DNA from: Effrenium voratum
Lineage: Eukaryota > Sar > Dinophyceae > Suessiales > Symbiodiniaceae
Assembly (NCBI GenBank): GCA_963377175.1
Contig: CAUJNA010001857.1
Coordinates: 1 to 64,000 of the forward strand
Direction: 5' to 3'
DNA: 64,000 nucleotides
Part shown: piece after piece, positions 1-64,000 of the stretch
Position numbering within the stretch: position 1 is the stretch's first letter
How the letters are laid out: each line of letters begins with the position of its first letter
Translations under genes and position numbers: made by a program
The notes under the pieces: model-generated
What the model was told of the DNA's origin: nothing
The model's database searches: none
What the model saw: only the letters and a program-made list of their open reading frames with translations

Positions 1-319
1 CTCTGTCTGTCTCTGTCTCTCTCTGTCTGTCTCTGTCTGTCTCTGTCTGTCTCTGTCTGTCTCTGTCTGTCTCTGTCTGTCTCTGTTTTTTTTGTTGTCT
101 GTCTCTGTCTGTCTCTGTCTGTCTCTGTCTGTCTCTGTCTGTCTCTGTCTGTCTCTGTCTGTCTCTGTCTGTCTCTGTCTGTCTCTGTCTGTCTCTGTCT
201 GTCTCTGTCTGTCTCTGTCTGTCTCTGTCTGTCTCTGTCTGTCTCTGTCTGTCTCTGTCTGTCTCTGTCTGTCTCTGTCTGTCTCTGTCTGTCTGTGTCT
301 GTCTGTGTCTGTCTGTCTG

Positions 320-347
<28 letters not shown>
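1..347. repeat. Simple repeat, 10-bp CTCTGTCTGT unit
   Basis: Near-perfect tandem copies of a 10-bp CTCTGTCTGT unit, interrupted once by a T-run at about 86-95 and decaying to TCTG tetramers after 290. The open reading frames through it are low-complexity Ser/Val/Cys/Leu translations and are not genes. Confidence 0.95.
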
Positions 348-350
<3 letters not shown>

Positions 351-360
351 CTGTCTGTCT

Positions 361-717
361 GTGCGTCTGTGCGTCTGTGCGTCTGTGCTTCTGTGAGCCT
401 GCGCGTTTGTGCGTCTACGCGTGCGCGGGTGCGCGGGCGCGCGGGCGCGCAGGTTCGCGGCTGTGCGCGCGTCGTGTGTCTGTGTCTCTGTGTCTCTGTG
501 TGTCTCTGTGTCTGGGTTTCTGCGTGTCTGTGTGTCTGTGTGTGTGTCTGGGTTTCTGCGTGTCTGTGTGTCTGTGTGTCTGTGTGTGTGGGTCTTTCTG
601 TGTGTGCGTGTGTCTGTGTGTGTGCGTCTCTGTGTGTGTGGTGCGTCTCTGTAGTGTGTGGGTGCGTGCGTGTGCGTGTGCGTGTGCGTGCGTGCGCGTG
701 CGGGTGGGGCTGCGGGC

Positions 718-763
<46 letters not shown>

Positions 764-935
764 TTGTGCGTGTGCGCGTGTGTGTGCGTGTGCGCGTGCG
801 CGTGTGTGTGTGTGTGTGCGCGCGGGTGTGCGCGTGGGTGTGTGCGGGCTGCGGAAGGGCAGGCAATCGTGCGTGGGTGGGTGTGTGGGCGGATGGCTGG
901 GTGTGTGTGTGTGTGGAGTGGCAGAATGCCCTGTC
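361..935. repeat. GT-rich simple repeat, (TG)n core
   Basis: Alternating purine-pyrimidine DNA: CTGTGTGTCTG-type steps, GCGCGC patches at about 420-470, and a pure (GT)n run at about 718-760. The composition could adopt Z-DNA. No coding signal beyond low-complexity translation. Confidence 0.9.
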
Positions 936-940
936 ACCAC

Positions 941-1552
941 AATTGAGCGCAGGGGGACACAGCACTTGACTGGGACTGTGTCCAACGAAACTACCAGTGA
1001 AGTGGGATATCCAGCTTGGCCAGCTGGACGTACCTGCAAGTGTGATGTTTGTGAATGTCCTTTTGGTCCCCTCCCTGAACCGCTGTTGCTTCTTGGTTCC
1101 CTGTTGAAGTAACTAGAGGGAAGCCGAGTGCATCGCGAGCCGAAACTTATCCCACTCGAGACTTATCAGTTGTACTCGAGACTCATCAGTTGTACTTGAA
1201 TGATTAGCATCCTCCCTTGGGAGTTGAAGTTGAAGTGCGATCACCCCATCTAGGGGGAACCTCGGGTGTACCCATCGTGTGACCCCGGGCCGGTTCGCCG
1301 GAAAATTTGACCTCAACGTTCTTATCACAGCTCAGCGGAATTTCACGTTTAAGCAGGAACGAGGTTTCACTAAAGGGAAGACAGCCGTCAGATCATAGCT
1401 AAGTCTCACAACCCATGATGTTGACCGCTGACCGTGTCAAGCATGACCGTGTGTTGATTTGTGCTTGGCTTGAACTTGCGTTGACTTGCATCTTGTCGGA
1501 TTCGATTTTCTCAAGGTTGAGTTGGCACAGCTCTTGAGTTTGCTGAACCGTC
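941..1552. other. Gap between repeat and ORF; 20-bp tandem duplication
   Basis: No gene seen. The only structure I can support is an adjacent 20-bp direct duplication (1154-1173 and 1174-1193, one mismatch) with an ACTCGAGACT core. The segment probably holds the 5' flank of the following plus-strand ORF. Confidence 0.5.
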
Positions 1553-3180
1553 ATGTCACGCCGGGATGATCGTGACAGATCTAGAGCTCGACGCAGACGA
1601 GATAGGAGCCCCTCTTCTCCTCCTCATAAAGCTCGCAGACGTGATCAAGACACCACCTTGGTCTCGGACGGCATGGATTGGACCAACCCGATGACTTGGC
1701 AGCACAACCCGAACTACAACCCTCCCAATTCCTTTCCAATGTCACAAAACAACTACCTGCAAAATCCTTCGTCATCACAGCTCTACCAGCACCCTCCGGT
1801 CAACTACATGACGCCGTTTTCTCCGGAGCCTGCGCCGGCTAAGACCGTGAAGACGATGATGGCGCCTCCTGGCAATGCACAAGGACATCCTCCGGAACCT
1901 GCGGCAGCACCTGGCTATCCGGCTACGTTGCCAGTGCAACCTCAGAAAACATGGCTTACCCCACCGGAAGGGTGGCAACCTGGCGAAGGCTTGTTGGACA
2001 AGAGCCACCTCTATTCCTTCACCCTGCCCATGACTGTAGCCAACACCCCGCATAATACGCAATGCGATATGTCGGGCATGGACATCCGGGATGGCCTGGT
2101 TCAGGTCATTCACCGTGGCATTTCCAACTGGCTACTGAGGCCGTTTGCTCACGGAAGATTTGTGACGTGGGAAGGATTTCGCACGCGCGCCGAGGCCTTG
2201 CTTTGGAGCACTTGTTCGAAGCTGCTCCGTCGATCCCAACCCCTGAACTTGCTCACTCTGGAGAAAGACTTGACTCGTGGGACTCAACATTGATGACTTC
2301 AATCAGCGGATCAAGGTCCACGAGCGCTTGGGCAATCTTGTGCTTCAGTTTCTTCAACAACAGCATCAGACCCTCAAGCCCCATTCCCCGGAGGATGACA
2401 CACTGCAGAAGTATCACAACCTCAAACGTGAGCATGAGCTGCTCCAGGCGCAGTATTCGGCATCACAGAGATCGTCGCCTCCCTCTACGATGACTGCCTA
2501 CAAAGATGATGCGGAACTGGTCACACCACCTCCGGTCAATCACTCGCAGTCTTCGACTCCCACCAGTTCTCTGCCCACGGTGAGCGCGGCAGCTCTCGAC
2601 GGCAAGTCATTCGATGTTCCACCTCACTCAGCAACAGCCTCGGATTATCCAATCTCTTCACGGCATGTCGCCCCCTTATGCCAAGCAGACAACATCGAAG
2701 TTGCTCACGATGCACAGCATGCCTGAAGACATCATCAAGCACTACTCCTGGACCAGTGATCAGCCGCGCGTCTACCTCAAGCAGGCCCCCACTACTACTA
2801 CCACGCCGTCGTTGATCAAGTGGGCCAACCATCCCTCCCGTCTCAACGGCAACAAGTCTCTGGATCCCATGCCAGCTCAGCTCCTGCAAGCGCGTCAACG
2901 TTTGCCAAAAGGTGATGCTCCCACGTTTGCTTCAATGGCTTCTTTGTGGGGACTAGAGCCAGACTACATCACCAAGCTCTCGGACAAGGCGCTGTGCCTG
3001 CTCATTGTGGTAGCTCGACTTCTTACCGAAGGAAGTGCTTTTCCTTGTCAGTATGAGCCCGGGGTGGCAACTTTGTTGCGTCGTGATTTGCGCTTGAAAA
3101 CTTGTATGCCTTTGACATGTGTGCTTGTCATGACTTGTGAGTTCCATTGCGCAACGTCATCGAAGATCCCGCTGCGTTGA
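1553..3180 (+). CDS. Pro/SR-rich ORF upstream of the retroelement, frameshifted
   Basis: The ATG at 1553 opens a frame whose first 30 residues are Arg/Ser/Asp-rich (MSRRDDRDRSRARRRR start), like an SR-type nucleic-acid-binding tail, followed by a Pro/Gln/Asn-rich linker. Coding continues across two frame changes. One is at a GGG near 2278-2281, where dropping one G joins the first frame (ending 2293) to the second (2277-2726). The other is near 2600, into the third frame (2614-3180). No catalytic motif is visible. It lies just upstream of, and on the same strand as, the GIY-YIG/reverse transcriptase gene, so it may be that element's first ORF or its N-terminal part; that is inference. It could also be an unrelated host gene. 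Confidence 0.5.
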
Positions 3181-3251
3181 AGCTCAGTCCACATGAAGCA
3201 TCTCTGGTCAATTGCGGCTACAAGGTGGCAGCGACATGTATGTCCCAGAGG

Positions 3252-3396
3252 GTGAAAATGGATGAATGAATGAAGGAATGACTGCATGAAGGAATGAAGG
3301 TATGAATGAAACAAAGAATGAATGAATGAATTAATGAATGACTGAAAGAAAGAACGGAAGAAATAAATGAAATGAATGCATGAGCTCATGAATGCA
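3252..3396. repeat. (GAAT)n microsatellite
   Basis: Degenerate GAATGAAT repeats with GAAG and GCAT variants, lying between the two plus-strand coding blocks. It may sit in an intron or be a slippage insertion into the retroelement. Confidence 0.85.
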
Positions 3397-3470
3397 TGAA
3401 TCCTTGACGTTTTTGTCAGCATGCTGGCGGTTTTGCTTCCCTGGCCTTCCACTACCAACAGCACCTCCTG

Positions 3471-5095
3471 ATGCTCATTCTGGAGGTGCTCACCCTGGTT
3501 CGCATTGCTCTTCAGATTCCGACGACTGCCATGTCACATACCCGACACGCGGTGGCCAATAGGTATGAGATCCACAGATGCCGGATCACATCGTATCTCC
3601 TGATTTGCTTTTTACAGCGACTCATTTCACAGGACCATGGGTACATACCTCCGTTCTTTGAAGTCCTTCACTTCTACAAGACGTCACTGCTCTGTGAAGT
3701 CATGCACTCCACTTTCGCTGATATGAGGCACCTCAAATTGCTACGCGCTCGCCTTCCCGACCTGTATGACTTCATTCAAGATCCGGGACATCATCAGCAG
3801 CCTTGCGTCTACATCCCATGGCACAGCCCATACTACATTGGAGCTACAGATCAGGATGTTCTACGCAGGGAGCATTCCCGTTGCCGCAAATATCTCCAAC
3901 TCCTGCGGGGACAACATGCTTTCTTTGAACCAGCACTTCATTCTTGGAAGAGATCCAACAATTACTGGCTGTTCTGTGCTGTTCCGATTGAGATCAGGCT
4001 TCCCACTTTCTCGGTGTGGGTCCAAGAAAGCAAATGGCAGTACATGCTGCGCCCGCATTTTCATGCACCCTGGATACACAGACTTCTTTGGAAAATTGGC
4101 TTCCGTGAACATCTGGTTGACTTCAGACGTCATTCGCTATCATCGCCTACGTCACTATCCCTGCACAAGCGGTTTCGGCGGCGACTGCATCCCGATCTAC
4201 ATCGTCAACTGCGGCCTGAGATGCTGGACGACATCCAGGCACACTATTCTACTTTGTATCGGCTGGGATCTAATACAGGTGCGTCGTTTCAAACCACGCG
4301 TGATCTTTTATCGGCGGCTTTCCCTTCGACTCAACTTTACTATGTCCTGCGGCTCTCCTCCTTTGTGAACGAGCCGTTCCGCTCCAAGGCTCAGAAGCTT
4401 CTTACCCAGGTCTTGCACAAGCGAGAACTCCAGGTCCCAACCACCATGACACAATTACTACTTCCACCTCCACATGTCCGAGACTGGAAAGTCAAACTCG
4501 GAACCTGGTTGCAACGGTGGGTGGCATCTCATCGTGGTCTTTTCCCTTCCTTATTCCTTCCTAAGATCCGAGTCGTTGAAACTCGCAGTGCCACCTTGGG
4601 TGACCGCATCTACAACTACCGCAAATGGCAACGAAGATGGACTCCGGATATTTCTTTCCCGTGCCGCTGCATTGACGTGGATGACCGTGCCACTTTTCGC
4701 GCACATTCTCATGCTGTGATCTTGGATGAGTTTCGATGTATCAACACTGACATTGATTCCGACATCATGACTGCATCCATGAAGGATCAATATTTTGGTG
4801 ATGTGGACAGACTTCAGCAACGTTTTGAGACGCAGCTTCGCAAACTGGCTCGCCGATGGAAGGTACAAGGGTCCAGCTTTAATGCCGATTACCAACCCAT
4901 TCTGGCGGAGTTAACATCGCTCCAATGTCCAAGACCAGGCTCACTGGACCTCAGAGTCATTGCAGCACACGACTCGTGCCCTGACGACGTGGGTTGTCAT
5001 TCCAGCGGATGATTTCCCTTCGCGTGCTCATGCGATCTGCCCAACTTTGTTTTCCACTCTGTTGCACAAGACCTTTTGCACAGGAGAAGTATTTG
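3471..5095 (+). pseudogene. Retroelement ORF, 5' part: GIY-YIG-like nuclease then RT N-terminus; split by the insertion
   Basis: The frame from 3471 gives about 513 residues. Residues 112-138 read CVY...YYIG...RREH, which fits the GIY-YIG endonuclease layout (VY, YIG, then R and H). Further on are an RVVETRSATLGD block and a Cys pair (FPCRC). A GGG near 4990 needs one base fewer to pass from this frame (stop at 5012) into the next, which runs VVIPADDFPSRAHAICP and reaches Gly-Glu-Val-Phe at 5083-5094. There the gene is cut by the giant element and resumes at 34797. A nuclease domain ahead of the RT would match the permuted Penelope-like elements known from algae and protists, which have an N-terminal GIY-YIG. 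Assigning it to that group is inference; the nuclease motif and the split are seen directly. Confidence 0.65.
5087..5095. repeat. Left copy of the 9-bp target-site duplication
   Basis: AAGTATTTG, identical to 34797-34805. In both places it falls in the same codon phase of the retroelement frame (Glu/Lys-Val-Phe), so removing everything from 5096 to 34805 leaves an uninterrupted reading frame. Confidence 0.8.
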
Positions 5096-5125
5096 TTGCG
5101 TGTTTTCAGAAAGCCTGTGGGTTGG
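5096..5125. repeat. Left terminal inverted repeat of the giant element
   Basis: Reads inward as T, then GTTTTCA-GAAA-GCCTGTG-GG. The complement of 34767-34796 reads GTTTTCA-AAAAA-GCCTGTG-AG. About 19 of 22 positions match with one single-base gap. It directly abuts the 9-bp target duplication. Confidence 0.7.
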
Positions 5126-5145
5126 TCGCTAACATAGGGCCCCAA

Positions 5146-5340
5146 AACCACGAAAGAAGTTGCGCAACTTCTTTTGGCAACAGGCAAGTTCTTTTATGAA
5201 CATTTAACTTGTTTTTGCAACTTCTTTTAACAATATCCAACTTTTTAAAGAAAGTTGTCAAATATTCTTTTCATTTCGGCAACATGTTTAAAGATGTTTT
5301 GAAAAACTTCTTTTCAAAGTTGTTCAGAAGTTGCCCAGCT
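5146..5340. repeat. Left subterminal AT-rich zone with 22-bp perfect palindrome
   Basis: A perfect 22-bp palindrome lies at 5153-5174 (arms AAAGAAGTTGC and GCAACTTCTTT). Further copies of GCAACTTCTTTT or GAAGTTGC follow at about 5216, 5306 and 5326. The segment TTTTGCAACTTCTTTTAACA near 5212-5231 matches, inverted, a stretch near 34628-34648 at the other end. Such iterated subterminal motifs are typical transposase-binding regions; that role is inferred. Confidence 0.65.
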
Positions 5341-5483
5341 TCAATAGCTCGTTGTTCGATCCGGATCAGATGGGGAAACCTGTCCGTCGGGCTAGCTTTA
5401 AGACTTTGACACCTTGCGCCCCAAGCGCCATCCACCCCCCAAAAGCAAAAGCCTGGCGCGAAGCCTTTTTTCCCGCACTGCCT

Positions 5484-5618
5484 CTACTGCGACTTACGCT
5501 CCTGAAGCTTCCGCTTCAACGCTACAACGCCCTTAGACTGCGCAGGGGCCACCTCCGCCTCAGCCGCCGGAGCACCCGCCCGCATCTCTGCAACGACCCG
5601 CAGAGCCTGCTGCACGTC
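5484..5618 (-). CDS. Probable last exon of the methyltransferase gene
   Basis: On the minus strand a pyrimidine-rich stretch ending TTTTGGCCAG precedes an open stretch of about 44 codons (DVQQALRVVAEMRAG..., ending LKRKLQERKSQ, stop at 5484-5486). Charged, helical composition suggests real coding rather than chance. It lies 205 bases downstream of the stop at 5823, so a splice may bypass that stop and give the methyltransferase a short basic helical tail. Alternatively it is a separate small exon. Confidence 0.4.
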   Translation of the reverse strand, partial: DVQQALRVVAEMRAGAPAAEAEVAPAQSKGVVALKRKLQERKSQ

Positions 5619-5822
5619 CTGGCCAAAACCGAATCCGAGTCGAGCCAAGACAAACAAACACATATGCACGTGAAAACTTATGTGGGCATTATGACACTAT
5701 AGCTCATTATGACTTATGACTTGGACTCATGACTAATGACTCATGACTCAGGACTTATGACCTGCAACTTCTAGCCCGCCCATGAAAGTCTACGCGGGAG
5801 CGCTACTAATAATATGTAAGCA

Positions 5823-7663
5823 CTAAGCGACTTCGCTGTCCTCCGCCTTTGACACCGGCGTGCTGGCTGCTGCCACAGCTGCGCCGGACTTCCAGCCGAG
5901 TGCTGCGAAGGCGCACTGCAGGATCGTCAGCACGACCGGCAAGGACATCGCGTTCCCAGCCAAGTCCTGCATGAGCTGCTCCGAGGGGCGGTACGACTGG
6001 AGAAGACGGGGGGGCTTTGACGGCCTCTGGTCGGCCGGCCCTGCCCCCCTTTGACCAGCAGGCAGCCCTTGACGCGACTTCTTGGCCGGCGGCCACTCAG
6101 AATCCAGCTCGCCGTCACTAGCCGCATCTTTATTGCCAGAGTCAGATTTGGCGCTTGCCCGAACGTCCCGCAAAGCACGCAGGAAGGCAAGGATCGGGAA
6201 GCCTTGAAACATCAAGGCTTCGCGGCCAAGCATGAGACGCGGCTCGGCGACGCGCCCAGCGGGCTCGATCCAAAGGTTCATCTTCGGAAGCAGCGTAGGC
6301 GCCAGGTGGGTGCCAGTCTCTGACTTCCAAGTAGCTGCGTTTGCTCGCGAAATGCTTTGAGACAAGTCTCGCATCATCGTGTCTGGCGACTGCAGCCGCA
6401 GGAGGGGCAGCGCGTCCTGCTCGCGATCCGTCAAGGTCTGATACCACGCACTGCTCGTCAGGTCTTCCGACTTGCCCTCCCCCCATCTCACACGCAGCAG
6501 CTCGGCCATCTTCATGTGCTGCTCCACCCAGTCTCCAGCCCCGTGGCTATGTCCACCGCCTGCTGGCTTAGAGCCGTGGCCGCTAGCGTGCGCTTGAGCC
6601 TGCTCAGCGAGCCTCCCCTGGCGAGCGCGCAGCTCTGCGCGCACGGCTGGGTCGCTGCTTGCAAGGAGCACAGCCGACGCGCAAGGCCCCCGCCGCATGC
6701 ACCCGGACAGCAGCCCGCCGAAGGTGGCGAAGGTGCAGGCCAAGCTCCTGTCAGCAAAGGAAAGCAAAGGGTTCGCAGTCGCGCGCACTAAGAACACGTA
6801 GAGCCGCCTCCGCCGCGCGGGCAGGCCCCACTCACTGCTATCTGCGACCACCGGCTGGCCTTCGTATCCGTGACTTGCCATCTGGGACATGAAGACGTCC
6901 AGGCTGGAGACGCCGCTAGCTTTCTGCTCCTCCATCGCGTCCACATTCTCGTACAAGATGAGCAGTGGGCGGTGCCGCTCCACGTAGCTCATCAGGCCAG
7001 CAAAGGTCTGCGCCGACCCTCCGCGGGATTCTTTGGAAAGCAGAACAGCTTCCCCGCGCACCCCGCTGGAGTTTGCCTTTGACATATCCTTGCACGACGT
7101 GCCAACTACCAAGAGGTCTACACTCTCCACTCGACAGCAGCCTGGGCCGTGCTCCCAGCACTCGGCAAGGTCGTCCCCCATGTTCCCGATGTTTGTGAAG
7201 ATGCATGGGGCCTCTGGAAGTTGCCCCACTTCCGTCCAGTCGACTTCGCTCTCACGTTCTCCTCTGAGGCGGCTCGCCAAGGAACTGTAGACCGGCTCTG
7301 CGAGCGCGCTGGATGCGTGGATCCACTTACGCTTCTCTTCCGAGAGCTCGCACGAGAAAGCGTGCTGCAGTCTGAATCCAGACCCTTTCTCGGAGAAGAG
7401 GTCATTCAGCGCGGCGATGACCCAAGCCGGCCCTTCTGACCCAGAGCACATGGACCCCCGCCGTAGCACAGCTTCGCCGCAGCCAGGGCTGCCGGGCGAC
7501 ATTTCCGGCAGAGCTCCCAGTTCTGCCTAGCCGCATGCCATAGCCACGAGCCGTCCCTCAGCCACTCAGCAGAAAGAGCGCGAGATGCCGCATCTGCTTC
7601 GCAGGCCCTCACCATTGCCTGGTCCAGCGCAGCCTTTGCGGCACCAGCGCTGCCACGGCTCAT
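5823..7663 (-). CDS. C5 cytosine DNA methyltransferase
   Basis: Transfers a methyl group from SAM to cytosine C5. In the main frame (from 7502) I see, in order: CSGSEG at residues 19-24 (motif I, SAM loop), FSCE at 49-52 (motif II), VDLLVVGTSCKDMSKAN at 128-144 with the nucleophile Cys137 (motif IV, SC in place of the usual PC), YENVDAM at 184-190 (motif VI, ENV), PARRRRLYVF at 228-237 (motif VIII), REALMFQGFP (motif IX) and LAGNAMSLPVV (motif X). An acidic/basic insert with PAKKSR precedes motif X. A preceding stretch from the ATG at 7663 (MSRGSAGAAKAALDQ, then ELCRKC) joins in frame only if the C-run at 7455-7459 gains a base. Dinoflagellate methyltransferases captured by retrotransposons are known; this one sits in a TIR element. 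It is the most downstream gene of the array. Confidence 0.82.
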
Positions 7664-8363
7664 GTCGCCGATAACTCTCCCGGTCAGCGACCCGCTCGGC
7701 CTGCGGCCTGCTTTCGGAGCAAGCAAAGGGCAAAGGACGCGAGTGTGTAGAAAAGCCAAGCTAACGCGGCTGCGGGAAAGTCAACAAGCTGCTGAATCTG
7801 CGCAAACCCGAGCAAGGGCCGCTGACTTGCGCTTGCGAAAACTCTAGGCCTGTATGACAGCGGCCATCGTGCTCGTGCATGTGCGTGCGTGTGTGTGTGT
7901 ATGTGTGCGTGCGTGTAAGCGCGAGCACGCAGTACGTCTATACTATATCCATAAGGCACGGCGCGCGGCCTGCGACTCGGCTAGTAGACTGCTCGTGACA
8001 TTTGCGTCGAGATGCCGCCACGAGGAAAGTGAGCACGGAAGCACGCGCGCAGACGCATGTGTGGCTGCGCGACTGTGCGTACGCGCGCGGGCGCGGGCGT
8101 CTGATTGCCTGCGCGTGTGTGCTCGAGCGCGCTCACGCACGCAGGCGCGTGTCTACGCGCGAATGGGCCGCCACTTCCCCGAAGACGCGGAGGCGGCCAA
8201 AGGCGTGCGCCGATGGCAAGAGAAGGGGAGAGAAAGCGCGTCTACACGCGGGAGAAGCAGGCTTGCGCGCGCGCGCACGCGCATGCAGGCGCATCTCACA
8301 TGGGCAGCGGCTGTCTCTCTCACCAAAAGCCGCGAAGCTGCCTCGCTGAGGTCACAGTCTAGT
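7664..8363. other. Intergenic or intronic spacer with GT/GCGC-rich tract
   Basis: No convincing gene. 7855-7930 and 8050-8300 are rich in GTGCGTGC and CGCGCG steps. The long plus-strand frames here translate to Arg/Ala/Cys low complexity and are shadows of composition. Confidence 0.6.
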
Positions 8364-9639
8364 CTAGTCTTCACCCTTCTCGCAAGCAAGCTGCGCCGCA
8401 AGCCCGCACGCAGACACCTGGCCAGCGGCCTTGCCTGCTGCTGCCTTGCGCCCAGCCTTCGCAGCGGCCTTTGCCCCAGCCTTCACCTTTGGCGCTGCAG
8501 CAACTCTGGTCTCTGGGCCGCCCCCGGGCTTGGCTTTTGCGCGCGCCTTGGCCGTAGACTTCGGCCGCGCCTTAGGCTCAGCGCTTGCCTTCGCTTCAGC
8601 CTCTGAGTGTCCCGGCGCTGCGGCCGCTTTTGCGAGCACTGGCTTGTCGCGCGCAGCCTCAGCAGCCTTGTCTGTAGCAGCTTGCCCGTCAGGCGTCGCC
8701 TTTGCAGCCTTGCTGCTCTGGCCCAGGGCAGCCGTCTCCTCCTCTGGCGTCCGCTTTTTGGCTGCCTTGGACTGGGAAGGCCCGTCCGCGCAGAACAGCT
8801 GCGCCATAAGATCTGGCAGCTGCGCCATAACTTCCGGCAAGTCCGCATCATCTAGCAAGTCTCTCTTGTGCTTTTTCTCTTTTCGGCTTGCCTCGCCTTC
8901 GTGCCCCTTGCTGCGGCGCTTGCCTAGCTTCTCGCCTCCAGAGCCGGGCTCGCCCTCCTTGGCCTTCTTCTGGTCTCGAGCCTCTTTGCTGCGCTTCTCC
9001 GTCTTCTTTTCCTTTTTCTGCTTCTTGTCTTTGGCACGCTTGTCTTGCTTCTTGGTCTTGTCCCTTGCTTTTGCGTTCTTGGTCTCCTTGCGCTGCTTCT
9101 TCTTCTTTCGCTTTTCCGCGTCAAGCCGCTTCAGCGCTGCCTTGGCCACGCGGCGCCGCCACTCGGGGCCCATTGTGCGTGCACGCCTCTTTCATAGGCC
9201 GAGGCGCGCTTCCCTGCGGCTCGCCTTCGTCTTCCGACTCTATCTTGACGCTGGTGACTGGGCCTGAAGTAGCTGGGCGCTCACTCGCAGGGGGCACAGC
9301 TGCCAAGGTCGGCGCCTGGCCGGTGGCCGCTGGCTCGCGAGGCTTGTCTCCCAGCGCCAAAAGAGCTGGCGCTGCTGGCCCTGCGGGCTGCTTGACTGCT
9401 GCAGGCTCTGAATCTGCACCTTCGCCTGCTGCTGCCGCCTTCTCTGCCTCGCGCGCACGAGGCTGCGGCTTTGCTTGTGGGACTTCTGGGCCGCTGTCTT
9501 TTGCAGCATCCTTCCGGGTAGCAGCGCCACGGGCGCTGGCAGCCGCCGACGCCATACTCTGCTGCTTCCAGCCCAGCAAGACGTCCAGCCTTGGCAGGCG
9601 CGCCCGGTTGCTAGCCACTTCGCCCCAGCGGGTTGGCAC
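8364..9639 (-). CDS. Lys/Ala-rich nuclear protein, histone-H1-like composition
   Basis: Two overlapping minus-strand frames form one coding block. From 9639 it runs DVPTRWGEVASNRARLPRLDVLLGW into an Ala/Glu/Pro-rich, probably disordered region ending PMKEACTHNGP. Dropping one base from the G-run at 9165-9168 carries it into GPEWRRRVAKAALKRLD, a long Lys/Arg charged helix (about 9150-8880), a short LLDDADLPEVMAQLPDLMAQLF hydrophobic helix, and a tail of AKA/AAKAGRKAAAGKAA repeats to the stop at 8364. The tail composition resembles H1 tails and dinoflagellate basic chromosomal proteins; no fold is identifiable. The start is not visible, so upstream exons (perhaps those at 10640-9931) probably join it. 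An in-frame GGCCGCTGGCC copy encodes Ala-Ala-Gly at 8420-8430. Confidence 0.5.
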
Positions 9640-9930
9640 ATCAACAGCTGCAGCCGCCGCTTGTCCCTTTAGCCCCTTTCGTACCTTAGAGGATGGTCAA
9701 AAGCAAGGGGCGCAGACAGGCCTGCGCAGGCTGAAAGAAACTCGCGCATGTTACATTCAGCTTCAGCGGCTGTGATTGATAGGCCCCTTGCGCGTTAGGC
9801 TGCCTAGAAAAGCTGCTCAAGTGGCCTCGAGCCTCCCCGGCAAGTCTCCGAATCAACAACGTGCACTTTGAAACCTGACCTACTGTAACTACTCTGCAAA
9901 CATAACCAAAATGAGCACAAAGATACAGCG

Positions 9931-10640
9931 CTACTCCAGCAAGCAAAGCGCCGCTTCACCCATCTGCGTGAGTATCTCTTCCATGGCCGACTCATCCAGG
10001 AAAGACACGCTGCTGGTAGTCTCTAGCTCCTTCAGCAGGGTGACCACTAGAGCCTGCAAGTCGCTGACTGCCTTCTTAGCACATTCGGATTTCCCTCCGA
10101 TCGCCGAGCTGCGGAAGAGTGTCAGGGCAGCAAAGTAGGTCAGCGTGGACACAATCACTTGGGACACGACGCGCGCCTTCTTTGCGGATGTCTCCAGGTT
10201 CTCAAGCACCGGGCCAGCGGCCTCTGGGCCAGCAAGCAGGAGAGACTCCTTCAAGGACAGCATTTCTTCGCTCCGCTTCTTCAGCGTCTGGGAAGCTCCA
10301 CTCAGCTTGTTTAGGCTGGCTTGCACCGCCTTTCGAAAGCTGTCTTCATCTGAGCAAGGAGGCAAGTCGATAAGCAGGGCTTCAGCCTGCCCTGCTGCAA
10401 ATTCTTTTCAGCCGCCTCTGCGCGCGAGCTGCCTTGCGCCGTCAGCTTCTCCGCCAGCCGCGCCCTCTCAGCCGCGCACCAGCGGTTCCAGGAGTCGTCG
10501 CTCAAGCCGCTGCGCGCCAAAAACGGCACGGCGGCCTCGCTGGAGCTTTGGCCCTGCGCGCGCTGCGCCGCAAGCAGCGCAGCCAGCATTTGCTGGCACG
10601 CTGGCGGCCCCTTGGCTTCGCGAAGCCACAGTGCAAGCAC
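9931..10640 (-). CDS. Helical exon(s) of an unrecognised protein
   Basis: Two minus-strand frames (10640-10311 and 10365-9931) read as one helical protein if one base is added at the C pair 10386-10387: ...AAEKNLQQGR then AEALLIDLPPCSDEDSF and a long amphipathic stretch ending at MGEAALCLLE. There is no transmembrane segment, signal peptide or catalytic motif. It lies between the ATG-initiated frame at 12119 and the Lys-rich block, in the same orientation, with intron-like gaps on both sides, so it is most simply a middle exon of one gene from 12119 to 8364. The 11-bp element motif is at 10212-10222, again coding Ala-Ala-Gly. Confidence 0.45.
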
Positions 10641-10841
10641 CTGCTGCAGGGCAAGCTCGCTCTACTTGCAAGAAACCAGCATAGCCAATCTAACTCAAAG
10701 GCTCAAAGACTACGAAGGTTAATGAAGAGTTTGGGAGTGGCAGTAAATTAATGGCAACATCTCACAAGTTGGCCCTTGGCCCAAGTTCAATACCGCCACC
10801 AAAAGGGCTGTGGCTTCTCAGCTCCCTAGCTTTAGCATGCT

Positions 10842-12119
10842 TTAGCTTTGGTGGCCCCCTTGGGCCTCCAGAACTGCGTCAGTCACCGCGCGCACCTCAT
10901 TCTCCTGGGGGATGCCGAGCTTCACTTCCTCCACTCTCACAGCTGCTGGCGCTGACTCGGCTGCCCCCTCCCCTCTGCTGCGCAGGAAGTCTCTAACAAG
11001 AGCGCCAAGAGCGGTGAAGCCTGCCATCTCTTGGCTCTGCAGCTGCTGGTCGACTTTGTCGAGTAGAACGCTCCAGGAAAGAGCCGCAGGCGCCCGGGAC
11101 GGCGCCCTGTCATCCCCGCCGAGAGCGAGCACTCTTTCGGGCAGCGACTTGAAACTGTGCAGCACCTCGGGCGCAGGGAGTCCTGGCACCGCGGCACCTG
11201 CAAAGGCCCAGCGCAGCTTGGGCTCCATAGACAAGCTGAACCGGACAAGCTGCGTGGCCTGCTCAGCGATCACCTTGTAGCAGTCCAAGAGCTTCAGCAA
11301 CTTCTTGTCTTCGCTCAGCTCTGGCTGAGCCTCCTGCCAGAACCGGTGCTCTATGATTTCTTTGTTTGCGAGCACTTCAGCCACGTCAGCGACGGAGAAC
11401 TCTATTGCCTCTCGCGCGCTGTCGTCGTGAAATAGCGCTCTCGTACTCTCGAGCACTCCAGACACGGTGTTGCATAGCTCCTGCCGCAGTCCGGACAGCA
11501 GCCACTTCCAAAACTCTTTTACCAGCAGCTCCAGCTTGGTGGCGTACCTGTTGGCAAGCCTGGCTTGCTGCGGCCCCTGCTGCTTCAGCGCTTGGATCTC
11601 TTGCGAGACTACGCGCCTCTGCCCCCAGAAGGCCGCAGCTGAACACGTAAGCACATCTGCCGTGACGCAGCCGGCGGCCTGGGCGGTGTCTAAGGCAGCG
11701 GAAGCTTTCTGGAGGCTGGTCTCTGCAGCCACGCGTGAAGATCCCTCAGCCAGCACGTCAGCTGCAGCCTGCGCCAAAGCTTGGCCAATCTTGTGCTTTG
11801 CGAAGAAAGCGATGACAGCCCCCCCGCTCGCTTCGCCGCTGAGTTGTTGGAACTTGGCAGTGCCGGCTTCTAAGGCAACGACATCGCCAAGGGACAGAAG
11901 CTCTCTGACCAGCTCGCAGTCTTTCAGTGACTTCTGCGAAAGCTCAGTATCTGGGGCCGCGTGCTCCTCGGCAATAGCCTTGCAAAAGGAATGAGTCTGC
12001 TGCCTGTATTCGCTGTCCTTCTTGCTTGCCTCCTCAAGCGGAAAGCCGCGCAGCAAGCTGCTGAGTCGCTGCTCCACCTCAAGCTCAACCCATCGAGAAA
12101 TTTCGTCCGGCGTCCCCAT
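10842..12119 (-). CDS. Large all-helical protein, N-terminal part of a multi-exon gene
   Basis: An ATG at 12119 opens 425 codons (MGTPDEISRWVELEVEQRL...), with no stop until 10842. Composition is dominated by Ala, Leu, Glu, Gln and Lys in long helices, with scattered Trp (FWGQRRVV, EFWKWLL). There are no Cys/His clusters, catalytic motifs or membrane segments. I do not recognise the family. It is the likely first exon of the gene that continues through 10640-9931 and perhaps 9639-8364. Upstream, 12120-12492 holds no coding stretch and is likely the spacer from the preceding gene. Confidence 0.5.
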   Translation of the reverse strand: MGTPDEISRWVELEVEQRLSSLLRGFPLEEASKKDSEYRQQTHSFCKAIAEEHAAPDTELSQKSLKDCELVRELLSLGDVVALEAGTAKFQQLSGEASGGAVIAFFAKHKIGQALAQAAADVLAEGSSRVAAETSLQKASAALDTAQAAGCVTADVLTCSAAAFWGQRRVVSQEIQALKQQGPQQARLANRYATKLELLVKEFWKWLLSGLRQELCNTVSGVLESTRALFHDDSAREAIEFSVADVAEVLANKEIIEHRFWQEAQPELSEDKKLLKLLDCYKVIAEQATQLVRFSLSMEPKLRWAFAGAAVPGLPAPEVLHSFKSLPERVLALGGDDRAPSRAPAALSWSVLLDKVDQQLQSQEMAGFTALGALVRDFLRSRGEGAAESAPAAVRVEEVKLGIPQENEVRAVTDAVLEAQGGHQS

Positions 12120-12492
12120 CTTCAGCAGCTCTCGAACCTACGGGTGGACTAAGACTTCGGTTGACTGGTCTAGACATGTGTTTTTTTGGGACTTGGCCTG
12201 GACAAGCCCATACAATGCCGCAAGGTGAGCAGTGAGCAGGAGCAATCTAAACAGCAGGGGCCAGCTGGCTGCGAAAGTCTAGGCTGCAGTAAAGCATCAT
12301 AAATCAACGAGCAGGCGATCCCTGGATGAGATCAAACAGATTGGCTACCTTGCGTCCCAAATGAGCCCCCCCCTCCCCCTCAGCACCCTGCTGGGAAGCA
12401 CAGCAGTATAGGCGCGCCGGGGCTAGGCTCAACGTGAGGGCTAGCGGCTGGCCTACAACTTACAACCTGAAACTCGCTGCTCACAACTTGCC

Positions 12493-13953
12493 TCAGCAGC
12501 TTCCTTGCGGCCACGAGCCCCCCCTCCCCAAGTGCCGAGCCTCCTTGGCAGATGAGCGAAAAAGTTGAGAGTAGCCGACAAAGTCGCGATACAAGCAGAA
12601 GTGTGCGCACTTGGCCTCGAGAAGCGCCTCCCACACGCCAGGCCCGAGTTCTATACGCATGGGAGGGGCAGCGAGGCAGGCTTCTACAGCTTCTCCCAAG
12701 TCCTGCGCTGAAGGGTTGGCGGCGTAGAGTTGCTTGAGCAAGTCCAGCAGGAGCCCAGCCGCGCTCCGAGCTTTCTGAAACCTATCCAGCTCAGCGAGCA
12801 GACCTTGTCGGTTGGGGCTCTCCTCAATCCTCTTGATGTGCTTGTTGGCGCCCGTGAGGACGGACGCCAAGGCTTTGCTCTGCTTTGTGAAGATTTGCTT
12901 GGCGTCTTTGCTCAGTAAGTTCACGTCCAGCGCCAAGTGCGCTTGCATTGACTCCTCCAGTTTCTGGGCGGCCTCCTGCAAGTTCTCGCGGAGTCTCAGG
13001 CCGCGCCCGTCCAAAACAAAGGCCTCGGCTTCAGCCGGCTCACCCCGCGATCGCGCCTCTAACTTCTGCTTTTGTAGGTTCGAAGCAGCTGGCGCGCTGG
13101 GCGCACCGGGAGCCGTGCTCGCAGCTGGCGCCCTGGCCACCTTCGTCTTGGCTGCACTGCTGCCTGTGGGAAGCTGCTTAGCCTTCGCCTTTGCCTTGGC
13201 TCTACCGCCCAAACGACCACCCACGCTGGCAGCCAGGGCTGCCAGAGCATCTTCTTCCTGCTCACTGTCTGGCAAGTCTTCCTCTTCAGGCTCCCAGTGT
13301 GGAAGTGGTGCTTCTGCGGCTGATGGTGCACCTTCGCCGGAGGTCTCTGCTACCCCAGCCAAAGCAGTGTCTGGGACAAGCCCGCGCAGCGCACCAAGCA
13401 CTGCACTCAGCTCCATGGGAGCAGGGCCAGCGGCCACCGTGTGCTTCGCTCTCTGGTCCGATGCGTCCGTGAACACTTTGCCTAGCGCCTCCTTTTTGAC
13501 TGCCAGAGCTTCCTCAGCGAACATGCCTTCTCCTGTGTGCTGCCTTGTCCGCTCTGTCAAGTTGGCTTCCTCAAAGTCTTCAACTTCTAGCACACCTTCC
13601 CGGCCTGCGGCCTTGTAGATGCCCTTCACGACCTTGCCGCCCCAGGTGATCTCCACTATCTTGTTCTCGTCCAGCGGACCGTCCAACTTCTCGTCCCAGT
13701 GGTCCAGCAGGACGAAGTTCCGCTTGGGGCCTTTCATCTTCACCCCGGTCTTCGCCTCCGTGTCCAGGACAGTCTTGGCCCTTTTGAGGGCGGCCACGTC
13801 AACCTTCACGAGGCCGGGATTGGCATTGTGCTGCCGAATCCACTCCTGGACCGCCTTGAGAAAGCGGCCGTGGTCCTGCGCGTTCTCCCGCGAGGCCTGC
13901 AGCCACTTGTGGTACTCTGCGTAGCTCTTGTGCTTGAAGAGACCGGAAAGTCG
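12493..13953 (-). CDS. C-terminal half of the HMG-like/zinc-finger protein
   Basis: The frame continues from the upstream half after a one-base shift at the A-run 13954-13957: RLSGLFKHKSYAEYHKWLQAS, then a basic region (ALKRAKTVLDTEAKTGVKMKG), a compact beta-like segment (IVEITWGGKVVKGIYKA), an acidic Glu/Asp tract, an AKAKAKAKQ tract, and a helical C-terminus ending at 12493. It looks like a nuclear protein with DNA-binding basic patches; function unknown. The 11-bp element motif lies at 13425-13435 in codons for Ala-Ala-Gly. The last codons before 12493 (GRGGSWPQGSC) may run into intron. Confidence 0.5.
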   Translation of the reverse strand, partial: RLSGLFKHKSYAEYHKWLQASRENAQDHGRFLKAVQEWIRQHNANPGLVKVDVAALKRAKTVLDTEAKTGVKMKGPKRNFVLLDHWDEKLDGPLDENKIVEITWGGKVVKGIYKAAGREGVLEVEDFEEANLTERTRQHTGEGMFAEEALAVKKEALGKVFTDASDQRAKHTVAAGPAPMELSAVLGALRGLVPDTALAGVAETSGEGAPSAAEAPLPHWEPEEEDLPDSEQEEDALAALAASVGGRLGGRAKAKAKAKQLPTGSSAAKTKVARAPAASTAPGAPSAPAASNLQKQKLEARSRGEPAEAEAFVLDGRGLRLRENLQEAAQKLEESMQAHLALDVNLLSKDAKQIFTKQSKALASVLTGANKHIKRIEESPNRQGLLAELDRFQKARSAAGLLLDLLKQLYAANPSAQDLGEAVEACLAAPPMRIELGPGVWEALLEAKCAHFCLYRDFVGYSQLFRSSAKEARHLGRGGSWPQGSC

Positions 13954-16304
13954 AAAAGCACATCCGCCGGGTCCTTCAGCCGGCGGTACTTGGCCCACGG
14001 CCTGGCCCCTGCGTACTGGTCCTCCTCTGAGGCAGTCGTCAGCGGCGAGGCGTCTGTGCTCTTTGAGTTGCAAAGGCAGCAGCTGCAGACCTTGGTGAGG
14101 CCTAACCGAGCCGGCGGCTGATCAGCCGCGCATCTCCCACCCGGCACGCTGCCGTCACCCGGCACGCTGCCAGCGACACTCCCGGTCTCCGCAATGCTGG
14201 CAACGTCGTCTTCCATTACAGCGGGCGCGTCGGCGCGCTCAGGTGCGCCTCTAGGCTGCCTCGGCTTGCGTGGGCCGCGCGCCCGGCGCTTCTTTCCCAC
14301 GGCCAAGCCCTGCGCCAGCTTGGCAGCCCGGGCCGCGCGCTGTATCTCCTTCATCTCAAGCGCCGCCTGCTGCAGGAACTCCTGAGTCAGCTCCTCGCGG
14401 GACACGATTCTGAACGTCCCCAAGTCTGCAGACGCAGGCCCGACGCGCGCTCGGAACAAGCGCCAGTCCGAGGCCTTCTCAGCAAGCTCACGGCAGAGGT
14501 CCATGTCCGATCGAGTGACGCAGGAGTGCTGCGCATCTGCGGCCGGTGTTAGCTGCATAGTGTACGGAGCAGCCTCTGCGCCAGGCGGCTCCTTGCTCAG
14601 CTGAAGCAGCACCATGTCCCACGGAGCCTTCCTCACGTTGAAGGCCACGACAATCTGCACGCAGTCGCCCCTAGAGGGGGATCGCCACTGAAGCACCAGG
14701 GGGGATGCGGACAGGTCTCTTCGAACAGGCTCGTGCACGCGCACAGCTGTCACCAGCGCGCTGTGCAGTGTGTGGAAGGCAGCGCGCTGCTCGGGGCTAA
14801 GGTGCGCTTCACACCCGCCCCGCGGGCAAACCGAGAACAGAGTGTCGCTGATTTCCGGGAGATCCTCTGCTGCGTCCACTGGCGCTCGGAAGGCCTGCGC
14901 AGTCTTGGAGGGCGCACGGGCGTGGAAACTAAAAGAGCAAAGCCAAAGAGAAGAAAGCGACCGCAGAACATAAGCGACTTCCACTTGCCTCGTCCCATTG
15001 GGCTGCGCGTGCCTTGATGGCGGTGCACGGCGCCAGCACTTTCTCCAGGTGGCCACAAGAGATTGGCCACTGGCCGTGAAGCTCCGCCATGCCCCACGGG
15101 CCGCCTGTCTCGGACTCCGCGTTGCCCGCTTGCTCCTCCTTCTCCTCCAGCAGCGCCAAGCTCTGGCCGCGTCCCGCGCAAAGTCCTGTCTGCCTGCGAC
15201 GCCCTGCACAGACCCGGCGTGCTGCCGTCGGAACTCACCCACGAAGACATTGAAGCCGGTTGTGCGCGGAAGCCTTTTCACCCAGGCGGGCCGGGCGTTG
15301 TGCTTCGGCCTCACGCGCCGGGGGTGCTGCTCTCGCCACGCATCCGCCGCAGTCCTTGTCCAGTTGGTGACGTGCTTCGCCGCCAGCGCAGACCAGGAGA
15401 GCCGATTTTTTGACCAGTGGGAGAAGTGCGCAAACCTTCTCTCGATGAAGGTGGACGTGGGCACCACGCGTTGAAACACCGTCTCCAGAAACACTCGCAA
15501 GTCCGGGCGGAGAAGCTCTTCCTGGGACGGGTTCATGCGCCGCAGCTTGAGCGAAAACCCGCTATCCAAACAGCAAGGCGGCGCGGCCAACAGATCCTGT
15601 GTCGCGCGCTCCTGCGGGCTCGAGTCCGGCACGGCCAGCGGCCAGACACGCCAGGGGTACTGCTGCCAAGGCAGTATCAACTTCCTGGCGAGCTGTCCGA
15701 CCATGGCCAGAATCGCTCTGCGGACAATGCGGAGACGCACTTCTGGCCACCCGGCCAGCGGCCCAAACCGCCAAGTCAGCAAGGATAAGCCCTGGTCGGG
15801 CGACTCGAGAATGGCGGCAAGTCCTCGCAGCACTCGCTGTGCCGGGCTGCTGTCTGTGCGACAGAAAGCGGCGAGCAGGTGCACTGCTCGGTCACGCTCT
15901 TTCTGCGGCCGGTCAGAAAACCAAGTGGCATTCTTGAAGAGCTGCGCGTGCAGCGTCATGGCCCCGCGGGCAAGCTGGCACCAGAGCAGATTGATCCACA
16001 AAGTCTGAGGATCGGACAAGAAGTGCGTCGCACGCATGTTCCGCCTTCTCGCAAGCACGCGCCATCTGCGCGCTTCATTCACAGGCACGCCGAGCTTCTC
16101 ATCTTCGTCGCTGCTGCCGTCTGAAGGCTCGTCCTGAAGCTCGCCAAACTCCTGCTTGAAGGCGTCTACAATGAATCCGCCGTGAAAAAGAGAGAGCAGC
16201 GTCACCGCGGCAACTGTGGGGGCGACTTTCGTCCATTTATTCATAGCCGGAAGGGGAAGCGGTTTCAAAATGTGCTCTTCTATGAGCCTCGTCGCCTTTG
16301 ACAC
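13954..16304 (-). CDS. HMG-box-like and zinc-finger protein, N-terminal half
   Basis: An ATG at 16304 starts a hydrophobic then acidic N-terminus (MSKATRLIEEHILKPLPLP; DEPSDGSSDEDE). A helical domain includes PTSTFIERRFAHFSHW and LAAKHVTNW, then a segment (TTGFNVFVGEFRRQH...RAW, continuing LLEEKEEQAGNAE if one base is added at 15155-15156) that resembles an HMG box in spacing of aromatic and basic residues. An intron near 14890-15003 seems to use a GC donor (GAG then GCAAGT). Near the C-terminal side is a Cys cluster, CSCCLCNSKS, like half of a zinc finger. I recall this domain order from repeated dinoflagellate proteins; unchecked. The element motif occurs twice in codons (15633-15643, 15753-15763), here read Pro-Leu-Ala. 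Confidence 0.5.
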
Positions 16305-17124
16305 GGCCTGCGGCCTATCCTCGCAGCACCCAGGCCGGCAAACGTGGACGGGGGCTCCTGTCAGGGTGGGCAGCTACGATCTAACACCAGAGACAAAACG
16401 CTAAGAACTCAATCGCTTTAGTCACACTGATGACGGAACTGCAGCTTAAGCCCTCTCTAAACCCCCTATAGGCTTTGCCAAAATCAAAAATAGGCAGCTG
16501 CGACCAGCCAACGGTGCCCTTCTTTTTGTTCCACGCGCGTACAGGTGACTGCACAGTTGGGCTGTGTGCAGCGAGCCCGCAACACTCGCAAGGACGCACC
16601 AGGCTTGCCGACTGACCTGCAGGCCCGGCCAGCGGCCGACTACCAGATATATAAGCAGGACCATTCAACACGCGTAACAATGGGGCCCGCAGCTCAGTGA
16701 CTCCGGCTTGGAGCCTGTGAAAAAAAGCGCCGAGTGAAGCAGGCCTACCCGTGCTCGTATAGACTGGAAAATGCCATGCCCTGGCCAGCGGCCGGCCGCC
16801 GGCAACGCAGCAAACAAAAGCCTCAGAAGCTATCTACAGCGGTTGAGTGAAAGACGTCTCTGACGGCAGCTGCGGACCTGGCCAGCGGCCGAACCTTGCT
16901 CACGACTGCCAGCTGCGGCCGCCCCAGTCGCCGCTTTCCCAAGTGCTCCAAGCGCTCGAAGACCAGCTGAGCGAGCTCCGGCTCATCCAGGCGGTGCTGC
17001 CGGGGCCTGTGGCGTTTTCAGGCATAAACTTAGCACGCAGCAGCGGCCAAGCAGCTGACTCACGGAATCAACGCTGTGTAGCTACAAGTTGCCTACTTGG
17101 GGACAAAAGCACAGAGAAACGACG
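16305..17124. other. Spacer with three copies of the 11-bp element motif
   Basis: No gene supported. GGCCAGCGGCC occurs at 16627-16637, 16783-16793 and 16880-16890, about 100-155 bp apart. This is probably the spacer between the end of the ankyrin gene and the start of the HMG-like gene. Confidence 0.55.
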
Positions 17125-18702
17125 TTAAATTATGTTGCGTTGTGTCACGGGCAAACGGCAACAAGCAAACTCAAATAGGCTTGGAGTCCTTGATGGTGTT
17201 GCCGACCCTGGCCTGTATCGGTGGTCCCCGCTGTCACGCAGCGGCGGCGGGTGAAGCGAGGGGCACTCCCAGTAGCCCTGCAAGTAGCGCGCCAACATCA
17301 TGTTGCAGCCCAAGGCGATGTCCAGGATGGATCTGCCCTCAGCCGGCATGTCGCGCCAAACATACCTTAAACTATTGCAAAACTACAGACTGCTGCAAGC
17401 CAAGCCCGGGCGGCGCCCTAAGCCTTCGCAACTACTAGCTGCGACTTACTGCGCAAGGCAAAGTGTGCGCCGAAAACAAGCGAGAAAGTCAACGGCCGGC
17501 GCCACTCAGCCCTGCGCAGTGCTGTTGGCCAGCTGCGTGTGGGCCATCACCGCAGCCCGGCCGCCTAAGTCGTCGATGCGGTACAAGATGCACTTGACCA
17601 CAGCTATCTTAGCGCGGGAGCATGCCAAGTGCGTAGCCGTTGAGGAAGTGGAGCCCCGCGTGTTGAGCGCGGACAGCGTCATGTTCTGGCAGAGCAGGAA
17701 CGCCACCCGGCTTTCATCGTGTTGGTCCGCGCCAGGCGGCGGCTGGGGCATGTTCGCAAAAATCATGAGAGGCGTCCAGTGGCCAGGCTGGCGATGGGCA
17801 TGCGTAGTCATGTTGGCGAGGCCTGGGGCCCGCTCCAAAACACTTTGGATGAGGTCGCAGTCCCAGGATCTGACCACATGGTGGAGGACGTTGAAGCCGG
17901 AGTTGTCCAGCAAGCGTCTCCACGTAGTTCGGGCGCAGCTGCTCGAACGCCTGCTTGAACTCCGCCCAGCGGCCCTGCAGCAGCAAGGTGAAAACCTCGC
18001 CAGCGGCGGAGTCCTCCTTCTCCTTCGCGTCCTTGTCAGCCAGCACGCCCTCCAGAAGCTGCTTCTGCTGCAGCAGCAGCTCGCTCAGGCGAGCGATCTC
18101 CTCCGCGCTGGACCCCTGCATCCCGCTGACATCAGGCCCTTCTCCCACGAGCCAGCCTGCACCGCCGCGTTGTCTGCCTCAGCCTTGTCATCGTCGGCAC
18201 CCCAGTCAGGCACTTCCGCCTCCCCGTCCTGGCCAGCGGCCGGTTCTTCTGGCTTTGGCTCTGGCTCGACAGCGGAAAAGTGCCTTAGGCAAGCGTCCAT
18301 GGCCTGCAGATGCCGCACCATCTCGGTGAGTTTGTCCAAGGCAGCGCCCTTGCCGTCGCCGTCCTCCTCCTCTTCGGCCACCTCTTCCATGACAGTGCCA
18401 GGGCGCGCCGCCACCGCCTTCGGCTGCGCAGACTCGGCAGGGCCAGCGGCCTTGGCAAGGGCTGGCCCGGCGAGCTCCCCAGGCAAGGCTGCAGGAGAAG
18501 GAGCAGCCTTGCCAGCAGCAGTGGCAATCGACTGGGGCGGCACACTTGGGCGGGACTTGGGCGGCGTGACTGGCCGCGCCTTGCTCTGGTCCACAGCCTC
18601 GCTCCGCGGCGGCGCAGGCTCCATCTCCACGTCCTCTGCAGGCGTCAGCGCCGATATCTCGCCGCCCACGTGGCCGGCGGCCTCTGACTCAGCAGAAGAC
18701 AT
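17125..18702 (-). CDS. Ankyrin-repeat protein, frameshifted
   Basis: An ATG at 18702 (MSSAESEAAGHVGGEISA) begins an Ala/Pro/Glu-rich, probably disordered N-terminus with an EEVAEEEED acidic patch and a coiled-coil-like helix (LDKLTEMVRHLQAMDACL). A following frame carries LSELLLQQKQLLEG and AEFKQAFEQLRPNYVETL, then after a one-base shift at about 17911-17920 comes an ankyrin-like block (LLDNSGFNVLHHVVRSWD, later ATHLACSRAKIAVVKCIL). A last exon near 17345-17230 has GRSILDIALGCNMMLARYL, a final ankyrin-type helix pair. Ankyrin repeats bind proteins; partner unknown. In-codon copies of the 11-bp element motif are at 18231-18241 and 18441-18451 (Ala-Ala-Gly). The frameshift means a dead copy or an assembly error. 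Confidence 0.6.
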
Positions 18703-20929
18703 AGTCCAGCTGGCGCCTGTCCCCTGGCAGCTCGTTTGATGGGGCAAAGCCAAAGCCGCTTCAACTCGAAAAAAGGAAGCGGGGAGCGCGAGCAAGCGCA
18801 AGAAGCCAACTCAAACAATCGTTGAAGCCAGCTAAGCCGAGCCTTGCGCTGAACAGTCGAAAGCATGACCAATCAGTAATAAGAGAACATATAAGCCGGG
18901 AAAGACCAAAGCACCAGCTTGCCAAGGATGTTTGCCCTTTCTTGCATACCTGCCTCCCCTTCGCTCGAAGAAGTGATGCGCCGGTTGCGCTTGCTTGGCT
19001 CCTCCTCCGCGTCAGTGACCTTCGCCCAAGAGGAGTCTGTGGCCACCTTCAAGGGAGCGAAAGCCCGGCCCGCGGCCAAAAGTCTAATAGACTAACTGAC
19101 TACTTGAAGTCTAAAGCGGTTTGTCTTATTAAGCAAAACAGCTCAAACAGAAAGCGGCGCAAAGCCGTGTGAGCTGCCGCCAGGCGGCTGCCTCCTCTTC
19201 ATGTGTCCTGGGTCGCACCCTGGCCCTGGCCTTCGACCTTGCGGCGAGTTCCTGCGCGACAGCTCTTCAAAGTTGAAAGTCTCAACTTCGAGCGAGCTAT
19301 ACACTCACGCCGCATCAAACTGGCTGTGGCCTAGTTTCGAATATTGCATCAGTGATCATCAATTACACATTGCATGAAGTCGAAACTGAGAACGGTGTTC
19401 GGCCCAAGCCCTGTCCGGCAGGCTGCCGCCGCGGTTTATACGACAAGCTGCGTGAACTCCGCCGGAGACAGAAGTGTGTTGAGCCGGAAGACCGACCTCT
19501 CCTCCGCGAGCTCCTTGTGCGCGGTCATGAGGTCGTCCGCCTTCCCTAGACACGACAATCACCTGGAAGAAGAACACGAAATGGCAAATCACCTTGGAAA
19601 ACCCCCTATCACCTTGATCACCCCTATCACCTTGATCACCCCCAGCCCATTTTTAGCTCTCTGAGCGCTGGCTCACCACCCCTTGAATGACATACCGCAC
19701 GCAAATGCGAGGAAGTGCGCGAGACACAGCCCGGCCAAGGCTAAAATCATATATGTTTCGGCGAAAACGTGCGCACCCGAATAATATTGTGTTTCGACAA
19801 TATCGTACGCATGAGCCCAAATAATAGGGAAAACATCTTCACAAAAACTGCTGCACAGAAACCGAGGCATAGTTTAGAGAAAAAAATCAAACCCGATATG
19901 CATTTGCGATCTTTTTGTTCGCGCGTTCGCAATCAGCCGTCAGCATATGCTCACAATCTATGTAGCGCAGCGCCTCGATCCTGCAGCATGCATATATATA
20001 TGAGGATATCGAGCTGCTTTGATCATCCGGCGCCTGCATCGATGTGCGAGCTGGCTTCGATGCCGCCTGGCCAATGCAATCGATCGGGGACGGGCGTACA
20101 CACAAATATTAGAAAATGTATATATATATATGTATAGAACAGCGTGCGACGACCGACGACCGATCGGCTGGGGCCCCGGCGCGTAGCGCCAGTGCAGCAC
20201 GTACCTGGCACGAGCGAGCGGCATGGTATATATGTATATATATATATGTGCACATGTTAATACTCTATATATATATATATAAAATCGATATTCGAGCGAG
20301 ACGCAGCGATCGGCGCCTCATCGATCCGCGAGCCGAGCATGTGTCGCAGGTACCTGGCACGATCAGAGCGACTGTCGAATGAATGCACCCGGCCCTGGCC
20401 ACTCGGGGTGGGCGCGCGCCTGGCCCGGCGCGAGCGAGCGGCGCGACGATCGAGCCGAGGCCCCGGCCCGACACGATATCCAGCATATATACCTGGCGCG
20501 AGCGAGCGGCGAACGACGATACGAAAACCATGCTGCAGCCCAGGCCGCGCGTGATCGGCCAGCCAGCCAGCCAGGATCTCGCCTGGCCGGTGCGCAAGAG
20601 CGCCGAGCGATCGATCGAAGCATATAGCGCGCCCCGGCCCGCGCGCGGCAGCCGGCGTGGCGCGATGCAGGGCGCCATCCCGACACCTGCAGCGAGGCAT
20701 GCGACTCATGCAGCTTAAGCTGATGTGTGCCAGCAAGCAATATTGCCCGAGAGCCTTGCCGGCACGTGGCTATATACACGCCTGAGGCAGTTAACGCTGG
20801 ATCCACACTCGGGCATGTGAGGGCCGGCCTCTTAGCTCACGCATGCAACAAGGCCCGCGATCGGGGACCTGCAGCCAGGCCATATAATTGAGTAACGTTA
20901 GGCAGGTGTGAGCGCGGCCGGCCTATGAG
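18703..20929. other. Non-coding stretch with TATCACCTTGA repeats and TA/GAGCGAGCGGC repeats
   Basis: No gene I can support. At 19590-19650 the segment CCCCTATCACCTTGATCACC is repeated in tandem; the same core recurs at about 31455-31495. From 19975 to 20290 there are several (TA)n runs. From 20195 to 20515 the segment TACCTGGCRCGAGCGAGCGGC recurs at least three times, with a related form near 20425. Read on the minus strand each repeat contains CAG followed by GTA, like a joined splice acceptor and donor. Confidence 0.55.
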
Positions 20930-22374
20930 TTAAGGCTGTCGCCGCGCGCGAAACATCGCCCGCAGTCCGATCAGGTATCGGCTGAGGATCGATCGAGGCG
21001 CGGTGCGGCGATGCACCTTGCGGGCGCGCAGCATCAGGGACTTGACCCAGTCTTCGTCCATCCAAGTGGCGTGGACTACCGGGTTTTTTGCGGTGACCCG
21101 GAGCTCATCAATGACATGCGTCAGCACATGAAACTTTGGCCGAATATTCCACAGCTTAAAGCTGCACCAATTACTGTAGGCCTGATGGAGCAGGAGGTGC
21201 TGCTGCTGCCAGAGGCTGCCAATCTGAACAGCCTGTTCCACCTCCGACTGGGTGAGCCACACACCGCGGCTGCGGCACTCATGTAAGTGCGCCACGAAGT
21301 TGTCGGCCGCCCAGAGCACGATCTTGATCCGGTCATCACACTGCACACCTGGAAGGCCCACATAGTGGACCAAGAACTGCAAGAAGACAGTCAGGTGCCA
21401 AGCTTTGCCTGTGAAGTGCACGTACTTGCCAGTGTGCAGGCACAGTCTTTGGACAGTGAGTTTCCACCTGCGTGGGAGAGGCCGGCCTGACACGTTGCGC
21501 GCGTGCTGCTGGACCAAGCGGGTGGCCTCCGCGAGGCGCTCTTTTGCCTATGCTGGCCGCAATATATAGAATGGACGCACATTTATCGGACGCAATGGAT
21601 CGAGGGCAAACCAAAAAACACGCATGTCTGCAACGATTGCGGCCAAAGCGCGTTGTTGCCTGCAAACTGGCCAGTCCGCAAAAGGACGACAAACGCCGAT
21701 GAGGCGATGTCCCTGCCAACCCCCAGATGGAAAGCGTGGAGAAGATCCACACTCAGCCATCTTGCATCAACTCCGCGAAGGTGACAAATCTCAGGCTGCA
21801 CGCTCCATGGAAGTAGGACTGGCGCCGCCGCAGCTCTCCACGCAGCACCTGCAGAGACATCGGTGTAGGGGCAGTCCAGGGACTTGGAAGCAAAGCAGCC
21901 TGGCCTGAAGCAGATGCGATTGGTGCCTGGGTGGCGCTCCAAATTCGCGCACTGCGCCATGAATTTCCAGTCGCCTTTGATGGTCACGACCTGAGCGCAC
22001 TGCCAGCGGTTCAGCGAGCGAACTACTATCTTCAGCAAGGCCTGCAGCGTCATATTGATTCCGCTGGTGTTGACGTAGTACCTCGTCGCTGGCATGAGCG
22101 CGATGACAAAGCGGCTTAAGGCCTGATCAGTGTAGAAAGGGCTGCACTCGCACGTCCAGCTTATAGCCATGTAGCTGTCCTGCTCGTAGAACTGGCCTTC
22201 GTCGCCGTACAACTGGATGCCGAGCGCGTCCTCCAAGGTGCAGCAGGGGCGTGGAATTCCGCAGCGCTCCTGTGCCCGCCAGTACTGCTCGTCTGTGCGG
22301 CCAAAGAGGTCGCGGTGGCCAGCTTCAACGATCGCTTCAGCCTCGTGACCGATCAAATAACATGCATGGGCCAA
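20930..22374 (-). CDS. Transposase-like protein, distantly CACTA/DUF4218-like
   Basis: Two minus-strand frames (22374-21583 and 21517-20930) form one protein across a short intron at about 21535-21620; the second exon reads in from RLAEATRLVQQHARN. Visible motifs in order: TIKGDWKF, then a Cys-rich stretch CFRPGCFASKSLDC, then VDLLHAFHLGVGRD, then LWNIRPKFHVLTHVIDEL, then ATWMDEDWVKSLMLRARK. The three acidic landmarks (KGDW, VDLLHAFH, DEDW) in an otherwise helical protein, and the RPK-H-H block, recall DDE transposases of the CACTA type. I also recall the HLGVGRD block from repeated dinoflagellate proteins. Both points are inference. The start is not certain; 22374 is an in-frame codon, and upstream exons are possible. 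Confidence 0.5.
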
Positions 22375-22752
22375 GGTGTGACCAGGCCAAGGTGTGAACG
22401 CGCAAAAAACAATCTTTGCTTATATAGTGGCGCTAAGAAGCCAGGCGGTCCGGCTCAAGCACAGGCCACAGGGCTAGCTCGAGCTCGCCAGACTCTTCAT
22501 CCAGCATCGGCAGGTGGTGCCAGCTGATGACATCACGAACGGCAAGGTCCCGCCTTACAAGCATCTGGTACGCCCGGGCATCTGCAGTGGCTGTAGACCT
22601 TGAATACTAGGCACGCATCTCAAACAATTCGACGATGCAAAAATCTGAGGTCTGGGCGTCCACACAGACAAGCTATAAGCCCTTCCCACACGAGAGGCGC
22701 TGGCCAAGGTGGAGCGCCCAGCACCAACTTCAGCGGCGAGGCTGGCCAGGAA

Positions 22753-23959
22753 TTACATAAGAATTGTATGACCGTGCTGCCACACACGTGCGTCGTCAAC
22801 TTGCTGCCTGACTGCTGCAGCTGAATCTTGAGGCCTGGTACCTGCGGCCGGGGAGCTCGCAAGCGCGCAAATATGCAAGCGACAGCTCAAGTGCGCGCGC
22901 CCATGTTTCCACCACGCAGGCTGTCGCACGTGTCCTACCTTGAGCGGCGGGATGATCACCCCGCGGCTCAGCGACAAGCTAAAACCCCTTAAGTGCCACG
23001 CGGGATCATCCCGTGGCACTTTCGCCATTGGCACACGCAGGTGCAATGGCCCCCGAGGCTCAGCTGCAATCAGCTGTCGCCATACCCCCTGCAACGCAAC
23101 ACATGAAGCAAGCGCAAAAGAAACTGAGCCCCGGGCGGAAGCGCAAAAAAACTGAGGGCCGGACTTGCGAAGCTCACGAAGCATCGCAGCAACCTGCGCC
23201 TTCTTGACACGCGTGTCCAGCACCTGCTCGAGGCGCCGAAAGACACACGCATGCGCATGTGCAGAGGCCCAGGCCATCTCCTGCGTCGTCTTCAAGGCCG
23301 ACTGGAAGCCGGCATCATCAGAGATGCTGGAGCACCTGCGCGGCAGGCCAAACAATGTGTGCAAACAATTTTTGAAGGCAGCCAAGGAGCTTGGTGAACA
23401 GACCAGAGAGCTGCTTGGAGAGGCCCTGCAGCTGCTTCACGTCTTCAGCAAAGCGGGGCAGGTCCTTGCAGTCCATCAACAGGCCGTTCAGGCTGTTCAC
23501 CTCCTTTTTGATCTCCGCGCCTACACGCACAGGAGATTGCAAAAATAACTGGAGCGTGCAGCTGAGGGCCACACGCAAGGCCAGCGTCTTGTCCTCAAGC
23601 GTCTTGCCATTGGCGAGCTTGAGGCTCAGACCTTTGGCCGAGGACGGCGCGGAGCCGTTCTTGCGGGCCCCTGCCTTCGCCTTTGGTTTGGGAGCTGGCG
23701 CTGGGTCGTTTGCTGACCCCCGACTGTGGCCCACTTGCGCCAGCAGCGCTTGCGCGTCAGGCACTGCCACCGTGGACCTGCTCACCGAGGAGCAGAGCGC
23801 AGAGAGCGCCGCCTGGCCGTGCACCCGGCCGTCACACTGGCTTTGACCGTGCTTGTGTCGCGGGCGGTCTTGACCAGCTTTTTGGTGCACCAGAACCGCA
23901 TGCTCTCATAGTCGTTGGGGGCATCCGCGTCAGGCAGACCGCCCTTTGCCGTCACTGCG
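22753..23959 (-). CDS. C-terminal exons of the unrecognised gene starting at 25300
   Basis: Coding-like stretches in order on minus: AKIAAVTAKGGLPDADAP...RFWCTKKLVKTARD (23959-23815); after a one-base shift at 23812-23813, AALSALCSSVSRSTVAVPDAQALLAQVG and a basic Lys/Ala linker; a helical stretch LANGKTLEDKTLALRVALSC...LLMDCKDLPRFAEDVKQLQGL; then DDAGFQSALKTTQEMAWAS and VFRRLEQVLDTRVKKAQVAAMLRELRKS (23335-23165). The part from 23150 to 22753 is less convincing. No catalytic motif seen. These fit as downstream exons of the 25300 gene because strand and spacing agree, but linkage is not proven. Confidence 0.4.
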
Positions 23960-23971
23960 GCTATCTTTGCC

Positions 23972-24480
23972 CTAAGTTGGGTCAGGGCAAGCGCACGAAG
24001 CTGACGAATTGACACAATAATGTGCATGGAATGCCAATTGATATCTGGCCAGGGCGCTCGGAGAACCCTGCCTCGCGCATCCGGCCTCGAGGTCTTGCAG
24101 GTTCTCGCCAGCGCTCAGGAACTTGCGCAAGAGCTCCCGCTTGTCCTGGGCGGTCCCGTTGAACGCTTGCGCGATGTTCGGGAAGTCCAAGGGCCTGCGC
24201 GCTGCACGAGTCAGGCGCATCCACTGGCCCTTATAGTTGGTCGAGTTGACCTCGACCTCGTCAAGGCCAAGCGTCGACTCCGCGCTTGCAGTCGACTCAG
24301 CCGCGGGCGTGGTCTGCTCGCTCGGCGGCGACTGGGCGGTAGCCTTCGCAGCAGCCTTGGTGGCTGCGGGGCTCGGCGCTGCCTTGGCAGCAGGGCCCTC
24401 AGTGGGAGGAGGCGGCGCAGTGCGGGCAGCCTTGCACTTGGCGCGGCCAGGCTTCAGGAGGGCTGGCTTGTTCACCTCAG
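23972..24480 (-). CDS. Exon with conserved NST...MRL helical module
   Basis: On minus: VNKPALLKPGRAKCKAA, a Pro/Ala/Ser-rich linker, then LDEVEVNSTNYKGQWMRLTRA, PLDFPNIAQAFNGTAQDKRELLRKFLSAGENLQDLEA. The NST-x-K/W-MRL, FP-x-AxxFNG and LLRKF-x-GENL spacing is one I recall from a very common unannotated dinoflagellate protein family (not checked). Function unknown. Downstream of ENLQDLEA the frame degrades, suggesting a splice donor near 24090. Confidence 0.5.
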
Positions 24481-24577
24481 GTGCACTGATAACAGTCATG
24501 CCTGTATTTTTTTTGGGTGCAGACAGCGGCCTGCTTGTCCGCATCCTCCTGCTTCCAGCGTCGAAGCCTTGGTCTAA

Positions 24578-25300
24578 TTAAAGGGGTGCATGACTGCGAC
24601 CCCCTAGATCGCAGACAAGGGACATCTTTGCAGCAGCCTCCAGCTCGTCTGGGTCCATGCCGTTGAAGGCCTTTGCGGCCTCCGGCTCCATCTGCGCAAG
24701 CAGCATCTGCTGGCCACGGGCCAGGGTCTGCAAGGACCTACAGGCAAAGCGCAATGCAACAGTGAAACGCAACAAGCTGAGTCCCCGGCTGCAGGCTGGG
24801 CAAGCTTCCGACCTAGAAACAAACGGGAGACAAAAGACTTTCTCGATTTGCGCGCAACATATTTTTAAGCGAGCCGCCGCCTCCTGAGACGCGGAGTCCT
24901 CCAGGGCGAGCTGCGCATCAGCAGCCTTGCGAGCAGCAACAACACGTGCCGCCTCATGCGCGCCAGCCTCCAGATCCGCCAAGGCCTCTGCTTCCGAGTC
25001 GACCTCGACGTCGGCCACCTCGTCCTGCTGGGTGTCGAGGTCCTCGGGCTGGCGGTCCGGGAGGGTGTCTGCAGTGTCGACGGCCTCGCCAGCCTTGCGC
25101 TTGCGCGCGCACTTCGGGGCAGACTCGCCGTCCGCGAGCTCCTTCTCGAGGTCCTGCTCCAGCTTAAGCTGCTGCAGAAGCTCCTTGGCCTCTCGTTGAG
25201 AGATGCCGCAGGCAGCAGCAAGCTTCTTGCAGCCGGGCAAGCGTCCACCGTTGGCCGCTCGGAGCTCCTCCAGCTGGACGCTGAGGCTGTCCACGTCCAT
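24578..25300 (-). CDS. First exons of an unrecognised gene (MDVDS start)
   Basis: An ATG at 25300 starts MDVDSLSVQLEELRAANGG, followed by GCKKLAAACGISQREAKELLQQLKLEQDLEKEL, which looks like a helix-turn-helix-style segment plus coiled coil, then CARKRKAGE (possible nuclear localisation signal) and an acidic/Ala-rich helix. A probable intron at about 24735-24875 interrupts it (the intervening translation is Cys/Phe-rich and unlike its surroundings). Coding resumes at SLQTLARGQQMLLAQMEPEAAKAFNGMDPDELEAAAKMSLVCD. I chose 25300 rather than an upstream non-ATG start because MDVDS also begins the small protein at 32576. Confidence 0.5.
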   Translation of the reverse strand: MDVDSLSVQLEELRAANGGRLPGCKKLAAACGISQREAKELLQQLKLEQDLEKELADGESAPKCARKRKAGEAVDTADTLPDRQPEDLDTQQDEVADVEVDSEAEALADLEAGAHEAARVVAARKAADAQLALEDSASQEAAARLKICCAQIEKVFCLPFVSRSEACPACSRGLSLLRFTVALRFACRSLQTLARGQQMLLAQMEPEAAKAFNGMDPDELEAAAKMSLVCDLGGRSHAPL

Positions 25301-25321
25301 GGCCAGGCTTGGGTGCGGCAC

Positions 25322-26400
25322 AGGGGCCGGCGAGCACGTGAGCAGCTAAACGTGCTGCTGATCGCAAACACGTGTGAAATGATGATCTGTGCAATGTGGG
25401 CGAACACATGCCCCATGGATCTCGATGTATTGGGGGCGAACACGTCCCCGCCCCCGATCAGCGGGAAAACCCTCCCTGTGCAGTGTGTGCGAGTAGGCGC
25501 CCCGCGGGCGCGTGAAAATTCACGCTTTTTCACGGGGTTTTCCCGCTGATTGGGGGGGTTTTCACGCTGAAATCTCGCTTTTTCACGCCACCGCCGTTGG
25601 TGGCTCCGAAGCCCGAGCAAGGACCAGTTCGACTGCAGAGCGAACTGCTTCTGCCCAGCGCGAAGGGCTGTGCAAATTCTTCGATCTACTCAGATACCGG
25701 ATCACGGATACCAGATCGGCCTGAGCAAACAGGTGGCCAGATTGACATATATGACGCCAAAGGCATTCAAGAGCCGCAGACCCACACAAAGCAGGCGTGC
25801 TGAATCTTGGACCCTCTGGTGGCCAGCATAGAGGCCAAAGTGATACATACTGGCACTCATATCGAAGCAAAAAGCAGTGAGGCAGGAGCCGGGTGAACTG
25901 CCTTCGAAGGGCCAACTGGGATCAGTACTAGCCCACAAAAAAGGATGCAGCCCCAGGCGAGCGAGCAACTGATGAGTACTGCCCTTCATTTAAAAAAAAC
26001 AGGCAAGGGCCAAGTGAATCTCGTGCAGGCGATAGCCATGAATACAGTCACTCATATCGAAACAAAAAGCACGGAGGAAGGGGCCGGGTGAACGATGAGC
26101 ACTGGCCAGCGCAGAGGGCAGAGCGATGAGTACTGGCTCGCAAATGGAAACAAACGCAGGGCCAAAAAGATGTGAACTAGCCCACACATGGAAAAATACC
26201 AGGGAAGCAGGGCTTCAAACTCTGGAAGCAGGGGACCTTAAGGCGGGCAGAACTGGCAAAAAAACCGGGGAAGCGTCTGGTGAATCTGGATCTACAAAAA
26301 GGCGAGCCAGATGGATACGATACACAATACTACTTAAAGACACGCAAAAAACAAAAAGCACCAATCTGAGGCCGCAGCGTCCTCACACAGACTGACCTTG
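25322..26400. other. Non-coding stretch with a degenerate ~195-bp direct duplication
   Basis: No gene seen. 25842-25990 and 26037-26185 share, in order, CACTCATATCGAARCAAAAA, GGGCCGGGTGAAC-like, GATSAGTACTRGC-like and ACTAGCCCACA-like blocks, about 195 bp apart. At 25500-25590 the segment TTTTTCACG recurs with GGGGTTTTCCCGCTGAT. Confidence 0.5.
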
Positions 26401-26631
26401 GACCAGTCGATGTCCTGCAAGGAGAGGCACTTCACAGCAAATGTGCGCCAAAAGGCCTGGAAGAGCTCGAAGTCGGATTTGCCGAGGTCAACCTTCACGG
26501 GCATGTCAGGCAAGGCCTGAGTCACATGCAAGGGCAGGCGCACCTGCAAGAAGCACCGCGTTAAGGGCCCTGCAGGCCACTCAGGCGCCTGAGCTTCACG
26601 AAGCAGGGCCGCCAGATGAGCGCCCAATCGC

Positions 26632-27870
26632 TCAGGGTATGTCCTGGGCACGCGCGCCCGCCAAAGCACCAAAAAAATGTTTGCATCTATGCAGCTGGCT
26701 TTGCTTCAAGCGCGGCGTGCCAGAGTAGCCGGCAGTTCCATCTGGCTTCCTGTACTTCTTGGTGAGTGGCGGGCCGCCAAAGAGATCCAGCTGCTCCCGG
26801 GAAAGGTGGCCTGATGCAATATGCAGGCGCTTCACAAGCTCTCGGTCGTTGGACCACATAGCGTGGCGTTTGGGGGTGCATCTGCCAGCGTCCCCGTACG
26901 CGCCGCCCCAAATGCCACAGGAATGCACCTGACAAGCAAAGTGGATTGGCATCAACCAAGAAACGCATGCGCCCGAGTCCTTGTGATCCTCGAAGAGCTT
27001 TGCCACAGCAGGGTGATGAGGGAGAGCGCTTCCAGCTGGCTGCTCCATCAGCCACCTACCCACAAAAAAAAAATGCGAGCGCGTGCGCTCACAGGCCTGC
27101 CCTTCGAAGCTGCGATGTAGCGAAGCAGTAAGCCCACACGAGCAGCCAGGCAGTTGCCTGTTTTCACAAACTGAAAGCCGCGGTTTCCTTCCGGAAACAA
27201 AAGCGACCTTCCGTGGTTGGCAGCAGCCCTGCCAGCACGCGTGAGACGCAGCCACATGTTGCAAGCAGAGGCGCTGAGTTGCTGAGGGCCGGGCGGAGCG
27301 CAAAAGCTGTTGCAGCAAATGGCCACCAAGTGCAAGGAGCCCGGCTTGCTCCGCGCAATGGCCAGCAAGGCTAGCCTCAGAACTCAGGCAGCCCACTACA
27401 GCCATGAAAAGCCCCTTGCCGGCGAGTTTCGCAAAGCCAGCCGAGGCAGTGAAGTCCATGGCGCGCCCGTCATCTAGCAAGATGTCCAGGGACGCACCTG
27501 CGAAGCCATTGGCTCTGAGCTGGGCGCTGACACGAGCAGCGCCACAAAAGTACTCCACGAAGTCGTTGACCTGGGCAAGAAAAGGTGAGAAAACACAAGG
27601 GTGCGGGCCGGGCACCTGGGCGCTGCTCTGAACGGCGCTATTGTGCAACAAAAGGAGCACCGCGAGAACCAACATCTCCGGGCAGGCCGCGGCCAGCATT
27701 TCAGCAACGACCATTGCGACAGCACGCGGGCCCCCGACAGTACGTGAGCCCTGACAGGGCTGCAGCCAGAAATGCGAGATCGAACGCGCTAATTCGCGCA
27801 TGACGTGTCTGGGCTGAGTTCCGCCCGACCCCATGGACCGAAATCCATCCCCAAGCTTTGCCTCAGGCAA
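26632..27870 (-). CDS. Cytosine-methylase-like (pseudo-MTase) protein
   Basis: A hydrophobic segment (MLVLAVLLLLHNSA, about 27665-27620) is followed by VNDFVEYFCGAARVSAQLR and ANGFAGASLDILLDDGRAMDF (27573-27440), matching the shape of a SAM-binding F-x-G-x-x-x loop and the acidic end of strand 2. After a short probable intron (a GCAAGG donor near 27410), another frame gives LAIARSKPGSLHLVAICCNSF, LRLTRAGRAAANHGRSLLFP and a GNRGFQFVKTGN block. A final exon has GRWLMEQPAGSALPHHPAV (27065 onward) and ends near 26632. ICCNSF and MEQPAG sit where motif IV (PC) and motif VI (ENV) lie in C5 methyltransferases, but the catalytic PC is not kept. I recall this family as highly repeated in dinoflagellates. 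Activity is doubtful. Confidence 0.5.
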   Translation of the reverse strand: MPEAKLGDGFRSMGSGGTQPRHVMRELARSISHFWLQPCQGSRTVGGPRAVAMVVAEMLAAACPEMLVLAVLLLLHNSAVQSSAQVPGPHPCVFSPFLAQVNDFVEYFCGAARVSAQLRANGFAGASLDILLDDGRAMDFTASAGFAKLAGKGLFMAVVGCLSSEASLAGHCAEQAGLLALGGHLLQQLLRSARPSATQRLCLQHVAASHACWQGCCQPRKVAFVSGRKPRLSVCENRQLPGCSCGLTASLHRSFEGQACERTRSHFFFVGRWLMEQPAGSALPHHPAVAKLFEDHKDSGACVSWLMPIHFACQVHSCGIWGGAYGDAGRCTPKRHAMWSNDRELVKRLHIASGHLSREQLDLFGGPPLTKKYRKPDGTAGYSGTPRLKQSQLHRCKHFFGALAGARAQDIP

Positions 27871-28807
27871 AGCGCCGCCGCTTGAGCTCTTTCTCGCTCA
27901 AGGTTGTGAGAAACAGCGCCCGTTCCGAGCTGAGCATCCACGCCTTCGTGGCCTCTGCGAAGGTGTTGCCAGCGGACCGGCGTCGACTCACAAAAGCCGA
28001 CTTGAGCTGCTGGAACTCTTTGGGTTTGTAGACAGCTTCCCCGGCTGCAGCAAGGCCCAACTGCTTCTCGAGGTCCTCGTCGGCCTTGAGCTTGGCCGCC
28101 GCAGACTTCTTCTGCTTCTGGGCCGCCTTCTTTGCAGGTGGCTTGGTTGCAGCTTTGGGCACTGCGGGCTTGGCAGGCGACTTGGCCTTGCGTTTGCCCT
28201 CGGGCGCCGTGCTGACGGGCTCGGCAGGCGGCAGCGAGCAGCTGAGCTTGCTCAGAGCACTTAGCACATGCTCGGGCACACTGTGGCGGCCAGGGCTGCC
28301 AGTGCGTGGCCCCTTTTCAGGCTTGAGCGCCTGCTGGCGAGGTTGTGCGTGCACAGGCTGCGCAGGTTGCGTCTTGAGCGCCTCGATCTTCTGCTTAAGC
28401 ACTGCCCACGGGTCGAACACCTCAAGGCAGCCCGGCACAGCTGCCGGAGACGTTACCTGCGCGGGTGGCGGCGTCGAGCTCGAGGACGGGCAGCAGGTTG
28501 AGGGAGATCCCAGGCACAGGTCCTGCAAGCGCTCCTTCAGACTTTGCAAAGCCCCTGTTTTTGAAGCACCCGGCGACTCGTACACCAGTCGCTTAAACTT
28601 CTGGCAGACTTTGCGCGCGCCGTAGGCCATTCGACTTGCCCACTTCGCCAGGGCCTGCTGGCTTATCCCGGACGGGGCAAGCTTCTGCGCGTCGTAGAAC
28701 TCAAGAATGGCTTTCGCCAGAACCAGTTCTGAGAGCCGCGCCTTGGGCGTCACCGTGAGGATCGCCGCTATCACCTGACAATGGTCGACAAGACGCACGC
28801 TTAACAC
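27863..28807 (-). CDS. Basic helical protein preceding the methylase-like gene
   Basis: An open stretch of 314 codons. From about 28775 it reads VIAAILTVTPKARLSELVLAKAILEFYDAQK, then ALAKWASRMAYGARKVCQKFKRLVYES, a Pro/Ser linker, a Lys/Ala/Pro tail (KSPAKPAVPKAATKPPAKK), and a C-terminal EATKAWMLSSERALFLTTLSEKELKRRRFA to the stop at 27863. The opening codons before VIAAIL are probably intron. It overlaps the next frame by 8 bases only as an accident of frames. Likely nuclear by charge; no enzyme motif. Confidence 0.45.
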   Translation of the reverse strand: MLSVRLVDHCQVIAAILTVTPKARLSELVLAKAILEFYDAQKLAPSGISQQALAKWASRMAYGARKVCQKFKRLVYESPGASKTGALQSLKERLQDLCLGSPSTCCPSSSSTPPPAQVTSPAAVPGCLEVFDPWAVLKQKIEALKTQPAQPVHAQPRQQALKPEKGPRTGSPGRHSVPEHVLSALSKLSCSLPPAEPVSTAPEGKRKAKSPAKPAVPKAATKPPAKKAAQKQKKSAAAKLKADEDLEKQLGLAAAGEAVYKPKEFQQLKSAFVSRRRSAGNTFAEATKAWMLSSERALFLTTLSEKELKRRRFA

Positions 28808-29080
28808 GCACGCAACGCAGCTGAAGTGGCCGCCTCCGTGTTGGCTTCAACGTCCTTGCGCGTGGGCTCGGCCTGCTCGAACAAGCCTTCGGAGTGGGCC
28901 ACGACGAAGCTGAAGCCGGCCTGGCGAAACAATCCGAACACATGCATGCGCGTGAATTCGTGCAGGCGCAGCCGGCGCCTCTCTCAGAGCCGCCACCTTA
29001 GCAAACTCTGCAGCGTAGCGGCTGACCACCTCCGGCTCATCCTCGACCAGCTTCAGCTGGCTGCAGGATCCACACGATCG
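28801..29080 (-). CDS. Short upstream exons of the basic/methylase-like gene region
   Basis: Two short coding-like pieces on minus. One reads LKLVEDEPEVVSRYAAEFAK (about 29066-29007). The other begins RRRLRLHEFTR and an ATG at 28947, continuing MHVFGLFRQAGFSFVVAHSE and TEAATSAALRAC to a stop at 28801. The second is only 49 codons from its ATG. Regular hydrophobic spacing (VFGLFRQAGFSFVVA) argues for real coding. They may be N-terminal exons of the 28807-27863 protein. Confidence 0.35.
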
Positions 29081-29344
29081 CCGAGCCGGGACAGCTGGGT
29101 CGTGTGCAAAATGAAAACTGCAATAGCTAAATTTGCGAATGACACACGCGCAGCTCAACACGTGGCGCACTGGGCTGCAGGTCACGCCACCAGCGCCACC
29201 GCGGAGCTTGCGCCTCTGTGTAGCACAATCGGCGGCTGCTCATGCAGTCAAACAAACGAGGCCGGCACCCTAGCGCGAGGCATCTCGATCTGGCGGAAAA
29301 GGGCCTTGAAAGGCCAAGGCTCTTGCAGCTGCCCCCCCCCCTAA

Positions 29345-29905
29345 ACCAAAAACACGAGGCCCGCGCCAGATCGACGAGCAACGCCACTCACCTGCGCAAA
29401 AAGCAGCCAGGCGAACAACGAGACGGAAAAAAAAGGGAGCCAAGGCCCGCGCCAGATCTTTGAAGACGACCCCACCTGCACGACGGCCGGCCGACAAGAC
29501 AAAGCGAAAAAAACAAAACAAAACAAAAAACAAGGCCCCGCCAGAAGACGAAGAAGAGCACCTGCGCGAGCGAGACGAGCGACGACGACACGAGAAAAAA
29601 AAGCCAAGGCCCGCGCCAGAAGACGAGGAAGGGCACCTGCGCGAGCGAGACGAGCGACGACGAGACGAAAAAAAAAGAGAAAAAAAAAGCCAAGGCCCGC
29701 GCCAGAAGACGAGGAAGAGCACCTGCGCGAGCGAGACGAGCGACGACGAAACGAAACGAACAAAAAAAAAACAGGCCCGCGGCAGAAGGCGAGGAAGAGC
29801 ACCTGCGCGAGCGAGACGGGCGACGACCGAGCGGCAACGACCGGAAAGAAAAAAATGAGGCCCGCGCCAGCGACGCCGTCGAAGCACCGGGCTGTACCTG
29901 CGCAA
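29345..29905. repeat. Imperfect ~80-87 bp tandem repeat, about six units
   Basis: Each unit has AGGCCCGCGCCAGAAGACGA, then GCACCTGCGCGAGCGAGACG and AGCGACGACGA, then an A-rich filler of variable length. Unit starts are at about 29358, 29446, 29532, 29605, 29692, 29772 and 29857. Both strands stay open for long stretches because of composition (Arg/Glu/Lys on plus, Ser/Leu/Phe on minus); neither is accepted as a gene. On minus each unit contains GCGCAG followed by GTGC. Confidence 0.75.
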
Positions 29906-30377
29906 GAGCGAGCTATAAGCCAGGCAAAGAGTGCTGGCAATCAAGCGGCTGATCACAAGGCGCCGGCCGCTCCCAGCCATGCGCCTCGGGTGATCAGCAG
30001 GACGCTCGAGCACCCACGGAAGCAGATCAAGCGGAGTCAAGCGCGTGCATGCAGCCCGCGCAGAATTTTCCACTCATATCGTCGATCCGGCCGCCCGGCC
30101 AGCGCAGCGTGCACGTCACGGTACCTGGCCGGCAACAAAAAAGGATCGCTATGGTATGTAAGGGCCCGGCCGCTATGGCGACGAGCCCGAGCTGCAGCGC
30201 GCAGAGGTGAAGCCTGCGCAGGAGCAGGATGAATATAATGTGCTTTTTAAGCTTAAGGAAGTTGACAGCCTGAGCCACTGCCAGCGATGCTGCCTGCGTC
30301 GCTGCTGCTGCTGCGGCTGCGGCTGCGGCTCGGCAGCTCCTCAGATCAAGCTAATCAACCACGCAATCGCATGCAGT

Positions 30378-30764
30378 TCAAAACCACGAACGCGCAACTG
30401 AGGATCTGGCCGGGGGAGCGAGCCCTGGACGGGCCACCGGCCAAACCGCTCGCACCGGCCTCGCAAGCTGGACCGGCGGCGGACGCGCCTTAGGCTTGGC
30501 CCCAAGGCCCAGCACGCGTGGCTGCTGCTCCGGCAGCTGGTGCTGCTGCTGCTGGTGCTGCAGCTGGTGCTGCTGGTGCTGCAGCTGGTGCTGCTGCTGG
30601 TGCAGCTGGTGCTGCTGCTGGTGCTGCTGCTGCTGCTGCTGCTCTGGCCTGGGCGGCGCCTGCAGCGGTGCCTGCAGCGGCGCCTGCAGCGGCGGTTGCC
30701 GCCACTGCCAAGGCCGCGGCGGCGGCCTGGCAGGAAAACGAGTGAAACCGATCAATGGACGCAC
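30378..30764 (-). repeat. CAG/CTG repeat, Gln-rich or Ala-rich in translation
   Basis: 30515-30648 is a degenerate (CTG)n/(CTGGTG)n tract, and 30660-30700 has three GCCTGCAGCGGC-like units. On minus it would encode a Gln/His tract (HQLQHQQHQLQ) between Pro-rich segments; in other frames poly-Ala or poly-Leu. It could be a polyglutamine exon, but the frame is undecidable from sequence alone. Confidence 0.6.
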
Positions 30765-30843
30765 GTAGACCGCTGGGCCGCCGTCCCGAAGCTCTTCGCG
30801 AAGCTCCCGGGAGGCCTCTCAGCGGCAGGCGGCCACGTGTACC

Positions 30844-31164
30844 TCAAATTGCGACTAAGTCACATGGCGCAATGATGCAGCGAATCTGAGCTCCAGGCCC
30901 GCGGCCCGTGGTCCCGCCACCGGGCAGGCTCCGCACGAGCTCCTCGATCCGGCGCTCCAGATCGAGGATCTCGCGCTGGCGCGCCGCCTCGTCGCCTGCG
31001 ACATGCGGATGGTCGCAGTCAATGTGCGAATGGAACACGTCGCGCCTCCGGCCGGCCGCATGCCGGCCAGCGGGCCCGAGGCTGAGCCAGTGCGGCCACG
31101 GATGCAACGGCGGCAATATTAAGCCAAGCTCATGATCATGCACGCAACACGCATCGATATGCAC
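30844..31164 (-). CDS. Possible exon with charged helix
   Basis: The minus frame contains DEAARQREILDLERRIEELV followed by RSLPGGGTTGRGPG. The helix is convincing as coding (about 30985-30925); the His-rich lead (FHSHIDCDHPHV) is less so. It lies between the phosphatase-like gene and the CAG repeat. No function can be assigned; it may belong with the Gln-rich stretch downstream. Confidence 0.25.
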   Translation of the reverse strand: MHIDACCVHDHELGLILPPLHPWPHWLSLGPAGRHAAGRRRDVFHSHIDCDHPHVAGDEAARQREILDLERRIEELVRSLPGGGTTGRGPGAQIRCIIAPCDLVAI

Positions 31165-31470
31165 ATGCGTGCTTGGATGTAAGCGCCACGCCGGCGCGGC
31201 GCAGGGCCCACAACGAAACGGATCGGCCCAATTGAGCCGTCGAAAAACGGCTCTGCAGCCGCAGCGTGTTTTTTAGCGTTTGTGTTTTGGGGGGTTGTGA
31301 CTTAAGGAATTAAAGCCGCCAACCCCTAACAAAAGGCGTTACAGAATGGCAACACAACTATATCGCGGTCACTCCAAGTCTCACACTCCAAATTTGGCTT
31401 GGCTGCGGGGTGATCAGCACGATACGGGGGTGATCAGCACGAAACGGCGTATCACCTTGAAAACCCCCTA

Positions 31471-31995
31471 TCACCTTGAAAACCCTCTATCACCTTCTCG
31501 CGGGGTGAAGAACACGAAACACATGTCTAGGTCGCCTCCAAGAACTGGGCCGGCGTCCGCACAGGGGCCTCCCAGTGGCTCTGGAAGCGGTGGTGGCCCG
31601 GGTGGTAGGTGTCGAAGTCGCAAATCTCCCATGTGCTGCATCGCCTCGGCGGGCAAGAGCCCGCACAGGACGCACAGAAGCAGCGCCAGCCACAGAGCAC
31701 TGCGATGCGCCCCGTTCTTGCAGACCACCAAGACCCGGCCCCCGGCCGCAAGCTCTTTGGCCACCGTGCGCAGCACAGACAGCACTGTGGCCCACTTGAT
31801 GCTCCCGCGGCACACGCCGGTTCCATCGAAGGTGCCGATGTTCTTGATGAACGCGGCCCTGGCAGCCGAAACGTTGCTCCCTGCGCAGAGCACGGCGCTG
31901 ATGCCGTTGACACGGAGGAGCTCGGCGTTCCCGCCCGCGTTCAAGCCGCCAATCCACAGTTCCCCCCCCTCAGGGGTCCGCAAGGCCAAGTGCAT
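31471..31995 (-). CDS. Dual-specificity phosphatase-like protein
   Basis: On minus: ELWIGGLNAGGNAELLRVNG (strand/helix typical of the DSP N-terminal part), ISAVLCAGSN, IKWATVLSVLRTVAKELAAG, then GRVLVVCKNGAHRSALWLAL. CKNGAHR fits the CX5R P-loop of protein tyrosine/dual-specificity phosphatases (Cys nucleophile, Arg phosphate binder, Ser after Arg). The usual His before Cys is Val here and the general acid Asp is not obvious, so activity is uncertain. The part after LLPAEAMQHMGD is likely intron or tail. It may be one exon of a larger gene. Confidence 0.55.
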   Translation of the reverse strand: MHLALRTPEGGELWIGGLNAGGNAELLRVNGISAVLCAGSNVSAARAAFIKNIGTFDGTGVCRGSIKWATVLSVLRTVAKELAAGGRVLVVCKNGAHRSALWLALLLCVLCGLLPAEAMQHMGDLRLRHLPPGPPPLPEPLGGPCADAGPVLGGDLDMCFVFFTPREGDRGFSR

Positions 31996-32081
31996 TGGGT
32001 GCCTTGGCTGCGCCAGAGGCGACGTCTCAACTCCAAACAGCCGCCGGGCGAACTTAAATCATAACATAATTGCGTGCCAGG

Positions 32082-32160
32082 ACCAGGCCAGCGGCCGTGA
32101 AACCAGGCCAGCGGCCGTGAAACAAGGCCAGCGGCCTTGAGACCAGGCCAGCGGCCGCGC
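32082..32160. repeat. Four tandem 20-bp units, each with the 11-bp element motif
   Basis: GGCCAGCGGCC at 32086-32096, 32106-32116, 32126-32136 and 32146-32156, spaced exactly 20 bp, in 20-bp units of the form RAMCARGCCAGCGGCCKTGA. It lies in the spacer between the phosphatase-like gene and the small gene at 32256-32576. This is the densest point of a motif otherwise scattered from 8420 to 32542. Confidence 0.9.
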
Positions 32161-32255
32161 TAGGTAGACAGCGCCCCTACTTTCAACTCGAACCAGGCAT
32201 CACGCACAGAATGTTTCAAATAGAAGACGATTACAAAAAAGAAAGAAAGAGAAAT

Positions 32256-32576
32256 CTAGCACGCATTCAAGGCTGGGCGCTTCATGTTGTAGCTCTCCCG
32301 CGCGCGGAAGATCACGTCAGCCGCCCGCGCGCCGCCGTAGGAGTCTGAGACCAAGGTGGACCGCAGCTCGCGAAGCGACTCCTCCGCGACCGCGCTGGCG
32401 AGCGAGTCAAACTTCCGCAGCAGGCCGTACCTAGCGTCCGCCGGCGCCACCGACTTGGCCCAGTCGGCGAACGCGGTGTTGCTGCCACGCGGCGGGTCCG
32501 TGAGCCCGGCCTGCGGCCCCGACCCTTGCCCGGCCAGCGGCCCGCCAGCAGCGCTGTCCACATCCATGTCTGCCAT
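32256..32576 (-). CDS. Small MDVDS-type protein, 106 aa
   Basis: An ATG at 32576 opens MADMDVDSAAGGPLAGQGSG, with a complete frame ending ESYNMKRPALNAC at 32256. After the Gly/Pro/Ala lead there is a compact helical domain (FADWAKSVAPADARYGLLRKF, then AVAEESLRELRSTLV). The 11-bp element motif (32532-32542) codes for Pro-Leu-Ala. It is the next gene downstream of the transposase-like gene, in the same direction. It could be an accessory protein of the element; no family recognised. Confidence 0.45.
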   Translation of the reverse strand: MADMDVDSAAGGPLAGQGSGPQAGLTDPPRGSNTAFADWAKSVAPADARYGLLRKFDSLASAVAEESLRELRSTLVSDSYGGARAADVIFRARESYNMKRPALNAC

Positions 32577-32787
32577 GGCAAAGCCGCTGGCAAGGAGGAG
32601 CGAAAACAGTCAGAGCTGAAAACTGAAAACCAAAAGGCTGCCAGAAGGACAAGCATTCGAGCCGCCCAGCCGCAAACCCGCAAAGCACAAACGCTGACAA
32701 CACTGAGATACCACAAGCTTGAGCCCCAACAAAGACCGGACCAACACATAACTAACACTTGAAGGGCTTAAGTCGTGAGGTCAGCTA

Positions 32788-34350
32788 TTAGTAGTTAATA
32801 ATAGTCTTCAGCTTGTTCGCCTGGCTGACTAGTGAAAATCTTAGACGAAAGTGACAAAAGCGCAGGAACAAAACGTGTCCTGTCCACGGCCCATTGAAGA
32901 AGCTCTCCAGCTCTGCAAGCCCAGGTCGCAGACCTTCGTCTTCTCCGTCGTGGCCTGCGTCGTCTTGGGCGCTGGCCTCGAACATGCTGCACAAAGCCAG
33001 GAACTGCCGGGTCTGCGACCGCGCTCGAGACCACTCAGCCTGCACGCCAGCGGGCTCTGCTTGCAGGAGCTGCAGCCTCGCATCCAGCGCTGCGGCAGCT
33101 CTCCGCCTCAAAACTTGCAAGGCGTGTCTAGAAGTCAAGACGCGCGAGACACAGAAGCAGCCCCCGAGGTTGCCTAAAAGATGGGTGAGCTGTTCTACAA
33201 CGTTCCCATTTCTATGCTGGGTGCAGAGTAGGGGCAAGAACAGCTGGTCGGGGCTTTGCGCCGAATCAAGATGCTTCAGCATCTTGATATTTGCTGCGTG
33301 CGCGTCAGAGGTTGTGACCGTGCAGGTGTGGTCGGCGCACACGCTGCAAGCCCCCGCTCCACCTGCGTGGTCAGACAAGGTCTTCCACATGGTCGCAGAG
33401 TTCATGGGCGCCAGAACCTGCGGCGCGCGCACAACGCGCTCATCTTGCACATGAGCTCCCGCGCGCCCGTCGCCCGCCGCGCTGGCCCTCCCCAAAGTCC
33501 ACTGCGCGTGTGAGCACAGCAGCGAGCAAGCGCTCACAGGGTCCTTCCCAACCTTCAGATCGAACGTGCTTTCGTCGAACATCAAGTTGCGGATGAAGAA
33601 AGAAATGGGCTCATTGCGCGATTTCTCGACAAGCCGCTCACACCCTTCTTGCTGGGCACTAAGGACTGCCGCGGCGCAAGTCTGACGGGCCATCAGAGCT
33701 TGGGCGGCAGAAGCCCCTTCCACTTCCTTTGCAATCTGCCTTGCCGTGGCGCTCTCCGAGCCAAACCCTGCGCGAAGCACCGCCTCTGGCGTCCAAGTCT
33801 TCCAGGCACCGCGGCCGGCAGCTTGAGCTCGGCCCAGGTCGCGCCCTGGCATTCGGTGATCGCTCGTTCGAGCACGCCCGCTTTTGTTGAAGCTCTTGCC
33901 CTGCAGCGCCAGCTGCTTCTGTTTCAGCTGCTCCGCAGCTTGTCCCCGGCGGCGAACAGCATTCTGGGCTTGCTGCTGGCGCCTGGGTCCTACTGCCAGG
34001 CGCCGCAGTGCCGGCCGACGGCCACGCCGGGCGGCCGCAGCTTCGCCTGGGCCACCTGCAGCTTGCTCAGCTTCGCCTTCCGCTTCTTCTGCCTCCGCAT
34101 CTCCTGCTTCTTCCGCCTGGCCCGCGGCCGCTCTTTTGCGACCTCGGCCACGCCGGCACCCCGCTGCTCCTTCAGCCGGGCCAGCAGCCGAGTTGCCTCC
34201 GCCCTGGCCCCGCTCGCTTCGCTCTGACAGCTCGGGCTCCAGGCTGCCGTACTGCTCCACCAGGCGTAAGACATCACCGAAGTCGAGAGGCCGGGCTGCC
34301 ATGAGCGGCGCCGCCCACTCGAGCCACGTGCTACAGCACGCGCCGGCCAC
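32788..34350 (-). CDS. Transposase-like protein next to the right end of the element
   Basis: ATGs at 34350 and 34302; the second (MAARPLDFGDVLRLVEQYGS) looks the better start. A basic coiled-coil stretch follows in a neighbouring frame (LLARLKEQRGAGVAEVAKER..., about 34225-33995), so two compensating frame changes are present. The main body has KTWTPEAVLRAGF, RNLMFDESTFDLKV (acidic residue in a strand), SACSLLCSHAQW, VCADHTCTVTTSDAHAANIK (second Asp), LPLLCTQHRNGNVVEQL, and ELESFFNGPWTG near the end. Asp in FDES, Asp in SDAHAAN and a following C-x2-H resemble RNase-H-fold transposases of the hAT/MULE type. A third acidic residue is not certain. Position just inside the right terminus fits a transposase; this is inference. 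Confidence 0.5.
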   Translation of the reverse strand: MAGACCSTWLEWAAPLMAARPLDFGDVLRLVEQYGSLEPELSERSERGQGGGNSAAGPAEGAAGCRRGRGRKRAAAGQAEEAGDAEAEEAEGEAEQAAGGPGEAAAARRGRRPALRRLAVGPRRQQQAQNAVRRRGQAAEQLKQKQLALQGKSFNKSGRARTSDHRMPGRDLGRAQAAGRGAWKTWTPEAVLRAGFGSESATARQIAKEVEGASAAQALMARQTCAAAVLSAQQEGCERLVEKSRNEPISFFIRNLMFDESTFDLKVGKDPVSACSLLCSHAQWTLGRASAAGDGRAGAHVQDERVVRAPQVLAPMNSATMWKTLSDHAGGAGACSVCADHTCTVTTSDAHAANIKMLKHLDSAQSPDQLFLPLLCTQHRNGNVVEQLTHLLGNLGGCFCVSRVLTSRHALQVLRRRAAAALDARLQLLQAEPAGVQAEWSRARSQTRQFLALCSMFEASAQDDAGHDGEDEGLRPGLAELESFFNGPWTGHVLFLRFCHFRLRFSLVSQANKLKTIINY

Positions 34351-34489
34351 AAGCTGATTCAGGAAAAAAGAGACTTAGCGCTTCCTGCCTGCCTACTCCC
34401 TTAACCTCATCTTGCACCTCCTCTCTAGCAAGCGTTTTGCTGTTACCCTGGCCACTCGCCCCGAGGGAACCTGCTGCCAGCCAAAAAAA

Positions 34490-34745
34490 ACTACTGTGTA
34501 ATCAAGAATGTAACCTTGCGCTGCCTACAAGCAAACGAAGCTAAAATGCAAAACTTTCCATAAACATTATCTCACGAAAAAACAAGTTGTTTAAACAACA
34601 TGACATATTCTGTTAAATTGTTTCATGTTAAAAAAGAAGTTGCAGAAACTTCTTGTTAATAAGATAACTTGTTTGTTTCCACGAAAACTTAATTTAAAAA
34701 CATTCCAAAACAATTTAAAGAACATTGTTTGCTCCTAAAGAACAT
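34490..34745. repeat. Right subterminal AT-rich zone with GAAGTT palindrome
   Basis: AAGAAGTT and AACTTCTT arms around a 5-base loop at 34634-34654. GTTAAAAAAGAAGTTGCAGAAA matches, inverted, the left zone near 5212-5231. ACATTGTTT repeats sit at about 34722 and 34741. It mirrors the left subterminal zone and contrasts sharply with the GC-rich interior. Confidence 0.65.
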
Positions 34746-34766
34746 TGTTGTCGCGTTTCCTAGGAG

Positions 34767-34796
34767 GCCTCTCACAGGCTTTTTTGAAAACGCCCA
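34767..34796. repeat. Right terminal inverted repeat of the giant element
   Basis: CTCACAGGC followed by a T-run and GAAAACGCCC. Its complement matches 5096-5125 at about 19 of 22 core positions with one gap, and it abuts the 9-bp duplication at 34797-34805. Confidence 0.7.
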
Positions 34797-34805
34797 AAGT
34801 ATTTG
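34797..34805. repeat. Right copy of the 9-bp target-site duplication
   Basis: AAGTATTTG, identical to 5087-5095 and in the same codon phase of the retroelement frame. Confidence 0.8.
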
Positions 34806-35884
34806 CATTATGCCGCGAGTCTGCCGCATCCTTTCGTGCCGAAGTCGTGACTATGATACCTTCTCGATTACAACACCGCTATGCATGGGGGCTGCGACTT
34901 CATGCACCCCTTCCCACCGCTCGCACCCTGCCCAAACCGACCAAAGACTGGAGACCAATCATTTCTTTCTTTCGCGCGTGGGCTGCGCCTCTTCTCACGG
35001 TCTTCGGCGCCCTCATCTTTGAGCTCACCAAAAATCACCTTTCCGGACGTTCTTCAGGAGCTGGTACAACAACTCTGGGGTGCGCTGTCGTCCGCAGACC
35101 CTACGGAGTACATACAGTTGGTGTCACAAGACCTGTCCGGTTTCTTCACATCAATCCCCACTGAACGTTTTCACCAAGCTCTCCAGGTTCTACTTCATCG
35201 CTATGATCAGGTGGTGGGTCCACGCAACGCATCACACTGGTCGGTCTATGAAGTGAAGTCTGATCATCGGCGTCGCATGTTTAAAGGAAAATGGCGCCGT
35301 CAAACAAAAGTCCCCCGGTTTTTTTTCGCGAAGAAGACCTACAGTGTCTCCTCGACTTCGTCATTGACAACAGTCACTTCGAGATCAATGGCTACTTGTT
35401 CCTCTGTGCAATCTCGTTGCTACGGTTGAGGACTATTTCTGGCATCAGACCATGGATACGCTTAGGTTTCAAATGCCAGACTTTGGTGTGATCTGGCACG
35501 AGCGCTATGTCGACAATCGCTTCATACTTTTGCGGGATGCAGCGCCTTCGACAGCAGTCCTTCGAAACTTTCTGTCACTGGAATTTTGTCGTCCTCCAGT
35601 CATGCTGGAGACGCAAAATGACACCGAAGTGCTTGGGCACATGTGTGACTCAGCCTCCAGGACTATCACACCACAGCTGCCCGATCATCCGTCTCAGATC
35701 AAAGGTATTCGAAGCGCCAATGATCAGATGTTTACTTACTCCTCGTGGTCATCCAGATCGTGGCTCATTGTGCGTGGAGCTCAACCAGCAATCCAACAAC
35801 AAGTGGGTCTCGATGCCCTCAAACGTTTTTATGAAGCCAAAGGCTTCAACCCGGATTTGTTGAGAGATGTTCGCCGAAGAGTGG
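34797..35884 (+). pseudogene. Reverse transcriptase, 3' part of the split retroelement ORF
   Basis: The frame enters at Val-Phe-Ala-Leu-Cys (34799 on) and reads YAWGLRLHAPLPTARTLP, KPTKDWRPIISFFRAW (RT region with conserved Arg-Pro), and, after dropping one base of the A-run at 35029-35033, ITFPDVLQELVQQLW and VSQDLSGFFTSIPTERF (motif A Asp). After a T-run at about 35320-35327 comes FREEDLQCLLDFVIDNS. Another one-base shift near 35398 leads to LVATVEDYFWHQTM and WHERYVDNRFILL (motif C; Asn where most RTs have a second Asp). It ends around LLRDVRRRV. It is the same gene as 3471-5095, separated by the insertion. Several single-base shifts plus the insertion make it non-functional as it stands. 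Confidence 0.7.
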
Positions 35885-36033
35885 AACCAAATGAGCATGT
35901 TGATCCGATTTGCATTGTTGATGTCTTTGCTCACTTGCGATTGCTCATGTGTGATTGTGCGCATGTGTGCATGGTTTGGAGCTGGCTCGGACTTTGTGGT
36001 TGTTTGTTTGTCTGTGCTTATCCTTCTATTGGC

Positions 36034-36570
36034 ATGGCGTCGGCGCATCCCATTCAGCTTGAGGTTGCTGACTCGACTAGACGGCCCCCTCATGCAGTCT
36101 ACACGGTGAGCAGCCTATTGCGCCCGGATGGGACAGTCCAGACCACCAGTCAGGTCACCTTGGACCAGTTCCCTAGCTTCATCAATGAGGTGCAGCTTTT
36201 CGTACAGACGCACGGCATGGTGCATCTGCGGAATGTTCAGAGCCACAGCTCCTCGCGCACCGCCCATGCGATGCAAGACCGGACAACAACGCGCTCACGC
36301 TCCCCAGTGCCTCGCCGATCTCGGGTTAGGCTTACCCCTGGGCCTCGTGGCAAATCCGAAGATGATGATGACTGGGGCGAATGGACACATAGTGGTCGCC
36401 GGAGTCATGAGGACCGTAGGCGACCTCGGTCGCCATCAGCGCCACCAGCCGCTTCGAACAGCAGGACCGACCATCCGACGCACACGGTTGACCTCATTCA
36501 GCTTCGTGTGCGCTTCGGCACCATCACTGGGCAGCCATCACTTCGTGCCTCGCCCGGGCTGTCAGGTTGA
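36034..36570 (+). CDS. SR-rich protein start (MASAHPIQL...)
   Basis: An ATG at 36034 follows a T-rich stretch and starts MASAHPIQLEVADSTRRPPHAV, a compact segment (YTVSSLLRPDGTVQ, FPSFINEVQLFVQTHG, MVHLRNVQSH), then an Arg/Ser-rich region (TRSRSPVPRRSRVRLTPGP) and an acidic/basic stretch, open to 36570. The last part probably runs into an intron. The same frame stays open back into the RT above, but the ATG, composition change and T-rich lead suggest a new gene. SR-type regions suggest RNA-related or nuclear localisation; no more can be said. Confidence 0.45.
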   Translation: MASAHPIQLEVADSTRRPPHAVYTVSSLLRPDGTVQTTSQVTLDQFPSFINEVQLFVQTHGMVHLRNVQSHSSSRTAHAMQDRTTTRSRSPVPRRSRVRLTPGPRGKSEDDDDWGEWTHSGRRSHEDRRRPRSPSAPPAASNSRTDHPTHTVDLIQLRVRFGTITGQPSLRASPGLSG

Positions 36571-37286
36571 GGAAATTGCCATACGTATCAACGAGGTTTT
36601 GTACTACACCCTTCCTTGCATTGCGGAGTGTCTATCCTGACCCATCCAAATGGAAGCAGTCTTGGGAGACAGTGTGCCGGAGCCTCATGCCGCACCGTGA
36701 GAACATCATCCGGGATGAGCACAGAGTGAGATCTGTCTCGGAGCTGGCAGCAGAGAGACTCCCGCATGGCAACCCAGGAGCTTGGACCACTGAGGTCATC
36801 CGTGAGATCTCCCGGGAGTTTGACATCGCTGTAGACAATTTGCCTGAGCAACTCATTGTTCAGTTGGGCGTCCTGGAAAAGTGCTGGCCGTACATCCAGA
36901 AGACTTCGAGGACATACTACCGTTTCCAGCCCGGCAAAAAGGATTCTCGGAACAATCGCTATGGGATCATCTTCTCCTTTGAGCCGCGCCGCAAGCTACC
37001 GGATAACCTTCGCACTCAGTCGATCTCGCCGTTCTTTTGGGCGCCCAACACCGAAGTCATTTCCGCCATTGGCATCTTGAAAGACGAGGAGCTCATCCGA
37101 CCTTCGAAATGGCAGAAGCATCCACCTCCCAACGACGAGTACACCAACTGGAACGATGTGTGGATTCCGCCGATGGGCTTCTATTGCAGAGGGCTGCGTC
37201 GGAGGAATGGCACGCTTGCGCCAGCATCACTGCATGATTCCACGCGGCGGCACGTACGCAGACATTGCCGCTTCCCACTACTATGA
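36567..37286 (+). CDS. Exon of an expanded unknown family (IRPS...GFYCRG block)
   Basis: From about 36640: YPDPSKWKQSWETVCRSLMP, WTTEVIREISREFDIAVDNL, LIVQLGVLEKCWPYIQKTSR, GIIFSFEPRRKLPDNLR, then FFWAPNTEVISAIGILKDEE, LIRPSKW and PPMGFYCRG. The W-x-PNT, IL-x3-E-x-IRPS and GFYCRG spacing is loosely like Tpt1/ADP-ribosyltransferase active-site scaffolds, but I cannot confirm it; I recall the block from repeated dinoflagellate proteins. After GFYCRG a neighbouring frame reads GGTYADIAASHYYECIQAKD and DGRWKL to about 37320, probably the same protein. It is a possible downstream exon of the 36034 gene. Confidence 0.45.
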   Translation: MRKLPYVSTRFCTTPFLALRSVYPDPSKWKQSWETVCRSLMPHRENIIRDEHRVRSVSELAAERLPHGNPGAWTTEVIREISREFDIAVDNLPEQLIVQLGVLEKCWPYIQKTSRTYYRFQPGKKDSRNNRYGIIFSFEPRRKLPDNLRTQSISPFFWAPNTEVISAIGILKDEELIRPSKWQKHPPPNDEYTNWNDVWIPPMGFYCRGLRRRNGTLAPASLHDSTRRHVRRHCRFPLL

Positions 37287-37320
37287 ATGCATTCAAGCCA
37301 AAGATGGTAGGTGGAAACTT

Positions 37321-38668
37321 CGATCATTTATTGCGGTCCCAAGCTGCGTGGGGATGTTCTGGCGACTGTTTCCTGCATGACCTTGTGACAGCCCTGCCAG
37401 TGAGGCGCATACTCGACGATTCCCACGCAGCAACAATATGCGGTTTGTGGCAGTTGACTTTTCGTGATATTCATCATGACGTTTTCAGCTGCTTGGATTG
37501 CTCTTCCGGAAAAGTCCATCCTGTGCCGATCAGCCTGCAGAGTTGCGTGATTGTAAGGTTTGCATGTTTGCTTGCTTGTGGGTCTTGATGCTTCTGTAGT
37601 TTGTGGTTTATGCCTGATCGCGTCACAGAACCATTGCCGGCCTGTTCCCCAACCGTCATGGATCACGGTGACATTTTACAAGAAGGCCGTTACCTACTAC
37701 ACTCCATCTCGTCGCAGATCAGTATACTAGTGGCTGGACTACAACGCCTTGAAGGCATCCACAACCACCGCTTCCTCCTGCTGCACCCGCTGTTCCTCCT
37801 GTGGTACCTCCAGCACCGACGGCGCCAGAGGTACTTCCACCGCTGCCGCCGCCTTCGACGCGTGCACCGACATCTCCAAAGGCACTGGCAACGAGAACAT
37901 CCTTCACATTGATGCTTACAGTATTGCACTGGTAGCCACGTCTACCAATCTAGCAGAAGATGATGATCTGATTGAGCCCGTCAGTGACAGTGCATCCAGG
38001 GAACGCAACAGGAGGAAACGGTCGATGGAGACCCCCATCAGCACCGCTCTCGGAGCCGCAGTCGTCGCAGGCGACCACTCAATCGTCGCGGCCCCATGCT
38101 ATCATCAGAATATCGCAGTGCCGCGCCGAAAGCTCCTCTTGCAGTGAAGGCTACGCCAGCATGTCGTCCATCCGAACTGCTCCGAGGCCGCTGAAGTTCG
38201 GTGCCAGGTAAAAGACACTCAGCTCTCTGACGCAGCAGGTGTGCACTTCATTTTGCCCAGGTTGTGTTGTCTCGCAGCTGCCTTTTGCTTGAGTTGTCCT
38301 TGCATTGCTTACGGTTGCCATGTGGCTTTCTCCGGAGTTCGTGAACAACCTGATTGCCGTGCTCAACGTTCTTGCCTCACAAATTTCGACATCTCTGGAC
38401 ACTCCCAGGATGGCGCCCAGACGGCCACGCAACTCGCGGCATGGTCTAGGGCCACGCATCATGACGGAACGCATCACGCATGCCGCCTTGAACTAGGACT
38501 GGACACATCCTCGACCTGGTACATACCTGAGCTATCGCCCCCTCGTGATGAACGTCGTGAAGTTCCAGGCCCAGGAGCGCAACATGAGCCTCGCCCAGGA
38601 GGTGTGCTCAGCAATGCTCTCGTGGACCGGCTCCCCCCGCCATCACGGTACACACCGATCGTGGACCC
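37321..38668 (+). other. Mostly non-coding; possible SR-rich short exon
   Basis: No firm gene. A short plus-strand stretch near 38025-38160 reads HRSRSRSRRRRPLNRRGP and on to AVKATPAC, an SR-like exon candidate. Around 37740-37870 a Thr/Ser/Ala-rich stretch is open in all frames from composition (CCACCG-rich). Confidence 0.4.
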
Positions 38669-38989
38669 GTGACGACACCTACCTCTACCCCGGACTCTGA
38701 TTCGGACCATTCTATCCGTCCGCATCCTGGTGCTTCGTCGTTTCGCCCGTCCCCCACAGTGGTGCATGGTCCTCGTGAACTTCTGCAAGAGTTCACGATA
38801 GCCCTCCGCAATGCATACCATGAACCATTCACGGCATGGACGCAAGGGGAATTGGATGAGATGGTCAGGCGAAAAAGGGACAAGGACGCGAGGCCCACCT
38901 ACAAGACTATTGCCCGCTCCCTCCAGAAGACCGCGGAGGAAGTCAAGCATGCCTGGAAGGTCTACCAGCAACTTGAGGCACGCAACTAG
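38669..38989 (+). CDS. SANT/Myb-like domain exon
   Basis: An open stretch of 106 codons: Thr/Ser/Asp-rich lead (TPTSTPDSDSDHSIRPH), LLQEFTIALRNAYHEPF, then AWTQGELDEMVRRKRDK, ARPTYKTIARSLQKTAEEV, KHAWKVYQQLEARN and a stop at 38989. Trp, the helix spacing, YKTIA-x-x-L and V-x-x-AW fit a SANT/Myb-type helix-turn-helix with two of the usual Trp positions kept. The first codon is GTG, so the true start is probably in an upstream exon. It may be the last exon of the 36034 gene. DNA or chromatin binding is inferred. Confidence 0.5.
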   Translation: MTTPTSTPDSDSDHSIRPHPGASSFRPSPTVVHGPRELLQEFTIALRNAYHEPFTAWTQGELDEMVRRKRDKDARPTYKTIARSLQKTAEEVKHAWKVYQQLEARN

Positions 38990-39194
38990 ACTCCGGTGAG
39001 CTCCGCAGAGCTTGTGCCGTAAAAATCTTCTTGTGTGTTGTGAGTTGTGTCGGATTCTTTGCTTTGCTTTGCTTGTCATGCAGTCTTGAGGGGTCAAGTC
39101 ATGATGGAGCAAAATGTTCAGACGTTCATAACCTGGACTCATGGAGTGCAGCCGACGTGGCTGCAGTATCACAGCCCCTCACTTCACGACCGTG

Positions 39195-39294
39195 NNNNNN
39201 NNNNNNNNNNNNNNNNNNNNNNNNNNNNNNNNNNNNNNNNNNNNNNNNNNNNNNNNNNNNNNNNNNNNNNNNNNNNNNNNNNNNNNNNNNNNNN
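39195..39294. other. Assembly gap, 100 Ns
   Basis: Exactly 100 N, a conventional gap length, placed at the edge of a GTGTGTTGTTG repeat. True length unknown; reading frames through it are meaningless. Confidence 0.99.
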
Positions 39295-39403
39295 GTGTGT
39301 TGTTGGTGTGTTGTTGGTGTGTTGTTGGTGTGTTGTTGGTGTGTTGTTGGTGTGTTGTTGGTGTGTTGTTGGTGTGTTGTTGGTGTGTTGTTGGTGTGTT
39401 GTT

Positions 39404-39495
<92 letters not shown>

Positions 39496-39531
39496 TTTGT
39501 TTGTTTGTTTGTTTGTTTGTTTGTTTGTTTT
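39295..39531. repeat. (GTGTGTTGTTG)n, (GT)n and (GTTT)n tract
   Basis: Three successive simple repeats: TGTTGGTGTGTTGT units to about 39408, pure GT to about 39490, then GTTT. It probably caused the assembly gap. Confidence 0.97.
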
Positions 39532-40005
39532 TGTTTCTTTGCGCGGGCGTGTTAACGTGCGACCAACTACGCTGGCGCAGCCAGCGAGCTAAGCTAGTCC
39601 CTGGCAGTCATTTGAGAAGGCGCATGACTGGCAGCATGCGGGTTTCATGCAAAACCACACCTCGCACACCTTCTCCTAACGCCCCAAGGCCGCCCCACGC
39701 CACCACCCCGTCGCAGCGAGGCGCAGCTTGGCGGCCACGGAGTACTGTGTCGACGTTTTCAGCAATGCGGCGGGCTGCGCTGCCGCCGCCCGGTACTCCG
39801 AGACCGTCAGCCGGTCCTCATTCAGCACATGGCCGGAGTGCGAAAACAACGGTCTCACCAGAATAGTTGCACAAACCACTGCGAAATTCTGAAACATATG
39901 TTAGTTGCTCATGACTGGACCTGCCCAGAAGTGAAATAACGCCCGACAACACCAAAAGGCCAACTTGTCTTGGACAAGTTGGCCTCACAAGATGTGCGTT
40001 TTCAA

Positions 40006-41665
40006 TCACACTTCGGACGTCGAAGTGGGGCGTAGGGGCAAACGCAGCAAGCACACGTTCTTCCGGGCCGCCGCCCGGCCACGCCAGTGCTTCATGTCGG
40101 TGAGGGCCACGCGCTGCTTGGCCTGCACGAAGTTCCCGGTCTCCGGGCTCAGACGGCCGGGCAGCGCCTGCCAAACGTTGAGGATGGCGCTGGCCTAAGT
40201 CAACTGAGTCAACGGAAACACCTCGTGCGAGATGCGCAACAGCACGCCGGATCGGCCGCAATCCGCCCGCGCCTTTTCGTACAGCTTGAAAGTCTTCTTC
40301 ATGGTGCTGCGGCTGGCTCCGGACTTGCTGATCTCGGGGGCGGCCTCCAGCTCCTCAGTCACGCCCAGGGCCATCGACTTCAGATCCTCCGCGGCCGCCT
40401 TCACCGCCAAGTCTGCGGCCTCTGCAACATTACTTGCAAGACCTGTGCTACAAGCGAAACGAGATCCCAAGCAACCAACACGAACCCCCTTGACGCTCAA
40501 GGCTCATACCGCGCCACTGCGAGAGCCAGTTCGAAGTCCCCACCGAGCCGCAGCATGAAAGTCCGTAAAGGGCTCCGTTCGATGTAAACACTCCAACGTG
40601 AGAAAAGCCCACAGAGGCACGCCAGTCCAGGGTTCGCACACACTCGAAACATACCCGCTTTCCTCTGCGAGCTCAAGTGAAACGCGCTGCGAAAGTTTGG
40701 GGCCGCCTCGCACGGAACGACGCCACGCAGGCTGCGAACCTTAACCTCACCCTGCCCCACTCTTGCCGAAAGAACCCCTGTACACACATACTGCGCAGGG
40801 CAAAAGAAATGTGCTGCACATGTATAGCCATGTCTAAGAACACTTGGCCCTCTCCGGCCTCCTTCTCTTCCGCGCCTGCAGCTTTGCACTTCTGCTGCTG
40901 CCCGAAGGGCGCCAAAATGCTCGGGGATGCGCTCTCCTCGACCTCCCGAGCTTCTGCGCAACTCCCAGCAAAGAAAACACAACCGTTCATTCCGCAAGCC
41001 AAAGGGGCAGCTTGCGCCCAACCTTCGCTTTGCGCCGGTGCCTCCAAGCCGAAGCACGGAAACACAAATTAGGTTTCGGCCGCCTTCTGGCAGAAAGGCG
41101 CGGGCCCGCAAACGTCCTTGTCTGGGTCGTAGAAGCACCGGAAGGCGCACTTGCTGCTCTTGCCCATGCAGGAGGCCTCGCCCAACATGGCATCGATCAG
41201 GACGCTCAGCTCCCGGTCCGGCTGGCTGAAGGCCTTGGCCTCGCTTCCGTCCATGTGAAGCTCCAGGCGTTGCGTACGCGGCTCGGGGTAAGCGGTCATC
41301 TCGTCCGCCTCGATGACCTTCTGGACGCCTTTGCTGTTGAAGAAGTAGAGCTGGCCGTGACCCTGGTAGACCACATGCCCCACCGAGCGGCCGCGCCAAT
41401 TGGACTTGGTTTCGCCCACGGCGGAGTTGTGGTCAGCCCGGAAGTACAAGGCCTCATCCTTTGCGTACTTGGTGTTGCCCCACTTGCCGCCTTCATAGGC
41501 TTGCCACCCGACAATGCTGACAGTGTCCATTCCATGAACCTCCTTGATCACCGCCGCGCCGTCTGGCATCAGCCGATACTTTGTGTCCAGACCATCAATC
41601 TCTACATACTTCGGTGGCTCATGGGCGGACGTGTTGCCAGCAACATATCTGAAGGTAATTGTTGA
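40006..41665 (-). CDS. Multi-exon gene of unknown function with a 27-nt candidate intron
   Basis: The upstream exon reads RYVAGNTSAHEPPKYVEID, LDTKYRLMPDGAAVIKEVHG, VSIVGWQAYEGGKWGN, HVVYQGHGQLYFFNSKGV, LSVLIDAMLGEASCMGKSS and CAFRCFYDPDKDVCGP...CQKAAET (41650-41069), with a Cys-rich end suggesting a secreted or disulphide-bonded module. Between 41068 and 40440 frames are unclear (40700-40504 has AEESGYVSSVCEPW and VPLWAFLTLECLHRTEPF). A helical exon (NVAEAADLAVKAAAEDLKS to LLRISHE, 40431-40222) meets a terminal exon (ASAILNVWQALPGRLSPETG... stop 40006) across 27 bases starting GTG and ending TTAG. The terminal exon has LTDMKHWRGRAAARKN. Family not recognised; the two halves may be different genes. 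Confidence 0.45.
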
Positions 41666-41721
41666 ATCCGACCATAATAGCGATGACCTTGGCCCACAAG
41701 CACGCCTCCTTGCGTTTGACC

Positions 41722-42096
41722 CTGCCAGACAAACAGACAGACAGAAAGACAGTCAGACAGACAGACAGACAGGCAGAGAGAGAGAGAGAGAGAGAAAAAA
41801 GAGAGAGAGACAGAGAGAGAGACAGATGGACAGACAGACAGACACACGGACACGCAAACAGACAGACACACAGGGAAGAAGAGAGGAAGAGAGGAATAGA
41901 GAAAGAGAGAAAGAGAGAGCAAAAAGAAAGAAAGACGGAAAGAGGGACAGAGAGAAGAAAAAAAAAGAGAGAAAGAGAGAAAAAGAGAAGGAGAAAGATA
42001 GAAGATGGAAAGAGGGGAAGAGACAAAGAAGGAAGCAAAAAGAGAGAAGCAGAAAAAGAGAGACAGAAAGAAAGAAAGAAAGACAGAAAGACAGAC

Positions 42097-42127
<31 letters not shown>

Positions 42128-42184
42128 ACGAAAGCAAGAAAGAAAGAGACAAGAGGACAAAAACATACACAAAGACAGACAAAG

Positions 42185-42215
<31 letters not shown>

Positions 42216-42290
42216 GACAGAAACAAAGAAACAAAAACAAAGGGACAAAGAAACAAAGCGGCAAAGAGACAAAGAGACAAGGAGAATTAG
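41722..42290. repeat. (GACA)n/(GAGA)n/(GAAA)n purine microsatellite
   Basis: Almost pure purine plus C: GACAGACA to about 41770, GAGA runs, then GAAAGAAA and CAAAGAGACAAA units. Long Lys/Arg/Glu frames on plus and Ser/Leu/Phe frames on minus are artefacts. Confidence 0.95.
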
Positions 42291-42371
42291 AGGTGGGACA
42301 GAGAGGGACAAGCAGAATAGGAGTCCGCCGCCACATGAGGCCGGCGTCGGCGTTGGTGCCCGCGCGACCCT

Positions 42372-42660
42372 CTGCGGAGATCGTGCGTGTCGAAGCGCTC
42401 TCGCTGTGGCGCTGTGCGAATTCTTCTTGGTCTGGGCGAACCATCTCCGGACATCGTGCATGTCGAAGCGCTCTCGCTCTGGCGCCTTGTTCCTCGCGAA
42501 ATGGCCTTTGGAAGTTGTCTCGTGGTTTGCGCGGGTTCGATTCCCCCGTGGTCCGCGGCAGCTCCGGCTTGAAAATCGCAGCTTTTAAGTACAAACGTAG
42601 TACGCGGAGCGTGCTCCTGCAGCTCCGGCTAGAAAATCGAAACACGCGGAAAGACGCTTC
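42372..42660. repeat. Two duplicated segments: GTGTCGAAGCGCTCTCGCT pair and a GCAGCTCCGGCT pair
   Basis: 42376-42412 and 42450-42486 are near-identical (CGTGCRTGTCGAAGCGCTCT core). 42559-42583 and 42618-42643 share GCAGCTCCGGCTNGAAAATC, which is also the core of the tandem array at 58750-59420. Confidence 0.75.
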
Positions 42661-42989
42661 TCTCCCACCTCTTCCCCGCCCCCTCTCTCCCCTGACTCGG
42701 CAATCCGAGCGACGCCTTCCCTGTGGCCCACATGGTCCGGACGGAGAAGGACCCGTCCTCGCGCACCGCCTCGGCGCGCTGGAAATCCTCACCAGCGCGG
42801 CCCAGCGTTGTGGCCTGGCGAGACAGCCCCTGCAAACCTCCTTGGCCAGCATAGCCTACACAACACAAAGCAGGGCGTAAAAACGTGGCCCGCAAGCATA
42901 ACATAATAGAGAGCGCGAGGTAAGTATAATGTCAAATGCGGTCTTTTCATGCCGTGCACGATGCGACGGGCACTGCAAAGCGAAATTTC

Positions 42990-43760
42990 ATCATATTCTC
43001 GCGCGAGTTCCCTGCCCAAGTATGCTCGCGCGAGTTTGCTCGAGCAAGTGTGCTCCTGCGAGTTTGCTTGCGCAAGTGCTCTCTGGAAATGTTCTTGAAA
43101 CTTGCTCTGCGCACCACAAGTACTCTGCGAAGCTGCCCAGCGCATCTTAACTCTGCGCAAGTTGCTCTGCACAAGCGCGCGTGTTTTTGTGTGTCCTCTT
43201 CGATAACTGGTAATGCTTCGGTTTGCGCATTCCGCATCACCTCGAGACAGCTTCTCCAGACTCATCCGCGAGCACACGAAAGTAGCAAAAGTCCGCAGTT
43301 GTGGCACATCGACCACCCCGCATTGACCAAGCGGATCCGGCACCGGTTCTCGGACATCGACACCGACCCCTTGCGGGAACACCATACAGCACAGCTTTTG
43401 CACATTGAAGAGGATGTCATGTTTTGCAGAGAGGGCGCCCGCAGCGCCGCCCTAAAAATAACTTTAATCTCTCGCGCAGGGTTGCTGTTTCTTGCGCAGC
43501 TGCGCCCGCACAAGCTGTCTTGCACACGTGTTCCCGTGCAAGTGCGCTCGCGCAAGCTGTCTCGCGCACGCGTTCTCGCGCAAGTGTGCTCGTGCAAGTT
43601 GTCTCGCACGTGTTCTCGCGCAAGTGTGCTCGCGCAAGTTGTCTCGCGCGCCAGTTGTCTCGCACATTTGTGCTGGTGCAAGCGCGCTCGCGAAAGTGTG
43701 TCTTGCAGGCGCACACGTGCGAGAAGGCTCACACAAGTGTGTCCTCGCTCCGGAAAACTT
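42990..43760. repeat. Degenerate CTCGCGCAAGTGTG repeats in two blocks
   Basis: Blocks at about 42995-43175 and 43490-43745 consist of 11-22 bp units such as CTCGCGCAAGTGTG, CTCGTGCAAGTTGT and TCTCGCACGTGT. All frames stay open from composition. The 315 bases between the blocks hold no clear exon. Confidence 0.75.
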
Positions 43761-44801
43761 CTGCCTGCAAGGAGCTGAGCTTGGCTCCGCGGTACATCTC
43801 ACGTGCCGCAGACACCTCCCGCGCCGCCAGCAGAAAAATGAAGGCCTCAAGGCGAGCTTCTTCTCAAACACCGACAGCCGGCAGACAAACAACAGCACGC
43901 TTCTATGCGCCGGGAACCGCTACACCCGACACATCGCAAAACAAGTCAATCAAAGTGTCAGCAACATCTCCGACTTAGCTCAAACCAACCGAGGCGCCCA
44001 AGCCAGCTTCTGCCGCGTCGCACCGGAGCAGCCAGCCATGGCGAGTTTTGAGGGTTTCACAAACGACTTGCGTGAGATCTCGGGCAAAAGCTGCGGGCCT
44101 CAAGTCAAGGTTTTTAATTTTTGGGCTTCTTTTTTCAAAGCTCTCTCTCGAAAATTGTAAATCAACGGGGTCCCACAAAACTAGAAGGCCCTAATATTAC
44201 AAGCCCTCCGGCTTTTGTTTACTCAGGGGGGCTTGTTGCTGGGGAGAACGCGGATTAGACCTGCGGCTTGCGTAACCGCCGTTGGCACCAACGTCCTGAC
44301 GGGAAGCACAAAGCCTGGCAGGCCGCGCCGCCTCCTCGCCCTCGAACAACCCCCGCATCATAACACGCACAGGCTGCTTGCAGCCGGAGGCCCACGCAAC
44401 CAACCCCAACATCCAGCAGAGCGTGTGCGTCACAGAGGAACGCGACAAATGTCACACTCATTGCGTTGGCTGGGGAAAATGCAGAGAAAAACAATAGCTA
44501 AGCAAACCCTGCCCGGTCCGGCCTTCCAGACTTGACCAAAGCAGCAGGCATGCGATGGTAACAGCGCTTTTTTCCTCTGGTAGCCAAAGAAATCGAACGT
44601 CTTGGTCCTGACACTGCGCGCACCCGCGCATCAAGCAGTCCACGCCAGGGAAAACAACAGGTAGTAGTTGCAGGAACTCGCCGCGCAGCCCAAAACAAAA
44701 ACGGGCTTTGTCAGAAGTTGGCCATGAAGCCGCCAAACTGCGCCACAGTCATGGACCTGACAAGCCCTCCGCTTCACCGCCCACAATACTTCCTCTTCCT
44801 C

Positions 44802-44805
<4 letters not shown>
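43761..44805. other. No supported gene
   Basis: I see no coding stretch longer than about 60 codons with protein-like composition on either strand, and no repeat beyond short runs. Confidence 0.4.
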
Positions 44806-45740
<935 letters not shown>

Positions 45741-47160
45741 CTGAATGAGTGCAAGAAAGTGTGTGCAGGTTAGCGAGAGTAAGTGTGTGTCAGTTGAGTG
45801 AGTGAGAGTGTGAAGGGGGGGCTCCGGAGAACTCCGCCCTGAATGTTTGGGGGAATGTTGTTGGGGGGCGGGATGCTCGAACAATAACTGCAGGGGATAA
45901 CTGCGAAAAAGGGCGGGTAGCTGTTGTTCGGCTTTGTGCCCTCTTTTAGTGGCTTCATCTGCTTTTCTAATCCTACCCCCCCCCCTCAACCCCCCTCGCT
46001 TCTTTACAAGCCTGTTGTTCGGCTTTGTGATCTGGGCTTGTAACCACAAACTTTCTAGTAGTGTCTCCCTTCTTCCATTGGCTCCCCAAGGCGTAAAACA
46101 ATTGCATGGGACGCACGCATGGAAAATGCATACAGGATACACAACCACAGCATGTCGGTCGCATGTGAAAGTCAAACAGACATGCGTGCAACGTGCGCAA
46201 CAACAGTTGCACGAGGTACATCGCACACTCAAATGCCACCAGAGGGTGTGGAAGCTGCATGCAGGATCATGCCGAATCATGCCTGCAAAATGCCCCCCCC
46301 CCCCCCAAAAAAAACAAAAACCGAAAAAGCAGACAAACAACCCCGCTCCCTTTAGCCTGCGGAGCCCTCACCCCCCAAACCTAAAACAACCCCCGGGTGT
46401 TGGGCGGGTATAAGCCTGAACCAACCCCAACCCTAAACACCCAAGTAGCCAACCAAACCAACTCAACCCAGCGTAAACCCACCATGACAACCCTCCAAAT
46501 GGAACCCACACCGAACCAACACATACCACACAAGCCACCAACCCCCCACCCCGAACCTATCCTAAACCCACCCCACGAACCAACCCTGCGAAGGGTGCGA
46601 GCACAGGGGGTCTGCGGAGCTGCGATGGCGTGCTGCGCCGCGGAAAGCGTTAGTTTCGAAACAATCATTTTCGTGGACACAACAAACACTCTGACGAAAC
46701 TAGAGTTTGCGCCCAGAGAAACAAACTCACAGCCCGAGATCGCGACATGTTTATATTCAGCGCTGGAACGGTAGTTTGTCTGGAAAGCTAGTTTCGGTGT
46801 GCGAAACTAAACTTCTACCTCTGAGTTTCCTTTCAGAATTTCCCAGGAAACGAACAAACTAAACTCTCCGACGAAACGCTTGTTTCCCAAACTAGCCGTT
46901 CTAGGGTTTCAAACAAGTTTCTCCAGGCAAAACAAACTTTCACAGGAAGAATTTGTTTTCGAGAGGAAACAAATCTCTTTCACACCGGAAGCGTTTGTTT
47001 CTGCATTGGAGACTAACATATCCGCGCATGCGACAAAAGTTTAGAAGCATGACCTCAGAAGACATACCTATTGTCCAGAGAAGCAAAGCTTCCGGAAACG
47101 GCCATAAGTTTGTTTATCGTCTTGAAACAAACTTTAGGCCGAGCCAATAGTTGGTTCTTT
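45741..47160. other. Non-coding; degenerate CCCTAAACC-type tract and GAAACAAAC clusters
   Basis: 46380-46600 is C/A-rich with CCCAACCCTAAACACCC and AACCAACCCTG steps, resembling degenerate (CCCTAAA)n; its complement resembles the tract at 61555-62060. From 46650 to 47140 there are more than ten copies of GAAACAAA, GTTTGTTTC or AGTTTC, partly in inverted pairs. No gene. Confidence 0.5.
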
Positions 47161-47394
47161 CAATACTAACAAAGTAGTGCCAGCAAACTTCATGTGGGGC
47201 CTTGGCTTGTGGGGGCCTTCTGCCCTCCAGACAAAAACTTGAAGCCACGGGAAAACACAGGAAAAACACACCAAAAAAACACCCAGATTCCAAACCTGCC
47301 CAAGCGCCCAAAGTCGACGCTGGCTCAGCGCGTCTCAAGTACATGCCGACGCGGGAAAAAACGGGAACGAGTGGGACAAAACAAGCTGACGCGA

Positions 47395-48215
47395 GTGCAT
47401 GTGGGCGCATGTGGGCACATGTGGGCGCCGGCAAAAGCGCCCACAAGCCACAAAAGCGCCCACAAGCCCAGAAAGAGCGCCCGCCCACAACCGCCCACAC
47501 ACGCCCACCATCCCAGCAAAACCGCCCACCAGCAAGAGCGCACAAGCGCCCACAAGCCCAGCAAAAGCGCCCACAACCCCAAGAGAGCCCACAAGCGCCC
47601 ACAAGCCCAGCAAAAGCGCCCACAAGGATAACAAGAGCGCCCACAAGCGCCCATAAGCAAAATCCCTTAGCCAAAAGCGCTTACAAGCCCAGCAAAAGCG
47701 CGCACAAGCCCAGCAAGCCCCTACAGGCTCAGCAAAAGCGCTTTTGCTGGGCTTGTGGGCGCTTTTACCGGGCTTGTAAGACTTGGGCGCTTGTGGGCGC
47801 TTGGGATTTTGTGGGCGCTTGGGCTTTTGTGGGCGCTTGGGCGTGGGCTTGTGGGCGCTTCTGGGGTTTGGGCGCTCTGGCTTGTGGGCGCTTTTGCTGG
47901 GCTTGTGGGCGCTTGTGGACTTGTGTGTCGAAAACGGCAAAAGACGGGGGAAAGAAAAGGGCTGACGCAAGTGCATGTGGGCGCATGTGGGCGCACGTGG
48001 GCGCATGTGGGCGCCACAAACCCACAAGCCCAGCAAAAGCGCCCAGCCCCACAATCCCAGCAAAAGCGCCCACAAGCCCAGCAAGAGCAGGCCAGCAAAA
48101 GCGCCCACCCACAAGTGCTGAGCCCAGCAAAAGCGCCCACAGCCCAGCAGAAGCGCTTAGAAGCCCAGCAAGGGCGCTCACAAGCGCCCACAACCCCAGC
48201 AAGAGCAAAAGTGCG
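47395..48215. repeat. GCGCCCACAAGCCCAGCAAAA repeat array with orientation switches
   Basis: Units of about 12-21 bp (GCGCCCACAAGC, with CCCAGCAAAA) run in one orientation from 47440 to about 47730, flip at a perfect 18-bp palindrome (47731-47748, AGCAAAAGC arms), run inverted as GCTTGTGGGCGC to about 47935, and return to the first orientation from 48015 to 48200. Two GTGCATGTGGGCGCATGTGG blocks (about 47394 and 47971) start similar stretches. Confidence 0.88.
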
Positions 48216-48900
48216 CACAACCACAAGCACTCAGAAGCACACAAACACTCACAAACACTCACACACACACTCACAGACACGCGCACACACACACACACAC
48301 TCACAAGCACTCACAAACACTCACAAACGCTCACAAGCTCTCACAATCACTCACAAACACTCACACTCACAAACACTCACAAACACTCACAAACTCACAA
48401 ACACTCACAATCACTCACAAACACTCACAAACACTAACAAATACTCACAAACACTCACAAACACTCACAAGCACGCACGCGCTCACTCGCTCACTTGCTC
48501 ACTCGCTCACTCGCTCACTCGGCCACTCGCTCTCTCACTCACGCACTCACGTGCTCACGCAGTCACGCAGTCACGCAGTCACGTAGTCACGCCGTCACGC
48601 ACTCTCAACGCACGCACGCACTCTCTCTCTCTCTCTCTCTCTCTCCCTCTCTCTCTCACTCTCTCACTCACTCACTCACTCACTCACTCACTCACTCGCT
48701 CACTCACTCACTCACTCGCTCACTCGCTCCATCACTCGCTCGCTCGCTCGCTCACTCACTCACTCACTCACTCACTCACTCACTCACTCACTCACTCAAT
48801 CAAACACGCACTTCACTCCCTCTCTCTCTCTCTCCCTCCCCTCCCTCCCTTCCTCCCTCTCCGCCCTCCCTCCCTCTCTCCCTTCCCCCTGCCAGCTGTT
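48216..48900. repeat. (CACTCACAAA)n, (CTCACTCA)n and CTCCCT tract
   Basis: ACACTCACAAAC decamers to about 48470, GCTCACTC octamers to about 48600, (CT)n and (CACT)n to 48800, then CTCCCTCC to about 48890. No gene. Confidence 0.95.
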
Positions 48901-49079
48901 TCTTGCACACTGATTCACGTACGCAGCGTGTGCGCGCACGGACACACAAGGCGCTGAAGTTTTACGTGCGCCTGGGTACTCACAAAAGTAGCTGGAGGTC
49001 ATCCACAAACAAGCCTCCGGAGTCGCTAACACCCACAAACTCCAGACAGAGAGGGAGAGAGAGAGACAGGACAGAGAGA

Positions 49080-50604
49080 AAGAGCGCACTACACCGCCCA
49101 CGACGCCCAGAAAGATGCGCCCACAAGCCCAAGAACACCGCCCGCAACTCCCAGCAAGAACGCCACTCACATGTGAGTATCTGGGAAGCTCAGTTTTAGA
49201 CCCTTTGACCGGTTGATGGAGAAAGGCGAAGTCTCACGTGTTGGGGTTGGACCATTTTAGTGGTTGTGGCTTTGGACATTTTGCTGAGCTTGTGTGGGCG
49301 TTGTTGTTGGCGTTTTTCCTTGCGCGGGCGTGGGTGGCGTTGCGGGCGTCGGTGGCGTTGTGGGCGCTCTGTTTGGGCCTGTGGGCGCTTGTGGTTTTGA
49401 TGCGGCTGTTCTTCCTTGTGGGCACTTGCGGAGAGTTTTGTGCTGTTTGGGCCTGCGGGCGCTTGTGGGCGTTGCGGGCATCTTCCTGGGCTTGTGGGCG
49501 TCGGTGTTGCGGGCGTCTTCCGGGAGCGCCGTTGCGGGCGCTCTTCCTTGTGCTTGTGGGCAGTTTTGGAGGCTTGTGAGCATGTGGGCGCCGGTCTGTG
49601 GCTGGGCTTGTGGGCAGCGTTGTGGGCGCTTGTGGGCGGGCGTCTCATCGTTGAAAAGGTAAGGCTGTTATGCGCAGGTCGTTTGGGCAGGCAAGTGGCA
49701 CCAAGAAGCTTGGGTTCTGGGCAAATGACACAAGACCTGACCGAATTTGACAGACAGGGACAGGGAAAGCAAAAGGAGCACCCAATCTCCTTGCGCCCTC
49801 AACAAGACAAGCCGGATAGGTTGACGGTTAGATATGCGCGGCGCAGCTAGATGTCCAGAAATAAAACAACCTTGCGGCCAAAGGCTATGGGGTTGCGCAG
49901 CCTTTCTCAGCTGTTATGCCAGAAATGCTTCCAGAAGGTGTCGTTGAATGCCGCCCTTGTAAACATTAACAGGCGGCAATTTGAACCCTTCCCTTTGGAT
50001 TCTCACTCCCTGATGGGTTCCTGGACTTTAGTTATTTTTGGGAAGATCATGTTAGTTGTAAGCGACAACTTTGGTTGCATTTTTTGGCCAATCCACTCAG
50101 AGTCAGGTAAACATGTTCAACCCCCATGAAAAGAAGGTTTGAACCCCAGTAATGTAAGCGCCCATATGGACCGCTGAGTGCGCCCGCAACAGCGCAACAC
50201 TGCCGCCCACAAGCGCCCACAAGCGCCCGCAAGCACTCATGAAGAACGCCCGCAACCACCCACAAGGGCCCACCAAGAGCGCCCACAAGTGCCCGCAAGC
50301 AATTATGAAGGGAGCGCCTGCAACAGTGCCGCCCACCCCCCCCCCCCACACCCCACAAGCACCCAATGAAACCTTGCCCACATGCGCCCACAAGCGCACC
50401 CAGCAGAGAGCGGGGGCAAGCGCCCATATGCGCCGCGCACCCAAAAGCGCCCAAGAAGAGCGCCAGAAGCACCCGCCAAGAGGAACGCACAAGCGCCCGC
50501 AAGCACTCATGATGCACGCTTGCAAGACTTCCGTCCTTGTGGCCCACATGCGCCCACAAGCCCCACGAACGAGCGCCCACAAGCGTCCGCAAGTGCTCAT
50601 GAAC
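49080..50604. repeat. Further blocks of the GCGCCCACAAGC repeat around a unique core
   Basis: 49080-49160 (CCCACAAGC orientation), 49285-49640 (mostly GCTTGTGGGCG orientation, in GTGGGCGTTGCGGGCGTC-like units) and 50160-50600 (CCCACAAGCGCCC, with GCAAGCACTCATGA insertions at about 50230, 50497 and 50590). The unique core 49650-50150 shows no convincing gene. Confidence 0.8.
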
Positions 50605-51372
50605 AAACCACCTCCAGCTGGCCCTGTATCAAGCCCGCCATATTCCAATTGAGCCCCCAGTCCTTTTGGGTGGATGATCTGCGCAGGCTGACGTCAATCA
50701 ACTTGCGCTCTTCCTCCTCATGCTCCAGCCTGGCCTTTTCCTGCTTCACTTTCTCCTTGGCCTGTTCCTGCGCAATCTTTGCCGGTCTCTACCCAGCGTC
50801 CAAGGTAAGTCCAAGCCAAAAGATAAATCGCATTTGAGTCCTTGCATTGAAATCCACACACACACACACAAACACACGAACACCGCCAAGCTTGCCTTTG
50901 AGATGTTGCTTCTCAGGCACTGGTGGAAAAAGGGGGGCGAACCAAGGGAGTCACCGCCCGTGGCGTTGGCAGGGCGAGGCGTTGCCTAGTGGAAATGCTT
51001 CTGCGAAGGCCAAAACGGCTTCTAAGAAGGGCCCAAAGGGGGGGGCCTTCAAAGGAACCAAAACAGTCTCGGCTGGAGGGCCAGCTGCTACTGTTAGCTC
51101 AGATCAACCAGCTGCAACGATCGGGCATCAACATATCACTGATATCAATGATGCTCACCAGGTGAAAAGGGGGCTAGCGTTAAACATCATGCCGTTCCGG
51201 GAAGGATGCAGCAGACCCAGCATCAAACTCAGCTTGGCGTGCATACTAGGAAACACACGATCAAGCTGGGACAAAAACCAAACCCATACCAGGCCTTCTC
51301 GTCTTGGACTTGCGCTGGCTCAGGAGTTTCAGGAATCTCCGGCTCTTTCACCACCTCAGCAGAATGTTCCGC

Positions 51373-51840
51373 TCAACTTGCAAATTCCGCAGCGTTTGCC
51401 CAGACGGCCCTGCACTTGCAACGCCCCGCCTCTTCCGGGGTGGCTTTGGCCTCTTCAAACGCCGCAGTGTGGGTAAAGACCAAAGCAACCTCTGACTCCG
51501 TCTTGAGGCTCTGCCGCATCTCGCTGAACGTCGTGTGCCCCTGAACGGACATCAATCGGTCGCCCTTGCACACCACCTTGTCGACTCGCTGAAGGGAACA
51601 CTGCTCCCGGTTCCAGCTTTCCAGCGGAGTGCCGCGGTTGACAGCAACCACCTCCAGCTGGCCCTGTATCAAGCCCGCCATATTCCAATTGAGCCCCCAG
51701 TCCTTTTGGGTGGATGATCTGCGCAGGCTGACGTCAATCAACTTGCGCTCTTCCTCCTCATGCTCCAGCCTGGCCTTTTCCTGCTTCACTTTCTCCTTGG
51801 CCTGTTCCTGCGCAATCTTTGCCGGTCTCTACCCAGCGTC
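51373..51840 (-). CDS. Coiled-coil plus PDZ-like exon, copy in the second repeat junction
   Basis: On minus: KIAQEQAKEKVKQEKARLEH, EEEERKLIDVSLRRSST (charged coiled coil), then GLNWNMAGLIQGQLEVVAV, GTPLESWNREQCSLQRVDKV, KGDRLMSVQGHTTFSEMRQS and LKTESEVALVFTHTA. GDRLMSVQG plus the preceding Val/Leu strands and following Met-x-x-x-Leu helix fit a PDZ-like domain (peptide-binding). It spans the junction of two tandem copies. A splice donor probably lies after EEAGRCK (about 51410). Likely an internal exon of a gene duplicated in tandem. Confidence 0.6.
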
Positions 51841-52398
51841 CAAGGTAAGTCCAAGCCAAAAGATAAATCGCATTTGAGTCCTTGCATTGAAATCCACACA
51901 CACACACACACAAACACACGAACACTGCCAAGCTTGCCTTTGAGATGTTGCTTCTCAGGCACTGGTGGAAAAAGGGGGGCGAACCAAGGGAGTCACCGCC
52001 CGTGGCGTTGGCAGGGCGAGGCGTTGCCTAGTGGAAATGCTTCTGCGAAGGCCAAAACGGCTTCTAAGAAGGGCCCAAAGGGGCGGGGCCTTCAAAGGAA
52101 CCAAAACATTCTCGGCTGGAGGGCCAGCTGCTACTGTTAGCTCAGATCAACCAGCTGCAACGATCGGGCATCAACATATCACTGATATCAATGATGCTCA
52201 CCAGGTGAAAAGGGGGCTAGCGTTAAACATCATGCCGTTCCGGGAAGGATGCAGCAGACCCAGCATCAAACTCAGCTTGGCGTGCATACTAGGAAACACA
52301 CGATCAAGCTGGGACAAAAACCAAACCCATACCAGGCCTTCTCGTCTTGGACTTGCGCTGGCTCAGGAGTTTCAGGAATCTCCGGCTCTTTCATCACC

Positions 52399-52880
52399 TC
52401 AGCAGAATGTTCCGCTCAACTTGCAAATTTCGCAGCGTTTGCCTAAACGGCCCTGCAACTTGCAACGCCCCGCCTCTTCCGGGGTGGCTTTGGCCTCTTC
52501 AAACGCCGCAGTGTGGGTAAAGACCAAAGCAACCTCTGACTCCGTCTTGAGGCTCTGCCGCATCTCGCTGAACGTCGTGTGCCCCTGAACGGACATCAAT
52601 CGGTCGCCCTTGCACACCACCTTGTCGACTCGCTGAAGGGAACACTGCTCCCGGTTCCAGCTTTCCAGCGGAGTGCCACAGTTGACAGCAACCACCTCCA
52701 GCTGGCCCTGTATCAAGCCCGCCATATTCCAATTGAGCCCGCAGTCCTTTTGGGTGGATGATCTGCGCAGGCTGACGTCAATCAACTGGCGCTCTTCCTC
52801 CTCATGCTCCAGCCTGGCCTTTTCCTGCTTCACTTTCTCCTTGGCCTGTTCCTGCGCAATCTTTGCCCGTCTCTACTCGG
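52399..52880 (-). CDS. Coiled-coil plus PDZ-like exon, second copy
   Basis: Nearly identical to the exon at 51373-51840: QEQAKEKVKQEKARLEHEEE, GLNWNMAGLIQGQLEVVAVN, CGTPLESWNREQCSLQRVDK, KGDRLMSVQGHTTFSEMRQS. Differences are few (DCG for DWG, NCG for NRG). It lies upstream of the first copy on the minus strand, so a transcript could contain two PDZ-like domains in a row. A third coiled-coil copy at 50608-50760 lacks its PDZ half. Confidence 0.6.
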
Positions 52881-53540
52881 CGTCCAAGGCAAGTCCAAAC
52901 CAAAAGATAAATCGCATTTGATTCATTGAAATCCACACACACACACGAACACCGCCAAGCTTGCCTTTGAGATGTTGCTTCTCAGGCACTGATGGAAAGA
53001 GGGGGGCGAACCAAGGGAGTCACCGCCCGTGGCGTTGGCAGGGCAAGGCGTTGCCTAGTGGAACTGCTTCTGCGAAGGCCAAAACGGCTTCTAAGAAGGG
53101 TTCAGGGGTTACCCATTCCAAACCCTGACTACCTGAATGTGTGCTACATTCAGAGCAACACCTTGAAATGGTCTTGGAAAAGATGGGCCAAGAACATAGA
53201 GAAGCAATCCATTCTCAGGTTTTGGATCAGCAGAAGCGTTCATGGCAAAGCTTTCTGGACTCGCGCCTTTCGTCCATTCCACTTGCCCTTCTCCTGGCCC
53301 TTCTTAGCGGACATGTCAGCGTCGCTGGACTTTCCCCTTCCATTCTCCTGGCACGAGCTGAGAACGGTCGGACGTTTCATGAGCCCTTGCCAGTGGCACA
53401 GGAAACCGGCGCCTTGAAGACTGGGCTTCCAAAGAAGCCACACAGTCTCGGCTGGAGGGCCAGCCGCTACTGTTAGCTCAGATCAACCAACTGCAACGAT
53501 CGGGCATCAACAAATCACTGATATCATAATGCTCACTCCC

Positions 53541-53987
53541 TCAAGCTTCTTTTTCCAGCGCGATCGGGTGTGGAGCGTTGGCTTTGCCAAAGCCCAAGCG
53601 CCTGAATACGGCATTGCGCTTCCATTGCAACTTCTGCTCTTGGCTCCGAATGGTCGTGTTGGATGGCTCAACATCAGCCGCAGTCGCTCGAACATCCGGA
53701 TCGTTGATGAAAAGTCTGGCTGCCGAATGCTCAGCCAACTGCTTCTTTTCGAAGATCTCGCCCTGGAACTGTTTGCCACTCCACGCATAAAAGACTCCGC
53801 TCCTGTCTGCGGCTGTGCATGTCAGCGTGGATTGCAAGCCGCCTTCAACCCTCACCGTGTTGTATGAGATACCCATGTCTTGTGGCCGTTGACCATTTCC
53901 GCTTGGCCGCAAGCGCCTGAGTGTGCGCCTCTTCTTCTCGTGTCCCAAAACAAAATAAATGTCAGCCAGAAAATTGCGAAACCTCAA
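53541..53987 (-). CDS. dsRNA-binding-domain-like exon
   Basis: On minus: LGHEKKRRTLRRLRPSGNGQ, then ISYNTVRVEGGLQSTLTCTA, GVFYAWSGKQFQGEIFEKKQ and LAEHSAARLFINDPDVRATA. The order (Y-x-T/V strand, EGG-Q-S-T-L strand, F-x-G-E turn, K-x-x-AEHSAA helix) resembles a dsRBM, with the C-terminal helix Ala-Ala kept. The Lys/Arg lead may aid RNA contact. It lies between the SR-rich exon upstream and the PDZ-like exons downstream, so all may belong to one gene; not proven. Confidence 0.5.
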   Translation of the reverse strand: MRFRNFLADIYFVLGHEKKRRTLRRLRPSGNGQRPQDMGISYNTVRVEGGLQSTLTCTAADRSGVFYAWSGKQFQGEIFEKKQLAEHSAARLFINDPDVRATAADVEPSNTTIRSQEQKLQWKRNAVFRRLGFGKANAPHPIALEKEA

Positions 53988-54117
53988 CCATCAAGGAATT
54001 GTTGACTCCTTAACTTGGCCCGAAGCAACAACAGAACCAAAAAAGACAGCCGCAACCCTAACATTGCGGAAAACGAGGCCGCATGCCTGCCTTCACACCG
54101 TGACAAACCTGGGACAA

Positions 54118-54465
54118 CTAAGCCACCCACGCCATGAAATCGTGAACCGTCGTCTTGCAGGAACGCCCCGGCTTGTCAAGGTCAAACCTATCGGCCCTGG
54201 GCTGCGCCAAAGTGCGCCGCTTCGCTTTGCCTCCCCCACCTTGTCTTCTTGACTTCAAAGGCGCACCGTTTGGTCTTGGCGTGCGTGGACATGGCTCGGG
54301 CGTGGATCTCCCGGCCCGGGAACGGGAGCTGGAGCGGTCAAGGGACCGCGAAGAACAACTCCTCCGGCTCGGCCGGGACTCACTCCTTGACCGACTTGAC
54401 GAGGCACGCCGGGATCGACTCCTTGACCGGCTCTCGGAACTTGCTCCCTCGGAGGCTTCAGGCAT
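54118..54465 (-). CDS. SR-rich protein, N-terminal exon
   Basis: An ATG at 54465 starts MPEASEGASSESRSRSRSRR and continues through Arg/Ser dipeptides (SRSLDRSSSRSRAGRS) and a basic tail (KSRRQGGGGKAKRRTLAQPR, DKPGRSCKTTVHDFMAWVA) to 54118. The RS stretch is of SR splicing-factor type, but no RRM is seen in this exon. It is the likely first exon of a gene continuing to the dsRBM-like exon. Confidence 0.5.
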   Translation of the reverse strand: MPEASEGASSESRSRSRSRRASSSRSRSESRPSRRSCSSRSLDRSSSRSRAGRSTPEPCPRTPRPNGAPLKSRRQGGGGKAKRRTLAQPRADRFDLDKPGRSCKTTVHDFMAWVA

Positions 54466-54654
54466 GGTGCAGGCGCTGGCAATCAGCCTTCCACTGCCTA
54501 GGTTTAGCCATGCCAAGCTGGCCTTGTCTCCTGCGCCAGAAACTTGCGCCACTTGATGCCATTTGCTCTGAAATAACTCACTGGAATCGAAAGATCTGAG
54601 TTTCGCCTGCCTGGCACCCGTCACCCAAGAGGTGTTGATGTGGGAGTTGCCCAA

Positions 54655-57600
54655 TTACTCAGTTGTCTCCGAACTTCCAAGAGCTTGCAGGCAGGGTGTG
54701 TTAGATATTCTATGATAGTCGCTATTGTAACCATTATCACGAGCGCGGCGCCGGAGGGTCGCTGGACATATTGTCAGGCCGGCAGGGCAGGGCATGAAAG
54801 CAGCGCCCTTCTGGCCATACCAAACAGAAACATCCCCACCCGTTAAGGTAGTCTGCCCACTCTTTACATCCACAAGAGATTGGCCAGAACACAACGGGTG
54901 ACTCCGACAGGTTGATTTCAAAACCATTGCCCTCAGCTTGCATCTAACGTGGGGCTGTTTGCCATTTGCTTAAGCAAGAAGCTTGGAAAACGGTCGCATC
55001 AAAAGGCTGACGGGATGATCCTTTCAACAGCAGTCTCTTGCGAAATGCCCAGGTTCCACTACCAGGCTACACCCTGGGAACATATTTTTTCCAGCAAGCA
55101 CGATCGCTTTGCCCGGCCTTTCCTTTTCCCTTGCCACCCTTTGGTCGCTTTGCACCCTTTCCGCTTTCTTTGCTGCAGCCGCCCATGGCACAAGTGACAC
55201 CTGGCAGCAGCTGCAGTGCGATCGGTCAGCAAGGAGAAAGGATGGAAAATGCCCCGTCTCCAACCTGGCTGAAGTTCAACCGTTGGCTCTTCGCTATGCT
55301 ACACAAAAGATTTGTAGGCTATGTCCTGAAAGTGCGGCCACTTTCTGCACTGGCCTCACAGTAGACGTGTTCGGCATGCCCGGTGGCTTAAGCGCAAAGA
55401 GGCCAGCCCAACACTTGCTTGTTTGCATTGACACACGCTCGCTCCATCCCTTCAGCGCAATTCGAAAGTCTGCTCACGCTGGCACCAAAAGCGCCAAACT
55501 TTAGCAAGTTCATTAAGTTGATTGGCCCGAGACACCTAGCCCCAAGCTAGGGGCGTGCCACTTACACAGGGCTCAATCAAACATGGTAATTGCCTCATGC
55601 TACGTCCTGTCAGACCTGCTTCCGTGCGAACTGGCGATAGCACAAGCTGATCTGCCGGAGGGCTTTGTCCAGGGGTGCAGCCAAGTCAAATCAACCATCG
55701 CGCGCCTGGCCTGTAAGCAGGAGCGGGTTGGGACTGTTCCGTGGCAGGACGTCTAAGCCAGGTTGACGCGCAAGGGTGGATGCAGCTGGCGAAAGCGGAA
55801 AAGTAGGATACGACATGCTGAGACTGTCCATTGCGGCTTTTCGCTGATTCTGTCGAGTAGAACCTCTGCTTGCAACCCGTTTTGGGCGCAGCTAGGAAAC
55901 GCTTCGCCTGCTTCAGGAGCCTCCAGTGCCGCCGCTGCTTCATCGCGCTCTTGCAAATGCAATACTTTGGACTGCCACAAAACATGGGACAGCAACTGCT
56001 GAGGGGCATCGCACTTTCATGGCTCAAACAGAAAACAGAGGAACACATGAAAACGGGCAACACATTGACATGAAAATTCCCAAACATATCAAACGGATCC
56101 AACCTCTTGGCCATCAGGCCATGAGAATTCTCGTCTGACTCTCGAGCAGAGCGGGCTGATCGAGCTTCTGGAAGGCGGAGAGCCAAGCCTAGAGGGTATC
56201 TATCCGGGCAAACTGCAGAGTCCGAGTCAAACTCTCGCACCCCGAATGAATCGAACTCTCTCTCTCTCTCTATCTCCCTGTGTTTGCAGTCTCTGAAAAG
56301 AGCTCATTTGTCTGGCATCGCAATCATTGCTGCAGAGGAAAAATACACTCTACAGCTTTAACTTGATATGATAGTAGGATGCATCTGGAACGCGCGTGAG
56401 TGGTAAAGCAAACAATCCTGCCACAGGCACAAGGCAAACATGTCACGGATAGCAACATGCATTGCGTCTGCCCGGCCTGCGTCAAGTCTCTATGCTGTCG
56501 GACGGGGACCACTTGCTCGCTCTGACCTGGCTGATGCTCCAAGCAGGCAATGTGAGGGAGCTCCATCTACGCGCTATGAGGATTCACTAGCAGGGTGCCT
56601 ATTCACAGTCTCGAGCGGCTGAGGGCGCTCGAGAAAAAAATGCCCATCATCTTGGCAAGCCTTGTCACGGCTGTTGGAGGTGTAAAGGGTGGCCAACGAG
56701 GCAACTGTGTGGGCCTCGCTTTCTCAGATCTCACAAGGCTGAGTTGCTCCCCTGCTGATCTACCCGCGATGGGATTCTTGCAATTTGGTGCGCAGCTCAA
56801 GAATTGCACGAGGGAGTGACTTCCTGCGCGAAGGATTGTTCACCGCAGGGACAAAAGCAATGCTGGCACCCGTCATATTTAATCGGTCTTCTTGACACAT
56901 TCCACCCGACTTTGGACTCTCGCATCATTTTACGACTCCTTTCCTGCAATATCAAATCTCAACAGCCTAGACTAGCCAAACATAAACCTGGCAAACGCCT
57001 CTTCGCTGCAAGTTAACCCCTCACACGGATTCGAGGCAGTGCACCTCCATTGCTGCAGCTCGGTTGAGACCCTGCGAATCGAAGAGGTTGAAAGGGAAGT
57101 CGAGACCAGCGGCCTGCTAGGGCATATGTTAGGCATTCGTGGCCATGCGACATTGCAGGTGCAGTATATCTGGGTTGACAAAAATTCGAGGGCCCTTTTT
57201 GGGAGCCCCCACTGGACTGGATGAAAGCCTGCTGTTTGGCAAGCCTCCATCTCTGAAGATCAGATCTGAGCCTCCGGCAGGATGGCTGACCGGCCTGGCA
57301 GGACACTCTGCGCAGACTCCGTTGCCAAGTCGAAAGCCAAGCCCAGCCAGATCAGTTCTCAAAGGCTTTCCCACATCAGGCGTTCCCACCCAAAGCAGAA
57401 ATCCGGAAAAAAAATGAAAAAAAGAAACGCGGGTCTAGGCGGGGACATCGCCCAAACAGTCTGCAATGCGTGAGGCGCCTCAGCGAAAGAGGGCCCTCAG
57501 CTCCGCATCCCTGCCCTTCTGGATCCGGCCCAAAGGCTACTCTGCCTCGGGGAGGCGAAACCGGAAGCCCCCGCAAAGGCCATATGGCTGTGGGTCAAAA

Positions 57601-58040
57601 ACAGGTACCCAAAATGGCACCCTGGTAAATGGAAACAATGACTAAAACCTGTGGTCCCCTGGTGCTGGTGGTTTAATTTTGACCCATACCCATATTCTCA
57701 ACGCAAAGGAACCAACCTGGCTCGTCCTCCGTTTCGTGCAATGATCCATTGAAGCGAAAGGGCACCCTCCTGCCCAAAGTCACGTGGCACCTTGAAGAAG
57801 TGGGCGGACACTTTTGTCTGCGCAGCAAGCCCAAAGCGCCAGTGCAAACCAAAAGTCAATCGTGAAACACACTGGACCCGGCACCCTCCTGCCCGAAGTC
57901 ACGTGACGGGGCCAAGACAGACTTTCTTTGCCGCCCCATTCCAATAACGCTAGGGTTGGCCCCAGTCCTTCTACCTTGTGCACGGAGCGGATATTCAAGT
58001 TCGGTACATTTTGGTACCAACACCACTCCAGGCACAGCTG
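54655..58040. other. No firm gene; weak ORFs and one direct repeat
   Basis: A plus-strand frame at 55109-55504 starts MPGLSFSLATLWSLCTLSAF with a signal-peptide-like lead, but the rest is not family-like (confidence about 0.2). 57763-57790 and 57879-57908 share GGCACCCTCCTGCCCRAAGT followed by CACGTG. (TC)n occurs at 56256-56275. Otherwise nothing supported. Confidence 0.35.
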
Positions 58041-61000
58041 TCAAGCAAAGTACGAGCCGGACAGCCCTCCAGCGAGCGCAAACAACAAAACTTTCAGACC
58101 TCCGGCTTCACGTGTGGAGAATGATGCCTCAGCTGCCAGGGTGGTGGAACCGCCGTCACTACTAGTCGAGCTGCCACTCGACCTGGGCGGGTCGCAGTCC
58201 TGGTAGCAAAACTCGAAGCGAACCAACCAATTCGCAGGATCCCCAACGTAAGCGACGGCTTTGCCGTTGACGATGAGCAAGTCGTCAGCGAATGGCAGGT
58301 TGAATGGGAAGGCCAGGGCGGCCTCGGCAAGTTCTGGTTCGCCCTGCGCGTTCACAATCATGAACTCATTCCTCTGATGGACGTCGGACCAAACCTCCCA
58401 AAGGAGCAAAATCGATCCACCGAGGTCCGCAGTCTTCAAGCGACTCACGGACTCTGCCAGATCCGCCTTGGAGGTGAGAAAACTGACTCCGCGGTTACTC
58501 CGTGCTTGCCAAATGCCTTCTTCAGAGTAGTATCCGCCGTCTTCATTTTCTCCAGGCGAGAGCACCGAGCTGTTGCTCAAATCCCGTGGGATCTTCACGA
58601 AGCCCACATTTCCTGACAAGTACTTAGAACATATGAGCAACTTGCGAAACCTCTTGTATAGCCAAAGGACATCGGGGGGCATCGTTTTTTCGTAACCCTA
58701 TCGTTTTACAGGGTTTTGTGCGTTCCACCGCTTCACGTGAAATCGAAGTACGCTATGCCAGCTTAAAAGTCGCAACTTTCAGTACAAGTGTGGTAAAGGA
58801 AGTACTCTTTGGCAGCTCCGGCTCGAAAGTCGCAACTTTTCAGTACAAGTGTGGTAAAGGAAGTACGCCTTGGCAGCTCCGGCTGGAAAGTCGCAACTTT
58901 TCAGTACAAGTGTGGTAAAGGAAGCACGCTTTGGCAGCTCCGGCTGGAAAGTCGAAACTTTTCAGTGCAAGTGTAGTAAAGGAAGTATACTTTGGCAGCT
59001 CCGGCTCGAAAGTCGCAACTTTCCAGCACAAGTGAAGTCAAGAAAGTACACTTGGGCAGCTCCGGCTCAAGAATCGCAACTTTTCAGTACAAGTGTAGTA
59101 CTTTCCAGCACAAGTGAAGTCAAGAAAGTACACTTGGGCAGCTCCGGCTCAAGAATCGCAACTTTTCAGTACAAGTGTAGTAAAAGCTCCGGCTCGAAAG
59201 TCGCAACTTTTAAGCACAAGTGTAGCAAAAAACACACTTTGGCAGCTCCAGCTCGAAAGTCGCAACTTTTCAGTACAAGTGTAGAAGGAAGTACACTTTG
59301 GCAGCTCCGGCTGGAAAGTTGCAACTTTTCAGCACACGTGTAGTAGCATCTTTTCAGTAAAAGTAGAGAAAAGGAAGTACACTTTGGCAGCTCCGGCTTG
59401 AAAGTCGCAACTGTTCAATACAAACGTTATAAAGAAAATACACTCAGCTGCTCATTTCCTTACATGAGGGCCCCCGCGCACAAGACCGTGTTTAGTTGGG
59501 CGTCGTCTTCTTCTGTCACCCTATCGTTTCGCATGCTTTTGGCACGTTCTACTGCACATGCTGGTATGTCACGCCCACCCCTTTACATATTGGTCTTTTA
59601 GAGGTTTTGATAGACGCTCATATGCTGTATCCTACGCCCCTGGATTGAGAAGAAACACCCTGAGCGAGCCACTAAGTCGTCCGAGTCTCGAGCAACATTC
59701 AGCAACTTCCCCACCGCCGAGCCGTCGAGGGGCGGCGCCTCCCCGGCAAAGAACACGAGAACTGCGTCATCAAGCTCGTGCAGCCCAGGGTGGGCCAACT
59801 CGGTGTAGACCGCATTGTCGTTCTTGCTCCACTGGTAGAAGGTCTGCGTTGCCGTGGAAATCTCCTCGTAGACTGGGACAACTTTGCCTGACAGCGTTGT
59901 GTCACTGCTGCGATGAAGGATCTTGTTGCGATAGACCACCCTGTGCTGCTTGCCCGACGAGCTGGCCTCGAGCTCCCACACTTGGATGCCCCGTGGATAG
60001 GCGTCGCCCAAGTCCATGCCCAAGTAGAAGTCCTCCTTCTCTGAGACATGCAAAGAGTTGGCCCAGGAATGGCTGGCTGCCGCAGAGGTCCGGACTTTCT
60101 GCAAAGTTGTTGCATTGAAGATGATGTTGGTGGTTCCTTGGTGGTTCACGCCGTCGCCACCATCAACCCACTGCATCGCAACCGACATGGCGATGGTGCC
60201 TGAGCTTACATGCCACGCAAGGGAAGCCCCGGACTGAAAGAAGGACCAAAGGCCCAGATCTTGGCTGGGGAAAGGCACTCTTTGCAGCTCGCTGCCGGCC
60301 GAATCGAACTTCACAAGCTCTCCAGGGGCGTTGGCCTTCTGGTCGGCAGGTTCTTCGTTACTGCCCAGCAGCAGGACAATGGTGCCAAGACCATCGCCAA
60401 CTGCGCCTACAAGAATCGCCGTTGATGAAAGCGCAGTCAGAGAAATGGTCTGCGATGACAGAAGGTCCGCCGCTAGCCAAGTCAGCTTGACAGAGTTGCT
60501 GTCAAAGTCCTGCCAGACGATGCCCTCGCGAGCTGCGTCCTTGACCGGAAAGAAGCGCTTGTAGTCTCCATAGAGGCAGTTGGAGGAGCTTGGGCCATGA
60601 GCCCACTGCCTCAAAGGCACGAAGGGCTGTCCCTCAACACGGAACCTCCGGGCAGTGAGGCTATAGCTGCCATCCCCGTCGAGCCACGCTGCCTCAACAT
60701 TCAATGCCTCTTCTGGCCAAGTGGTAATGTGAGCACTGCTTGGCTGGAGGATGACAATCAGGGGGCCCGCCAAGCCGTCGACCCGAACTGCCAAGTCGTC
60801 AACCCGAACGTTGGTCTTGCTGTGGTTGCCAGCCTCAACCTTGACGGTGTCCAGCGGGTGGAGGCCGCTTGCCTGAAGAGCCCAAATCGTGATATCCTGC
60901 GTCGCCTGCCTGACGTAGAGGTTGATATGGCTTGCGACGAAGGCGGTTGCCGTCTTGCTGGGGGGCGAGACTCGGAACGCATCCAGCACGACGCCGTCGG

Positions 61001-62776
61001 AGCCGGTCACCCGACCGCTCTCGAGGACGAAGTCACTGTTCGCGTACTCCCCCGAGTTCCAGCACTTGCCGTCCGAGATTCGCTTCATGGTGACAAGGGC
61101 AATGTCGCCAAAGGTGTTGGCCTCGAGCAAGGCTGCGGAGGATCCGGCCTCACACTCCGTCAGACCGTGGCCCGACATCGTCCTCCGAGTCGGGCCTGGC
61201 GGCGGCTGGTCTGCTCGCACCACGACGTAGACCTCTGCCATGGAGAGCTCCTCTACGTGCACTCCAGTCGGCACGAAGCCTTGCATGTTGCCAGCCTGCA
61301 CAGTCACATGTGGGATCAGCAGAGCCTCCTTCAAGCGATACAGCTTGTACTCCAAGGCGTCACCTGAGGCTCAGAAGCAAGCTTACCTGCGGGGGAACCT
61401 GTTCTTTTTCACCCAAACCTTTTTTGAACCCTTGCCTGTTTTTTCAACCCTTCACCCTTTCAATTTAACCCTCGCCCCGTCCTCGCCCCGTCTTTTTTAA
61501 CCCTCCCCCCTTCGTTTTTAACCCCTCCACCTTTTCCCTGCGGCCGATGCCTGCGGTAAGTTAGGAATGGGTTGGTTTAGTGCGGTTTTGGATTCAGGGT
61601 TGGTTTAGTTTGGGGTGGGTTTCGGATGGGAAGGGTGGGTTTACAGTTGGTCTTGAGGAGGTTGGTTAGGGTTTGTTCAGGCTGGGCTTAGGGTTGACTT
61701 AGATTTGGTTACGGGTTGCTGCACGTTGGGGTTGGGAAAGGGTGGGTGGTGGATCCAAGTAGTTTGTTTGGGGTGGGCTAGGGTGGTTGGTTCAGGGGGT
61801 CTTTGGTCAAGGGTGGGTTTAGCTTGGTTTCAGGATGCTTTGGAGTTGTTTAAGGTAGGTCTGTGGTGGGTGGGTATAGTCTTGGTTTAGGGTTGGCTAT
61901 GGCTGGGTTTGGAATGGGTCTACGATAGGGCTGGTTTAGGGTGGCGTTAGGGGGTTTTTAGGGCTGACTCAGGGTAGGTTTACAAGGGGTTGGATAGGGG
62001 CGGTTTAGGGTTGGTTTAAGGTGGATTTAGGGTAGGAAGAGTTTGATCGGCTTAGGCTTGGTGTAGGTTGGTTTGCCCCGGGCCGAGGGTGAGAAAAAAG
62101 GTTCCTGCAAACGGTTCCCAAGCAGGGTTTCAGGGTTCGAAAAAAAAGAAAAGGAAGGGTTAAATAAACAAGTTTGGGGGTGAAAAACAAAGGGAGCCCC
62201 TTACTGCGTGGCAAGCTAGACTCTACAGATTCAACATCCAAAGACAAGGGCGGGATGTAATTCGAGTAGCTGCTAGCATTATGACATCAGGAATGTAGCC
62301 AAAGGATGTCGAAATGTCCAGCCGCAGCCTCAGAACTCATAAATCTAAAAAAAGCAACTACTTCCGACCCCACCTGGTAGCAGAACATACACCTGCTGCC
62401 CGCTGGCCGCAAATGCCGAGGCCTGTGACTGTGGCGGCTGTATCTCGAACGCGTCCAAGCTCTGCTCGCCGATCCGAACCACTCCAAGAACGATGGGAAA
62501 GTCGCTGTGGCTGTACCTCGCGTCCTTTGTGGTCCAGCAGGGTTGCCCCCCTTTGGGAAAGATGGCAAGAGCCACGGACGAGGCATTTGCCCCGGTGAAG
62601 TCCAGAGATTCGTCACACTCTGAGGGGCTCCGCCCACTCAGGACGACCGGCGAGGATGTTGCCTCGAAGACTGCTTCCACAACTGGATCAGCCTGGAAGC
62701 TGTAAAGGTGCAGCGGGCTCAACGCGGCCGCGCAGAGCCCGCCGAAAACAGCGACACTCAAGAGTGAGCAGGGCAT
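58041..62776 (-). CDS. Three-exon gene for a secreted or membrane protein with a duplicated domain
   Basis: Exon 1 (ATG 62776 to about 62350) begins with a signal peptide (MPCSLLSVAVFGGLCAAALS), then CDESLDFTGANASSVALAIF, GQPCWTTKDARYSHSDFPI, SLDAFEIQPPQSQASAFAAS and a donor after QVYVLLP. Exon 2 (61355-59598) opens DALEYKLYRLKEALLIPHV and repeats the same domain: DIALVTMKRISDGKCWN, YANSDFVLESGRV, LDAFRVSPPSKTATAFVASH, INLYV, followed by about 400 residues of beta-rich sequence. Exon 3 (58682-58041) has IWQARSNRGVSFLTSKADL, DLLIVNGKAVAYVGDPANW, FCYQDC, a Ser/Thr-rich stalk and a C-terminal hydrophobic segment (LKVLLFALAGGLSGSYFA). Exported protein, perhaps membrane- or GPI-held. Function unknown; linkage of exon 3 is likely but inferred. 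Confidence 0.6.
58750..59420. repeat. ~60-bp tandem repeat, about ten units, inside an intron
   Basis: Unit: GGCAGCTCCGGCTCGAAAGT, CGCAACTTTTCAGTACAAGT, GTNGTAAAGGAAGTACACTT. Units are mostly 60-64 bp with some shorter; one pair (59025-59090 and 59105-59170) is nearly identical, showing recent local duplication. It sits between exons 2 and 3 of the minus-strand gene. A diverged pair occurs at 42559-42643. Confidence 0.9.
61555..62060. repeat. Degenerate GGTTTAGGGTTGG tract (TTTAGGG-like) in intron 1
   Basis: Repeated GGGTTTAG, GGTTTAGGGT, GGTTGGTTTAG and GGGTGGGTTT steps, never a clean array. The plant/algal-type telomere unit is TTTAGGG, so this may be eroded interstitial telomere-like DNA or simple G/T-rich drift. 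Confidence 0.6.
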
Positions 62777-64000
62777 GGCGCAGTAGAGTCTACAACTTAG
62801 GATTTGAGCAGGCGCTGTTGCGAAGCGTGTTTAAGGTTTTTCGCGACACCCGATGCGCAAAACTCGCTTTGAGATTATGATTATTCATGCTGAGCAGCAT
62901 GTGAACTTCTCCGTTCTGGCAATGCATCCACCAGCTTGCGTTCTCTTCGCCGTTTGCCGGACTGCCAAACCCTCTCAGCTCGAAAAGTCAGTTGGCATGC
63001 GTCTGTGCACTCAATTCTCCCTGGAGTTGTGCACGGACAGCGTAACCATACCGGCCATCTTTGGCAAATCGCCTCACAACCTGTCATGACAATCTGTTCT
63101 GTGACTGAGGGCCCCCACAAATCCGCTAGATTTGCAATTGCACCTCCAGTGCTGCAAGCAAAACAGAACAGAATGTCTGTAAACTCCCAGAAGAAGCGTT
63201 TCGAGGTCTGTGGCATGTTCCTGTCAAGGATGTGGGTGGCCAAGAACAGGTGACGCCAAAACTGTCAGATTCAGACATGCGTCTTGAGCTGCGCACCAAC
63301 TGCAAGAACGAGTAGAGCAGCCAGGGCCAGGTGAGCTATTCACAGGCCTGGTCAGCTCTGAGGCTTTACACACCCTCCCACTCCCATGGAAAGCTGGAAT
63401 CGTCTATGGGCACCGGCAAATGGCGGGCTCAATGATCCCTTTGTGGGCCCCAATAAAGATGAAGACAGGGCAGAAGCAAACTGTGGTAGTTCGGCTCCGC
63501 CCTGGTCCGTTGTGATGCCTGTGTTTTGGCCTGGGTTGCAAGAAAACACTGCATTGGTGTTGCGGCCGCTTCTCTCTTCTCACATGATAGTTCCGATAAG
63601 CAACCTTGGCTGTTCAGGGTACCCGATCTAGATTGGTTTTGAAGGAAGCCAAAAGGAAACCCAGCCATGTTGGGGGTTGTCCTGCGTTGGAGTTTCCCCT
63701 GTGCGAGATGGGAAGCAACGAAGATGGTCAAAGTCAGCTGGCCGTGTTGCTCCTTGACTTGCCACTTGAGCCATAATCAAAACCCGGCACAAAAATGGTC
63801 GGCCCAGAACCATGTAAAGAACTAAGGCGGCCACAGCTGTTTATGGTTGGGATCGTCCCTTAACCTTCACGAACCCGGGTTTTGATCGTGACTCACTTAG
63901 GGGGTGGCTTTGACAGGTTATCCAAAAAGGACAGCAAAAGAGCCAAAAAAGTGAACCTGGCTGGAAGACTGTTGGGATTCCCGTTTCCCAAAAAGGACAC
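62777..64000. other. Upstream flank, no supported gene
   Basis: Holds the 5' flank of the secreted-protein gene. Frames at 62881-63243 and 63386-63731 have no protein-like pattern. GGACAGCAAAAG/CAAAAAGGACA-like words near 63925-64000 may begin a repeat cut by the window edge. Confidence 0.35.

Follow-up and report, generated by a model that had tools for sequence, protein, structure and literature searches.

Effrenium voratum is a free-living relative of coral algae, and the stretch of its genome analysed here (64,000 nucleotides, hereafter the window) carries an insertion that had been read, from its letters alone, as one giant 29.7-kb transposon with terminal inverted repeats (TIRs). This raises the questions of whether the insertion is a single mobile unit, to which superfamily it belongs, and what its genes might contribute. 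Our results indicate that the window probably holds one copy from a multicopy lineage of cut-and-paste transposons in E. voratum. The lineage would have a split hAT-like transposase and a Dnmt5-type methyltransferase, and another transposon was later nested into the window copy.

Ends, target duplication and genomic copies

The sequence-only reading had described a 9-bp direct repeat, and AAGTATTTG is indeed present at both 5087-5095 and 34797-34805. The right end of related copies is ...CGCCTAA, so base 34797 (the extra A of the 9-bp repeat) belongs to the element, and the true target duplication is the 8-bp AGTATTTG (5088-5095 and 34798-34805). The outer transposon, including the nested element, therefore spans 5096-34797 (29,702 bp, or 17,713 bp without the nested element and its 2-bp repeat). 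Mutator-like elements have target duplications of 9-11 bp; with a duplication of 8 bp the Mutator reading is unsupported, and we rejected it on the aligned ends of the related copies.

The inverted repeats reported just inside the direct repeats were recovered at 5096-5119 (plus strand, TTGCGTGTTTTCAGAAAGCCTGTG) and 34773-34797 (minus strand, reverse complement TTGGGCGTTTTCAAAAAAGCCTGTG). The end pair (GTTTTC-AGAAAGCCTGTG vs. GTTTTCAAAAAAGCCTGTG) scored 26, which was matched by 1 of 3000 random 60-bp pairs drawn from the window. The AT-rich subterminal zones also hold up: they lie at 5120-5395, with AACTTCTT/AAGAAGTT repeats, and at 34498-34772, with AACTTCTT/AAGAAGTT motifs and two TAAAGAACATTGTT, and the GC content of the ends is 0.39 and 0.33 vs. 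0.61 in the element interior. Six of the seven AACTTCTT/AAGAAGTT repeats in the window are located ≤350 bp from an element end, as is every such repeat (3, 3, 3, and 1) in four other copies examined.

Scanning the genome (1.156 Gb) with a pattern made from the TIRs returned 23 matches vs. 0 + 1 for the reversed control, while the left 201 bp alone as query found no other copy. The outer element belongs to a multicopy family: 11 TIR-bounded copies (6.5-29.7 kb) were found, not counting C1890, C2888, and C3090, which each matched the pattern once, or C1791, in which a run of Ns occupies the right end. Flanking repeats were present in 11/11, and the duplication was exactly 8 bp in nine; the other two lie in simple repeats. 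The search for further loci with the same ends, which the sequence-only reading had proposed, thus bears out its view of a large, cargo-bearing TIR DNA transposon in a dinoflagellate genome, where a clear 8-bp-duplication system is now available. The ends of the lineage are of the TTGSGTGTTTTYAGAARGCCTGTG type with its inverted equivalent, flanked by 8-bp target duplications.

Left of the insertion lies a plus-strand ORF (3408-5012, no Pfam match) that both the earlier reading and we interpret as retroelement-like. As had been claimed, removing the insert and one repeat copy leaves a frame open over the junction (179 aa; 4915 to 5095, resuming from 34806). The outer element may have inserted into a retroelement before the nested transposon arrived.

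The nested 12-kb element

Within the outer transposon, an 11,987-bp element (CCTAGACA...TGTCTAGG, 19545-31531) has its own ends and a 2-bp TC duplication (19543-19544 and 31532-31533), and the eight other copies with matching ends that we examined occupy unrelated sites. The window ORFs within it had no match in the five copies of the outer family that were fetched (tblastn, E up to 1e-4), and it sits between segments of one outer-element gene model. These results argue against a single intact 29.7-kb transposon moving as a unit with all ten genes picked up as cargo. Such a transposon would agree with the two intact outer ends and their perfect duplication, and nested insertions can travel along, as in the giant transposons of Ectocarpus (PMC12477816, available portion); we nonetheless regard it as very improbable. 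The insertion is read instead as a 17.7-kb outer transposon plus a nested one. The earlier count of about ten minus-strand genes mixed the two elements, and several of the ORFs counted are exons of fewer genes according to public gene models.

The nested element includes a probable transposase gene (20930-22419, minus strand) with no Pfam match and no meaningful NCBIfam match; a relative (24-30% identical) was found inside the insertion at C458. A reading of this gene as the KDZ transposase of the outer transposon was considered and rejected: the gene is part of the nested element, and the name finds no backing in any Pfam family. An unrelated 12-kb transposon would have landed within the transposase gene module of the outer element, and may have left the window copy incapable of making its own transposase.

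The candidate transposase module and its superfamily

Read right to left on the minus strand, the module of the outer element would encode a hAT-like DDE transposase. p1 (32788-34374, minus strand), the N-terminal part of this candidate transposase, is predicted to adopt an RNase H-like fold, and would supply the first two acidic residues and the CxxH motif (conserved D267, D357, and C384xxH387). p4 (13806-16373, minus strand) would provide the glutamate within a helical domain (conserved TSTFIER, candidate catalytic E), followed by an HMG box and a C-terminal domain; its frame is offset between ~15084 and ~15165 relative to P0023. Between them lie a dual-specificity-phosphatase-like segment (31532-32058, minus strand; VCKNGAHRS, CX5R), directly abutted by the nested element, and exons with weak, sub-threshold ankyrin-repeat similarity (17242-18810, minus strand), of which 17242-17337 is collinear with P0040, a naturally continuous gene model of S. 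necroappetens. The phosphatase-like segment has only sub-threshold matches (PF00782), and its homologue P0015 is labelled phosphatase. In the C102 copy the segment is present in the 2.5 kb downstream of p1, where a reported 1938-aa frame was not found. The transposase would bind the subterminal repeats and TIRs, then cut and paste the element.

With regard to superfamily, we infer hAT membership from several likenesses to Hermes, Ac/Ds, and Tol2. These include a target duplication of 8 bp, short TIRs accompanied by subterminal repeats, the predicted RNase H-like fold of p1 with its D, D, and CxxH, and the ER-F motif of p4; TSTFIER and the CxxH that follows the second D resemble hAT signatures. 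hAT transposases have an RNase H fold in which an insertion domain separates the second D from the E of the D-D-E triad. hAT TIRs start with YARNG, which the starts TTGCG and TTGGG (window) and TTGGG and TTAGG (relatives) fit in part, at 4/5 positions. p1 also matches Hermes structurally, with 124 residues aligned vs. 81-92 for the top integrase rows. Unlike known hAT elements, the outer element has a transposase segmented by phosphatase-like and ankyrin-like parts, an HMG box, termini that begin with TT, a length of 17.7 kb, and a Dnmt5-type methyltransferase aboard. Pfam searches of 19 A3 (p1) and 19 A4 (p4) members, accepting E values up to 1, gave nothing of the hAT type, which divergence could mask, and the p1 and p4 sequence profiles retrieved no transposase from PDB. 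The architecture, with the phosphatase-like and ankyrin-like parts set between the candidate transposase halves, plus an HMG box, is unusual.

Another superfamily with 8-bp duplications (KDZ/Zisupton or P-like) is an unlikely but not negligible placement. The top Foldseek ranks for p1 went, weakly, to RAG1 and the transposase of the P element (E 0.03 to 0.04), and one of the 19 p1 homologues matched TNP-like_RNaseH_N (E 0.22), a family that we take to be of P/THAP9 type. Against this stand the longer Hermes alignment, the motifs resembling hAT signatures, and the lack of any KDZ family match in Pfam for the 18 insert ORFs scanned and the p1 and p4 homologues. The duplication length suits KDZ equally, since Zisupton also yields 8-bp duplications (PMC12730594, available portion).

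The large size and the methyltransferase could suggest a viral genome that became integrated, such as a Polinton, a virophage, or a fragment of a giant virus, and endogenous viral elements are reported for dinoflagellates. However, Pfam scans of 18 insert ORFs yielded none of the families for capsid, packaging ATPase, polymerase B, or integrase, p1 patterns run against viral contigs gave 10 stretches and 0 relatives of p1, and the copies with 8-bp duplications are numerous; we consider a viral origin extremely improbable. The same scans bear on the earlier comparison with Starships, marked by a tyrosine-recombinase captain gene, and Mavericks/Polintons, marked by DNA polymerase B, integrase, and capsid: no marker of either was found in the 18 ORFs, and the likeness is one of style.

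The methyltransferase and its possible link to DNMT5c

At the opposite end of the hAT-like module lies a gene that the sequence-only reading overlooked in its account of the cargo, a Dnmt5-type C5 cytosine DNA methyltransferase (5823-7526, minus strand; PF00145, E 1.7e-13). Its motifs include CSGSEG, TSCKD, ENV, RRRR, and GNAM, and its catalytic domain is closest to Cryptococcus Dnmt5 (profile E 2.9e-42, next 2.7e-8, among PDB sequences only). The ORF ends shortly after GNAM and has no SNF2 match in Pfam, so it is not classed as a canonical Dnmt5 (with a C-terminal SNF2 ATPase); SNF2 loss in dinoflagellate Dnmt5 members is already published (PMC12344493, available portion). An NCBIfam scan found the methylase, all else being weak and unrelated. 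Compared with P0043, a 99% identical ORF, the frame is offset near 7505.

The conserved genes of the family include the RNase H-fold protein (D, D, CxxH), the phosphatase-like segment, the ER-motif/HMG-box protein, and the methyltransferase. Order and strand of three markers (p1, p4, and methyltransferase) are kept at 14 loci at ~40% identity, and of the 28 loci whose match to the window methyltransferase has an E value below 1e-19, 26 show linkage to the module. Twelve contigs with weaker matches (E above 1e-19) were not counted; among these, C3090 has p1 nearby and C15 has p4 nearby on the opposite strand.

Alternatively, the module could be a set of duplicated host gene clusters, captured by a non-autonomous element that owns the TIRs. 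Host gene capture is common, the methyltransferase loci C1968 and C1380 stand alone, and ends were observed for only a minority of the three-gene copies, which include some of ~15 kb at C1448, C3068, C372, C1079, C105, and C364. Nonetheless, marker order is conserved despite the divergence, the evidence suggests that it is kept elsewhere too, and shortened copies retain the ends and lose the middle, like transposon derivatives, which makes capture very doubtful. We read the methyltransferase as a fixed accessory gene of the hAT-like lineage, which appears to be conserved in more than one genome. The family enzyme, which we infer to function as a methyltransferase, would methylate element DNA, thereby either concealing the element within a host genome that is itself methylated or keeping its own expression in check.

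The kind of arrangement is already known. SymbioLINE-Dnmt and SymbioDIRS-Dnmt3 are likewise mobile Symbiodiniaceae elements bearing cytosine methyltransferases, with conserved catalytic residues (PMC5890265, available portion), but those retrotransposons bear Dnmt3 or lineage-specific enzymes, whereas in E. voratum the carrier is a DNA transposon with TIRs and the enzyme is Dnmt5-type. Fungal DNA transposons such as KDZ and hAT7, among them lineages with 8-bp or 7-bp duplications, also carry an enzyme acting on 5-methylcytosine, there a TET/JBP dioxygenase (PMC12730594, in part). Giant KDZ, EnSpm, and Sola-1 transposons of Ectocarpus resemble the E. voratum element in size (10 to >30 kb), extra genes, and nested insertions; a Sola-1 element bears a DNA methyltransferase, but this is predicted to act on N4-cytosine/N6-adenine, and the superfamilies differ (PMC12477816, in part). 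The combination and the possible DNMT5c link look new. Capture of cytosine methyltransferases, known for retrotransposons of dinoflagellates, would thereby also reach a DNA transposon lineage of the cut-and-paste type.

DNMT5c is a dinoflagellate-only, Dnmt5-related enzyme that also lacks SNF2, with ~1000 unannotated residues preceding the methylase; it is not described as mobile in the available part of the report (PMC9998398), and we liken it to the element enzyme by description alone. Our searches yielded 63 homologues that could be set beside DNMT5c. We tentatively propose, as a possibility somewhat short of an even chance, that DNMT5c is an accessory enzyme of an ancient hAT-like transposon lineage and not a host enzyme, the transposase, phosphatase, and HMG segments being its unannotated N-terminus. 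If so, a mobile element would account for a large share of the Dnmt5-type cytosine-methylation capacity of Symbiodiniaceae. The origin of dinoflagellate Dnmt5-type enzymes thereby becomes testable.

Three further minus-strand regions lie between the methyltransferase and p4 or overlap the latter. Lysine/alanine-rich ORFs (8364-9696, with no Pfam match for 8364-9173) mark an uncertain gene. p2 (10842-12137) and p3 (12493-14121) encode proteins without assigned function, p2 being conserved in the C402 copy (~39% identity) and p3 in five family copies.

Ends and insertion site of the outer element

The sequence-only reading of the window had described one 29.7-kb transposon with some ten genes on the minus strand, flanked by a 9-bp duplication, an observation that is real but was misread in part. 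The inverted ends were found in the window sequence, and the 9-bp direct repeat is present, but the target duplication itself is 8 bp (AGTATTTG) and the extra base belongs to the element. Comparison of ends across related copies gives CGCCTAA as the right terminus, so that base 34797 closes the outer element, which spans 5096-34797. Once the flanks are joined, the retroelement-like frame across the insert is open for 179 aa, as had been proposed, which supports insertion into retroelement-like sequence. The insert is not a single element, since a second transposon interrupts the outer one.

We consider it likely that the outer family is a lineage of giant hAT-like DNA transposons in which a Dnmt5-type methyltransferase (window 5823..7526, minus strand) is a regular companion gene; a TNP-like_RNaseH_N match speaks against the hAT-like assignment, without shifting that judgement. 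With the left half as DNA query, eight loci were recovered whose methyltransferase gene is 65-71% similar to that of the window; the five retrieved agree among themselves at 93-99% identity wherever they share segments, and their ends are sharp and coincide. The terminal inverted repeat (TIR) pattern had 23 matches in the 1.156-Gb genome (reversed control: none forward, one reverse). Nine inverted pairs came from this pattern (the window and contigs C10, C289, C458, C1502, C2557, C3134, C3203, and C3379) and two further copies from alignment (C341 and C402), giving 11 TIR-bounded copies including the window; C1791, whose right end is an N run, was left out of this count. All 11 have flanking direct repeats, exactly 8 bp long in nine, while the matches at C2557 (TA repeats) and C3379 (CAAA repeats) are longer and lie within simple repeats. 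Nearly all occurrences of the motifs AACTTCTT/AAGAAGTT and AAGTTGTT in the five copies examined fall in the terminal 350 bp, as expected of subterminal transposase-binding sites, for which they are candidates. A second TIR subfamily, TTGGGTGTTTTTAAGAGGCCTGTGGTC, occurs at C10, C3134, and C3379 with p4 (ER-motif/HMG-box protein) and methyltransferase remnants; two of the three have exact 8-bp duplications and the third lies within CAAA repeats.

The nested transposon

The nested 11,987-bp unit (window 19545-31531), which starts with CCTAGACA and ends with TGTCTAGG, is a transposon in its own right, flanked by a 2-bp duplication. Its left boundary is common to eight other loci (variant CCCAGACA at C3100), and the retrieved right-end stretches show an identical right boundary there, with different flanks each time. 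As judged by eye, the two bases before the unit equal the two after it at all nine loci, including the window. The nested element separates segments of one outer-element gene, in an exon or an intron: the E. voratum gene model P0001 ends at 31530, by the right boundary, while the S. necroappetens model P0040 has aligned segments to the right of the nested element (31947-31618) and to its left (17337-17242 and from 16352 on). The outer-family copy at C458:313586-333098 (L065, L066) contains a different, 13.8-kb insertion encoding a protein related to the probable transposase of the nested element (24-30% identity); the nested-element lineage may thus hit the outer family repeatedly. A nested-element ORF (window 26632-27897, minus strand) is without a convincing family match, and we take it to resemble a SAM-dependent methyltransferase-like protein.

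Gene linkage and selection

Within the E. voratum genome, p1 (RNase H-fold protein, candidate transposase N-terminal part) matched at least 32 contigs, p4 at least 25 (query P0023), and the methyltransferase at least 28 (E < 1e-19, after removal of 12 contigs with weaker matches). With linkage defined as markers within 30 kb and marker counts taken as lower bounds, at least 14 loci had all three; the order was p1-p4-methyltransferase every time, and inspection by eye placed the three on a single strand. Such linkage may reflect a moving three-gene module. Among the matches listed, nine loci had p1 and the methyltransferase within 30 kb but no p4, three (all TIR-bounded) had p4 and the methyltransferase but no p1, and two (C1968 and C1380) had the methyltransferase alone. 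Identical or nearly identical scores for two or three markers, together with long open frames, suggest recent multiplication of the copies at C372, C1079, C3068, C105, C1448, and C364.

Public records gave six cases in which a methyltransferase homologue and a homologue of p1 or p4 come from contigs of equal length (149850, 638996, 99190, 26421, 89732, and 257240; two labelled S. natans). Equal lengths hint only indirectly at a shared contig, and part of the unlabelled records may stem from further assemblies of one species. In E. voratum, gene model P0101 fuses pieces of p1, p4, the conserved protein p3, and the methyltransferase.

Compared with nearly identical ORFs from another source, the window copy has frame offsets near 7505 (methyltransferase) and between about 15084 and 15165 (p4), reflecting either mutation or sequencing error; window ORFs were used unmended. 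Third codon positions were richest in substitutions in all five genes compared with relatives, and the methyltransferase gave dN 0.33 and dS 2.41, the latter near saturation (dS was undefined for p1 and p3). Together, the third-position excess and the methyltransferase values point to purifying selection in the outer-element lineage.

Published relatives and other window features

PMC5890265 covers methyltransferase-bearing dinoflagellate retrotransposons and mentions, for marine viruses, DNA transposons with a methyltransferase. Giant algal DNA transposons, outlined in PMC12477816, have nested insertions and a methyltransferase of another type. DNMT5c is described in PMC9998398 as dinoflagellate-specific and devoid of SNF2, its N-terminal stretch of about 1000 residues being unannotated; compared by description only, this N-terminus would fit a methyltransferase downstream of a transposon protein, as in P0101. 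Among the matches listed (titles and abstract starts, few subscription journals), there was no paper on a dinoflagellate hAT-like DNA transposon with a cytosine methyltransferase and, in the DNMT5c literature, no described element of the outer-family kind.

Elsewhere in the window, a 100-N assembly gap (39195-39294) adjoins a GTGTGTTGTTG tandem array. Long tandem arrays of low complexity, strongly skewed between the strands, occupy 44793-45702, 41726-42285, 48222-48890, and 1-846, and an array of ~61-bp units at 58766-59423 contains internal 82-bp perfect repeats.
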